From assembly GCA_015066005.1 (NCBI GenBank), contig SVPF01000019.1, positions 1-45,492 on the forward strand: a stretch of 45,492 nucleotides of DNA, given 5' to 3'. The DNA is from Oscillospiraceae bacterium (GTDB lineage Bacteria > Bacillota > Clostridia > Oscillospirales > Acutalibacteraceae). Below the pieces are notes generated by a model. That model worked only from the letters and a program-made list of their open reading frames with translations. It was not told the origin of the DNA and ran no database searches. This document shows, piece after piece, positions 1 to 45,492 of the stretch; within the stretch, counting starts at the first letter, position 1, and every line of letters begins with the position of its first letter. The position numbers were made by a program, and so were the translations under genes.

Positions 1-114
1 AAAAAATGTGTGCCTACGGCACAATATATAAATCCGTCGGCAAAGCCGACACCGATTTTATTCTTTATTCTTTCTTATTTATTATTTAATCGCGCAGCGA
101 TAAACTATAATTTG
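1..114 (-). mobile_element. Truncated copy E1 of a short terminal-inverted-repeat intergenic element
   Basis: The window opens inside this copy. Read on the minus strand it begins AAATTATAGTTTATCG (99-114) and is almost identical to the copy at 16304-16488, in opposite orientation. The 16.3 kb copy has about 70 bp extra near its middle. Small hairpins are visible: GTGCCTACGGCAC (near 11-23) and GTCGGCAAAGCCGAC (near 37-51). It has no ORF of its own. The other terminus lies outside the window. Confidence 0.7.
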
Positions 115-187
115 AAAGTTTAAAAACATTTCAAATTCAACCACATTATTAAGTTATAACATCGTACTTTAAGCGGTTTATTTTCAG

Positions 188-216
188 TTGACAAATATTA
201 ACTATAAGTATATAAT
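188..216 (+). promoter_or_regulatory. Sigma-A type promoter of alaS
   Basis: TTGACA at 188-193 and TATAAT at 211-216 are both perfect and are separated by 17 bases. Transcription should start near 223, which leaves only about 35 bases before the alaS start codon. That is far too short for a T-box leader, which is commonly found in front of aminoacyl-tRNA synthetase genes in Firmicutes. Confidence 0.85.
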
Positions 217-256
217 AATAAAGTATGTTTAAATCTTGAAAAGGGATGTTTTGAAA

Positions 257-2878
257 ATGAAATGGACTTCACTTAACGACCTTCGTGAAAGCTATCTTTC
301 CTTCTTTGAAGAAAAAGGCCATTTGCGCCTTGGCAGCTTTTCTTTGGTACCAAATAACGACAAATCCTTACTTTTAATTAACTCGGGTATGGCGCCGATG
401 AAAAAGTATTTCACTGGCGAGGTTATCCCACCCCGCAACCGTGTTACCACCTGCCAAAAGTGCATCCGCACACCCGACCTTGAGCGTGTTGGTATTACTG
501 CACGCCACGGCACATTTTTTGAAATGCTGGGCAACTTTTCTTTTGGTGACTACTTTAAAAACGAGGCTATTCCGTGGGCTTGGGAATATTTGACCAAAAC
601 CTTGGAAATTCCCGAAGAATTATTATGGCCGTCTGTTTATGAAGAGGATGACGAAGCCTACGCTTTATGGCGCGACGTTATCGGTGTGCCTGAAGAACGC
701 ATTGTAAGAATGGGTAAAGAGGACAACTTCTGGGAACACGGCACAGGTCCCTGCGGTCCTTGTAGCGAAATCTACTTTGACCGAGGCGAAAAATACGGCT
801 GTGGTTCACCCGACTGTAAGCCCGGTTGCGATTGCGACAGATATATGGAAATTTGGAACAACGTATTTTCACAATTCAATAATATGGGCGACGGCACCTA
901 TACCGAGCTTGAACACAAAAACATTGATACCGGTATGGGCCTTGAACGCCTTGCTTGTGTAATGCAGGGTGTTGACAATATGTTCGAGGTTGACACAATC
1001 AGAAACATTCTTGATAAGGTTTGTGCTATATCCGGCAAGGAATACGGTAAGGACCATTCTACCGATGTTTCTATCCGTGCTATTACCGACCACGCCCGCG
1101 CCGCAACCTTTATGATTAGCGACGGTATTATTCCTTCTAATGAAGGCCGCGGTTATGTTTTACGCCGTATAATTCGCCGTGCAGTACGCCACGGTAAGCT
1201 TATTGGCATTAACCGTCCTTTCTTTATGGAGCTTTGCGACTGCGTTATAAACGAAAACAAGTCAGGCTACCCCGAGCTTATTGAAAAGAAGGAGCTTATT
1301 ACAAAGGTTATTACCAATGAAGAAGCATCCTTTAATAAAACCGTTGACCAAGGTCTTTCAATGCTTGAAGCTCTTACCAAAAACGGCGGTATGCTTTCGG
1401 GCGAGGATGCATTCAAGCTTTACGATACCTACGGCTTCCCCATTGACTTAACAGTTGATATTTTGGCCGAAAAAGGTATGACCGTTGATGAAGAAAAGTT
1501 TAAGTCACTTATGAACGAGCAACGCCAAAAGGCAAGAAATGCCCGTAAGGCTTCCGACGGTGAAAGCTGGAAATCTAACGATTTGACCTTTGAAAACATC
1601 GACGCTACCGAATTTTTAGGCTATACCGACAATAAGTGCGATGCTAAAGTTTTAGATATTGTTGTAGAGGGTGAGCACACCTTAACAGCAACAAACGGAA
1701 ACAAGGCAATTATTGTTTTGGATAAAACCGTTTGCTACGCTGAAAGCGGCGGTCAGGTTGGTGACAGCGGTGTTATTACTGCTGATGGCTTTACCTTTAA
1801 GGTATATGATGTTAAAAAGAATTCAAGCGGCATTTTCACACATTTTGGTACAGTTGAAAGCGGTGAGATTTCGGTTGACAGCACTGTAAGTGTTGAAATT
1901 GATAATGTTAAGCGCGCGGCAATCCGCCGTAACCACACAGCCGCTCACCTTTTACAAGCAGGTCTTCGTGCCGTTCTCGGCACTCACGTCGAGCAGGCAG
2001 GTCAGCTTGTAAACGAAAAGGCTGTTCGTTTTGACTTTACCCACTTCTCTGCCCTTACCGCTGAAGAAATTGCAAAGGTTGAAGCCTTTGTAAACAATGC
2101 TATTTTAAGCGGTATTGAGGTTATGAATAAAGAAATGCCCATTGCTGAGGCTAAAAAGCTTGGAGCTATGGCACTCTTTGGTGAAAAATACGGCGAAGTT
2201 GTTCGTGTTGTTGCAGCGGCTGATACATCGGTTGAGCTTTGCGGCGGTACCCATGTTGACAATACCGCAAAAATTGGTCTTTTCCACATTGTAAGTGAAA
2301 GCAGTGTTGCCGCAGGTGTTCGCCGTATTGAAGCGGTTACAGGTAACGGTGTGTTAAACGTATTATACAATAACATTGCCCTTGCAAACGAAACTGCAAC
2401 CGTCTTAAAGGCGCAAAATGCAAATGAAATTGCAAAGCGTGCCGGTGCTGTTATGGCTGAACTCAAAGAAACTCAGCGTTTACTCGAAAAAGCCGAAGCA
2501 AAGCTTGCAGGCGGTAAAATCGGAGATATTTTAAACGCCGCTGTAGCAGTTAATGATATTAAGGTTGCATTTGCTAAAATTGACGGTACTGCTGATGATT
2601 TGCGCAAAATGACCGATACTGTTAAGGCCGAAAACGAAGATACCGTTATAGTATTAGCGGCGGTTAACGGCGAAAAATTAACCTTCTGCGCGGCTTGCGG
2701 TAAAGCTGCTATTGCTAAGGGCGCACACGCAGGTAACCTTGTTCGTGAAATTGCTAAAATTTGCGGCGGTAACGGTGGCGGCAAACCCGACAGCGCAATG
2801 GCAGGCGGTAAGGATGCTTCTAAGGTACATGAAGCCCTTGAAAGCATTCCCGCTATTTTAAAGGAGATGCTAAAATAA
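257..2878 (+). CDS. alaS: Alanine--tRNA ligase
   Basis: Charges tRNA-Ala with alanine in the cytoplasm. The protein of about 873 residues has the full domain order: class II catalytic core at the N-terminus (TSLNDLRESYLSFF, GMAPMKKYF, ARHGTFFEMLGNFSFGDYFK), then the editing domain with zinc-binding HTAAH near residue 560 and CGGTH near 660, then the C-Ala region ending in a glycine-rich stretch (GGNGGGKPDSAMAGG). An in-frame TTG exists at 236, but ATG at 257 is preferred: AAAAGGG lies about 11 bases upstream, and MKWTSLNDL is the normal family N-terminus. It is followed after one base by the HIT gene, so the three genes to 3785 probably form one operon. Length is normal for the family. Confidence 0.97.
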   Translation: MKWTSLNDLRESYLSFFEEKGHLRLGSFSLVPNNDKSLLLINSGMAPMKKYFTGEVIPPRNRVTTCQKCIRTPDLERVGITARHGTFFEMLGNFSFGDYFKNEAIPWAWEYLTKTLEIPEELLWPSVYEEDDEAYALWRDVIGVPEERIVRMGKEDNFWEHGTGPCGPCSEIYFDRGEKYGCGSPDCKPGCDCDRYMEIWNNVFSQFNNMGDGTYTELEHKNIDTGMGLERLACVMQGVDNMFEVDTIRNILDKVCAISGKEYGKDHSTDVSIRAITDHARAATFMISDGIIPSNEGRGYVLRRIIRRAVRHGKLIGINRPFFMELCDCVINENKSGYPELIEKKELITKVITNEEASFNKTVDQGLSMLEALTKNGGMLSGEDAFKLYDTYGFPIDLTVDILAEKGMTVDEEKFKSLMNEQRQKARNARKASDGESWKSNDLTFENIDATEFLGYTDNKCDAKVLDIVVEGEHTLTATNGNKAIIVLDKTVCYAESGGQVGDSGVITADGFTFKVYDVKKNSSGIFTHFGTVESGEISVDSTVSVEIDNVKRAAIRRNHTAAHLLQAGLRAVLGTHVEQAGQLVNEKAVRFDFTHFSALTAEEIAKVEAFVNNAILSGIEVMNKEMPIAEAKKLGAMALFGEKYGEVVRVVAAADTSVELCGGTHVDNTAKIGLFHIVSESSVAAGVRRIEAVTGNGVLNVLYNNIALANETATVLKAQNANEIAKRAGAVMAELKETQRLLEKAEAKLAGGKIGDILNAAVAVNDIKVAFAKIDGTADDLRKMTDTVKAENEDTVIVLAAVNGEKLTFCAACGKAAIAKGAHAGNLVREIAKICGGNGGGKPDSAMAGGKDASKVHEALESIPAILKEMLK

Positions 2879-2879
2879 A

Positions 2880-3221
2880 ATGAACGACTGTTTATTTTGC
2901 AAAATTATAAAGGGTGAAATTCCAAGCACAAGGGTTTACGAAAACGATTATGTTTACGCCTTTTTGGATATTGAACCTCAAGCCCCCTTCCACGCAGTTG
3001 TTGTTCCTAAAATTCACATTAAATCGGCCAATGAAATAAATGCTGAAAACAGCCTTTACATTGCTAAAATTTTTGAAGCAATAGCTGAAATTGCAAAAAA
3101 TGAAAATTTAGAAAACGGTTACCGTGTAGTTAATAACTGCGGTGTTGACGGCGGTCAAACCGTTGGTCATATTCATTTTCATTTGCTGGCAAGAAGAAAC
3201 CTACAGTGGCCTCCCGGCTGA
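2880..3221 (+). CDS. HIT family (histidine triad) protein
   Basis: A 113-residue nucleotide-binding hydrolase of the Hint/PKCI branch of the HIT superfamily, which typically cleaves nucleoside phosphoramidates or adenylates. The N-terminal CLFCKIIKGEIPS and the catalytic triad HIHFH near residues 99-103 are visible, followed by LLARRNLQWPPG, the usual C-terminus. The start codon follows the alaS stop by one base. Its ribosome site AAGGAG lies inside the last codons of alaS, so translation is probably coupled. The family is known to act on aminoacyl-AMP-like compounds. Sitting beside an aminoacyl-tRNA synthetase, a role in clearing leaked alanyl-AMP is possible but inferred. Confidence 0.93.
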   Translation: MNDCLFCKIIKGEIPSTRVYENDYVYAFLDIEPQAPFHAVVVPKIHIKSANEINAENSLYIAKIFEAIAEIAKNENLENGYRVVNNCGVDGGQTVGHIHFHLLARRNLQWPPG

Positions 3222-3245
3222 TAAATATTAAGGAGATGCTAAAAA

Positions 3246-3785
3246 ATGTCTGAATTTTATACATTAAAAATTGCAGGTATTGAAAGACAGCTTGAAAAGT
3301 TCCCCGTAAGCGATAAATTGGATATTGCCGCTTTCATTATTTTCGGTGATGTTGAGCTTACCGTTAAAGCAAGTGAGGAATTACTTAAAAAGCTTCCCGA
3401 ATTTGACGTTATCCTAACACCTGAAGCTAAAAGCATTCCGATTGCTTACGAAATGTCACGCCAGTCAGGAAAGCCTTACATAATTGCGCGCAAGGGTGTT
3501 AAGGTTTATATGCGCAATCCCCTTTCTGTTTCGGTTAATTCAATTACAACACAAAACGAACAACACCTTTACCTTGGTGAAACAGAGGTTAATATGATTA
3601 AGGGCAAAAAAGTTCTTATTGTTGACGACGTTATCAGCACAGGTGAATCATTAACCGCGGTAAGAAGCCTTGTTAAAGCCGCAGGTGCTATTGAAGCTGC
3701 TGCTTGCGCTTTCTTAGCCGAAGGTGATGCCGCCGACCGTGATGATATCATCTTCCTTGAAAAGCTTCCCCTTTTCTTTAAATAA
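3246..3785 (+). CDS. Adenine phosphoribosyltransferase-like protein
   Basis: A 179-residue type I phosphoribosyltransferase. The PRPP-binding signature VLIVDDVISTGESL is near residues 121-134. An upstream region (VILTPEAKSIPIAYEMS, then KPYIIARKGVKVY) matches the adenine/xanthine PRTase pattern, so base salvage with PRPP is likely. Substrate choice cannot be read from sequence; the protein resembles the shorter apt-like paralogues seen beside other salvage genes as much as canonical Apt. Ribosome site AAGGAG lies upstream of ATG 3246. It is the third gene of the alaS operon and is followed by a strong terminator. Confidence 0.85.
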   Translation: MSEFYTLKIAGIERQLEKFPVSDKLDIAAFIIFGDVELTVKASEELLKKLPEFDVILTPEAKSIPIAYEMSRQSGKPYIIARKGVKVYMRNPLSVSVNSITTQNEQHLYLGETEVNMIKGKKVLIVDDVISTGESLTAVRSLVKAAGAIEAAACAFLAEGDAADRDDIIFLEKLPLFFK

Positions 3786-3798
3786 ATTTCAGTTTAAA

Positions 3799-3828
3799 AC
3801 GGCGAGGAATAATCCTCGCCGTATTTTT
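3799..3828 (+). terminator. Rho-independent terminator of the alaS operon
   Basis: A ten-base perfect stem ACGGCGAGGA / TCCTCGCCGT with a four-base loop, followed by ATTTTTAT. Confidence 0.9.
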
Positions 3829-3840
3829 ATATCATATTCT

Positions 3841-4000
3841 AAATTATAGTTTGTCGGGATAATGAAGCACGAACCACATTAAGAATTCGTAGGGGCAGGC
3901 GTCCCCGACTGCCCGTTAAAACTCGACTTTATTTGCGGACAGTCCGGGAGGCCTGTCCCTACAAAATATCAATATAGTCTGTGCTATAAACCCCAATTTA
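3841..4000 (+). mobile_element. Intergenic element E2 with terminal inverted repeats, carrying a REP pair
   Basis: This 160 bp stretch fills the gap between the terminators of two convergent genes. The left end is AAATTATAGTTTGTCGGG. The right end, read on the minus strand, is AAATTGGGGTTTAT. These are the A-type and G-type ends seen in three other complete copies. The interior holds two GTAG-footed hairpins in inverted orientation (3889-3914 and 3937-3962). No coding potential was seen. Confidence 0.65.
3889..3962. repeat. Pair of inverted REP-like hairpins (BIME-like)
   Basis: The first unit on the plus strand is GTAG (3889-3892) followed by the stem GGGCAG (3893-3898) / CTGCCC (3909-3914). 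The second unit, on the minus strand, is GTAG (3959-3962) followed by the stem GGACAG / CTGTCC (3937-3942 with 3953-3958). A GTAG tetranucleotide at the 5' foot of a hairpin is the known recognition architecture of REP sequences moved by RAYT transposases. A RAYT relic lies at 20204. Confidence 0.7.
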
Positions 4001-4003
4001 TAA

Positions 4004-4037
4004 AAATAACCTCGTGGTTTTCCACGAGGTTATTTTA
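4004..4037 (-). terminator. Terminator of the giant surface-protein gene
   Basis: A fifteen-base stem AAAATAACCTCGTGG / CCACGAGGTTATTTT with a TTTT loop. It is followed on the minus strand by an A/T-rich run and lies just beyond the stop codon. Confidence 0.85.
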
Positions 4038-4043
4038 TTTTAA

Positions 4044-7000
4044 TTAAGCATTTTGCTTTTTGCGAAGTACAGCAAGAGCAAGCGCCAAGCCGCCGCTTAC
4101 AATCATAAGCATAAACCAAACTATAGCATTTGTAGAATCGTCAGTTTGCGAAATATGAGGTGTAAAGGTGTTTTCAAATACAGCCTTATTAACCTCGCCT
4201 TCAGCATTGCTGTAGATTATTTCAACCTCGAACAAGCCTTTGCCGCCATCCTTTACATTAACGGTTACGGTGTATACGGTTGCATCGTAGGTAATGCCAT
4301 TAGCGTTTTCGCTTAATTCCTTAATGGTGTAAACATAAGTGCCGGCCTCAGTAATGTTAAGCTTTGAAAATACTACCTTACCGTTCTTATCGTTCTTAAC
4401 TTTTTCAATAAGCTTTCCATCCTTGTCGTAAAGCTCGAAGGTAAAGTCATTACCATTAAGCTCAGCGCCGTTAAGAAGCTTTTCTGCTTCAATCGTAATA
4501 TCGGTCGGGTCAACAGTATACGCGTTATTGAATACAATAACGTCTTCAAACTTTCCGTTTACTACCTTGCCGTCAACCTTAACCTCGGCTAAAAGCTGAC
4601 CTTCGCCATTATCGGTAACGATAATTTCAACCTGATACTTGTGCTTGTCGGTAGTAATACCCTTGCCGTCAAGTTCGTCTTCAACAATTACGAAATAGTA
4701 ATTGCCAACCTTATTAAAGGTCATTTCACCAAATGTAATTGTACCCGTTGCGGCATCAATCTTTACCAGCTTAAAGTTATCGTTTAAAACCTTGAGCTGT
4801 GCAAAGTTAGGACCTGCTTCATAAAGGTCAAACTTAAATTCACCGTCAATAAGGTCGCGTCCCGAAAGCTTCTTAGTTGCCTTAAGGGTTACCTTAACAT
4901 CCTTTGCGGTGTATACGTTTTCAAATACAACCTTTGAAGCAATATCAGCAATTGCGGTTTCAGCATCGTCAACATAAAGCTTATAATCGTAATAACCGTC
5001 TAAGTCAGCATCTTCAGATACAACAATTTTAATTGCATAAACCTTTGTTGAATAGGTCACGCCACCCAAATTACCCTTGACTTCCTTAACGGTGTAATTA
5101 TAGGTGCCTTTAGCATCAAACTTAAGTGCATCAAATATTACCATTCCGTTAGCGTTATTCTTTTTGGTGTCGATAAGCGTGCCTTCTTTGTAAAGCTCAA
5201 AGGTGAATTCGCCGTTTTTAATATCTCTGCCGTCAAGTTCCTTTTTAGCCGAAATTATAATTTCAGCATCGTCAGGAGTGTAAACGTTATTAAATTCAGC
5301 CTTTTCCACAGTGTTGCCGCCCAAAGCATAAGCAACAGTCTTTGTGAAATAACCCTTACCGTCTTTGTCTTCAATCTTAACAGTTACGGTATATTCCTTT
5401 GTATCATAGGTAATATATTTGGAATTACCCTTGATTTCTTTAACGGTATAGGTATAAGTGCCTGCCTTGGTATAGGTGATTTTATCAAACGCAACCTTAC
5501 CGTCAGCGCCATTCTTGGCGGTGGCAATCTGTACACCGTTTTCATAAAGAGCAAATGTAAATTCATTAGCAGTTAAATTTTTACCGCTTAAGGTCTTGAA
5601 GGCTTCGAGTGTTACATCAATCGGTTCAACGGTATATTTATTGTTAAATACAATCGCATCTTCAATATTGCCTGTAACAGTTTTTCCGTCAACCTTAACC
5701 TCAGCCACAAGATTACCTTCGCCGTTATCGGTAACAATTACTTCAACCTCATATCTATGAGTATCTACCGTAATACCTTCGCCGTTAACTTCATCTTCCA
5801 AAATAACGAATCTGTAAGTGCCGACAGCACCAAAGGTTTGTGTAGCAAAGGTTACAATACCTGTAGATGCATCCTTCTTGAAAGCGGGTATATTATCATC
5901 AATCAGCTTATCGAGTGTGAAATCAGACTTTGCGCTGTAAAGGTCAAACTTAAATTCGCCGTTTACAAGGTCACGACCTGTTAGCTTCTTAGTAGCCTTA
6001 AAGGTTACACTTGCTTCTTCGGTAGCATATACATTTACAAATTTAATACTATTTTTAATGTTTGTTGTCTTAACATTGTCAACAAAAACTTCATAATCAA
6101 GTACGCCATCATTGTTAGCATCATCGCTTACAACAATTTTAACTGCGTAAACCTTTGTATCATAATCGATGCCGCCTAAATTACCCTTCTTTTCCTTTAC
6201 GGTGTAATTATAGATTCCAATTCTATCAAAGGTTAACTTTTCAAACGCAAAATCACCGTTTGCCGCGTTAGTAACGTCATCCTTTAAGATGTTACCCTCA
6301 TAAAGCTCAAAGGTAAATTCATTTGCTTTAAGGTCACGTCCGTCTAACGTCTTATTACCCTCAATCAAAACCTCGACAGCGGCAGGCTTATAAACATTTT
6401 CAAAGCTAAGACTTACACCCTCATTCGTGGTGTTATCGTATTCAACCAAAGCAGTAACGGTACCGTCAAGATTATCTATAATTTTAATGGTTATAGCATA
6501 AGCTGTGGGATCATAAGTCATACCCAAAAGCTTATCCTCGGGTACTATTTCCTTAATAACAAAGTCATATTCCTTACCAACAACTGTTGCAGGGAATGAA
6601 AGGTCAATATTGGTTTTACCGTTTGCATCAGTAGGCTGTGAAGTTACAATAGGCTCGGTGCCATCAACGGTAAACAAGCCGAAGATATAGCCTTCCTTAC
6701 CCTTTTGGCTGCCGACCTTATCACTAACGGTTTTATCAATAGTAACGATAAGCTCGTCAGAGCCGGTGGGCGCATAGGTATTTGTAAAGTCAACATCTAC
6801 AGTATAAATATTATTAATATGGAGTACAGTTGCAGGTGCATTGGCATTTACAACAGATACCTCAAGCTTACCGTCCATTGTTGCGTCGGTAACAACAACA
6901 CTGAAATAACGAATAACTTCATCATAGGTAATACCGCCAAGCTTATTTTGAGGTATAACCTCACGAACGCGGAACCAATAGGTACCAACCTTATTAAATT

Positions 7001-10000
7001 CAAAATTCTGAAGGTCTGCATCATTTGCAAAATCAAACCTATAATCCTTAGTAGCACTGTTAAAGCTTACTTTGCGCGAATTGCCAACTGCTTTCCATGC
7101 AGTGCCGTCCTGAACTTCAAGCGCAAATTCAAATGCATCTCCCGCCATCCAATCACGACCGGCAAGGGTTTTGGTACCGCTTACAACAAGTGAAGGCTTA
7201 ACAGCAGCTGGAGTATAATCGTTAATAAAGTGTGCAGTAGCAACAACGGTATTAACTGCCGTAACAGTCACAAGGTTTTGCTGTGGCGCAAAGCCAACAG
7301 GGAGATTTATTTCGTTTACAATGTAATCCCCTTCAGCAAGGTTTGACAATGTATGCGACTGACCTGCCTTAATTTTAAAGGTCTGACGGGCAGCATAATT
7401 ACCAACGGGATATACTTCAAATTCAAATTCGTGGTCATTGTTATAAGGAATGCCACTATCATGCTTAACTTCCTTTGAAACAACAATTGTACCATCGTTT
7501 ACAACAAGGGTATTTTCAAATTCAACCTCAGTAAGCTTGTCGGCAACAATAGTAGTATTCATATCGTTAACTGCCAACGGTAAAGCCGAACCGTTAACGG
7601 TAATTTTGCTCACTTTATAATTGCCGTTAATTTCTTCCTTAATAGCAATTACTGTACCGGGGTCAATGCCAATCACATAAACCGACTCGTTGGCTTTAAT
7701 CTTAACAACAGCCTTTGCTCCGCTAAAAGTAGGCACTATTTCATTAAGAACGCCGTTTACATCCTCGTGGTAGAAGGTTGCTTTGGTTAAGTCAAAGCCA
7801 TTGCTTTCAAGCTCGAAGGTGAAATAATCATTTGTGCCGAAAAGTGTGTCATCAACAGTTTTGGTAAGCTTGATACCCTGCGGGATATCCATAGAATAAC
7901 GTCCGTTATTGCCCAAAATCGAGCCAATATAAAATGTATTATCAGCAAGGTTTTCATCAATTACGGGATAACGCACATACTGTAAACTTGCTGTGGTGTT
8001 TTCAGACTTGGGCAAATTATACGGCTCAAGCACACGGTGAACCGCACCTGCGGGAATATCCCACGAATTATCGCTGTTACGAAATTCTTCGGTTAAAGCA
8101 CCGATAGTTAAATCAGACATTTCTTCATAATACCAAACGATGTCGGCATTTTCTTTATCGTCTGTATATGTGCCATTACCTTGAATAACAGCATACTTAC
8201 GGAAATAGGTGTTACCGTCGCTTGCAGTAGGCATAGTCGTATTTTTATACAACTGATAATTCGGATTACTTACCGTTCCTGTGTTAATATAAACCGGTGT
8301 ATCCTCTGCGTAATAATATCGTTCATTCTGAACAGAAGGTTCAAACAATACAATAGTATCTTCGGTCTTACTGGGATTTTCATGAGTTAAGCTGTCATCA
8401 TTCCACCAGTTTGTATAGAAATAATATTTACCGTCATCCGAAATACCGTCGTTATTATCATCAATAATATGGGCTTCCTTATCCTTTACAATACTGCTTA
8501 CATTAACGGGTGTAATATCATCATTCATACCAACTTCAAAGATAAGTCGAATAGGTTCAGCCGCTTTGTAATCTATCTGAACATTTTCAGCTTCCTCAAG
8601 AGTTTCACCGTCTAAAGAAATATCGTAACTAACAATTGGAATAAGCGATGCGGGAACGCGCCAAATCACCGAAACATTACCGTCAGAAATGCGGGTATGA
8701 ACCTGTGTAGAAATATACATAAGGTCAGTTGAAGTGTATTCGCCGGTAATGGCGCCCAACATACCGTAAGACTTATTAATATAAGAAGCCTTAACGCCAT
8801 TAATAACGGGTACATCTTCTTCGGTATGACCCTCATGCCAGTGGCCCATAAAGTTGCCGTTTTCATCAGCATACCAACCGATATAGTTTGACCAACCGCC
8901 ATTCCAAGAACGAAGCTGATAGGTATTGTAAGCGCTATTAATAAGATCTCGTGCAACAACAACATCACTAATACCTATACGTTCCTTAACAGACCACACA
9001 AGATTATTACCAAGGTCGCTGTAGCTTCCATCGGGATTAAAGAACACACTGTCATCTTCGGTAAAGTTTTGAGCAAGGTATTCTCCCGTAAAGAACTGAT
9101 TACCAAGCATTATACCCTTAATGTCCTTAACGTCCATATAGTGACCGATATCGTCAATAAACTCGACAAAACCGTCATGGTCGTGAATTCCGCTTGGAAC
9201 AAGTGTAGGATAATAAAGCGACTGAATAATAATTTGTTTAACAATTTCATCAAATGCCTTTATAAGTCCTTCTGCATTTGTTGCGGGGAAGAATTTTTCA
9301 ACATAATCAAGCTGCTTTATATCAGAAATTTCAGCAATCTTTTTAACCGATGTATAGTTGCCGTTTCCGCCAAGACTTACGAAAAGGTTTGAATCGTTAG
9401 TTGTATCAAGATAATCTTCCCATAGATGATCGGTACTGTTGTGTGCCGAAGGATTAAGAGGCGCACTGTTAAGTGAACTACCCGAGCCCCCAAGACCCAA
9501 GGTATAGAACAGCGGCTCTGCACCCTCATAATGCTCGTCAACCTTGTATTTAGCGTAGGCAGCGGTAAGCTGTGAAACAAAATCCATTGCAACAAAGGTT
9601 TCGTCACGCTGATTGGTTGTGCCGTTACCTATATTTGAGCCACGTAAGCCGGTCTGAGCAGCACTGTTGTTTTGTGCGGCAAAGTTATTAGTACCATAGG
9701 TAACGCGACCGTCAGACATAACAACAAAAATAGGTGTACGGGCGGTACCTGCCTGATGTTCACCGTCAGGAATTACCGTTTCAGTTTGCTTTAAGAATTC
9801 ACTCATCGCAGTATAGATACCGCTCTGAAGATATGTTCCGCCTTCTACACTAACCCAATCATCATCCATTAAGTCTTTATCGCCGTTTCTAACACCGTTA
9901 ACAACCTGAATATAATTTTGGCCGTAGTTGTTAAGGAATTTACCGCTGTTAGTTCCGCTTGTAGGCGCGGTATAGCGGTCAAGCGGCAATAAAACTGTGC

Positions 10001-10520
10001 CGTTTGCAGTGTCAGAATATAATATAACACCTACGCGGTTGTGTTTATTGAGATCTAAAAGACGCGAAATGGCATTATTGGCGGAAGTCACAAGCTCATC
10101 AACATATCCACTTCGGCTCATTGATGCCGAAATATCCAGAACAAGCATTGTGTCAGTCGGGGTGTAAGAATAACCTACAATAGACTTATTGGAAGCCAGG
10201 GCCGACAATGCAACAAGAAAGTTATTATCCTTATCAAGCATTGAAAGGTCAAAATCATTACCTGCGGCATCCACTAAGCCATTAAACGCATTTGTGTTTT
10301 TAAAGACAGATTTATCTGTCCAAATTCGACCTGCCTGCGTGGTATTGTCAGCAGGGAATAACTGTTGCCACGAATTAAAGGTTGACGGGTCAACCACACG
10401 GGGATCATTACTGTCATCAGCAAAAATAGGTAAAAGCATTAAGGGAAGCGAAACCGCCAAAATGCAAACCGACAATATTACTGCCAATGCTTTTTTAGAA
10501 AGTTTTTTAAAGTTTTTCAT
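4044..10520 (-). CDS. Giant vWA-domain surface protein with FctA/SpaA-type pilin repeats
   Basis: A 2158-residue exported protein, probably an adhesin or pilus tip. It has a signal peptide (about 1-35, ending PIFADD). A von Willebrand A domain follows, with the MIDAS motif DISASMS at about 129-135. A long middle section (about 850-1370) has Cna-B/SpaA-like strands. Six consecutive pilin-isopeptide (FctA-like) domains of roughly 120 residues run from about 1377 to 2125, each with a K-L-x-G-R-D-type start and an E-F-x-F-x-L-Y core. They fall into a three-domain block repeated twice. The C-terminus has a hydrophobic segment and RKKQNA, like a sortase substrate, but the sorting motif reads ISQTDD instead of LPxTG. 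Start ATG 10518-10520 has AAAGGGTGG upstream. The TetR gene is 39 bases upstream on the same strand, which suggests co-transcription. Confidence 0.88.
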   Translation of the reverse strand: MKNFKKLSKKALAVILSVCILAVSLPLMLLPIFADDSNDPRVVDPSTFNSWQQLFPADNTTQAGRIWTDKSVFKNTNAFNGLVDAAGNDFDLSMLDKDNNFLVALSALASNKSIVGYSYTPTDTMLVLDISASMSRSGYVDELVTSANNAISRLLDLNKHNRVGVILYSDTANGTVLLPLDRYTAPTSGTNSGKFLNNYGQNYIQVVNGVRNGDKDLMDDDWVSVEGGTYLQSGIYTAMSEFLKQTETVIPDGEHQAGTARTPIFVVMSDGRVTYGTNNFAAQNNSAAQTGLRGSNIGNGTTNQRDETFVAMDFVSQLTAAYAKYKVDEHYEGAEPLFYTLGLGGSGSSLNSAPLNPSAHNSTDHLWEDYLDTTNDSNLFVSLGGNGNYTSVKKIAEISDIKQLDYVEKFFPATNAEGLIKAFDEIVKQIIIQSLYYPTLVPSGIHDHDGFVEFIDDIGHYMDVKDIKGIMLGNQFFTGEYLAQNFTEDDSVFFNPDGSYSDLGNNLVWSVKERIGISDVVVARDLINSAYNTYQLRSWNGGWSNYIGWYADENGNFMGHWHEGHTEEDVPVINGVKASYINKSYGMLGAITGEYTSTDLMYISTQVHTRISDGNVSVIWRVPASLIPIVSYDISLDGETLEEAENVQIDYKAAEPIRLIFEVGMNDDITPVNVSSIVKDKEAHIIDDNNDGISDDGKYYFYTNWWNDDSLTHENPSKTEDTIVLFEPSVQNERYYYAEDTPVYINTGTVSNPNYQLYKNTTMPTASDGNTYFRKYAVIQGNGTYTDDKENADIVWYYEEMSDLTIGALTEEFRNSDNSWDIPAGAVHRVLEPYNLPKSENTTASLQYVRYPVIDENLADNTFYIGSILGNNGRYSMDIPQGIKLTKTVDDTLFGTNDYFTFELESNGFDLTKATFYHEDVNGVLNEIVPTFSGAKAVVKIKANESVYVIGIDPGTVIAIKEEINGNYKVSKITVNGSALPLAVNDMNTTIVADKLTEVEFENTLVVNDGTIVVSKEVKHDSGIPYNNDHEFEFEVYPVGNYAARQTFKIKAGQSHTLSNLAEGDYIVNEINLPVGFAPQQNLVTVTAVNTVVATAHFINDYTPAAVKPSLVVSGTKTLAGRDWMAGDAFEFALEVQDGTAWKAVGNSRKVSFNSATKDYRFDFANDADLQNFEFNKVGTYWFRVREVIPQNKLGGITYDEVIRYFSVVVTDATMDGKLEVSVVNANAPATVLHINNIYTVDVDFTNTYAPTGSDELIVTIDKTVSDKVGSQKGKEGYIFGLFTVDGTEPIVTSQPTDANGKTNIDLSFPATVVGKEYDFVIKEIVPEDKLLGMTYDPTAYAITIKIIDNLDGTVTALVEYDNTTNEGVSLSFENVYKPAAVEVLIEGNKTLDGRDLKANEFTFELYEGNILKDDVTNAANGDFAFEKLTFDRIGIYNYTVKEKKGNLGGIDYDTKVYAVKIVVSDDANNDGVLDYEVFVDNVKTTNIKNSIKFVNVYATEEASVTFKATKKLTGRDLVNGEFKFDLYSAKSDFTLDKLIDDNIPAFKKDASTGIVTFATQTFGAVGTYRFVILEDEVNGEGITVDTHRYEVEVIVTDNGEGNLVAEVKVDGKTVTGNIEDAIVFNNKYTVEPIDVTLEAFKTLSGKNLTANEFTFALYENGVQIATAKNGADGKVAFDKITYTKAGTYTYTVKEIKGNSKYITYDTKEYTVTVKIEDKDGKGYFTKTVAYALGGNTVEKAEFNNVYTPDDAEIIISAKKELDGRDIKNGEFTFELYKEGTLIDTKKNNANGMVIFDALKFDAKGTYNYTVKEVKGNLGGVTYSTKVYAIKIVVSEDADLDGYYDYKLYVDDAETAIADIASKVVFENVYTAKDVKVTLKATKKLSGRDLIDGEFKFDLYEAGPNFAQLKVLNDNFKLVKIDAATGTITFGEMTFNKVGNYYFVIVEDELDGKGITTDKHKYQVEIIVTDNGEGQLLAEVKVDGKVVNGKFEDVIVFNNAYTVDPTDITIEAEKLLNGAELNGNDFTFELYDKDGKLIEKVKNDKNGKVVFSKLNITEAGTYVYTIKELSENANGITYDATVYTVTVNVKDGGKGLFEVEIIYSNAEGEVNKAVFENTFTPHISQTDDSTNAIVWFMLMIVSGGLALALAVLRKKQNA
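4160..6390 (-). repeat. Two copies of a three-domain (A-B-C) block, period about 1.11 kb
   Basis: Inside the surface-protein gene, domains starting near 6390, 6020 and 5630 recur in the same order near 5280, 4910 and 4510. Matching pairs share distinctive segments: NLGGIDYDTKVYAVKIVVS with NLGGVTYSTKVYAIKIVVS (A/A'), and GITVDTHRYEVEVIVTDNG with GITTDKHKYQVEIIVTDNG (B/B'). Pairs resemble each other more than neighbours within a block do. The pattern indicates duplication of a whole block, not of single domains. Confidence 0.8.
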
Positions 10521-10559
10521 TTTAATACCACCCTTTCGGTATATGAAGGATTATATAAT

Positions 10560-11228
10560 CTATTTTACCTTTTCCTGAAAATATTCAGGTAAAGAATTGA
10601 GTGTATCCTGTGCAAGCTCGTCAAAATCGAACTGTGATATAAATTCAAGCGTTTTTGATATTTCCTCTTCACTAACATCAAAAACCTTAAAAATTGAGGT
10701 TATCAGTCTGGATACCTTATGGTCCATTGTAAAATACATATCGCACGGTGTTGAAAGATAACCGCGAACTATGCCGCCCGCCGCAATTTCAAGCTCGTAA
10801 AAATCGGAAAGGGCAAGCTCGGGATGAGATTTGCCAAACACATTTTTAAGCCTTATCGCATTAGACTGTTTAATTATATCCCACGCTTTAGGGATTGAAT
10901 AAACCATTGTGTAAAGCTCACGCATTTGCTCTGAGCTTTCAGCTAAGTGAAGCTGTAAAACCTTTTCGGTTGCATATAATAAAAGCCTGTCATCAGTTAT
11001 ATCACCCACAATTTCTATTGCGTCAAGCTTTTGTTTTGCAAGCACATGGCCGATAAGCTCGGTTAATATGTTTTCTTTAGTTTTCATTTCATAATAAATA
11101 GCGTTTTCGGAAACACCCGATTCAACCGAAATTTCCTTAACCGAGGTGTTTGTAAAGCCCTGACGCATAAAAAGCTTTGCAGCTGACAAAACTATTTGTT
11201 TTCTAACCGTCATAACTTCAGTAGCCAT
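10560..11228 (-). CDS. TetR/AcrR family transcriptional regulator
   Basis: A 222-residue regulator. The N-terminal helix-turn-helix is typical: KQIVLSAAKLFMRQGFTNTS then VKEISVESGVSENAIYYEMK. The C-terminal ligand domain is not recognisable by eye. An upstream GTG (11235-11237) is in frame. ATG at 11226-11228 fits better because AGAGGGTGA lies five bases before it. The gene stands directly upstream of the giant surface-protein gene on the same strand, with 39 bases between and no terminator seen, so it may control that gene as well as itself. A direct repeat and an inverted repeat in its promoter are candidate operators. Confidence 0.9.
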   Translation of the reverse strand: MATEVMTVRKQIVLSAAKLFMRQGFTNTSVKEISVESGVSENAIYYEMKTKENILTELIGHVLAKQKLDAIEIVGDITDDRLLLYATEKVLQLHLAESSEQMRELYTMVYSIPKAWDIIKQSNAIRLKNVFGKSHPELALSDFYELEIAAGGIVRGYLSTPCDMYFTMDHKVSRLITSIFKVFDVSEEEISKTLEFISQFDFDELAQDTLNSLPEYFQEKVK

Positions 11229-11290
11229 TTGGGTCACCCTCTTTTTTAGAAAAATAAAGTTAATTTAAAGTACACTTGAAAGTTTAGTTT

Positions 11291-11319
11291 ATTGTAACAT
11301 TAAAGGGCACTATTGTCAA
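11291..11319 (-). promoter_or_regulatory. Promoter of the TetR-surface protein unit
   Basis: On the minus strand TTGACA (11314-11319) is followed after 17 bases by TACAAT (11291-11296). It is the only well-spaced promoter pair seen upstream of the TetR gene. Confidence 0.65.
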
Positions 11320-11355
11320 TATTTTAACAAAAATATTACAACATTGTAACATTAT
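11291..11355. promoter_or_regulatory. Candidate TetR operator repeats
   Basis: The 12-base direct repeat ATTGTAACATTA occurs at 11291-11302, overlapping the -10 box, and at 11344-11355. Between them lies the inverted repeat AATATTTT-AACA-AAAATATT (11318-11337), which abuts the -35 box. Such sites are typical autoregulatory positions for TetR proteins. Binding is inferred. Confidence 0.45.
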
Positions 11356-11365
11356 ACCACAAAGT

Positions 11366-11401
11366 AAAAAGTGGTACCCTCTAACGAGAATACCACTTTT
11401 A
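11366..11401 (-). terminator. Terminator of the DUF975/DUF5412/maf operon
   Basis: Stem AAAAGTGGTA (11367-11376) / TACCACTTTT (11391-11400). It is followed on the minus strand by TTTTTACTTT. Confidence 0.8.
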
Positions 11402-11403
11402 AA

Positions 11404-11958
11404 TCAAACAAATTCATTCAACCTTCTGTTTAGCTCGGCAATCGGAAGGCCCACAATATTAAAATAATCACCGCGAATTTCTTTTACAAGCAAAGCGCCC
11501 TTAGCCTGAATACCGTAGCTACCTGCCTTATCGTAAGGCTCATCCGTGTCAAGATAAGCGTTAATTTCATCCTCACTCAAAGGATAAAATTCAACCTCAC
11601 TTTTAACCGAAAAGCTAACGCACCTATCCCCTTTTACAATTGCACAGCCCGTAACAACAATATGCGTATTGCCCGACAGCATTTTAAGCATTCCAAAGGC
11701 ATTTTGACGGTCTTTAGGCTTGCCCAAAATGACATCACCCAATATAACCGAGGTGTCAGCCCCGATAACAATATCATCCGGATAATTTTTTGCAATATCC
11801 TGCGCTTTAATTCTTGCAAGATATTCGGGACTATCCATTACAGCTACATCATCAGGCACAATTTCTTCTATATCAGACGGTATAATTTTAAAGTCAGGCG
11901 TAACAACAGCAAGAAGCTCGCGCCTGCGGGGCGACTGCGATGCTAAAATCACATTCAT
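11404..11958 (-). CDS. maf: Maf family nucleoside triphosphate pyrophosphatase
   Basis: A 184-residue protein. The family hydrolyses non-canonical or methylated NTPs (house-cleaning) and was named for septum inhibition on overexpression. Diagnostic motifs are the N-terminal ILASQSPRRRELL, the DIVIGADTSVILGD segment that holds the catalytic aspartate, GKPKD, and a C-terminal GSYGIQAKGALLVKEIRGDYFNIVGLP split over about 150-176. ATG at 11956-11958 is preferred over an upstream GTG because it overlaps the stop of the preceding gene as ATGA, a sign of coupled translation. It is the last gene of a three-gene operon. Confidence 0.95.
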   Translation of the reverse strand: MNVILASQSPRRRELLAVVTPDFKIIPSDIEEIVPDDVAVMDSPEYLARIKAQDIAKNYPDDIVIGADTSVILGDVILGKPKDRQNAFGMLKMLSGNTHIVVTGCAIVKGDRCVSFSVKSEVEFYPLSEDEINAYLDTDEPYDKAGSYGIQAKGALLVKEIRGDYFNIVGLPIAELNRRLNEFV

Positions 11959-12356
11959 TTTTCCCACCCCATTAAGCCATCATTGAAAATTGAATTAATA
12001 CTACGGCTGTCAAAAATTTCATCCTTTGAAAAATCAAGCATTATACCGTTTATAATTACTGTATTATTATCCTTCCAAAAAATGCTTGCATTTTTGGAAT
12101 CTACCTGCCAAAAAACATTTTCGGTTTTACCGTTACGGGTATGACTCACACGAACGGCATTACCGATATCGGTTTCTATGGAATAAACCTTCAATTCACT
12201 TTTCTTGTCAGGTGAAAAGGAAGTGGATCTATACTCACCGCTTGGTACGTCGGATATATCAATAAAAGCATTATTGACAACAAGGTAAATGCCGTTAACA
12301 AGCATAACAACAAAGGTAACAATATAAAAGCACAGGAAAAAAGCATTCTTTTTCAT
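11955..12356 (-). CDS. Small membrane-anchored protein, DUF5412-like
   Basis: A protein of about 133 residues with one N-terminal membrane segment (KKNAFFLCFYIVTFVVMLVN) and an extracytoplasmic part. The end VFWQVDSKNASIFWKDNNTV then INGIMLDF resembles DUF5412 proteins of Firmicutes, whose function is unknown. ATG at 12354-12356 lies one base after the TGA of the upstream gene (TGATATG), so translation is probably coupled. An alternative TTG start at 12374 would overlap the upstream gene further. The DUF assignment is from recognition of the pattern, not a search. Confidence 0.65.
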   Translation of the reverse strand: MKKNAFFLCFYIVTFVVMLVNGIYLVVNNAFIDISDVPSGEYRSTSFSPDKKSELKVYSIETDIGNAVRVSHTRNGKTENVFWQVDSKNASIFWKDNNTVIINGIMLDFSKDEIFDSRSINSIFNDGLMGWEK

Positions 12357-12357
12357 A

Positions 12358-13155
12358 TCAAATACCTGCCACAAACGACGGAAAGCTTTCGTCGTTTAAT
12401 TTTTTTATTTTTTCGTTATATTCCTTTATCGAATGTGCAGCATGCAATGTGTAGCACATCATAAAATAAGGCAACGTAAAGATAAGTGGTATAAACAGCA
12501 CGGATAAAATTATCCAAAAAGCAAGACTAAATACCAAAAATATAAAATCCAAAAAAGAGGCGCGCGCAATTACTGCCGACATGTGAATTGCTTCCTCGGC
12601 ATCCATTTGGTCATCAGCAATAACCAAAATCGGTGCTAAATAAAACCGCATTAGCGCAAAAGCCGTAAGCACTGTACCTATGTTTAGAAGGAAATTAACA
12701 AGATAAGATAAATGCTGCGACCAAATTGGAATCGGAATATGCAAAAATTCATAAAGCGCATGATTTGAAATTACATATACCAAAATTGCAGGAAGAGAAA
12801 ACAACAACGCAAAGCCTAACAGTCTTATTACAAGCACAAAACAAATCCGTATTGCCTTACGATAAGCATCAACGCCTGAGAAGTAATAAAATGCGGTGGC
12901 AGGGGCTTCGCTCAATTTACCTGCCATTCGCCAAAAATAACGTAAAACGCCTAGCATTAAAGGACCGCATATTAAAACCGTTAAAATTAACATTACAAGA
13001 CTCGCGGCAATATCACCTACAACAAGACTTAAAACCCAGCACATATTTTGGATTATTAAAAATGAAAACAATAACATAAGGGCCGTGATAACAGCGTTTA
13101 TCCAGTTGCCCCGAAGCACCGACTTCGCTTCCTTTTTTAATAAAGTAATACCCAC
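12358..13155 (-). CDS. Multi-pass membrane protein, DUF975-like
   Basis: A 265-residue protein with about five or six membrane segments. The start LLKKEAKSVLRGNWINAVI resembles the DUF975 family (K-x-A-K-x-L-x-G-N-W), whose function is unknown. The start codon is GTG (13153-13155) with AAGGAG about 12 bases upstream; no good ATG exists before residue 27. It heads the operon with the DUF5412-like gene and maf. Its promoter contains a perfect 18-base palindrome, so it is probably repressor-controlled. Confidence 0.75.
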   Translation of the reverse strand: MGITLLKKEAKSVLRGNWINAVITALMLLFSFLIIQNMCWVLSLVVGDIAASLVMLILTVLICGPLMLGVLRYFWRMAGKLSEAPATAFYYFSGVDAYRKAIRICFVLVIRLLGFALLFSLPAILVYVISNHALYEFLHIPIPIWSQHLSYLVNFLLNIGTVLTAFALMRFYLAPILVIADDQMDAEEAIHMSAVIARASFLDFIFLVFSLAFWIILSVLFIPLIFTLPYFMMCYTLHAAHSIKEYNEKIKKLNDESFPSFVAGI

Positions 13156-13176
13156 AGTTTTAAACTTCTCCTTAAA

Positions 13177-13216
13177 TATACTGTTAACAGTATAGCATTA
13201 AAATGAATAAAATCAA
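13177..13216 (-). promoter_or_regulatory. Promoter with an 18-bp palindromic operator
   Basis: On the minus strand TTGATT (13211-13216), a 16-base spacer and TATACT (13189-13194). The -10 box is one edge of the perfect palindrome TATACTGTTAACAGTATA (13177-13194), which covers the start site. The -35 box directly abuts the pcrA stop codon, and no terminator lies between, so read-through from pcrA is also possible. Confidence 0.65.
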
Positions 13217-15547
13217 TTAAATAATTGTTAATTTTGCAAAGCCTGCCATAATTTTTTTAGTACCAACACTGTCAAAAGCAATTTCCAATAATGTGTCATT
13301 CCCCATTGGAGTGGTTGAAAGTATCATACCAACACCAAAGGTGTTATGCTTAACCGTCATCCCAACCTTATAGGATGATTCGGAAGGCTTAACAGGCTTT
13401 TTAATAAAGGAAGATGTATTTGCCGCAGTCGGCTTATAGGCGGGTGCGGCAGGTGTAACATTGAAGGTTTTGACATTAACACCTGACGAATTGCATAATT
13501 CAAGCGGAATCTCTTTTAAAAAGCGAGATGGCAAATTACGGTTTGTACGGCCGTAAAGCATACGTAAAGAGGTATTACTTACGGTAAGTCGCTTTTTAGC
13601 ACGGGTTATGGCAACATAAGCCAAACGCCTTTCCTCTTCAATTTCACCGGTGCCGCCCATTATTGACTGATCACCCGGAAAAATGCCTTCCTCCATACCA
13701 ACCAAAAATACATTTTCGAATTCAAGACCCTTTGCCGAATGCACCGTCATTAAAACAACCTTGTCGTTATCACTTTCCAAGCCGTCAATATCACTTATAA
13801 GGGCAATTTGCTCCAAAAACTCAGCCAAGGTCGGAGCATCATTTTCAAGCTCGTACTGCAAAATGTTAGAAGAAAGCTCCATTACATTTTGTAAGCGGTC
13901 CTGACCTTCTTCACCCTCAGCTTCAAGCATAGCTTTATAGCCCGTAGCCTCAATTACACGCTCGAAAAGGTCACTTAAGGATGCTTCCTCAGCATAATCG
14001 GAAAGTGAATCAATCATATCGCAAAAGCCTTTAATTTTAGCGGCCGAACGGTTTAAAGCTGCATATTCTTCAGCGTTACGCATAACCTCAAAAATTGAAA
14101 CACCCAACTCTCGCGCAATTTCAGCAGCGTGATTTACAGTTGTGTCACCAATTGAGCGTTTAGGCTCGTTAATAATACGGCGAAGGCGAATATCATCACG
14201 GTTATTGTTAATAACCTGCAAATACGCCAATACATCCTTAACTTCCTTACGGTCATAGAAGGCTGTGCCGCCGATAACCTTAAAGGAAATACCCGAACGA
14301 ACGAAGGCATTTTCCATTGCGTTTGACTGCGCATTTATACGGTAAAGCACAGCATTTTCGGAAAACTTTCCACCCTTTCGCACATTATCCAAAATACAGT
14401 CGGCAACAAAGCGCGCTTCTTCCCTTTCATCATAAGCGGTGTGAACGGTAATTTTTTCACCATCGCCGTTATCGGTCCAAAGGGTTTTGCCCTTACGGCC
14501 ACGGTTATTTTTAATAACCTCGTTAGCGGCATTAAGAATATTTGATGTTGAACGGTAGTTTTGTTCAAGGCGAATAACCTTAGCGTTTTTATATTCATCC
14601 TCGAAATTTAAAATATTTTCAATTGTGGCGCCGCGGAAGCGGTAAATACTTTGGTCATCGTCCCCAACAACACAAATGTTATTTTTGCCGCCCGCCAAAA
14701 GACTTACAAGCACATATTGTGCGTGGTTTGTATCCTGATATTCATCCACACAAACATAACGGAATTTGTTTTGGTAATATTCCAGAATATCATCATTATC
14801 ACGAAGAAGCCTTACGGTATTAACAATCATATCGTCAAAGTCCATAGCGTCGGCTTCCAAAAGGCGCTTTTGGTAGTATTTATAAAGCTGTGCAACAATT
14901 TTTGTACGAAGGTCATTCCCCGCCTGCGCTTCATATTCAGAAGGGGTAACAAGCTCATCCTTGGCCGAAGATATTCTCGATAAAACATACTTCACGGGTA
15001 CAAGCTTGTCATCTATCTCATACTGCTTCATAATGTCCTTTAAAAGCCGCTTTTGGTCATCGGTATCATACACAGTAAAGTGCTGTGTATAACCCAAACG
15101 GTCGGCATTACGGCGCAGGATTTTACCGCAAACCGAGTGAAAGGTGCCCGCCCAAATATCGTTTGCATCTTCCCCCAATTTATCGGCAATGCGGTCCTTT
15201 AATTCGCCCGCCGCCTTGTTTGTAAAGGTAATTGCTAAAATTTGCCAAGGCTTTGCGGCAAAATCGGCAAAAATACCATCGGGCACAAAATCGCTCACAC
15301 CGTTTAAAAAGTCCTGTCCTGCTTTAATATCTTCAGCAGTGAAATCAGGAATATAACTACTGTTATACCCGTTACCGAATTTTACCAAATTTAAAATGCG
15401 ATTAACAAGCACGGTGGTTTTTCCGCTTCCCGCACCTGCAAGCACCAAAACAGGACCGTTAACGGTTGTTACGGCTTCAAACTGGCGGTCGTTCATACGG
15501 CCGAAATATTTTTTAATTACCTTTTTGCGAAGGTCGATAAAATCCAT
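13217..15547 (-). CDS. pcrA: UvrD/PcrA-type superfamily I DNA helicase
   Basis: A 776-residue 3'-5' helicase for repair and for clearing replication or recombination intermediates. Visible motifs are Q motif LNDRQ-like (MNDRQFEAV), Walker A AGAGSGKTTVLVNRI, motif Ia AITFTNKAAGELKDRI, Walker B VDEYQDTN, motif III GDDDQSIYRFRGA, motif IV EQNYRST, motif V LMTVHSAKGLEFENVFL and motif VI YVAITRAKKRLTVS. About 45 extra residues separate Walker A from motif Ia. The C-terminal tail ends in a small domain (YKVGMTVKHNTFGVGMI), as in PcrA. ATG at 15545-15547 is chosen over TTG 15568 because GGGAG precedes it at about ten bases. Confidence 0.93.
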   Translation of the reverse strand: MDFIDLRKKVIKKYFGRMNDRQFEAVTTVNGPVLVLAGAGSGKTTVLVNRILNLVKFGNGYNSSYIPDFTAEDIKAGQDFLNGVSDFVPDGIFADFAAKPWQILAITFTNKAAGELKDRIADKLGEDANDIWAGTFHSVCGKILRRNADRLGYTQHFTVYDTDDQKRLLKDIMKQYEIDDKLVPVKYVLSRISSAKDELVTPSEYEAQAGNDLRTKIVAQLYKYYQKRLLEADAMDFDDMIVNTVRLLRDNDDILEYYQNKFRYVCVDEYQDTNHAQYVLVSLLAGGKNNICVVGDDDQSIYRFRGATIENILNFEDEYKNAKVIRLEQNYRSTSNILNAANEVIKNNRGRKGKTLWTDNGDGEKITVHTAYDEREEARFVADCILDNVRKGGKFSENAVLYRINAQSNAMENAFVRSGISFKVIGGTAFYDRKEVKDVLAYLQVINNNRDDIRLRRIINEPKRSIGDTTVNHAAEIARELGVSIFEVMRNAEEYAALNRSAAKIKGFCDMIDSLSDYAEEASLSDLFERVIEATGYKAMLEAEGEEGQDRLQNVMELSSNILQYELENDAPTLAEFLEQIALISDIDGLESDNDKVVLMTVHSAKGLEFENVFLVGMEEGIFPGDQSIMGGTGEIEEERRLAYVAITRAKKRLTVSNTSLRMLYGRTNRNLPSRFLKEIPLELCNSSGVNVKTFNVTPAAPAYKPTAANTSSFIKKPVKPSESSYKVGMTVKHNTFGVGMILSTTPMGNDTLLEIAFDSVGTKKIMAGFAKLTII

Positions 15548-15609
15548 AAAAAGCATTCTCCCAAACAAATAAAAAAGCGCCTTTTTCGACGCATTATACT
15601 TTATATTTA

Positions 15610-15638
15610 ATAATACTATTTACACATAAAAATGTCAA
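15610..15638 (-). promoter_or_regulatory. Promoter of pcrA
   Basis: On the minus strand TTGACA (15633-15638), 17 bases, TATTAT (15610-15615). It is back to back with the divergent promoter at 15652. Confidence 0.75.
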
Positions 15639-15651
15639 TAAAATAAAAAAC

Positions 15652-15680
15652 TTGTCAATTCATAAATTATATGCTATAAT
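15652..15680 (+). promoter_or_regulatory. Promoter of the DivIVA-like gene
   Basis: TTGTCA (15652-15657), exactly 17 bases, TATAAT (15675-15680), 30 bases before the start codon. Confidence 0.8.
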
Positions 15681-15709
15681 CAATGTACCAATTTGAAAGG
15701 AAGTTAAAA

Positions 15710-16255
15710 ATGGCAGGTTTCAGAAGAAGTCTTTTCGGCTTTAATACCGACGATGTTTTGGAATATATTGAAAAAACACACAGGTCCTTTAACAAAAAGC
15801 AGGACGCTTTGAACGAAAAGGCTGACAATTTGGCAAACGAGCTTCAGCTTTCTAAAGAACAGTATGAAAATTTAATGGCAGAAAAGGCTATTGTGGATGA
15901 AAAGCTTGATGCCTTTGTTCAGAAATATGATGAAATTGAAAAGCTTTCGGAAAATATCGGTAAGCTTTACCTTGTTGCGCAGGCTAATGCACAGGCAATT
16001 ATGAAAAATAGTGAAAGCAGTCTTAACATTTCAAATGCCGAGGTTGAAAAGAACTTAAATTCAATTGATGAAGCCCACGCTTCTTTAGATGAAATCAGAG
16101 CAAATATTGTTAAAACCTCTGAAGATTTTGTTAACGAGCTTGATGAGCTTATTCAGTCACTTGTTGACACTAAAAACAAAATTACAGGCAACAACACCGA
16201 AGCCAAAGAGGCAATTGACGATTTTGACAAATTTTATAATTCTATTGTAAAATAA
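15710..16255 (+). CDS. DivIVA-like coiled-coil protein
   Basis: A 181-residue cytoplasmic protein. The N-terminus FRRSLFGFNTDDVLEYIEK resembles the short membrane-targeting domain of DivIVA/GpsB proteins. Almost the whole remainder is charged heptad-rich helix (LNEKADNLANELQLSKEQY, then EKLDAFVQKYDEIEKLSENI) with no cysteine. The gene is probably involved in polar or septal organisation, by resemblance only. ATG 15710 follows GAAAGGAAG; an earlier in-frame ATG at 15683 lacks a ribosome site and sits against the -10 box. It is monocistronic: its own promoter lies before it and a strong terminator after. Confidence 0.7.
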   Translation: MAGFRRSLFGFNTDDVLEYIEKTHRSFNKKQDALNEKADNLANELQLSKEQYENLMAEKAIVDEKLDAFVQKYDEIEKLSENIGKLYLVAQANAQAIMKNSESSLNISNAEVEKNLNSIDEAHASLDEIRANIVKTSEDFVNELDELIQSLVDTKNKITGNNTEAKEAIDDFDKFYNSIVK

Positions 16256-16258
16256 ATT

Positions 16259-16286
16259 AAAGCGGTTCTTTTGAACCGCTTTTTTA
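16259..16286 (+). terminator. Terminator of the DivIVA-like gene
   Basis: Stem AAGCGGTTC / GAACCGCTT with a TTTT loop, followed by a T run. Confidence 0.9.
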
Positions 16287-16303
16287 TATGTAATAACATT
16301 TTC

Positions 16304-16551
16304 AAATTATAGTTTATCGCTGCGCGATTAAATAATAAATAAGAAAGAATAAGAACTTGACCCTTTGACAAAATCAGAGATTTTGAAAGGGTGCCCCAAA
16401 ACCTTGCCACGCATAGCGTGTAAAAGAATAAAATCGGTGTCGGCTTTGCCGACGGATTTATATATTGTGCCGTAGGCACACATTTTTTATTATTTATTAT
16501 TTTTTCTTTATTCTTTTTTCTTTTGGGCGTTAGCCCGATAAACCCCAATTT
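16304..16551 (+). mobile_element. Intergenic element E3 with terminal inverted repeats
   Basis: 248 bp. The left end is AAATTATAGTTTATCGCTGC. The right end, read on the minus strand, is AAATTGGGGTTTATCGGGCT. Positions 16304-16488 match the window-start copy E1 in inverted orientation, except for an insert of about 70 bp at 16354-16424. The insert contains its own hairpin, CCCTTTGACAAAATC / GATTTTGAAAGGG. A second interior hairpin is GTCGGCTTTGCCGAC. The stretch between 16287 and the promoter at 16563 holds nothing else. Confidence 0.65.
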
Positions 16552-16562
16552 ATAACTTCACA

Positions 16563-16591
16563 TTGACACATATTTATTATAATGGTATAAT
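16563..16591 (+). promoter_or_regulatory. Promoter of the 240-residue membrane protein gene
   Basis: TTGACA (16563-16568), 17 bases, TATAAT (16586-16591): a consensus promoter. The ribosome site GAGGAG follows at about 16604-16609. Confidence 0.85.
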
Positions 16592-16617
16592 TATAAAAAA
16601 TTTGAGGAGAATTCATA

Positions 16618-17340
16618 ATGTCACTTACAAAGAAAAAATTAAACATTTGGGCGGTTGTTGCCGCATTATCATTTTTGTATTTAGCATTTATCCCCTATAT
16701 TATGAGTCCGATTAACACCATACTTATAAGTGAAGGCTTTGGCTACATAATTAGAAATTTCTTTTCTGCGCTTTTTAACATTAGTAACATTTTAAGCTTT
16801 GTTGCCAACATATTATTAGCTGTTGGAATTCTTACAAAATTTGATAAAATTGCCGTTGCAGGCGCTTGTGCAATATTGTGGCTGTCGGGCGTTATTTCTT
16901 TAATTACAAATATTGCTAATTCAATAAAATACGGTTACAAGCTTGGCTTTTCATATTACTTTTCTTCTGCATTTAATCTGTTCACATTATTCCTTTTGTT
17001 TTCCGCTACACTTGTTTTTGCAATTTTCTATTTTTCCAAAAAGCCTATACCCAAGCTTTTAAAGATTGCTTTATTTATTCCTGTAGCATTCATTGGCATA
17101 TCATTCATTTTCTCATTCTTTACCAATACATCGAATGTGATTTCGGCCATAGCAAGCGGTCAGGAATTGAAATGGACAACTTATTCCATAGTTATAAATT
17201 CTATGAACACTATTAACGGACTAATCAGACTTGTCGGCTTTACCGCTGTTGCTGTTAAGCTCGCTGATTTTAAAAAGAAGCCCGAAAATACCATTGAGAT
17301 TAACGAAGAAGTTGTAATCGAAAATGTAACAGCCGAATAA
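16618..17340 (+). CDS. Integral membrane protein of unknown function
   Basis: A 240-residue protein with about six hydrophobic segments (for example WAVVAALSFLYLAFIPYI near the start and LFLLFSATLVFAIFYFS near 125-140). It has a short charged cytoplasmic tail ending in EINEEVVIENVTAE. No family was recognised and no catalytic motif is visible. It is transcribed alone from a consensus promoter and ends at a bidirectional terminator shared with the convergent sigG gene. ATG 16618 has GAGGAG upstream. Confidence 0.75.
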   Translation: MSLTKKKLNIWAVVAALSFLYLAFIPYIMSPINTILISEGFGYIIRNFFSALFNISNILSFVANILLAVGILTKFDKIAVAGACAILWLSGVISLITNIANSIKYGYKLGFSYYFSSAFNLFTLFLLFSATLVFAIFYFSKKPIPKLLKIALFIPVAFIGISFIFSFFTNTSNVISAIASGQELKWTTYSIVINSMNTINGLIRLVGFTAVAVKLADFKKKPENTIEINEEVVIENVTAE

Positions 17341-17342
17341 TT

Positions 17343-17371
17343 TAAAGCGCCGTTTAAAACGGCGCTTTTTC
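17343..17371. terminator. Bidirectional terminator between the membrane protein gene and sigG
   Basis: Stem AAAGCGCCGTTT / AAACGGCGCTTT followed by TTT. It overlaps the last bases of sigG. Confidence 0.85.
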
Positions 17372-18131
17372 ATTCCCTAATTTTTTGCAGTGCTCCCTTT
17401 TCAAGACGGGAAACCTGTGCTTGAGAAATGCCAATTTCCTCGGACACCTCCATTTGTGTTTTACCTTGCATAAAACGCAAAGACAAAATATGCTTTTCGC
17501 GGTTACTTAAATTTTTAATTGCTTCCTTAAAGGCAATTTCGCTAAGCCAGTTTCTATCATCGTTTCTGTCACCGACCTGGTCTAAAACATAAATTGTATC
17601 ACCGCCGTCGGTATAAACGGGGTCATACAGCGAAATTGGGCTTACCACACTTTCAAGCGCTATTACCACGTCCTCAACGGGCAAATCCAGTTCTTTTGCA
17701 ATTTCCTGCACCTGTGGTTCCTTACCGTTTTGTGCTGTCAGCTTTTCCTTAACCTGCATTGCCTTATATGCCGTATCTTTAATTGAACGGCTTACACGAA
17801 TTGAATTATTATCCCTTAAATATCGCCTTATTTCGCCAATTATCATTGGAACGGCATAGGTTGAAAACCGTACATTTTGCGAAATGTCAAAGTTATCAAT
17901 TGACTTTATAAGCCCTATGCACCCCACTTGGAACAAATCGTCCAGATTTTCGCCCCTGTTTGTAAAACGCTGAATAACGCTTAAAACCAGCCTTAAATTA
18001 CCGTTTATAAGCTCCTCCCGCGCCATATTATCCCCTGCCCTTGTGCGCTTTAAAAGCACTTCGTTTTGCGCCTCACGAAGCACGGGTAGCTTCGAAGTAT
18101 CCACCCCGCAAATTGAAACCTTATTATACAT
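17370..18131 (-). CDS. sigG: Sporulation sigma factor SigG
   Basis: A 253-residue sigma-70 family factor that directs late forespore gene expression. The N-terminus KVSICGVDTSKLPVL is the SigG-specific signature. Region 2 (NGNLRLVLSVIQRF, DDLFQVGCIGLIKSIDNFD, RFSTYAVPMIIGEIRRYLRD) and region 4 (LSNREKHILSLRFMQGKTQ, EISGISQAQVSRLEK-like helix-turn-helix) are complete. In bacilli and many clostridia sigG follows spoIIGA and sigE; here it stands alone, with a convergent gene on one side and an AEC transporter upstream. Start ATG follows AATGGAGGTG. I could not identify a forespore-type promoter with confidence. Confidence 0.95.
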   Translation of the reverse strand: MYNKVSICGVDTSKLPVLREAQNEVLLKRTRAGDNMAREELINGNLRLVLSVIQRFTNRGENLDDLFQVGCIGLIKSIDNFDISQNVRFSTYAVPMIIGEIRRYLRDNNSIRVSRSIKDTAYKAMQVKEKLTAQNGKEPQVQEIAKELDLPVEDVVIALESVVSPISLYDPVYTDGGDTIYVLDQVGDRNDDRNWLSEIAFKEAIKNLSNREKHILSLRFMQGKTQMEVSEEIGISQAQVSRLEKGALQKIRE

Positions 18132-18198
18132 AACGGCACCTCCATTAAGGATTATTTCCGTTATGTATACCTTATAAACCGTTAAAATATTTTTCCCG

Positions 18199-18227
18199 TT
18201 GACAAATTTCGCTTGTATTTTTAAAAT
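18199..18227 (+). promoter_or_regulatory. Plus-strand promoter-like sequence in the sigG-AEC gap
   Basis: TTGACA (18199-18204), 17 bases, TAAAAT (18222-18227). It points away from sigG into the terminator hairpin at 18252-18291, so any transcript would be only about 60 bases long. Confidence 0.35.
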
Positions 18228-18251
18228 TAGTACAATATTGCATTAAAAAAT

Positions 18252-18291
18252 AAAACAACCTTAAAGCTTTACAATCCTTCAAGGTTGTTTT
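18252..18291. terminator. Terminator of the AEC transporter gene
   Basis: Stem AAAACAACCTT (18252-18262) / AAGGTTGTTTT (18281-18291) with T-rich flanks on both strands. Confidence 0.8.
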
Positions 18292-18293
18292 AT

Positions 18294-19232
18294 TTAAATT
18301 ATTTTATCAAATATAAGAAAAATCACGGGGATGGTTATAATTGCAAGTATATGTGATATAAGTGCCATACCCGATGCAGTTGTAGTATCCTTTCCGTAAG
18401 CGGCAGGAATAACAATAGTGTTAAGCCCAAGCGGCATTGCAAGGGACGCCACAGCGCAAATTGCAAAGGTTTTATTCATAGGCACAAGCATTAAAAAGCC
18501 AATGAATAACAGCGGGTAAACAATTAGCCTTAAAAAGCTTACCACGTAAATGCTTTTAACCTTTAAAACCTTTTTAATATCAATTTTAGCAATGGTCATA
18601 CCCGTAAGTAGCATTGCAACCGGCGACATACAGCCCGAGGTTGCAGAGATGGCAGTATCAACAAAGTCAGGCATTGGAATTTTAAAAATGCCGATTAGCA
18701 TACCAATTACCATACAAACAAACATTGGGTTTAAAAAGCTTTTCAATCGGTCCTTTATGCCTTTGGTTTCTGAACCGCCAATTAAAAGCGAGGGCGCGCC
18801 CCAAATGTAGATAAGCGTCCACAACACAAGTGTAAAAACAATGTATTCAAGAAAAACATCAGGAAAAAGCGTGCTTACAACAGCATTACCCATAAAGCTA
18901 AAATTCGAAAAGCACAAGCCGTAAAGATAAATATTTTGTATGTATTTATCTTTTGAAATAAGCTTTACTGCCGCAATTGAAACACCTATAACAATGGCTT
19001 CAAGCACAAAACAGCCTAAAATTAGCTTCCACGAGGTTGAAAGCTTTTCAGCGGTAAAATTATTTATAAAGGTTCCAAGCACAAGCGCAGGTATGAAAAC
19101 ATAATTTTCAAGCCTTGAAAGCACCGCTTCGGAATTTTCTTGAACCACTTTAAGCTTTGATAATATGTAACCTATTACGATAAACGTAAACAGAAACGCC
19201 ATTTGGTTAAGCGTTGCCGAAAATAATTGCAT
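18294..19232 (-). CDS. AEC family transporter
   Basis: A 312-residue membrane protein of the auxin efflux carrier family, with ten hydrophobic segments arranged as two five-helix halves. The family exports or exchanges organic acids such as malate; the substrate here cannot be told. The N-terminus LNQMAFLFTFIVIGYILSK and internal LYGLCFSNFSFMGNAVVSTL and AVASLAMPLGLNTIVIPAA fit the family pattern. ATG is at 19230-19232 with GAGGGAAAT upstream. It is transcribed alone from a promoter at 19265-19293. Confidence 0.9.
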   Translation of the reverse strand: MQLFSATLNQMAFLFTFIVIGYILSKLKVVQENSEAVLSRLENYVFIPALVLGTFINNFTAEKLSTSWKLILGCFVLEAIVIGVSIAAVKLISKDKYIQNIYLYGLCFSNFSFMGNAVVSTLFPDVFLEYIVFTLVLWTLIYIWGAPSLLIGGSETKGIKDRLKSFLNPMFVCMVIGMLIGIFKIPMPDFVDTAISATSGCMSPVAMLLTGMTIAKIDIKKVLKVKSIYVVSFLRLIVYPLLFIGFLMLVPMNKTFAICAVASLAMPLGLNTIVIPAAYGKDTTTASGMALISHILAIITIPVIFLIFDKII

Positions 19233-19264
19233 TACATTTCCCTCTTTTTAACTATTGTTTATAA

Positions 19265-19293
19265 ATTATATGTTATTTGGAAAAATAAATCAA
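19265..19293 (-). promoter_or_regulatory. Promoter of the AEC transporter gene
   Basis: On the minus strand TTGATT (19288-19293), 17 bases, TATAAT (19265-19270). Confidence 0.65.
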
Positions 19294-19425
19294 TTGACAT
19301 TATGTATAAAATACCGCTTATGTTCGGGCTTTCAAGGGGTCACATTTTATATATCGTTTTTTACAAATTTAAACTTTTTAGTGACTTTTTTCTTATGATG
19401 TGTTAATATTATTTAGGTGATAAAT

Positions 19426-20163
19426 ATGTTTTTTATGACAAAGGATGACATTCCCGAAGGCCTTGGCTTTTCAACGTTCGGCGCATTACATATTATATGG
19501 CTTGTAGCAATTTTGGCCTTTTGTATTACATCTACCATAATTTACAAAAGGCTTAACACAAAGCACCGTAAAATTATGAGTACCGCTTTTGGCTGTATAA
19601 TTGTATTTTTAGAAATGTTAAAAAATGTTGTTGCCATTTTTACGGGTGATTTTGGTGTTGGGCATTTGCCGCTTCACCTTTGCGGAATAAATATTTTACT
19701 TATTGGGTTTGATTTATTTAAACAAAATAACACGGTTCGCAATTTTCTTTACTATTTTTGCATACCGGGCGCCTTACTTGCGCTTTTGTTCCCAAATTGG
19801 ACGGTGCTTCCCTGCCTTAACTTTTCACACATTCACAGCTTTACCATACACGCCTTTCTTGTAGCGTATCCCCTGCTGTTAGTTACAAGCGGTGAAATTA
19901 AGCCCACAATTAAAGCAATGCCCAAATGTATTTTGTTGCTAATTGCAATGGCTGTTCCCGTTTATTTTGTAAATTTATTGGCCGACACCAACTTTATGTT
20001 TTTAATGGAGCCTGAAAGCGGCAACCCGTTAGGACTTTTTGAAAAATATCTTGGCAGTCATTTGTGGGGCTTCCCCGTGCTTTTACCAATTGTAATGTTT
20101 TCAATGTATTTACCGCTGTTTTTGGTTTCAAAATTTAAAAAGAAAGAAAACAAACTTAATTGA
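19426..20163 (+). CDS. YwaF/TIGR02206 family membrane protein
   Basis: A 245-residue protein with about seven hydrophobic segments. The segment GHLPLHLCGINILLIGFDLF and FPNWTVLPCLNFSHIHSF match the YwaF (TIGR02206) family of conserved, uncharacterised integral membrane proteins. GTG at 19417 is possible, but ATG 19426 has AGGTGAT five bases upstream. The gene is divergent from the AEC transporter. The 193-base gap between them holds the AEC promoter; no convincing promoter for this gene was seen. Confidence 0.8.
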   Translation: MFFMTKDDIPEGLGFSTFGALHIIWLVAILAFCITSTIIYKRLNTKHRKIMSTAFGCIIVFLEMLKNVVAIFTGDFGVGHLPLHLCGINILLIGFDLFKQNNTVRNFLYYFCIPGALLALLFPNWTVLPCLNFSHIHSFTIHAFLVAYPLLLVTSGEIKPTIKAMPKCILLLIAMAVPVYFVNLLADTNFMFLMEPESGNPLGLFEKYLGSHLWGFPVLLPIVMFSMYLPLFLVSKFKKKENKLN

Positions 20164-20203
20164 AATAAAAAACTATTCACGTTATAATTACAATGGTGAT
20201 AAA

Positions 20204-20667
20204 ATGGACTTACCCAAACGCAAACCAATAAGATTAAAAGATTATGATTACAGCACACCCGGTGCATACTTTATAACAATATGTGTTAAAGAACGTAAGG
20301 CAATATTATCAAATATAAACGTAGCCCGCAAGAAATTCATTTAACAAAATATGGTGAAATTGTAGAAAATGCAATAAAGAACATACCAAAACATTATTCC
20401 AACATATCCGTAGATAATTATGTAATAATGCCTGACCATATTCATTTATTATTGCAAATACACACAAATAAAAACGGGCGACCATTGGTCGCCCCTACGA
20501 TAAACAGGGTAATAAAACAAACTAAAGGGTATATTACTAAACAAATCGGTTCTTCCATTTGGCAAAAATCATTTAACGACCATATTATTAGAGGGCGAGA
20601 AGATTATAAAAGTATTTGGGAATATATTGAAAACAACCCATTAAAAAGCAAAGGACTTGAAGATTAA
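20204..20667 (+). pseudogene. REP-associated tyrosine transposase (RAYT), frameshifted
   Basis: A Y1/IS200-like transposase relic. The first frame (from ATG 20204) gives MDLPKRKPIRLKDYDYSTPG then AYFITICVKERKAILSNINV and stops at 20342. The normal sequence resumes in another frame near 20325 (PQEIHLTKYGEIVENAI). It continues through the catalytic-histidine motif MPDHIHLLLQ (20428 onward), GRPLVAPT and SIWQKSFNDHIIRGREDYKS to a stop at 20665. The break lies in GTAGCCCGCAAG, and some residues usual at that point appear to be missing, so deletion rather than sequencing error is likely. The part after 20428 alone lacks the N-terminal half. A GTAG-footed hairpin lies within the coding sequence. 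Confidence 0.85.
20476..20498 (-). repeat. REP-like hairpin inside the RAYT gene
   Basis: A perfect eight-base stem GGGCGACC / GGTCGCCC with an ATT loop (20476-20494), followed by CTAC (20495-20498), which is GTAG on the minus strand. It encodes the residues GRPLVAPT in the transposase. Foot and stem match the units at 3889 and 33334. Confidence 0.75.
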
Positions 20668-20682
20668 CTTCAAGTCCTTTTA
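20649..20682 (+). terminator. Terminator overlapping the RAYT stop
   Basis: Stem AAAGGACTTGAA / TTCAAGTCCTTT over the last codons, followed by TAATCTTT. Confidence 0.7.
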
Positions 20683-20695
20683 ATCTTTGTATCAC

Positions 20696-20721
20696 GGACA
20701 GTCGAGGACGCCTGTCCCTAC
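20696..20721 (-). repeat. Single REP-like hairpin downstream of RAYT
   Basis: Stem GGACAG (20696-20701) / CTGTCC (20712-20717) followed by CTAC (20718-20721), giving a GTAG foot on the minus strand. It is nearly the same as the right-hand unit of E2 (3937-3962). Confidence 0.65.
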
Positions 20722-20738
20722 GAAATCACAATAAGTTA

Positions 20739-20840
20739 TTACTTATTTAAAGCTTCGTTAACTGCAACTGCGCAAGCAACAGTCATACCAACCATGGGGT
20801 TGTTACCTGCGCCGATAAGACCAACCATCAGGGCGTGAAT
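20739..20840 (-). pseudogene. 3' remnant of a second GGGtGRT-family gene
   Basis: On the minus strand this reads HALMVGLIGAGNNPMVGMTV then ACAVAVNEALNK and a stop (20739-20741). It matches the C-terminus of the intact gene at 22582 (HVEMMGLIGAGNNPMVGMTV). Upstream of the histidine the similarity ends, and a stop codon appears a few codons earlier. About 34 codons survive. Synonymous differences from the intact copy show it is not a recent perfect duplication. Confidence 0.8.
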
Positions 20841-20856
20841 AATTGTTTAAAGCTAT

Positions 20857-22380
20857 TTATTTTGAAAAAGGTTGCTTAGCTTTTTTCTTTAATAAAATAA
20901 AAGTAACTGCAGCTCCGGCTACAAGCGCAACTGCGACAATACTAATTATCCAAATTAGCGCGCCGTTATTATTATTTTGCTTTTCTGTATTACTTGTTGT
21001 GGCGCTGCTTGTTTTATCATTGTCGGTTGTGATATCCGCAACGGTGTTTGCTTTCATAACCTCGGCCAATGTATATGTACTAAAATGATTTGTATAAAAT
21101 ACAGCGCAGTTATCTTCTATGGTTACCTTGTGTTCTTCTAATTCGCCATTATCTTTCAGATAATATACCATTAGGTCTTTGTCGGCAAATTTATCGGAAA
21201 GCGGTATTCTTACTTCAAAGGTTCCGTTATTAAGTTTGGTTATATAATCGTTTTTTCGTATAGAAAACAGTTTTAAATCAAATATATCAAGATTTTTAAC
21301 CTTGATTTTGTTTATGATTTTATCATACTCCGAACCACCGGTAATTCTATCCACTGAGATGGAACTATCCAAAGGAACATAATCGTTAGTTTCAATAGAA
21401 ATATTTGTTTCTGCATCAACTGTTTTATGGTGAGGTTGTTTACACTTGCTATCGTCTTCAAGAATAACAAACTCGTGATAATCGTTATTGTATTTGCCGT
21501 TTATTTTAAGGCTGAATAAGTAATTACCGACAGCATTGTTAAGGTAAGACCAATCAATACCGTATGTTTGTTCCGTTTTATAACCGTTTATTAAGTCAAG
21601 CGCTTCGCTATCGGTCCATCTGTGGCTTTTTGTAACCTCTGCCACACCTTTGCCAAAATACTCATCAACACGCTTTTGCGCGGCTGCAATAATTTCTTCA
21701 CGACTATTATAATCGCCCGAAGGTATATATAAACGGTGTATAAGAGTTGCTGTGATCCTTTGAGAGTAGTATGTGACTCCGTCTATGCCCAACAGCAGTG
21801 TACATACATAGTTACCTGCACAAAAGTCTTCGTCGCCGCCCTCGCAAACAATATTTATCTCGAAATTCTTATTATGTATAACGTCTTTGATTTCTTTTGA
21901 ATATCTCGCAATATTTAAGTTTACTGATAGTAACCACTCGGTAGGATTAGCAACCCAATAATTCAAAAGTTCAAGGTCTTCAAAACGAATATTTTTAATT
22001 TCAGATAGTTTTTCTCCAAAACTTTTAAATTGATTAACTTTGCTTTTCTTGTAGTTGAATTTTAATGGTACAGTAAATGTTTCCTTGTCGTTGAGTGTGA
22101 GTTGACATTCGGTTGCATTAGAATCAATTATTGATTGCGGGTCTATAGAATAGTGAAAATCATAGCCATATTTTTTGAATGATTCCATACAAAAAACAGT
22201 ACTAAGGTTTTGCGCTGCTTCAATTGTCGTAGGCGGCGCCCAGTTAAACTCCAACTCTCCGTCATTATTCAGCACTCTTTTAAAATTTTTACTCATTGGA
22301 ATCTCTTCTGCAAAGCATAATGTTGAAAAACTTCCAAAAAGCAAAATTATAGCCAATAGCGCACACATTATTTTTCTCAT
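20857..22380 (-). CDS. Secreted, C-terminally membrane-anchored protein of unknown function
   Basis: A 507-residue protein with a signal peptide (MRKIMCALLAIILLFGSFST). A long extracellular part has no recognised domain. It is followed by a low-complexity Thr/Ser/Asn linker (about 460-480) and a C-terminal membrane helix (GALIWIISIVAVALVAGAAV) with KKK after it. Six cysteines lie in the mature extracellular part. The segment IRKNDYITKLNNGTFEVRIP and FYTNHFSTYTLAEV look like the beta-rich stalk next to anchors in other clostridial surface proteins. The true start is ATG 22378-22380 (GAAGGTG upstream), not the in-frame TTG at 22395. It lies between an intact and a decayed GGGtGRT gene. Confidence 0.75.
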   Translation of the reverse strand: MRKIMCALLAIILLFGSFSTLCFAEEIPMSKNFKRVLNNDGELEFNWAPPTTIEAAQNLSTVFCMESFKKYGYDFHYSIDPQSIIDSNATECQLTLNDKETFTVPLKFNYKKSKVNQFKSFGEKLSEIKNIRFEDLELLNYWVANPTEWLLSVNLNIARYSKEIKDVIHNKNFEINIVCEGGDEDFCAGNYVCTLLLGIDGVTYYSQRITATLIHRLYIPSGDYNSREEIIAAAQKRVDEYFGKGVAEVTKSHRWTDSEALDLINGYKTEQTYGIDWSYLNNAVGNYLFSLKINGKYNNDYHEFVILEDDSKCKQPHHKTVDAETNISIETNDYVPLDSSISVDRITGGSEYDKIINKIKVKNLDIFDLKLFSIRKNDYITKLNNGTFEVRIPLSDKFADKDLMVYYLKDNGELEEHKVTIEDNCAVFYTNHFSTYTLAEVMKANTVADITTDNDKTSSATTSNTEKQNNNNGALIWIISIVAVALVAGAAVTFILLKKKAKQPFSK

Positions 22381-22478
22381 AAGAAACACCTTCAAATCGG
22401 TTAATATGTCTATATATTACAGCAAAACGAATAAAATGACAAGTGTGAAAATAAGTTTCCTAATTTATTAAAGAAAAA

Positions 22479-22505
22479 AGTGCCGCATCATTTTGATGCG
22501 GCACA
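22479..22505 (-). terminator. Terminator of the GGGtGRT operon
   Basis: Stem GTGCCGCATCA / TGATGCGGCAC, followed on the minus strand by TTTTTTCTTT. Confidence 0.9.
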
Positions 22506-22509
22506 TTTC

Positions 22510-22588
22510 ATGCTTTAGCATTTCATTCACAACGTGAATTTCATTTGCCGTAAGGCAAATTTAATTGCAAATAATCAAAGATTATTTG
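22510..22588. repeat. Row of four small hairpins before the terminator
   Basis: Four adjacent palindromes: ATGCTTTAGCAT (22510-22521), ATTCACAACGTGAAT (22525-22539), ATTTGCCGTAAGGCAAAT (22543-22560), and CAAATAATC / GATTATTTG with an AAA loop (22568-22588). The last overlaps the stop codon of the GGGtGRT gene. Confidence 0.7.
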
Positions 22589-23583
22589 TTAAGCGCTTCG
22601 TTAACTGCAACTGCACAAGCAACAGTCATACCAACCATGGGGTTGTTACCTGCACCGATAAGACCCATCATTTCAACGTGAGCAGGAACTGATGAAGAAC
22701 CTGCGAACTGCGCGTCAGAGTGCATACGACCCATTGTATCGGTCATACCGTAGGAAGCGGGGCCTGCAGCCATATTGTCGGGGTGTAAGGTACGGCCTGT
22801 ACCGCCGCCCGATGCAACTGAGAAGTACTTCTTGCCCTGTTCAATGCATTCCTTCTTATAAGTACCTGCAACAGGATGCTGGAAGCGAGTGGGGTTGGTG
22901 GAGTTACCGGTGATGGAAACGTCAACACCTTCCTTATGCATGATAGCAACGCCTTCACGAACGTCGTCAGCACCATAGCAACGAACCTTAGCGCGTTCGC
23001 CGTTTGAGTAAGCGGTTTCTTCAACGATAGTAAGTTCGCCTGTGTAATAGTCAAACTTAGTTTGAACATAGGTAAAGCCGTTGATACGTGAAATAATTTT
23101 AGCAGCGTCCTTACCAAGACCGTTAAGAACTACACGAAGGGGTTCCTTACGAGCCTTGTTTGCGCTTCTTGCAAGACCGATAGCGCCTTCAGCAGCAGCG
23201 AAGGATTCGTGGCCTGCGAGGAATGCGAAGCACTTGGTTTCTTCCCTTAAAAGCATTGCGCCGAGGTTACCGTGGCCAAGACCAACCTTACGGTCGTCAG
23301 CAACAGAGCCGGGAATGCAGAAGGACTGAAGACCAACACCGATTTTTTCAGCAGCTTCAGCAGCGGATTTAACTTCATCCTTAATAGCGATAGCGCAGCC
23401 TACAACGTAAGCCCAAGCAGCATTTTCAAAGCAGATAGGCTGAATGCCTTTAACGATGTTATAAGCGTCAACGCCTGCCTTGTCGCAAATTTCCTTTGCT
23501 TCTTCAATGGAAGAAATGCCATGCTTTGCGAGCTCAGCGTTGATTTGATTTATTCTTCTGTCATAAGATTCAAATAATGCCAT
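22582..23583 (-). CDS. GGGtGRT family protein (uncharacterised)
   Basis: A 333-residue cytoplasmic protein named for its motif, seen here as SVASGGGTGRTLHPDNMAAG (about 255-274). Other conserved-looking stretches are GVGLQSFCIPGSVADDRKVG, AFLAGHESFAAAEGAIGLAR and AHVEMMGLIGAGNNPMVGMT. No catalytic activity is established for the family that I know of. The glycine-rich motifs suggest a nucleotide- or cofactor-binding fold, which is inference. ATG 23581-23583 has GGAGGAA eight bases upstream and follows the scaffold gene by 18 bases, so the two are co-transcribed. A decayed second copy lies 1.8 kb away. Confidence 0.85.
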   Translation of the reverse strand: MALFESYDRRINQINAELAKHGISSIEEAKEICDKAGVDAYNIVKGIQPICFENAAWAYVVGCAIAIKDEVKSAAEAAEKIGVGLQSFCIPGSVADDRKVGLGHGNLGAMLLREETKCFAFLAGHESFAAAEGAIGLARSANKARKEPLRVVLNGLGKDAAKIISRINGFTYVQTKFDYYTGELTIVEETAYSNGERAKVRCYGADDVREGVAIMHKEGVDVSITGNSTNPTRFQHPVAGTYKKECIEQGKKYFSVASGGGTGRTLHPDNMAAGPASYGMTDTMGRMHSDAQFAGSSSVPAHVEMMGLIGAGNNPMVGMTVACAVAVNEALNK

Positions 23584-23601
23584 TGTTCATTTCCTCCTTA
23601 A

Positions 23602-24294
23602 TTATTCTTCACGGGGGTCAATGAGCTTTGCAGCGTCATCAACACGACCGTACTGACCGCTAGCCTTAGCCAATGCTTCGTTAGCGTCCATACCTTTTTT
23701 AATCATATCCATCATCTTGCCGAGGTGAACGAACTTGTAACCGATAATGGTGTCGTTTTCGTCAACAGCAATTTTGGTGATATAGCCTTCAGCGAGTTCA
23801 AGATAACGGGGACCCTTTGCAAGAGTTGCATAGGTTGTACCGCACTGTGAACGAAGACCCTTACCCAAGTCTTCAAGGCCTGCACCGATGGGAAGACCGT
23901 CTTCAGAGAAAGCGGTTTGTGTACGACCGTAAACGATTTGTAAGAACAATTCGCGCATTGCGGTGTTGATAGCATCGCAAACGAGGTCGGTATTAAGTGC
24001 TTCAAGAATTGTTTTGCCAACCAAAATTTCAGAAGCCATTGCAGCTGAGTGGGTCATACCCGAGCAACCGATAGTTTCAACCAATGCTTCTTGAATGATA
24101 CCCTCTTTAACGTTGAGAGTAAGCTTGCAGGTGCCCTGCTGAGGAGCGCACCAGCCGATACCGTGGGTAAGGCCGGAAACGTCTTTAACTTCCTTAACCT
24201 GAACCCATTTGCCCTCTTCCGGAATGGGAGCGGGACCGTGATATGTGCCTTTTGCTAAAGGACACATATTTTCTACTTCATGTGAATAGTTCAT
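23602..24294 (-). CDS. IscU/NifU-like iron-sulfur scaffold protein
   Basis: A 230-residue protein. The segment ETIGCSGMTHSAAMASEILV then GKTILEAL parallels the scaffold motif of IscU/SufU (Gly-Cys...Ser-Ser...Gly-Lys-Thr-hydrophobic-x-x-Ala). Further cysteines lie in MCPLAKG, GWCAPQQGTC and RSQCGTTY, so three or more could ligate a metal or cluster. Compared with IscU it is about 100 residues longer, with an extra C-terminal part (AEGYITKIAVDENDTIIGYK). It is commonly annotated as a cluster assembly scaffold next to GGGtGRT genes. ATG 24292-24294 has AAAGGAG upstream. It is the first gene of the two-gene operon. Confidence 0.85.
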   Translation of the reverse strand: MNYSHEVENMCPLAKGTYHGPAPIPEEGKWVQVKEVKDVSGLTHGIGWCAPQQGTCKLTLNVKEGIIQEALVETIGCSGMTHSAAMASEILVGKTILEALNTDLVCDAINTAMRELFLQIVYGRTQTAFSEDGLPIGAGLEDLGKGLRSQCGTTYATLAKGPRYLELAEGYITKIAVDENDTIIGYKFVHLGKMMDMIKKGMDANEALAKASGQYGRVDDAAKLIDPREE

Positions 24295-24326
24295 ATATGT
24301 ACTCCTTTCGGTTATTATACCTTAAT

Positions 24327-24355
24327 ATTATACCAAAACCGACAATAAAAAACAA
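24327..24355 (-). promoter_or_regulatory. Promoter of the scaffold-GGGtGRT operon
   Basis: On the minus strand TTGTTT (24350-24355), 17 bases, TATAAT (24327-24332). A second TATAAT lies nearer the gene (24313-24318) without a clear -35 partner. Confidence 0.5.
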
Positions 24356-24374
24356 TAGTTATTATGATATTTTT

Positions 24375-24659
24375 TTAACTAATTTGAGCTAAAATACTGT
24401 TAAAATAATCAACTGCGGCGGTTTGTTCGCTTTCCATCATTGAAAGCTTTTGGTCAAAGCCCACTTCACAGCAGCAAATTGCCAGAATTTCAGCCTTTAA
24501 AACCTCACACCTTGAAAGCACAAGGTTTACAAGCTCCTTACTGTCTTCCCCACCCTTTTCGGTAATGAGGTTGCAAATTTTTGTAGCTTCAATAACCGTT
24601 TTGCCGATTATTTTAGAGCCGACTTCCATTTCCTCAGTTAAAACCTTACTTTCTTCCAT
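24375..24659 (-). CDS. Small hypothetical protein with a triple cysteine
   Basis: A 94-residue, mostly helical, acidic protein with the motif AILAICCCEVGFD near residues 56-68. No family was recognised. ATG 24657-24659 has AGAGGT upstream. It lies between the terminator of the M23 hydrolase gene and the promoter of the scaffold/GGGtGRT operon, on the same strand as both. The cysteine cluster and the neighbouring iron-sulfur scaffold gene hint at metal handling, but this is speculative. Confidence 0.6.
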   Translation of the reverse strand: MEESKVLTEEMEVGSKIIGKTVIEATKICNLITEKGGEDSKELVNLVLSRCEVLKAEILAICCCEVGFDQKLSMMESEQTAAVDYFNSILAQIS

Positions 24660-24678
24660 AAAAATACCTCTTTAGTAT

Positions 24679-24707
24679 AAAAGCCATCACAATGCGTGAT
24701 GGCTTTT
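24679..24707. terminator. Terminator after the M23 hydrolase gene
   Basis: Stem AAAAGCCATCAC / GTGATGGCTTTT with a four- to five-base loop. Confidence 0.75.
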
Positions 24708-24713
24708 TAAAAA

Positions 24714-25922
24714 TTAAAAGTAGTTCATCGGGTTAACCCAGGCATTATTTTTCATAATACCGAAGTGGAGGTGCGGGCCTGTTGAACGACCTGTAGAACC
24801 AACATAACCGATTATTTGGCCCTTCTTAACATAAGCACCGTTCTTAACTATAACGCTACCCATATGCGCATAGTATGCCTTATAGTTTGCCTTTGCATAA
24901 GAATTGCCGGTATAAGTCCCGTGGTCAATAGCTACATAGTTGCCATAGCCGTTACCGCAACAGGTTTTCAAAGGACTCTTACCATAGTTATGCTTACAGC
25001 TGTTATAGTACTGATAAACCTTGCCGTCAGCCATTGCATAAATGGGTTGACCGTATGTGCCGTTTGAAATATCAACACCGTTGTGCATTTTGCCCCAACG
25101 CTTACCGTAATATGAAGAAATTCGCTTAAAGGTAGTCGGCCACAAGAACTTACCGTTATTAACGAAATTACCGCCCGAGCTGCCGTATAATATTTCATTT
25201 AAAGCGTTTTCCATTTGCTGAAGCTCTTTATCAACAGCGTTTTTATCGGCCTGAACCTCGTTTTTATCCTTATTAATTGAATTTATAACCTTTTGAATTT
25301 CATTTGCATCGGCCTGAAGTGCTGCCTGATCCTTTGCAATTTCAGCCTTGATTGCCGACTGTTCCTCCAAAAGCTTTTCGTTTTCTTTAATTTTTTCGTT
25401 AAGTCTTTTAATTTCTTTAACGATGTCTTCCATCATTTTTTTATCTTTTGCCGAAACCGAAGCGGTTAGCTGTGATAACTGCAAAAATTCAGAAAAGCTT
25501 TTAGCGCCTAAAAGAATTTGGATATTGCTGCCTGTGTTGCTCATTTGAATGGCGCGTAAACGGCGTTTGAACAATTCCTTATCCTTTTCGATTTGTTTGT
25601 TGTTAGCCTCAATTGCGGCCTTATTAATATCAATTTGCTTATTTATAGCGGCAATTTGATTGTTGCAGGCATCAATTTTCTTTTGCACAACAGCCATTCT
25701 GCTTTCAATAGCACTCTTAAGCTTTTGTTGATTATTAATATCATTCTTAAGCTTGTTTATTTCAGCCTTAAGCGCTGCGGATTCCTTTTCAAGCCTGTCA
25801 ATTTCAGCCTGAATTTCGGAAGCAGAAGCTGCACTTACTGCAGGAGCTGAAGCTACGTATGTGCCGCAAACACAAACCGCTATCATAAAAATTGATATAA
25901 TTTTAAAAAGTTTTTGTTTCAT
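24714..25922 (-). CDS. Secreted coiled-coil M23 (LytM) peptidoglycan hydrolase, EnvC/PcsB-like architecture
   Basis: A 402-residue exported protein. The signal peptide is about 1-33 (ending AVSAASA). A long coiled coil follows (about 35-245, E/K/N-rich heptads such as EIQAEIDRLEKESAALKAEI). The LytM domain begins near 280 with the zinc ligand set: H in KMHNGVDIS, D in the same motif, and HLHFGI near the C-terminus. So the domain should be an active glycyl or D-Ala endopeptidase. It lies 21 bases after ftsX. FtsEX is known to bind and switch on coiled-coil hydrolases (EnvC in E. coli, PcsB in streptococci, CwlO in B. subtilis), so this is the likely FtsEX target. Confidence 0.92.
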   Translation of the reverse strand: MKQKLFKIISIFMIAVCVCGTYVASAPAVSAASASEIQAEIDRLEKESAALKAEINKLKNDINNQQKLKSAIESRMAVVQKKIDACNNQIAAINKQIDINKAAIEANNKQIEKDKELFKRRLRAIQMSNTGSNIQILLGAKSFSEFLQLSQLTASVSAKDKKMMEDIVKEIKRLNEKIKENEKLLEEQSAIKAEIAKDQAALQADANEIQKVINSINKDKNEVQADKNAVDKELQQMENALNEILYGSSGGNFVNNGKFLWPTTFKRISSYYGKRWGKMHNGVDISNGTYGQPIYAMADGKVYQYYNSCKHNYGKSPLKTCCGNGYGNYVAIDHGTYTGNSYAKANYKAYYAHMGSVIVKNGAYVKKGQIIGYVGSTGRSTGPHLHFGIMKNNAWVNPMNYF

Positions 25923-25943
25923 TAAATATAAAATTCTCCTATA

Positions 25944-27002
25944 CTAGATTGCCGCAAATTCGCTGCCCTCGCGCTTTAAATACTTGCCAATCATAATAGC
26001 ACTGCCCAAAACACCAGCAATAATGCCAATACCTGCAAACAACGCAAAGAGTATAAGCGCCATATCACCGTATTTAACGATATCTGTTGTGCCAAGTGTA
26101 CCTATTATGGTTTCGGTAGCTACACGGTAGCAGAAATATAGTAAAACCTCAGAGATTACAGCCGAAATAAGACCGATAATCATACCCTCAACAATAAACG
26201 GAATTCTTACAAAAGCATCGGTTGCGCCGACAGCCTTCATAATACTGATTTCAAGCTTGCGGTTATACATTGTAACACGAATTGTGTTAGAAACAATTAC
26301 AAGCGAAATTATCATAAGAATTGCAATAATCCAGAAGCCCGCAACGCCGACACCCTGCTTAATTGCATTGATGGTGCTTGCCAAATCGCTTTGGGAAACA
26401 ATCCTTTCTACACCGCTTAGCTTTTTAATTTGCTTGATGGTTTCATCAAACCTTGCCATATCCTTCATGGTAACCTTTGCCGCGCACGACATTGGGTTCT
26501 CATCATCAAGGAAGGAGAAATATTCCTCCTGACCTTCAAGCATTGATTCCTTAACGCTTTCAAGACCCTCTTCGCTTGAAACATAAACAACACTTGCAAT
26601 ATTATCAAGCTTTTGAATTTCAGCACAAAGGGCTTTGGCCTCTTTTTCGTCGTGGATTATATAGTCCGAAGGCTTAATGCCGTTTTCATCAGCCTTTTCA
26701 GCTTCTTCCTTTTTAGTTTCCTCAGGGGTGGCGCTTGTTGTATCAGAGGTGGTGCTTGAGGTGTCCTCAGTATCCTCCTTGCCGTAAAGCGCCCAGTTAT
26801 AGTCCTTCATATAAACCATAACAACGTTTTGCTCTTCCAGGTTGCCGATAGCAACATTAACATTTTCCGAAATTAAGACTGCAAGGCCCATAATAACCAT
26901 ACAGGCAACCAAAACGCCGATGGATGCAAGCGACATAAGTCGGTTTGCCCAAATGTTTCTTACGCCCTCTTTGGTGAGGTATCTAATACTACTTAATTTC
27001 AT
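25944..27002 (-). CDS. ftsX: Cell-division ABC permease FtsX
   Basis: A 352-residue permease. Membrane helix 1 is near 24-45 and three helices lie in the C-terminal half (IIAILMIISLVIVSNTIRV then the coupling-helix region NRKLEISIMKAVGATDAFVRI). The large extracellular loop after helix 1 contains about 44 extra residues (about 72-115) rich in Thr, Ser, Glu and Asp, which makes the protein longer than the usual ~300. The start overlaps the ftsE stop by one base (TAATG), giving tight stoichiometric coupling. With FtsE it should transmit ATP hydrolysis to the M23 hydrolase encoded next. Confidence 0.94.
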   Translation of the reverse strand: MKLSSIRYLTKEGVRNIWANRLMSLASIGVLVACMVIMGLAVLISENVNVAIGNLEEQNVVMVYMKDYNWALYGKEDTEDTSSTTSDTTSATPEETKKEEAEKADENGIKPSDYIIHDEKEAKALCAEIQKLDNIASVVYVSSEEGLESVKESMLEGQEEYFSFLDDENPMSCAAKVTMKDMARFDETIKQIKKLSGVERIVSQSDLASTINAIKQGVGVAGFWIIAILMIISLVIVSNTIRVTMYNRKLEISIMKAVGATDAFVRIPFIVEGMIIGLISAVISEVLLYFCYRVATETIIGTLGTTDIVKYGDMALILFALFAGIGIIAGVLGSAIMIGKYLKREGSEFAAI

Positions 27003-27712
27003 TAGATATCACCTCCGACATTGTCTGCAATAATCTTGCCGCTGTCAAGCATAATAACACGGTGGTGAAAATCACGCACAAGATTATGGTCGTGGGTTAC
27101 CATTAAAATTGTGGTGCCGCGCTTATTGATTTCGGTTAAAAGAGAAACAATTTCATAAGACATATTGGGGTCAACATTACCCGTGGGCTCATCCGCAATA
27201 ATTAAATCAGGTGAATTAACAAGTGCGCGGGCAAGACCAACACGCTGCTGTTCGCCACCCGAAAGCTGATTAGGTAAAGCCCTTGCCTTATGACCAAGAC
27301 CAACCTTTGCAAGCGCCTTTGAAACCTCTTTGCGAATATCCCTTCCGTCAGCGCCGACAACGTGCATTGCAAAAGCAACATTATCAAACACGGTCATATT
27401 TGGGATAAGTCTGAAATCCTGAAAAACAATGCCCATCGTTCTGCGAAGCATAGGAACATCCTTACGCCTCATGCTTGTAAGGTCAAAGCCGTTAACCACA
27501 ATTTTACCTGTGTTAGCCTTTTCCTCACGCATAATAAGCTTCATAAAGGTACTTTTACCCGCACCCGAAGAGCCTACAACGAAAACAAATTCGCCGTTAT
27601 TAATTTTAATGTTAACATCTTCAAGCGCGTGTGTACCCGTTTGATAAGTTTTGGAAACACCGCGGAATTCAATAATCGGCTTTACCGCGGTGAATTGTTG
27701 AACATTTTCCAT
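27002..27712 (-). CDS. ftsE: Cell-division ATP-binding protein FtsE
   Basis: A 236-residue ABC ATPase: Walker [11 protein letters not shown]-loop FQDFRLIPN, signature LSGGEQQR, Walker [11 protein letters not shown], and H-loop MVTHDHN. The FQDFRLIP form is typical of FtsE. It overlaps ftsX by one base and follows the PucR-type regulator gene after 20 bases on the same strand, so all four genes from 28806 down to 24714 probably form one transcript. Confidence 0.96.
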
Positions 27713-27732
27713 TTAGAAATTCCTTTTTTAAA

Positions 27733-28806
27733 TTAGTATTTAACGGGGTTGCTTCTTAAATACTTGTTAACCATTAAAGCGATTTTAAAGATGATTGCGT
27801 GGTCAAATTCTCTCAAATCAAGACCTGTAATCTTCTTAATCTTTTCAAGGCGGTAAACCAAGGTGTTACGGTGAACAAACAATTTTCTTGAAGTTTCCGA
27901 AACGTTAAGGTTGTTTTCAAAGAAACGCTGAATGGTGAACAAGGTTTCCTGATCCAAGCTTTCAATTGAGCCGCGTTTGAAAACTTCTTTAAGGAATGTT
28001 TCGCAAAGGGTGGTGGGAAGCTGGTAAATAAGACGTGCGATACCAAGATTATCGTAAGAAACGATAGTCTTTTCAGTATCAAACACCTTACCAACCTCAA
28101 GCGCTGCCTGAGCTTCCTTAAAGGAACGTGCAAGGTCCTTAAGGCTGCTGACTGTTGTACCGATACCGATAACAACATGAGCATAAAATTCACCCGAAAT
28201 CGTATCTGCAATAGTGGAAGCCATTTTTTCAATGGTTCTGGGGTCAATGCCCTGTGCAGTCTCCTTAACCAAAGCAATATCGGTTTCGTTAATGCTTATA
28301 ACAAAATCCTTCGCTTTATCGGGGAAAAGATTTTGAACTACATCATAAATTGAAACGTCATTTGCTTCAAGCGAACGAATAATAATAACAGTGCGCGAAA
28401 CATCGCTGTTAAAATAAAGCTCGCGTGCCTTAATATAAATATCACCGGGGAGAATGTTATCCAAAATAATGTTTTTGATAAAATTACCGCGGTCGTATTT
28501 TTCATCATAATAAAATTTAACATTTGCAAAAGCAACTGCTAAGATAGATGCATACTTGCCAGCTAAAACATCCTCGCCTTCAACGAAAACGGTATAGCTT
28601 GTACCCTGATTAACACCAAGGGTTTTGTATGTATAACCACCCTCAACACAGAGCTCATTAGTTAAATTAAAGGAAGGAACTGTTTCACCGATTTTGCCAA
28701 GCTCACTTGAAGCGGTAACGATAAAATTTTCATCAATAACGCCGAATGGGCGGTCGATGCAATCCTTCATTTGATGAATAACACCCTGGAAAAGACGATT
28801 TGCCAT
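27733..28806 (-). CDS. PucR/CdaR-type transcriptional regulator
   Basis: A 357-residue protein. The C-terminal helix-turn-helix of the PucR family is clear: FFENNLNVSETSRKLFVHRN then TLVYRLEKIKKITGLDLREF (about 302-340). The middle part (YAHVVIGIGTTVSSLKDLARSFKEA split about 205-235) resembles the GGDEF-like CdaR domain. The N-terminal sensor region is not recognised. Members regulate purine or sugar-acid use, but the target here is unknown. ATG 28804-28806 has GAGGATG upstream and its own promoter. Its position at the head of the ftsE-ftsX-hydrolase cluster is notable. Confidence 0.85.
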   Translation of the reverse strand: MANRLFQGVIHQMKDCIDRPFGVIDENFIVTASSELGKIGETVPSFNLTNELCVEGGYTYKTLGVNQGTSYTVFVEGEDVLAGKYASILAVAFANVKFYYDEKYDRGNFIKNIILDNILPGDIYIKARELYFNSDVSRTVIIIRSLEANDVSIYDVVQNLFPDKAKDFVISINETDIALVKETAQGIDPRTIEKMASTIADTISGEFYAHVVIGIGTTVSSLKDLARSFKEAQAALEVGKVFDTEKTIVSYDNLGIARLIYQLPTTLCETFLKEVFKRGSIESLDQETLFTIQRFFENNLNVSETSRKLFVHRNTLVYRLEKIKKITGLDLREFDHAIIFKIALMVNKYLRSNPVKY

Positions 28807-28851
28807 TTTATAAACACATCCTCAAAGTATAGTAACATTAATTATATTATT

Positions 28852-28880
28852 ATAATACACAAAAGCCAAGCATATTTCAA
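28852..28880 (-). promoter_or_regulatory. Promoter of the PucR-ftsEX-M23 cluster
   Basis: On the minus strand TTGAAA (28875-28880), 17 bases, TATTAT (28852-28857). No other promoter was seen before ftsE. Confidence 0.6.
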
Positions 28881-29000
28881 GTAAAATCTAAAAAAAGTTA
28901 CAAAAAAATTACAATATTTATTTCACTATTAAAAATTGGGTATATATATGATAGAATTCAAGAAAATGCAACACTTTTTTCAACACAAAGGAGAAATACT

Positions 29001-29681
29001 ATGTACAAATACGATTTGCATGTCCATTCATTAGGAGGAAGCGCTTGCGGTGGCAGTACAGTGGAAGAAATGATGAAGCGTCATAAAGAAATCGGATTTA
29101 CGGGTTTTGCACTGACAAATCATTTCAAGCACGGCAATACAGGCGTTGACCGCAATCTCCCGTGGGATGAATACGTAAAGCAGTATTCGGCATTTTACTA
29201 TAATGCGCTTGAAGCGGCCCAAAAGCTTGATTTTGACCTGTTATTCGGAGTTGAAGAAGGGTATGATCGTGGCAAAGAATTTTTAGTTTACGGCATATCG
29301 CCCGAAATTCTTTTGGCACACCCTGAGCTGCAGGAATACGGCATTGAAAGTTGGTCCAAGGTTGCGCGTGAAAACGGCGGTTTTATTGCTTATGCACACC
29401 CCTTCAGAACAGCAAGCTATATCCCCGACCCTGATGCAATCCCTGACATTTCGTATGTTGACGGTATTGAAATTTACAATATGGGTAATGCACCCGAAAG
29501 GAACGAATTGGCCCTTAAAACCTTTAAAGAAAGTGGTAAAATTTTTATTGCCGGCGGCGACAGACATAGGGCTGATTACGGGCAAACCTTTGGCATACAA
29601 GTGTCAGAACGCATAAAATCAACCGAACAGTTAGCAAAAGTATTGAAAAATAATCAATTTGAAATTTATTTAGGGATATAA
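29001..29681 (+). CDS. PHP domain metal-dependent phosphoesterase
   Basis: A 226-residue protein of the PHP superfamily, which hydrolyses phosphoesters with a two- or three-metal centre. Ligand motifs are visible: DLHVHS at the N-terminus, TNHFKHG, the glutamate in FGVEEGYD, YAHPFR, and GGDRHRADYG near the C-terminus. The substrate is unknown; it could be a nucleoside monophosphate or histidinol-phosphate-like compound. AAAGGAG lies before ATG 29001. It is followed directly by a strong terminator, so it is monocistronic. Confidence 0.88.
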   Translation: MYKYDLHVHSLGGSACGGSTVEEMMKRHKEIGFTGFALTNHFKHGNTGVDRNLPWDEYVKQYSAFYYNALEAAQKLDFDLLFGVEEGYDRGKEFLVYGISPEILLAHPELQEYGIESWSKVARENGGFIAYAHPFRTASYIPDPDAIPDISYVDGIEIYNMGNAPERNELALKTFKESGKIFIAGGDRHRADYGQTFGIQVSERIKSTEQLAKVLKNNQFEIYLGI

Positions 29682-29712
29682 AAAATGCGGTAGGAAACTA
29701 CCGCATTTTTTT
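29681..29712. terminator. Bidirectional terminator between the PHP and endonuclease genes
   Basis: Stem AAAAATGCGGTAG / CTACCGCATTTTT with a GAAA loop and T runs on both strands. Confidence 0.9.
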
Positions 29713-29717
29713 ATTGG

Positions 29718-30995
29718 TTATTTTACTTTTTTCTTTTTAATTACTATAACAACCACTACAACGCCTGCAACCAAAACAACTGCGCCTGCAACAATTGCAA
29801 TTATTGCCCATGGCTCTAAACCGGAGCCCTGACCGTCATTTTCGCCGTACTGTGTACCGATATTGTTCGGGTCAAAAGGCTTGCCGCTGTTTTGGGGCTT
29901 GTTGTCAATACCGCCCTGTGCGCCGTCGTTAACGGTGCCGCTGTTATTGCTTGTGGTGTTACCGCCCTGATTGCCTGTTGATGTATTTGTAGAAGTGTTT
30001 GTCGATGTGTTTGTAGAAGTATTAGTAGAGGTATTACCACCCTGATTGCCGGGTGTTACACCGCCCTTGGCTTCACCCGAAGGTGTGGTCATATTTTTGG
30101 GTGCAGACTTACCAAATAAAAGCCAAGCATATTCGGGATAGTCTACAAACACGTTACGGTTACCTGTAATAGACTGAACAGCGTCGTTACGACCCATTTC
30201 CCAAGTATCAACAGGGTCTTCCTGCATCCATTTAAGTAAAACGGTAAGGTTTTCCATTACACCGCTTGTGCCCCACATTTTTGCACCGTTACCCCAACGA
30301 ACATACCCGTAAAGCACAATGCGGGCACAGTCGCCTTTTACATTGTCAGCAGGTTCAAAATAACTACCGCTTTCGCCATACGCAGTATTGCCGCGTGAGC
30401 CGTTTTCGCTCTTTAACGTAGGACGAAGCATCATCATATCAGCACTGTCACCTTGACTTCTGCCCGAGGTAAGACATTTACTGTCAGGCCAGCAGTGTTC
30501 ACGGTTCCAAGTGGCACCGCTATCCCAAACAGCGTTAAAGAAATTGCTTGAATAGAATGACATGATTTTAGAAGTGTCATTCGCGGCGCAGTCGGTATAC
30601 TTATACATATCACGGGTTTGCTGATAGTCGTGGTCAAAATTGTTTTGCATAAGTGCCTGTAATGCACTATATAAAGCACTGCTGGGTGAGCTAGTTTGAC
30701 CTGATTCACCCTTTAATTTTGAAAGGCTGTCAAAGGTGTTGCTGCCCTTGTAATATGCAGTTGCATATTTCGAAAGGAAAACACAATCCTCGCCACGAAC
30801 ACCCCAGTTAATAACACCATTGGAAACAGCATAGGTTCTCGAACCACTGTATTCGGTAAAGCTTTTATACACAACATCGCTTGCTTTGGTGTAACCGGTA
30901 TCAGAGGGGGCCGCACCAACATTTGTAAGGCACATTGCAACCAATAAAATTACTGCAACTGCCAATGCTAATGATCGTTTTGCAAATTGTTTCAT
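29718..30995 (-). CDS. Surface-anchored endonuclease I family nuclease
   Basis: A 425-residue exported nuclease. The signal peptide is about 1-29. The endonuclease I domain (about 30-305) shows WNREHCWPDS, the expected His/metal motif, and DYPEYAWLLFG at its end. The second usual motif (D-L-H-H-L-R-P-T in relatives) reads DMMMLRPT. After the domain come a low-complexity linker with repeated Thr-Ser-Thr-Asn units, a membrane helix (WAIIAIVAGAVVLVAGVVVV) and KKKKVK. It probably degrades extracellular DNA or RNA at the cell surface. ATG 30993-30995 is chosen because GAGGT lies eight bases before it; an upstream ATG is at 31010. Confidence 0.85.
   Translation of the reverse strand: MKQFAKRSLALAVAVILLVAMCLTNVGAAPSDTGYTKASDVVYKSFTEYSGSRTYAVSNGVINWGVRGEDCVFLSKYATAYYKGSNTFDSLSKLKGESGQTSSPSSALYSALQALMQNNFDHDYQQTRDMYKYTDCAANDTSKIMSFYSSNFFNAVWDSGATWNREHCWPDSKCLTSGRSQGDSADMMMLRPTLKSENGSRGNTAYGESGSYFEPADNVKGDCARIVLYGYVRWGNGAKMWGTSGVMENLTVLLKWMQEDPVDTWEMGRNDAVQSITGNRNVFVDYPEYAWLLFGKSAPKNMTTPSGEAKGGVTPGNQGGNTSTNTSTNTSTNTSTNTSTGNQGGNTTSNNSGTVNDGAQGGIDNKPQNSGKPFDPNNIGTQYGENDGQGSGLEPWAIIAIVAGAVVLVAGVVVVVIVIKKKKVK
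29955..30040 (-). repeat. Tandem 12-base repeat in the nuclease linker
   Basis: Five near-perfect 12-base units encode a (Thr-Ser-Thr-Asn)n linker, flanked on each side by GNQGGNT. The unit count could vary between strains. Confidence 0.75.
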
Positions 30996-31085
30996 CACAT
31001 AATACCTCATTTTATATTATTGCCTATACATTATAGCACACATTTTGTAAAAATAAAGCACTTTTTAATTTTTTTTGCAGTTTTA

Positions 31086-31114
31086 TTGCATTAGGTGAAT
31101 TTTAGTGATAAAAT
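31086..31114 (+). promoter_or_regulatory. Promoter of the ABC exporter gene
   Basis: TTGCAT (31086-31091), 17 bases, TAAAAT (31109-31114). Because this overlaps an in-frame GTG at 31105, the real start codon must be further downstream. Confidence 0.5.
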
Positions 31115-31140
31115 ATAGCAAGAAACGGAAGGTGCAGATA

Positions 31141-32889
31141 ATGAAAAAAAGCTCATCAGCAAGGCTTATAAAACGCTTTTTGCCATATTATAAAAAATAT
31201 GTTCCCACCCTTATATTTGACCTGTTTTGCGCATCCCTTACCACCGTGTGCGAAATTGTGCTGCCGCTGATTGTTCGGTACATAACAAACACCGCTTTAA
31301 CCGATGTTGCAAAGCTTACAATTGGCAGTATTTTAACGGTTGGCGGCATTTATTTAGTGCTAAAGCTTATTGATGCGGCGGCAAATTATTATATGGCATC
31401 GGTCGGTCACATAATGGGTACAAAAATTGAAACCGATATGCGCACCGATATGTTTGACCATTTGCAAAAGCTTTCCTTTAAGTATTACGATAATACCAAG
31501 GTCGGAAGTTTAATGTCACGAATGACAAGCGACCTTTTTGATATTACCGAATTTGCCCACCACTGCCCTGAGGAATTACTTATTGCAGGCATTAAAATTA
31601 TTTGCTGCTTTGTAATTTTAAGCCGAATGAACATTTGGCTTACACTTATAATTTTTACGGCAATACCCCCAATGGTTTTGGTGCTAAGCTTTTTTAACAA
31701 AAAAATGCGTTCGGGCTTCCGTGAATCCAGAAAACAGGTGGCCGAGCTTAATTCCCAAATTGAAGACAGCCTTTTAGGTATTCGTGTTGTAAAATCCTTT
31801 ACGGGTGAAGACATTGAAAAAGAAAAGTTTTCAAAAGGCAACAAGGGTTATCTTGGCATAAAGTCAAAGGTTTATCACTATATGGCGGCTTTCCACTGTA
31901 CCACCAGTGTTTTAGACGGTATTCTTTACATATTAGCCGTTGTTGCGGGCGCTATTTTCATTATATACGACGGTTTAAACCCTGCCGATTTAATTGTTTT
32001 CTTAATGTATATAACCACCCTTTTAAATTCTATTCGCAAAATCGTTCAGTTTGCCGAGCAGTTCCAGCGCGGTATGACAGGCATTGAACGCTTTGGTGAA
32101 ATAATGGAAACTGACCCCGATATTAAGGACAGTAAGGATGCTGTTGAGCTTCAAAACGTTAAGGGTGATATTGAATTTAAAAACGTTACCTTTAAATACA
32201 CCGAAGAAACCGACGACGTGCTTTCTCACCTTAATTTAAAAATTCCCGCAGGAAAAAATATTGCTTTGGTTGGTGAATCGGGCGGCGGCAAAACCACAAT
32301 TTGCTCGCTTATTCCCCGTTTTTATGAAATTTTGGACGGCTCACTTACGGTTGACGGCATTGACATTCGCGATATTAAAATGCGTTCTTTACGTTCGCAA
32401 ATCGGCGTTGTTCAGCAGGATGTATATCTGTTTTCGGGCAGTGTGCGTGAAAACATTGAATATGGAAGACCGGGCGCCAGTGAAGAGGAAATTATTGCCG
32501 CCGCCAAAATGGCAGGTGCTGACGAATTCATTAACACCTTACCCGACGGGTACGACACCTACGTTGGTGAGCGTGGCGTTAAGCTTTCGGGCGGACAAAA
32601 GCAGCGCATAAGTATTGCCCGTGTGTTCCTTAAAAACCCACCGATTTTGCTTTTAGACGAAGCCACAAGCGCACTTGATAATGAAAGTGAACGCCTTGTG
32701 CAAAAGTCACTCGAAAGGCTGTCACAGGGGCGAACAACCCTTACCATTGCCCACCGCCTTACCACCATTAAAAATGCCGATAATATTATTGTTTTCGGCA
32801 AAAGCGGCATTATGGAAACAGGCACCCATGACGAGCTTTTAGCCAAGGGCGGAACCTATGCCGACCTTTATAACACATCATTTAAATAA
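31141..32889 (+). CDS. ABC exporter, fused permease and ATPase
   Basis: A 582-residue type IV ABC half-transporter, expected to work as a homodimer or with a partner outside the window. The N-terminal six-helix membrane domain spans about 15-300 (with RMTSDLFDITEFAHHCPEEL as the coupling region). The ATPase domain has Walker A GESGGGKTT, Q-loop VQQDVYLFSGSV, signature LSGGQKQRISIAR, Walker B ILLLDEATSALD and H-loop IAHRLTT. Export of lipid, peptide or drug is possible; the sequence does not decide. ATG 31141 has GGAAGGTG upstream; the GTG at 31105 lies inside the promoter. Confidence 0.93.
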   Translation: MKKSSSARLIKRFLPYYKKYVPTLIFDLFCASLTTVCEIVLPLIVRYITNTALTDVAKLTIGSILTVGGIYLVLKLIDAAANYYMASVGHIMGTKIETDMRTDMFDHLQKLSFKYYDNTKVGSLMSRMTSDLFDITEFAHHCPEELLIAGIKIICCFVILSRMNIWLTLIIFTAIPPMVLVLSFFNKKMRSGFRESRKQVAELNSQIEDSLLGIRVVKSFTGEDIEKEKFSKGNKGYLGIKSKVYHYMAAFHCTTSVLDGILYILAVVAGAIFIIYDGLNPADLIVFLMYITTLLNSIRKIVQFAEQFQRGMTGIERFGEIMETDPDIKDSKDAVELQNVKGDIEFKNVTFKYTEETDDVLSHLNLKIPAGKNIALVGESGGGKTTICSLIPRFYEILDGSLTVDGIDIRDIKMRSLRSQIGVVQQDVYLFSGSVRENIEYGRPGASEEEIIAAAKMAGADEFINTLPDGYDTYVGERGVKLSGGQKQRISIARVFLKNPPILLLDEATSALDNESERLVQKSLERLSQGRTTLTIAHRLTTIKNADNIIVFGKSGIMETGTHDELLAKGGTYADLYNTSFK

Positions 32890-32899
32890 TTAACAAAAT

Positions 32900-32946
32900 A
32901 ACACTCCAAGCATATTATGGTAAAAATACGCTTGGAGTGTTTTTTT
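32900..32946 (+). terminator. Terminator of the ABC gene that contains the next gene's ribosome site
   Basis: Stem ACACTCCAAGC (32901-32911) / GCTTGGAGTGT (32930-32940) followed by a T run to 32946. The GGAGTG in the 3' arm is the only ribosome-site-like sequence before ATG 32947. Confidence 0.8.
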
Positions 32947-33225
32947 ATGGATGATAACTTCCCTATTCCTATTTTCAGTGATGATGATTTAACCGTATAC
33001 GAAAACTATATAAATTCATTAAATAAGCCAAACAATAATACCTTTTGCGAATTATTAAAGGGTCATATTGGCAAAAGTATTAAAATTTACATGGTTTTCG
33101 GCAACCAATTAACCGCCCGACAGGGCAAGCTTTTAAACGTTTTTGACGACTATATTATTTTGTGCAAAAACCGTGAAAAATTTGCCATTAAGCTAAGTGA
33201 AATTAAGTTTATATCGGTGATGTAA
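32947..33225 (+). CDS. Small protein with a possible Sm-like barrel
   Basis: A 92-residue protein. The second half (KGHIGKSIKIYMVFGNQLTA then RQGKLLNVFDDYIILCKNRE, ending IKLSEIKFISVM) has the strand pattern G-x-V-x-hydrophobic ... G-x-L ... D-Y-I-I-L ... I-x-L-x-x-I-x-F-I of Sm-like/GerQ-like small barrels. No family is certain. Its ATG comes directly after a terminator T run, and the GGAG of the terminator stem serves as ribosome site at nine bases. Expression would need read-through of the hairpin from the ABC gene; no promoter of its own was seen. Confidence 0.65.
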   Translation: MDDNFPIPIFSDDDLTVYENYINSLNKPNNNTFCELLKGHIGKSIKIYMVFGNQLTARQGKLLNVFDDYIILCKNREKFAIKLSEIKFISVM

Positions 33226-33444
33226 ATTGGGGTTTAGCGCTTAGGCGAGGTAATAAGTAAGAGGTAACAGTGAATAGGTTCGGTGTCGCTCCGCGACAGA
33301 TGTAAATCGTATGTATTTAGATTGATATAACTCGTAGGGGCGATTCACGAATCGCCCGCCTATGCATAGCTGTAATTCACGGACAATTCGTGAATTGTCC
33401 CTACGATGTGCCACCAATTCAACCGAGCGATAAACTATAATTTG
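33224..33444 (-). mobile_element. Intergenic element E4 with terminal inverted repeats, carrying a REP pair
   Basis: 221 bp. The left end is AAATTGGGGTTTAGCG. The right end, on the minus strand, is AAATTATAGTTTATCGCTCG. So it has the same two end types as E2 and E3, in reverse orientation. The interior carries two inverted GTAG-footed hairpins (33334-33357 and 33381-33404). No gene is supported here. Confidence 0.65.
33334..33404. repeat. Pair of inverted REP-like hairpins (BIME-like)
   Basis: The plus unit is GTAG (33334-33337) then GGGCGATT / AATCGCCC around CACG (33338-33357). The minus unit is GTAG (33401-33404) then GGACAATT / AATTGTCC around CGTG (33381-33400). The feet and first stem bases match the units in E2, in and after the RAYT gene. 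Confidence 0.75.
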
Positions 33445-33457
33445 AACATCCAAATCA

Positions 33458-33487
33458 AAAAGGTAGGGCCAACGAGGTCCTACCTTT
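33458..33487 (-). terminator. Terminator of the flavoprotein gene pair
   Basis: Stem AAGGTAGGACC / GGCCCTACCTT followed on the minus strand by TTTTTGATTT. Confidence 0.8.
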
Positions 33488-33490
33488 CAT

Positions 33491-35050
33491 TTACATTAAA
33501 TCCTTAACAACCTGTTCGGCAACACGCATACCGTCAACTGCAGCAGACATTATACCTCCCGCATAGCCTGCCCCTTCACCGCAAGGGTAAAGACCCACAA
33601 GGGATAGCGAATGATAATTTTCGTCCCTTAAAATTCTTACAGGTGACGAGCTTCTGGTTTCGGGGGCCGTAAGAATGGAATTCTTATCAGCAAAGCCCTT
33701 GATTTTATTATCAAGAAGGGGTAACGCTTCCTTTAAGCTATCGGTTATAAAGGATGGAAAAATACCCGTAAAATCAGCAAAAGCATACTTCGGCTTTACA
33801 GTTGGTTTAACCTTTGTGATTTCGGCCTTTTCACCGTAAACAAGCTGACCCACAGTGGTTATAGGCACGGCGCCGTTCGCAATATTGAATGCCGCTTTTT
33901 CAACCCTTTGCTGTAAATAACAGCCTGCCATTATATCATCATTTCCAAGGTCTTCGGGGTTTACATTTACAAGCAATGCCGAATTTGCATTTTCACCGTC
34001 ACGGCGGCTTTGGCTCATACCGTTTACAGCTATACCGCCCTCTTCTGAGGAGGAGTTAATAACCTCACCGCCCGGGCACATACAAAAGGTGTAAACACCC
34101 CTGCCGCTATCAAGGTGTACCGCCATTTTATAGTCAGCCGCCGACAATGCAGGGTGATTATAAAATTTGCCGTACAAAGCGCGGTTTATATCTTCTTGCC
34201 TGTGTTCAATTCTAACACCCATTGAAAAGGGCTTTTGCGCCATTTGAACACCCATTTCCTTTAAGGTGGAAAAAACGTCCCTTGCAGAATGACCGGTTGC
34301 TAAAATAACCTTGTTGCAAGTTATTTCCCTGTCCCCTGCCGTAACTGACACAATTTCGCCGTTTTGGGTGTTGATTCTTTGAAGCTTTGTATTAAAACAA
34401 ACCTCGCCGCCGAGTGAAATAATTTCACGGCGGATATTTTTAACAACATTAATTAAAACGTCGGTGCCAATATGCGGCTTTGCATCAATTAAAATTTTAT
34501 CCCCTGCGCCAAACTGCGCAAAGGCTTTTAGCACCGCACGGCAACGGACATCCTTAATACCTGTGTTTAATTTACCATCCGAAAAGGTACCTGCACCGCC
34601 TTCACCAAACTGAACGTTACTGTCATTTTTTAAAGGTCCACCTTTAAAAAATGCCTCAACATCAGCTTTTCTGGTGTCGGCATCCTGCCCGCGCTCAAGC
34701 ACAATGGGTTTAAGCCCTGCCCTTGCTAAAACAAGGGCGGCAAACATACCCGCAGGCCCAAAGCCTACAACAACAGGGCGATGCTTTATTTCGCCCGTAA
34801 AAACAGGGTTTACATATTCCTTTTCATTAAAAACACTTGCATTTTTGTTCTTTCTCATAAGCGCTTGCTCATTGTTACATTCAACAAGCACCGAACAGCA
34901 AAAATGCACATTATCCTTTTTTCTCGCATCGACCGACCTTTTGTAAAGCCGTGCCGATTTTAAGGGGGTTTTTAAATACCCTTCCATAACCGATTTTAAA
35001 TTTGAAAAATCGGTTTCAAGTGGTAAGTTTACATTATTTATTAATAGCAT
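33491..35050 (-). CDS. COG2509-type FAD-dependent dehydrogenase
   Basis: A 519-residue flavoprotein. A short N-terminal ferredoxin-like or DUF region (about 1-85) is followed by the FAD-binding dinucleotide motif VVVGFGPAGMFAALVLARAG. Then come ERGQDADTR, the characteristic VQFGEGGAGTFSDGKLNTG, and a C-terminal GLYPCGEGAGYAGGIMSAAV closing the FAD site. The family is widespread and its substrate is unknown. Its ATG overlaps the stop of the upstream flavoprotein gene by one base (TAATG), so the two are translated together. Confidence 0.88.
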   Translation of the reverse strand: MLLINNVNLPLETDFSNLKSVMEGYLKTPLKSARLYKRSVDARKKDNVHFCCSVLVECNNEQALMRKNKNASVFNEKEYVNPVFTGEIKHRPVVVGFGPAGMFAALVLARAGLKPIVLERGQDADTRKADVEAFFKGGPLKNDSNVQFGEGGAGTFSDGKLNTGIKDVRCRAVLKAFAQFGAGDKILIDAKPHIGTDVLINVVKNIRREIISLGGEVCFNTKLQRINTQNGEIVSVTAGDREITCNKVILATGHSARDVFSTLKEMGVQMAQKPFSMGVRIEHRQEDINRALYGKFYNHPALSAADYKMAVHLDSGRGVYTFCMCPGGEVINSSSEEGGIAVNGMSQSRRDGENANSALLVNVNPEDLGNDDIMAGCYLQQRVEKAAFNIANGAVPITTVGQLVYGEKAEITKVKPTVKPKYAFADFTGIFPSFITDSLKEALPLLDNKIKGFADKNSILTAPETRSSSPVRILRDENYHSLSLVGLYPCGEGAGYAGGIMSAAVDGMRVAEQVVKDLM

Positions 35051-36276
35051 TATTTATTCCTTAAAATATGGTCGCAGGCGCAAAAAGCACTGCTCCACGC
35101 CCATTGTAAATTAAAGCCGCCGCAGTCACCGTCAATATCTAAAATTTCACCCACAGCGTAAAAATTTTCATAATTTTTGCTTTGCATTGTAGTATTATCA
35201 AATTCGGTTGTAGAAATACCGCCCGCCGACACCTGCGAATTCACAAAGCCCGTGGTGTCAAGCACCTTAAAATCGAACGATTTTATTGTTTTAACAATGC
35301 GGTCAATATCGCTGACAGTAAGTGTTCCCGCCTTTTCCAAAAGCTTTAAGCCGCAATACTTTAAAATAACCTGACCGACACGCTTTTGAAGCATACCTGT
35401 AAAGAATTCCTCAAGCGGTCGCTGTGACAAATTTTCGGCTCTTTTAATAATTTGTGACTTCAAATCATTAAAGGGAATTTGGGGCATTATATCAAGCGAT
35501 AAAACCGTTTGATTTTTATTTCGCGGTACCTCGCGTGAAAGCTGCATAATCGGCGGTCCCGATAGGCCGTAATCACAAAACAGCACCTCACCGAATTCTT
35601 GCCTTATAACCCTTTCGCCCGCCTTTAATGCGGCATTAGCATCAACCTTAATGCCCTTTAACTGCTTAACAACATCGTTTTCGGTTTTAAGCTGAACAAT
35701 TGCAGGAGTAACATTAACTGCTTTAAAGCCTGCTTTTTTAAGCAGCTCAAACATACTGCCGTCACTTCCAACCTTATAACCGCCCGAATAAAGCCCTGTT
35801 GCAACAATAACCGTGTCACACACAAAGCTTAATTTATCAGCCCAAACGCGATATTTGCCTTTTAGGGTTTGAATGTTTGTAACCTTTGTGTCGGTATGAA
35901 TTAAAACACCGCTTTCTTCAGCCGCAAAACGAAGACAGTCCACCACAGACCCCGCTTGTAAGGATGCAGGAAAAGCCTTTTCCCCCTCAAACACGAAGGG
36001 TACGCCAATGCTTTCAAAAAAATTGGCTGTAAAATTTAAATCATACTTATTAAGGGCATATTCCGCAAAGGAAACATCACTACCGTGATAACGGGAAAGA
36101 TCAAGGTTTTTATTTGTTATATTGCACCTGCCGTTACCTGTAAGCAAAAGCTTTTTGCCCACGCGTGGAAGCGCCTCTAAAATGCGGATATTAAGGCGCG
36201 GATTTTGTTTTTTAAGGTACACGGCCGACAAAAGCCCTGCCGCACCGCCACCTATTATAATAATATCGGTAGTCAT
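35050..36276 (-). CDS. BaiN/HI0933-type NAD(P)/FAD-dependent oxidoreductase
   Basis: A 408-residue flavoprotein with the FAD motif IIIIGGGAAGLLSAVYLKKQ, the family signature GKKLLLTGNGRCNITN, and a C-terminal AVGEILDIDGDCGGFNLQWA then SSAFCACDHI. The family includes the bile-acid-dehydroxylation-associated reductase BaiN, but most members have no known substrate, so the bile link should not be assumed. Transcription starts from the promoter at 36298-36326. It is the first gene of a two-gene operon with the COG2509 flavoprotein. Confidence 0.9.
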   Translation of the reverse strand: MTTDIIIIGGGAAGLLSAVYLKKQNPRLNIRILEALPRVGKKLLLTGNGRCNITNKNLDLSRYHGSDVSFAEYALNKYDLNFTANFFESIGVPFVFEGEKAFPASLQAGSVVDCLRFAAEESGVLIHTDTKVTNIQTLKGKYRVWADKLSFVCDTVIVATGLYSGGYKVGSDGSMFELLKKAGFKAVNVTPAIVQLKTENDVVKQLKGIKVDANAALKAGERVIRQEFGEVLFCDYGLSGPPIMQLSREVPRNKNQTVLSLDIMPQIPFNDLKSQIIKRAENLSQRPLEEFFTGMLQKRVGQVILKYCGLKLLEKAGTLTVSDIDRIVKTIKSFDFKVLDTTGFVNSQVSAGGISTTEFDNTTMQSKNYENFYAVGEILDIDGDCGGFNLQWAWSSAFCACDHILRNK

Positions 36277-36297
36277 AAAATACCCCCTAACTTTTTT

Positions 36298-36326
36298 ATT
36301 TTATCATATATGTGAAAATATTGCAA
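36298..36326 (-). promoter_or_regulatory. Promoter of the flavoprotein pair
   Basis: On the minus strand TTGCAA (36321-36326), 17 bases, TAAAAT (36298-36303). Element E5 begins eight bases upstream. Confidence 0.6.
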
Positions 36327-36333
36327 TTAAAAC

Positions 36334-36581
36334 AAATTGGGAGTTTATCGCTCAGTTGGATGGATATATCATTGGCTCCCTCTGACGAGGGAGCTGGCAC
36401 GAGGAACTCGTGACTGAGGGAGAGAAAGTGCTTATTTACAGTGTTTTCGGTCTCTCCCTCCGTCTTTTTGCTTCGCAAAAATCCACCTCCCTCATCAGAT
36501 GGAGGCAAGGGTTTGTACAATAATTCCGAATTACGCATTACGAATTACGCATTGGGCGTTAGCCCGATAAACTATAATTTA
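36334..36581 (-). mobile_element. Intergenic element E5 with terminal inverted repeats
   Basis: 248 bp. The left end is AAATTGGGAGTTTATCGC. The right end, on the minus strand, is AAATTATAGTTTATCGGGCT. The interior differs from the other copies: it has CTCCCT / AGGGAG (36376-36393), GCACGAG / CTCGTG, and a second CTCCCTC-type hairpin further right. The inner right end (GGGCGTTAGCCC) matches that of E3. An 80-codon minus-strand frame here shows no coding character. Confidence 0.65.
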
Positions 36582-36589
36582 AAATATTA

Positions 36590-36616
36590 AAACCGCATTG
36601 ATTTTCAATGCGGTTC
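36590..36616 (-). terminator. Terminator of the DUF5058-M20 operon
   Basis: Stem AACCGCATTGA / CAATGCGGTT, followed on the minus strand by TTTTAATATTTT. Confidence 0.85.
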
Positions 36617-36621
36617 ATTTA

Positions 36622-38058
36622 TTAACACTGTTTCATAAGTCGAACATAAAATTCAGCAGCCTTGACTGCAGTTTCAACCCTGATTCTTTCATTATTGCCG
36701 TGAATGGTTGCACGTTCCTCACTTGTTAAATCCATAGCTGAAAAACGGTAAACCTTATCACTTATTCTTCCGTAATGGCGCGAGTCGGAGCATTGCATCA
36801 TAAGATAGGGTGCGGCAATACTGCCCTTCCAGGTAGATACAACACTGCTTGCAACCTTATCGTACGCTTCGCAATTTGTTTGGGAAATTCGGCTTGGGTT
36901 CATGCCGTGAATAAGGGTAATTTGCACCCTGTCGTCCTTAACCGTTTTCCTTAAATACCGGAGCGCAGAATCCATTGTATCAGCAGGGTTTAAGCGCATA
37001 TTTGAAACGAATTTGGCCTCGGGCGGAATAACGTTAGAAGCACTGCTTCCCTTTGCCTGTGTAAAGGCGGTTGTAGTACGCATTAAAGCGTTAAGCTCGC
37101 CGCCCTGCATTTTGCAAAGCATATTGAGTACAGGTGAAAAACACCATAAATTTGCAAAAATCATTCTAAACACAAAGCTTGAATGGCGGCCAAGTGTGTC
37201 AAACATTTCCTTTACAGGCTTTGTTAAATGCATTTTAAAGGGCTTGTTTTCAACCCTTAAAATTGCTTTTGAAAGGTTAACAATTGGTGAATTGGGCTTT
37301 GGTGCAGAGGCGTGACCACCTGCCGATTTTGAGGAATATTCAACATCCATAAGGCCCTTTTCGGCAATACCTATAAGACCGCAGGCCTTTTTAACACCCG
37401 GAAAAACATTTTCAACAACGGCGCCGCCCTCGTCAACAACAAGTGCAAGCTCAATATTATTCTTTTCAAAATAATCAACAATATTGACAGCGCCTTTACC
37501 GTTAATTTCTTCACCGCCCGAAAATGCAAAGTAAATGTCATTTTCAGGCACAAAGCCGTCAGCAATAAGCTTTTCTGCGGCCGATAAAATACCGTTAACC
37601 GTAACCTTTGTATCAAGGGTGCCTCGGCCCCAAATAACGCCATCCTCTAAAACTGCTTCAAATGGTGGCTTATCCCAAAGCTCCTCATTAACGGGCACAA
37701 CATCGTAATGCGCCATCATAACAGAGGGAGCATCGTGCTTTTTGCCCTGCCATAAAATAAGCACTCCTCTATCGTCCATAAGGGTTTGGGTGCAGGTTTT
37801 ATAAACATTGGGGTATAGCTTTGGAAGCTCGTTTAAAAGTGCCTGAAACTGTGCGTCGTCCTCTAAGCTACCATCTCTGTAAGACACAGTTTTAAAGCGC
37901 ACAAGGGTTCTTAAATTTTCAATTACTTTGTCATTATTTAGGGTAATTTCTTCCTCAAAAACCTTTGCATTTGCCTTGGGTTTAAAATTAAGGGTGCGGA
38001 TAACAAGCACCGCAAAGAATAAAACTACAAGACCTAAAAATATATAAAGGTAAATCAT
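36622..38058 (-). CDS. Membrane-anchored M20 family metallopeptidase
   Basis: A 478-residue carboxypeptidase S/PM20D1-like enzyme. An N-terminal membrane helix (YLYIFLGLVVLFFAVLVIRT) precedes the catalytic domain. Metal and catalytic motifs are present: HYDVVPV, the bridging aspartate in WGRGTLDTK, GGEEINGKGA, DEGGAV, and HGNNERI at the C-terminus. It probably cleaves dipeptides or N-acyl amino acids. Its ATG touches the stop of the upstream membrane-protein gene (TAA then ATG), so it belongs to the DUF5058 operon and may process the transported compound. Confidence 0.9.
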   Translation of the reverse strand: MIYLYIFLGLVVLFFAVLVIRTLNFKPKANAKVFEEEITLNNDKVIENLRTLVRFKTVSYRDGSLEDDAQFQALLNELPKLYPNVYKTCTQTLMDDRGVLILWQGKKHDAPSVMMAHYDVVPVNEELWDKPPFEAVLEDGVIWGRGTLDTKVTVNGILSAAEKLIADGFVPENDIYFAFSGGEEINGKGAVNIVDYFEKNNIELALVVDEGGAVVENVFPGVKKACGLIGIAEKGLMDVEYSSKSAGGHASAPKPNSPIVNLSKAILRVENKPFKMHLTKPVKEMFDTLGRHSSFVFRMIFANLWCFSPVLNMLCKMQGGELNALMRTTTAFTQAKGSSASNVIPPEAKFVSNMRLNPADTMDSALRYLRKTVKDDRVQITLIHGMNPSRISQTNCEAYDKVASSVVSTWKGSIAAPYLMMQCSDSRHYGRISDKVYRFSAMDLTSEERATIHGNNERIRVETAVKAAEFYVRLMKQC

Positions 38059-38727
38059 TTAAAGCAGTCCTTTTTTATACATAATTCGTGATGTGATAAG
38101 TGTGATAATTACGCCAACGGGTGCCATAATTCCAACCTCGCCAGAGGTAAGAGGTGTGAAGATAAATAACGCCAACATAAGCACCATTGGTATAATTGAC
38201 ATTTTCCAGTTTTTTGAAACAAACACAACTGCCAAACCGCCAAAAAGCGCGGGTAAAAGCTGGTCAAAGGCGGGCTTTAAAATTTCGCTTTCAAGCACTG
38301 CGCCAAGGTTTGAAACCATCATTAAAATAACACCAACCGCCACAATTAAGGTGGTTACAATGCTCGAAACGGCAATTGCAATAGTAGAAATAATTTCGCC
38401 CTCTTCACTGTTGGCCTTAACGTTTGCTTTTTCCATAGCGTCAAGTGCGCAAGGCAGCTTTAAGTTTGAAATATTACCTGTTACAAATGAAAGATAAGAG
38501 CCACCCGCGCCAAGCATGGGAATATAGGTAAAAATTTCAATAATACCAACCGCCCAATACATTGGAAGCACCGACAAAATTGCACGGCCAAAGGCCTTCC
38601 ATTCGGGAACAGCTTCGAAAACTATGCAAAGCACAAGCGGAAAAGCCAATACAAGCGCTAAAAGGGTGAAGCCCCAAATTTTACCGTCACGGTGAACACT
38701 GTCAAGATAAGTCATTTCTTTTTTCAT
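38059..38727 (-). CDS. Membrane protein, partner of the DUF5058 protein
   Basis: A 222-residue protein with about six hydrophobic segments. The motif MLGAGGSYLSFVTGNISNLK then LPCALDAM (about 70-98) looks like a re-entrant or substrate-binding loop. No named family was recognised. It is placed between DUF5058 (14 bases upstream, with AAGGAGGGG before its ATG) and the M20 peptidase (no gap). The two membrane proteins may form one transporter; this is inference from the operon. Confidence 0.75.
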   Translation of the reverse strand: MKKEMTYLDSVHRDGKIWGFTLLALVLAFPLVLCIVFEAVPEWKAFGRAILSVLPMYWAVGIIEIFTYIPMLGAGGSYLSFVTGNISNLKLPCALDAMEKANVKANSEEGEIISTIAIAVSSIVTTLIVAVGVILMMVSNLGAVLESEILKPAFDQLLPALFGGLAVVFVSKNWKMSIIPMVLMLALFIFTPLTSGEVGIMAPVGVIITLITSRIMYKKGLL

Positions 38728-38741
38728 TGTCTTTCCCCTCC

Positions 38742-39476
38742 TTAACCTAACCAGCTTGTTATCGGAATAGCCATTGCCATACCGCCGACAAGGCTAATCG
38801 GCAAAGCATAATCGGTTATCCATCTAGCCTTAAGTACCTTCGTAAGAAGACCGCAAATAAGCATTAAAACAGCGGATGAAAGCATTACAAGAGCCGGAAT
38901 AAGCGCTGATATTTCACCCTTGAATACGCTTGCAAAATCCCAAAAAACATAGCCCAAAAATGCCGAAATCATACCCAAAAACATCGCGTTTGAGAAAATT
39001 TCACTCCATTTTTTATCCATATTTTCAAGCTTTTTCATACCGCCCTGAATTTTCTTTGAAAGAAGAGGGGTTAAAACAAGGCCGATAATAATACCAAGCG
39101 TCATAACCCAAGCAACCGTTACAAAGGCTGAGGCCGAGCTGATACCCTCGCCCATTTTAAAACCGAGCTCGTTTAGTGTGTTACCGGCGGCAATTGTTTC
39201 ATAAGAAAGCGAGCCGATGATTGAAAGCCTTAGCCACGGAAGCGGAAGACCGAGTGACTTTGATAGCGCCACAACGCCCACGAGAATTGAAATTGCAGGT
39301 GCAATTGTAAAAAGCGCCGCTGAGGTAATGGTCTTTTTAAGGCGGGATTTATCCATACCGATTTGTAATGCACGACGGTATGCGCGTACTAAAAAATACA
39401 CCGACTGTGCAAGAACAACCAGTATCAAAGCCGCTACCATTATGTAGATAATCGGATGATTGATGCTGAATTCCAT
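38742..39476 (-). CDS. DUF5058 family membrane protein
   Basis: A 244-residue protein with about seven hydrophobic segments. The N-terminal half (LVVLAQSVYFLVRAYRRALQ, then SAALFTIAPAISILVGVVAL, LPWLRLSIIGSLSYE) fits DUF5058, a family of unknown function. ATG at 39476 is chosen; the upstream in-frame TTG (39488) sits against AAAGG with no room for a ribosome site. It is the first gene of a three-gene operon with a membrane partner and an M20 peptidase. A 20-base perfect palindrome lies just upstream. Confidence 0.8.
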   Translation of the reverse strand: MEFSINHPIIYIMVAALILVVLAQSVYFLVRAYRRALQIGMDKSRLKKTITSAALFTIAPAISILVGVVALSKSLGLPLPWLRLSIIGSLSYETIAAGNTLNELGFKMGEGISSASAFVTVAWVMTLGIIIGLVLTPLLSKKIQGGMKKLENMDKKWSEIFSNAMFLGMISAFLGYVFWDFASVFKGEISALIPALVMLSSAVLMLICGLLTKVLKARWITDYALPISLVGGMAMAIPITSWLG

Positions 39477-39502
39477 TTTTTCTAACAACCTTTCAAAAAT
39501 GT

Positions 39503-39522
39503 TATGTTAATATATTAACATA
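39503..39522. promoter_or_regulatory. 20-bp palindromic operator before DUF5058
   Basis: TATGTTAATATATTAACATA is a perfect palindrome, 27 bases before the DUF5058 start codon. It could overlap the -10 region of that operon. A dimeric repressor site is the simplest reading. Confidence 0.6.
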
Positions 39523-39640
39523 TACCCACCCGTTTAGCAACGAAATTATACTATTTTTATGAAAAACCGCAAATTTTGCCTCTTTTTTTGTGTTTTAATA
39601 CTACTATTTTAACGAAATATGAAAAAATACTAAAAAATAC

Positions 39641-39669
39641 TTTATTTTTAATAAAAAGTTTGATATAAT
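39641..39669 (+). promoter_or_regulatory. Extended -10 promoter of ppdK
   Basis: TGATATAAT (39661-39669) is an extended -10 box. The 17-spaced -35 hexamer TTTATT (39641-39646) is weak. A leader of about 70 bases follows, then AGGAGGTTGA before ATG 39748. Confidence 0.55.
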
Positions 39670-39747
39670 GACTTGGATACCTAAATAATGGGTGTTTAAT
39701 GTTGTTTACAAAAAAATTTGAATATTTTTTAGGAGGTTGATTCAACA

Positions 39748-42381
39748 ATGAGTCACAAGTATGTTTACCTTTTCTCAGAAGGCGACGCTTCTATGCGTGA
39801 GCTTCTCGGCGGTAAGGGTGCTAACCTTGCAGAAATGACCAAAATCGGTCTTCCTGTTCCCCAGGGTTTCACCGTTTCTACCGAAGCCTGCACTCAGTAT
39901 TATGAGGACGGCAGAAAAATCAACGATGATATCCAGGCACAAATCATGGAATACATCGAAAAAATGGAAGCTGTTGTTGGCAAGAAGTTCGGCGATAAGG
40001 AAAATCCCCTTCTCGTTTCAGTTCGTTCAGGTGCCCGTGCTTCTATGCCCGGTATGATGGACACTATTCTTAACCTTGGTCTTAACGAAGAGGTTGTTGA
40101 AACCATGGCTGCAAAGTCAGGTAATGCTCGTTGGGCTTATGACTGCTACCGTCGTTTCATTCAGATGTATTCTGACGTAGTTATGGAAGTTGGTAAGAAG
40201 TATTTTGAAGAGCTTATCGACAAAATGAAGGAAGAAAAAGGCGTTAAACAGGACGTTGAGCTTACCGCTGACGACCTTAAAGAACTTGCTAACCAGTTTA
40301 AAGCTGAATACAAGAGCAAGATCGGTAAAGACTTCCCCACTGATCCTAAGGAACAGTTAATGGGTGCTGTTGAAGCTGTTTTCCGTTCATGGGACAACCC
40401 CCGTGCAAACGTTTACCGTCGTGACAACGATATTCCTTATTCTTGGGGTACCGCTGTTAACGTACAGATGATGGCATTCGGTAACATGGGTGACAACTGC
40501 GGTACAGGTGTTGCTTTCACACGTGACCCCGCTACCGGTGAACCCGGCCTTATGGGTGAATTCCTCACCAACGCTCAGGGTGAAGACGTTGTTGCCGGTG
40601 TTCGTACACCTATGCCCATCGCTGAAATGGCTGAAAAATTCCCCGCAGCTTTTGAAGAATTTAACAAGGTTTGCGCAATCCTTGAAGACCATTACCGCGA
40701 TATGCAGGATATGGAATTCACCGTTGAAGACGGCAAGCTCTATATGCTCCAGACACGTAACGGTAAGAGAACCGCTAAAGCTGCTCTTAAGATCGCTTGT
40801 GACTTAGTTGACGAAGGCATGATCGACAAGAAGCAGGCTGTTGCTATGATCGATCCCCGTAACCTTGACACCCTCCTCCATCCCCAGTTTGATGCTAAAG
40901 CATTAAAGGCATCTGTTCCTGCTGGTAAGGGTCTTGGCGCTTCTCCCGGTGCTGCTTGCGGTAAGGTTGTATTCACTGCTGAAGATGCAGAGGAATGGAA
41001 CAACCGTGGCGAAAAGGTTATCCTCGTTCGTTTGGAAACCTCTCCTGAAGATATTACAGGTATGAAGGCTTCTCAGGGTATCCTCACCGTTCGTGGCGGT
41101 ATGACAAGCCACGCTGCCGTTGTTGCTCGTGGTATGGGTACCTGCTGTGTATCCGGTTGCGGCGACATCGTAATGGATGAAGAAAACAAGAAGTTCACAC
41201 TCGCTGGTAAGACCTATAACGAAGGCGACTATATTTCTATCGATGGTTCTACCGGTAACATTTACGACGGTATTATTCCTACTGTTGACGCTGAAATCGC
41301 TGGCGAATTCGGTCGCATTATGGAATGGGCTGACGAATTCCGCACCCTTAAGGTTCGCACCAATGCTGATACACCTGCTGACGCTAAGAAGGCTCGTGAA
41401 CTCGGCGCTGAAGGTATCGGTCTTTGCCGTACCGAGCATATGTTCTTCGAAGCAGAACGTATCGCTGCATTCCGTGAAATGATCTGTGCTGACACCGCTG
41501 AAGAACGCGAAGTAGCACTTGCTAAGATTCTTCCCTATCAACAAGGCGACTTTGAAAAGCTTTATGAAGCACTCGAAGGCTGCCCCGTTTGCATCCGCTT
41601 CCTTGACCCGCCTCTCCACGAATTCGTTCCTACCGAAGAAGCTGACATCAAGGCTCTTGCTGATGCTCAGGGCAAGACCGTTGCTGATATTAAGGCAATT
41701 ATTGCTTCTCTCCACGAATTCAACCCCATGATGGGTCACCGTGGCTGCCGTCTTGCAGTTACCTATCCTGAAATTGCTAAGATGCAGACCGCTGCTGTTA
41801 TTCGTGCAGCAATCAACGTTAAGAAGGCTCATCCTGACTGGAACATCGTTCCCGAAATTATGATTCCTCTTACCGGTGAAGTTAAGGAAATGAAGTTTGT
41901 TAAGAACGTAGTTGTTGCTACCGCTGACGCAGAAATCGCAGCTGCAGGTGTAGAACTCAAGTATGAAGTTGGTACCATGATGGAAATCCCCCGTGCTTGC
42001 CTCACCGCTGACGAAATCGCTAAGGAAGCTGAATTCTTCTGCTTCGGTACTAACGACCTTACCCAGATGACCTTCGGCTTCAGCCGTGACGACGCTGGTA
42101 AATTCCTCGGTGCTTACTATGACACCAAGATCTATGAAAACGATCCCTTCGCTAAGCTCGACCAGACCGGCGTTGGTAAGTTAATGGATATGGCTGTAAC
42201 TCTTGGTAAGAAGACCCGTCCCGAAATCCACTGCGGTATCTGCGGTGAACACGGCGGCGACCCTGTTTCTGTAGAATTCTGCCACAAGCTCGGCCTTGAC
42301 TATGTATCTTGCTCACCTTTCCGTGTGCCGATTGCTCGTCTCGCTGCTGCACAGGCTGCAATTCGCGAAGCGCACAAATAA
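39748..42381 (+). CDS. ppdK: Pyruvate, phosphate dikinase
   Basis: An 877-residue cytoplasmic enzyme that interconverts pyruvate + ATP + Pi and phosphoenolpyruvate + AMP + PPi; in anaerobes it often runs toward pyruvate. Features are the nucleotide-binding N-terminal domain (GGKGANLAEMTKIGLPVPQG, SVRSGARASMPGMMDTILNL), the phospho-histidine site GGMTSHAAVVARGMGTCCV near 450-470, and the PEP/pyruvate barrel with LCRTEHMFF and CGICGEHGGDP. Codons are visibly different from neighbours, with many C-ending codons (CTC, ATC, TTC, AAC), as expected for a highly expressed gene. A strong ribosome site (AGGAGGTTGA) precedes ATG. It is monocistronic. Confidence 0.97.
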   Translation: MSHKYVYLFSEGDASMRELLGGKGANLAEMTKIGLPVPQGFTVSTEACTQYYEDGRKINDDIQAQIMEYIEKMEAVVGKKFGDKENPLLVSVRSGARASMPGMMDTILNLGLNEEVVETMAAKSGNARWAYDCYRRFIQMYSDVVMEVGKKYFEELIDKMKEEKGVKQDVELTADDLKELANQFKAEYKSKIGKDFPTDPKEQLMGAVEAVFRSWDNPRANVYRRDNDIPYSWGTAVNVQMMAFGNMGDNCGTGVAFTRDPATGEPGLMGEFLTNAQGEDVVAGVRTPMPIAEMAEKFPAAFEEFNKVCAILEDHYRDMQDMEFTVEDGKLYMLQTRNGKRTAKAALKIACDLVDEGMIDKKQAVAMIDPRNLDTLLHPQFDAKALKASVPAGKGLGASPGAACGKVVFTAEDAEEWNNRGEKVILVRLETSPEDITGMKASQGILTVRGGMTSHAAVVARGMGTCCVSGCGDIVMDEENKKFTLAGKTYNEGDYISIDGSTGNIYDGIIPTVDAEIAGEFGRIMEWADEFRTLKVRTNADTPADAKKARELGAEGIGLCRTEHMFFEAERIAAFREMICADTAEEREVALAKILPYQQGDFEKLYEALEGCPVCIRFLDPPLHEFVPTEEADIKALADAQGKTVADIKAIIASLHEFNPMMGHRGCRLAVTYPEIAKMQTAAVIRAAINVKKAHPDWNIVPEIMIPLTGEVKEMKFVKNVVVATADAEIAAAGVELKYEVGTMMEIPRACLTADEIAKEAEFFCFGTNDLTQMTFGFSRDDAGKFLGAYYDTKIYENDPFAKLDQTGVGKLMDMAVTLGKKTRPEIHCGICGEHGGDPVSVEFCHKLGLDYVSCSPFRVPIARLAAAQAAIREAHK

Positions 42382-42420
42382 TAAGGTCTTGTCCATCTTA
42401 TTAGTGTAATGGTTTAAATA

Positions 42421-42462
42421 AAAATCCCACATTCTTTGATGAAAGAATGTGGGATTTTTTCT
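42421..42462. terminator. Bidirectional terminator between ppdK and the recombinase
   Basis: Stem AAAAATCCCACATTCTTT / AAAGAATGTGGGATTTTT with a short loop and T runs on both strands. Confidence 0.9.
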
Positions 42463-42491
42463 ATTGGGTTTATGTTGTCATATTTAAATAT

Positions 42492-44228
42492 TTACATCCA
42501 TATACTAACATTTAAATCAACCCAATTATAAAGACGTCGTTTTGTCGAAAAACTATACAAATACTTTTTTGCTTCTTCAAATGTAATTTTAAACTCGGCT
42601 ATTTTCATTCTCTCCCGGTCTTTACTTTCATTCATTGTATCCGAAACACGCAAATACCATCTAAATTCATTTTTTGCTACCCATATTTTTTCAATAAACG
42701 CCTCAACTACACTTTCAGGGATTTGTGAACCATCGCACTTTGCAACTTGTTGAAGTTTATTTTTAAGCATTTTTAAAGCGGCTTCAAAATCCTCGGTTGA
42801 CTGTTCTACCTTTTTAGGGGTTAACTTTTCGATTTCATCCGTTAAAGATTCTAACTTTGCTTCAATCTCTGCCTTTCTTATCTTGAAATGTTTGCTGTCA
42901 ATATCTCCATCTTCTCGCATTTCAAATAGGTTTGCTTTCTTACGGTTATATTTTTCTATTTCTTCCTGTTTGCAGCGTATAATATCAGTATTATCGGGTA
43001 TTTCTTCTTGGTCGGCTATATGCTTTTCCAACATAGTATATGCAAGGTTAATTGTCGACTCTATATTTTCTATATACCCCGAAAAAATATACTTTGCCAT
43101 CATATCAAGTTTCCAATCAGGAATAAATGGCGAATCACAAGCACCATCAATAGATAATCCTCGTTTAATTCTTTCATTGCAACTTCCTAAATTAACAGAA
43201 GTATAACATTGATAATATACACCTGAGTGTCGACCCTTTCTGGCGTGAAAATGTTGATTGAATTTTTTTCCACATTGACATATAAGTAATTTGCCCCATA
43301 GTGTTCCTTGTGGTTTCTGCCCTGATTTTTTCGTATCAGATATACTTTTGGTTTTTCTATTCATCATTTCAATGACTTGTTTATATTCTTCTTCAGTTAT
43401 TATAGGTGTATGGTTGCCTTTCACTTTCACATATTCTAATACCCCGTTATTTTTAATTTTTTGTTGTTTTAAATAATCTGGAGTATATTCTTTATGATAT
43501 GTAATTATACCGCAGTAAAAGGAATTTTTAAGCATTTTAGAAATATATGCAGGAAACCATTTGGTTTTTCCCATTGATGTAAGCCTGCCTTCTTTTTCTA
43601 ACTCATATTGTATTTTTGTTACACCCATTCCACTCAAATACATATCAAAAATCATTCGAACAGTTTTAGCTTGTTCAGGATTAATAACTAAATCCTTGCC
43701 AACCCTATCATATCCAAGGATATTGCCGTTTCCGTATAAAACACCATTTTCCATTGAAGTTTGTTGACCCGCCTTAACTCTCAATGAAGTTTTTCGGCTT
43801 TCGTCCTGTGCTAGCGTCGCCATTATTGTTAAACGAAGTTCTCCATCGCCGTCAAAAGTTTTAATGTTATCGTTAATAAAAAACACTTCTACGCCGTATT
43901 CCTTAAGTTTTCTAGTAAACTGCAATGTATCAACGGTATTTCTCGCAAAACGTGAAACTTCTCTAGTTATTATCATATTAAATTTTTTCTTTTTTGCATC
44001 TTCTATCATTTTCATAAATTGAGGACGTTTCTCAGCAGAAGTTCCAGTTATACCTTCATCGACATATTGAGCAACCAATGTCCAGTCAGGTCTAGCGGTT
44101 AATATCGGCTTATACCAATCCATTTGATTTTCTAATGCTGATAGTTGAGCCTCGTGTTCCGTAGAAACACGTGCATAAATAGCAACGTCTCTTTTTTGAA
44201 AATCTGAATTTAATTCGTAAGCGTACAT
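42492..44228 (-). CDS. Large serine recombinase of an integrative element
   Basis: A 578-residue site-specific recombinase. The resolvase-type catalytic domain starts VAIYARVSTEHEAQ, with the nucleophile near Ser22, followed by YVDEGITGTS and ITREVSRFARN. The recombinase domain (GYDRVGKDLVINPEQAKTVR) and a zinc ribbon (CQCGKKF then later cysteines, about 310-355) follow, then a coiled coil (about 425-500). It should cut and join att sites of an integrative conjugative or mobilisable element, or a prophage. ATG is preceded by AAAGGAG. It points toward ppdK and is the last gene of the element on this side, so the element boundary is probably in 42382-42530. Confidence 0.93.
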   Translation of the reverse strand: MYAYELNSDFQKRDVAIYARVSTEHEAQLSALENQMDWYKPILTARPDWTLVAQYVDEGITGTSAEKRPQFMKMIEDAKKKKFNMIITREVSRFARNTVDTLQFTRKLKEYGVEVFFINDNIKTFDGDGELRLTIMATLAQDESRKTSLRVKAGQQTSMENGVLYGNGNILGYDRVGKDLVINPEQAKTVRMIFDMYLSGMGVTKIQYELEKEGRLTSMGKTKWFPAYISKMLKNSFYCGIITYHKEYTPDYLKQQKIKNNGVLEYVKVKGNHTPIITEEEYKQVIEMMNRKTKSISDTKKSGQKPQGTLWGKLLICQCGKKFNQHFHARKGRHSGVYYQCYTSVNLGSCNERIKRGLSIDGACDSPFIPDWKLDMMAKYIFSGYIENIESTINLAYTMLEKHIADQEEIPDNTDIIRCKQEEIEKYNRKKANLFEMREDGDIDSKHFKIRKAEIEAKLESLTDEIEKLTPKKVEQSTEDFEAALKMLKNKLQQVAKCDGSQIPESVVEAFIEKIWVAKNEFRWYLRVSDTMNESKDRERMKIAEFKITFEEAKKYLYSFSTKRRLYNWVDLNVSIWM

Positions 44229-44240
44229 TTTCCAACTCCT

Positions 44241-44420
44241 TTATATCGATTCTTTATCGTCTTTACGGCATTTGAAATCTGCCATTGATAAATTCTCGCC
44301 ATAATCTTTAATTATATTACGAAAAACATATCCCGGAATTAGTCCATCTAAATATAACAATTCGATAAATTTCAATGCCCCGAAGATGTTTTCACCTTTA
44401 TCGCCTACTATTTTATTCAT
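44241..44420 (-). CDS. Small hypothetical protein, 59 residues
   Basis: Starts MNKIVGDKGENIFGALKFIE and ends with a Lys/Asp-rich tail (CRKDDKESI). No family was recognised. ATG 44418-44420 overlaps the stop of the zinc-ribbon gene (ATGAATAA) and has GGAGATGA six bases before it, so translation is coupled. It lies 12 bases before the recombinase gene. The good ribosome site, overlap and cargo-like position support a real gene. Confidence 0.65.
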   Translation of the reverse strand: MNKIVGDKGENIFGALKFIELLYLDGLIPGYVFRNIIKDYGENLSMADFKCRKDDKESI

Positions 44421-44688
44421 CTTCGTTCATCTCCTCAAATGTGCGATTTTTTTCATTTCGTATATTTTGTAATTGCCATACATAAAAATCATAACCGCAA
44501 CGTTCTTTACAAATGATACAAGGTTCTAAGAAAAATTGATATTTATAAACACGATCTATTCCGTGGTCTGGCATAGAGTAAAAAGTTGATGCACATCTAC
44601 TACATAAACATATTTCTATTTCTCCATCATGAGGTACTCTATTTTGATTTTTTACATTAAGAAGCTTTAAAAATTCTTCATTATACAT
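44413..44688 (-). CDS. Small cysteine-rich (zinc-ribbon-like) protein
   Basis: A 91-residue protein with two CxxC pairs, CLCSRC (about 28-33) and CIICKERC (about 57-64), which could form a zinc ribbon. Small proteins of this type are common in integrative elements, often without known function. ATG 44686-44688 has AAGGAG upstream. It overlaps the following 59-residue gene by eight bases. Confidence 0.7.
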   Translation of the reverse strand: MYNEEFLKLLNVKNQNRVPHDGEIEICLCSRCASTFYSMPDHGIDRVYKYQFFLEPCIICKERCGYDFYVWQLQNIRNEKNRTFEEMNEDE

Positions 44689-44707
44689 TTCAATTACTCC
44701 TTAACAC

Positions 44708-45220
44708 TCAATTATTTGTGATATTAACAACTGATGCGAAAACAACCGTTGAAAACAATTTTTTAAACTTAGATATTTTTTTATTTATTGACTGAATTTT
44801 AACTCCACGTATTTCAGCAATTTCTGCGCGATTATATCCTGTAACCAAAAACGTCAAAAATTCCTTATCGCGTTCAGGCAATTCCACAATTAAGTTATAA
44901 AGTTGTTTATTTTCTATATCATCAATCCATCTAAAGCGCTTTGGTTGAATTGAATATTTATCAGTAACAGTTAATGTTTCTGATAAATTTTGCAAAACTG
45001 AAGATTTACTTAGATTTTCTTCCTCGTTGATATCATTTATCACTCCGATTAGAGATTGTCCTCGTTCTCTATCAGCTCGAGTTCTATTAAAAACTCTTAA
45101 ATCAAATTCGTACATTTCTTTAATCACAGATTCACTCATTCCAGCATCTGTATATTCTTTTCTAAGATTTTCCCATTTTCGTTCAAATTTTCTTCTTTCT
45201 AAACCATTATTAAATGCCAT
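44708..45220 (-). CDS. Sigma-70-like / helix-turn-helix regulator of the integrative element
   Basis: A 170-residue protein. The C-terminal part (LPERDKEFLTFLVTGYNRAE then IAEIRGVKIQSINKKISKFK) has the sigma region 4 helix-turn-helix pattern. The N-terminal part is charged and helical, without a clear region 2. Such short sigma-like regulators are frequent near the recombinase in conjugative elements. ATG 45218-45220 is chosen because AAGGAGAT precedes it; an in-frame upstream ATG at 45268 has no ribosome site. The leader contains a sequence complementary to the ribosome site (arms 45225-45233 and 45275-45283). Confidence 0.75.
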   Translation of the reverse strand: MAFNNGLERRKFERKWENLRKEYTDAGMSESVIKEMYEFDLRVFNRTRADRERGQSLIGVINDINEEENLSKSSVLQNLSETLTVTDKYSIQPKRFRWIDDIENKQLYNLIVELPERDKEFLTFLVTGYNRAEIAEIRGVKIQSINKKISKFKKLFSTVVFASVVNITNN

Positions 45221-45224
45221 AATT

Positions 45225-45283
45225 GTAATCTCCTTAAAATTGATTTTTGAAATTGTTTTAGTTATCAAAAAATCGGAGATTAC
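45225..45283 (-). promoter_or_regulatory. Ribosome-site-sequestering leader hairpin
   Basis: On the minus strand GTAATCTCC (45275-45283) is a perfect nine-base complement of GGAGATTAC (45225-45233), which contains the ribosome site of the sigma-like gene. The loop would be 41 bases. Pairing would hide the ribosome site. Confidence 0.6.
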
Positions 45284-45321
45284 GGATATTTAGCGATATA
45301 ACTTTCCCATTTAAACAAAAA

Positions 45322-45362
45322 AATTGCTCCCTTCAGATTTATCTGCCGGAAGCAATTTTCTT
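45322..45362 (-). terminator. Terminator or attenuator upstream of the sigma-like gene
   Basis: On the minus strand AAATTGCTTCC / GGGAGCAATTT followed by TTTTG. The hairpin lies 100 bases before the sigma-like start codon. Confidence 0.7.
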
Positions 45363-45385
45363 TTGAGCATTTTTCTTACCGAAAA

Positions 45386-45446
45386 CAAAAAAGCCACCGG
45401 CAAGATAGACTGAGCCTATAAACTCAATCAATCTTGTCGGCGGCCT
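45386..45446 (-). terminator. Second, long hairpin terminator
   Basis: On the minus strand GCCGCCGACAAGAT pairs with ATCTTGCCGGTGGC (13 of 14 positions, counting one G-T pair), followed by TTTTTTG. Two terminators in a row suggest either the end of an upstream gene or an attenuator array. Confidence 0.7.
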
Positions 45447-45450
45447 CTCA

Positions 45451-45492
45451 TGTCTGCATAAAGCAAGTCTGGTTTAACCAACCGAAGTGTTC
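45451..45492 (-). CDS. Possible 3' end of a gene running off the window
   Basis: On the minus strand a frame reads EHFGWLNQTCFMQT and stops just before the long hairpin. A second open frame extends into the hairpin (KPDLLYADMRGRRQD). One of them may be the end of an upstream gene of the integrative element. Too little is present to choose. Confidence 0.25.

What the first reader, a model, noticed from the sequence alone, without database searches (positions are those of the whole stretch)
3841..36581. Family of intergenic elements with one A-type and one G-type terminus
Four complete copies (3841-4000, 16304-16551, 33224-33444, 36334-36581) and a truncated one (1-114) share short terminal inverted repeats. 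Every complete copy has one end AAATTATAGTTT and one end AAATTGGGGTTT (AAATTGGGAGTTT in E5), so the ends are asymmetric and the element has a direction. Two copies run one way and two the other. Interiors differ: REP pairs, an unrelated CTCCCT hairpin set, or A/T-rich hairpins. All lie between genes, beside terminators or promoters. Constant ends with exchangeable interiors fit a MITE-like element or a landing platform, and I know of no name for it.
Basis: partly seen in the sequence, partly recalled or inferred. Interest (0 to 1): 0.75.

Follow-up and report, generated by a model that had tools for sequence, protein, structure and literature searches.

The report
Terminator-side repeats with swappable middles
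An uncultured gut bacterium carries a large family of short non-coding DNA elements that tend to sit just behind gene-ending signals, with one kind of end facing the signal and another kind facing away, while their middles are replaced from species to species; it looks like a new variety of small bacterial mobile repeat.

Summary
All four complete window copies have one A end (AAATTATAGTTT) and one G end (AAATTGGGGTTT; one with an extra base). Genome-wide there are 78 exact A and 50 exact G ends. Of 36 exact facing pairs 35 are A/G, 1 A/A, 0 G/G. Allowing two edits, 63 of 68 testable A ends have a G partner inward, against 1 of 77 outward. Polarity follows the flank: an intrinsic terminator reads into the A end at 39 of 62 copies and into the G end at 14 of 62. 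Relatives show empty sites, and no target duplication was detected (116 elements). At 11 addresses occupied in two or three species (13 comparisons), position and polarity agree but the interiors do not correspond; best interior matches lie at other addresses. Two relatives carry A/A elements, so the asymmetry is clade-specific. I read it as a non-autonomous, terminator-associated element recognised by its ends, with replaceable cargo. No enzyme was found, and the standard MITE definition fails on target duplication. Cassette exchange on a retained platform is not excluded.

The parts
1..113 (-). Element E1, A end at 102-113; A/T-rich interior; the other end is lost at the contig start
3841..3999 (+). 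Element E2 (159 bp, written A to G): A end 3841-3852, G end 3988-3999; REP-like palindrome interior
3800..3828 (+). Intrinsic terminator reading into the A end of E2 (hairpin plus T-tract, by eye)
16304..16551 (+). Element E3 (248 bp): A end 16304-16315, G end 16540-16551; A/T-rich hairpin interior
16261..16286 (+). Intrinsic terminator reading into the A end of E3 (by eye)
33224..33443 (-). Element E4 (220 bp): G end 33224-33235, A end 33432-33443; REP-like pair interior; absent from the orthologous site in G044
33457..33484 (-). Intrinsic terminator reading into the A end of E4 (by eye)
36334..36580 (-). Element E5 (247 bp): G end variant 36334-36346, A end 36569-36580; CTCCCT hairpin interior; absent from the orthologous site in G044
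36591..36615 (-). Hairpin of the intrinsic terminator reading into the A end of E5 (by eye)

Best explanation
A family of short non-coding, non-autonomous mobile elements defined only by their ends. The ends form a 16-bp inverted repeat, AAATT-NNN-GTTTATCG, with NNN = ATA at the A end and usually GGG at the G end. An enzyme acting in trans, not identified here, recognises the ends and places the element, A end first, mostly a few bases past the T-tract of an intrinsic terminator and often directly 3' of TTC, without duplicating target bases. What lies between the ends is cargo: hairpin-rich repeats, some of which also occur without these ends. Cargo is replaced often while address and polarity stay, either because a new element takes the same target or by exchange inside the ends. 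Shown: pairing of ends, polarity towards terminators, empty sites, no detectable duplication, same address with different interiors. Inferred: the trans-acting enzyme, recognition of the ends alone, the direction of change, and the route of cargo replacement.
For: Unlike ends pair (35 of 36; 63 of 68 inward against 1 of 77 outward). Terminator into A end 39 of 62, into G end 14 of 62; A-only 34, G-only 9, sign test 1.7e-4, shuffles about 1. TTC directly before A 42 of 62. Eight elements have an orthologous empty site, 11 comparisons. No duplication of 2-10 bp at offsets 0-5 in 116 elements. Thirteen comparisons at 11 addresses: same point and polarity, no corresponding interior, best interior match elsewhere. 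Patchy: 9 of 70 genomes of the genus.
Against: No autonomous copy and no enzyme found. In three of the eight empty-site cases (C33:30865, C38:83269, G045:C82:15216) the filled allele has 10-33 further unmatched bases outside an end, so those boundaries are not clean; in three (E4, E5, C52:16319) the adjacent terminator hairpin differs as well. Only 5 of the 8 empty sites sit behind a recognisable terminator (by eye), and 23 of 62 copies have no detected terminator on the A side. Two relatives have A/A ends, so an A/G pair is not needed in general.
Confidence: 0.5

Rival explanations
1. An ordinary MITE of a DDE insertion sequence whose target duplications have decayed; interiors are reshuffled by homologous recombination or gene conversion among the roughly 80 copies.
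For: Inverted terminal repeats, small size, high copy number. Many interiors are 90-100% identical between addresses. A/A elements in G008 have perfect inverted ends.
Against: No duplication in 116 elements, including recent-looking copies. Exchanged interiors of different classes share little beyond the ends, short for RecA-type recombination (general knowledge).
Confidence: 0.22
2. A site-specific cassette-exchange platform: unlike ends stay at the address and a recombinase swaps the cassette between them.
For: Same point and polarity with different interiors in 13 of 13 clean comparisons. Some interiors are inverted between the same ends. All five exact A ends of G044 in the C7 and C31 stretches fetched lie at addresses also occupied in the own genome, sharing at least one flank.
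Against: No recombinase found. Re-insertion at a preferred target would look the same. End variants do not clearly travel with the address. A/A elements need no unlike pair.
Confidence: 0.2
3. A single-strand substrate folded into a hairpin, moved by a HUH (IS200/IS605-like) or integron-like enzyme.
For: Fixed 5' target-like TTC and no duplication. The ends pair around the 3-nt mismatch as an internal loop in two of four predicted DNA folds. All four complete copies fold better than shuffles.
Against: Arms of one element pair no better than permuted arms in 84 elements (3.333 against 3.329 of 4 at positions 13-16; 3.07 against 3.36 of 8 at positions 17-24). In the other two folds the ends are unpaired. 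G044, 98% complete, has no PF01797 match although two of its interiors are 99.2% identical.
Confidence: 0.1
4. A retroelement using the terminator like a group IIC intron.
For: Group IIC introns insert at intrinsic terminators (PMC4424553, passages); similar target and polarity here.
Against: No Rfam family matches the window at gathering thresholds. The ends lack the intron start GUGYG (motif recalled), and inverted terminal repeats are not expected (recalled).
Confidence: 0.04

Closest known systems
Correia elements of Neisseria
   Same: Interspersed, short inverted repeats enclosing variable internal sequence (described in PMC3049150, passages).
   Different: Here the two ends differ, lie in a fixed polarity to terminators, and show no target duplication.
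BOX elements of Streptococcus pneumoniae (boxA, variable boxB, boxC)
   Same: Unlike constant ends, variable middle, intergenic, structured (PMC3049150, passages).
   Different: Here the ends are an inverted repeat and interiors are different classes, not numbers of one unit.
MITEs
   Same: Short, non-coding, high copy number, inverted ends.
   Different: No target duplication; no autonomous partner seen.
REP/BIME sequences
   Same: Several interiors are inverted pairs of REP-like palindromes.
   Different: Those are the cargo; the A/G ends are additional and also enclose unrelated interiors.
Group IIC introns
   Same: Directional insertion behind intrinsic terminators (PMC4424553, passages).
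   Different: No intron RNA family matches.
Integron attC sites
   Same: Two stems separated by an unpaired asymmetric spacer with a variable tip, as anatomy (terms recalled; PMC2727003 seen only in a search listing).
   Different: Dispersed singly over the genome; arms show no co-selected pairing; integrase not searched.

Membership tests
MITE | Terminal inverted repeats, short, non-coding, multi-copy | tested here: met
MITE | Target-site duplication | tested here: not met
   116 elements, k 2-10, offsets 0-5: no excess beyond isolated cases
MITE | Related autonomous insertion sequence with the same ends | tested here: inconclusive
   None in the loci fetched; assemblies are draft and contigs break in repeats
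BOX-like composite repeat | Ordered unlike end modules with a variable number of one middle module | tested here: not met
   Unlike ends yes, but middles are different classes
IS200/IS605-derived element | Y1 transposase available in the genome | tested here: not met
   0 PF01797 matches in G044 (98% complete); 14 of the 16 genomes searched have a match
IS200/IS605-derived element | Insertion 3' of a short fixed target, no duplication | tested here: inconclusive
   TTC before A 42 of 62; no duplication
Group II intron | Intron RNA domains | tested here: not met
   No Rfam match in the window at gathering threshold
Group IIC intron | Insertion behind intrinsic terminators in one direction | tested here: met
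   39 of 62 A side, 14 of 62 G side
Integron attC | Imperfect palindrome whose two arms are kept complementary | tested here: not met
   Permutation test, 84 elements
Integron attC | IntI-type integrase | not tested

The most novel reading that the evidence does not exclude
Each address behind a terminator keeps a pair of unlike recombination ends for longer than it keeps any one interior, and an enzyme exchanges the cassette between them: a genome-wide set of about 80 standing cassette-exchange sites in which the ATA/GGG difference fixes polarity.
Probability: 0.2. Interest if true: 0.85.

Novelty: new variant of a known kind. Interest (0 to 1): 0.55.

Why it matters
Small intergenic repeats are common, but how their middles diversify is rarely visible. 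Here related species hold the same addresses with the same ends and polarity and different interiors, so re-insertion against cassette exchange becomes testable with strain genomes. Inverted ends, polarity towards intrinsic terminators and no target duplication are a combination that none of the families I compared shows. The enzyme, if found, would be a terminator-directed insertion system.

Tried and rejected
Chance: rejected by exact counts, reversed controls and the outward control. Independent occurrence of the two ends: rejected.

Target duplication, including a palindromic AATT or a TTTAT direct-repeat model (ideas from reading flanks and two solo A ends, C52:4035 and C33:73911): most empty sites carry no such motif at the junction (C38:83269 has AATT nearby) and the systematic test is negative. 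The solo A end C33:73911 lies at a synteny break: in the other genomes where both flanks matched they lie on different contigs.

Folded-arm recognition: permutation test negative. Y1 transposase as the mover: none in G044. Viral contigs: 0 matches to TTCAAATTATAGTTTRTCG. Wider taxonomy: 2 of the other 299 genomes sampled in the family have a match, one each, with no G-type partner in the locus. Terminators moving along with the element: apart from one tandem duplication (C4:10436/14562, 400 nt) and one 33-nt shared flank (C25:5618/7518), plus one hairpin recognised by eye at C53:65665, flanks do not repeat, so not general.

Literature: a search for the end sequences gave 8 papers, which by title and start of abstract are not about bacterial repeats. 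Searches listed no paper whose title or abstract start describes this family; this covers only the held PubMed Central library, and listings were capped.

Limits and dropped rows. The genomes compared are draft assemblies; the own one is 88% complete. Loci from other genomes are those around known A ends plus syntenic stretches, so shared-site counts are no random sample. My element table (124 rows) holds at least two mispaired copies: C52:4035 (a false 680-bp copy, the maximum) and G045:C61:3900-4376 (its G end lies in coding sequence, shown). I dropped the G045:C61 comparison, so the 14 comparisons at 12 addresses become 13 at 11; the 13 include three pairs from one address in three species. 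Nine further rows flagged filled had no partner in the table; one search compared them: four have no interior match, four a match of 35-72 nt, and the ninth is the mispaired copy. One search flagged 12 rows empty; one (C4:50847 against G017) is a 32-nt remnant with an A end and is not counted. In one search, 66 rows include two with an incomplete flank; one search drops those and two duplicates. Orthology is weakest for C33:92694/G017:C29:5865 (71% on one flank). A 300-nt flank 100% identical between G044 and G045 may be transfer or binning error. The A ends were found by searching for them, so their conservation is partly by selection.
Full report
What is there. The window is contig C14 of a 1.97-Mb, 53-contig, 88%-complete genome. 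Read together, the ends are one inverted repeat, AAATT-NNN-GTTTATCG, with ATA at the A end and GGG at the G end: in 84 elements in strict register the A end has ATA in 81 and the G end GGG in 69 (partly by selection, since I searched for the A end).

Is it more than chance? The own genome has 78 exact A ends (2 for the reversed control) and 50 exact G ends (2 for the control). Pairing inward-facing neighbours within 800 bp gives 36 exact pairs: 35 A/G, 1 A/A, 0 G/G; random pairing predicts 48% unlike pairs, P about 1e-10. Allowing two edits in the partner, 63 of the 68 A ends with at least 650 nt available have a G-type partner within 700 nt inward, against 1 of 77 outward. Of the ends without a partner many are cut by contig ends inside a repeated interior.

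Polarity. The A end is preceded by T, T, C at 69, 69 and 59 of 78 copies, and by TTC exactly at 42 of 62 deduplicated complete copies. A simple detector finds a hairpin plus T-tract reading into the A end at 39 of these 62 and into the G end at 14; 34 are A-only and 9 G-only (sign test 1.7e-4), and shuffles give about one. In the window all four complete copies run gene, terminator, A end (by eye). Polarity therefore follows the flank. The interior need not: at the G044 site that shares one flank with E3, a related A/T-rich interior lies inverted between the same ends. Over four genomes the class I marker lies 7 times one way and 4 the other, class III 8 and 5, a short A/T module 20 and 8; the other six markers were seen in one orientation only.

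Distribution. AAATTATAGTTTRTCG is in 9 of 70 genomes of the genus, 1 to 69 copies each. Of 300 genomes sampled over the family, only the own genome and two with one match each have the A-end 16-mer. End types vary: A with CCCC in the own group and some others; A with AAACTCC(C)AATTT in CAMHPQ, RUG14881 and RUG342; A/A in the copies of G008 and G029 that show a partner, one G008 A end out of those listed being preceded by TTC. One G008 copy is a 43-bp perfect palindrome. G008 has 15 A ends and one G-type match, no more than the control. So the asymmetry belongs to part of the family.

Empty and filled sites. Aligned blocks of at least 500 nt between the own genome and G044 range from 70 to 96% identity, 10 of 21 at 90% or more. 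E4 and E5 are both absent there. In all, 8 elements have an orthologous site without the element, 11 comparisons. At 5 of the 8 the site lies just behind a terminator T-tract (by eye). At three (E4, E5, C52:16319) the neighbouring hairpin differs between species; at G045:C82:15216 it is kept and at G017:C29:30119 it is similar. At E5 the G044 hairpin is the odd one, since G017 and G045 resemble the own one (by eye). In three cases (C33:30865, C38:83269, G045:C82:15216) the filled allele has 10-33 more unmatched bases beyond an end, so the boundary is not clean. No duplication of 2-10 bp stands out at any offset tested in 116 elements.

Interior exchange. Thirteen comparisons at 11 addresses have an element in both species at the same point and with the same polarity (one further comparison dropped). 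Interiors do not correspond: 9 show no match and 4 a match of 24-60 nt. For both partners of each the best interior match was an element at another address, for example 100% over 216 of 216 nt for C32:18186 and 99.2% over 131 of 138 nt for G044:C19:2524. Eight more filled rows whose partner is not in my table show no match (4) or 35-72 nt (4). Ten element-free stretches between the own genome and G044, mostly intergenic, all align, so drift alone is not the cause. All five exact A ends of G044 in its C7 and C31 stretches lie at addresses occupied in the own genome, sharing at least one flank. That favours inherited addresses, but a strongly preferred target could do it too.

Interiors. They are hairpin-rich: all four complete window copies fold better as DNA than 200 shuffles, z -3.1 to -6.9. 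Some are inverted REP-like palindromes. A module with GGTGTCGCTTTGCGAC follows terminators in G037 and G066 at a site without A or G ends, so at least one interior module exists in its own right. Compound arrays occur: six own-genome places have a G-type end followed by AATTGAGCTCATCG, or a one-base variant, opening a second unit that begins with the same REP-like sequence.

Mechanism. The data fit an element of which only the ends are recognised. A Y1 transposase is unlikely, as G044 has no PF01797 match while two of its interiors are 99.2% identical. A folded substrate is attractive because the ATA/CCC positions form an internal loop in two of four folds, but the ends are unpaired in the other two and arms are not co-selected for pairing. 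A DDE MITE lacks its duplication. Terminator targeting is known for group IIC introns (PMC4424553, passages), but no Rfam family matches the window.

Known relatives. BOX elements, and Correia elements described in the same paper (PMC3049150, passages), are nearest in anatomy. The prokaryotic MITE review PMC10969869 was searched for five terms only; the passages shown mention terminator-like SPRITE repeats and no family like this. I file this as a MITE-like composite repeat that fails the duplication criterion: a new variant of a known kind.

Noticed in passing
window 20353-20637 (+): Weak Y1 transposase match (PF01797, E 4.5e-6), RAYT-like in my reading; not beside any of the elements.
   Followed up: partly
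window 20738-20828 and 22581-22671: A 91-nt direct repeat, 90% identical; the second copy covers the end of ORF 22582-23583, so the first may be a remnant of a duplicate.
   Followed up: no
window 4044-10520 (-): A 2158-aa ORF with many diverged internal repeats.
   Followed up: no
G000:C4:10618, C40:8005, C44:15715, C52:8602, C53:65651, C53:69527: A third kind of unit start, AATTGAGCTCATCG (one-base variant at C53:65651), seen directly after a G-type end at six places.
   Followed up: partly
G000:C52:4035 and C33:73911: Solo A ends directly followed by flank-like sequence; G044 and G045 are filled at the site of C52:4035, and C33:73911 is a synteny break.
   Followed up: partly
G044:C10:78166-78286 and G045:C63:4375-4495: 300-nt A-side flank 100% identical and identical interior, but unrelated flank on the other side: recent transfer with its border at the element, or a binning error.
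   Followed up: no
G000:C4:10436 and C4:14562: Two elements with an identical 400-nt A-side flank, a tandem duplication.
   Followed up: no
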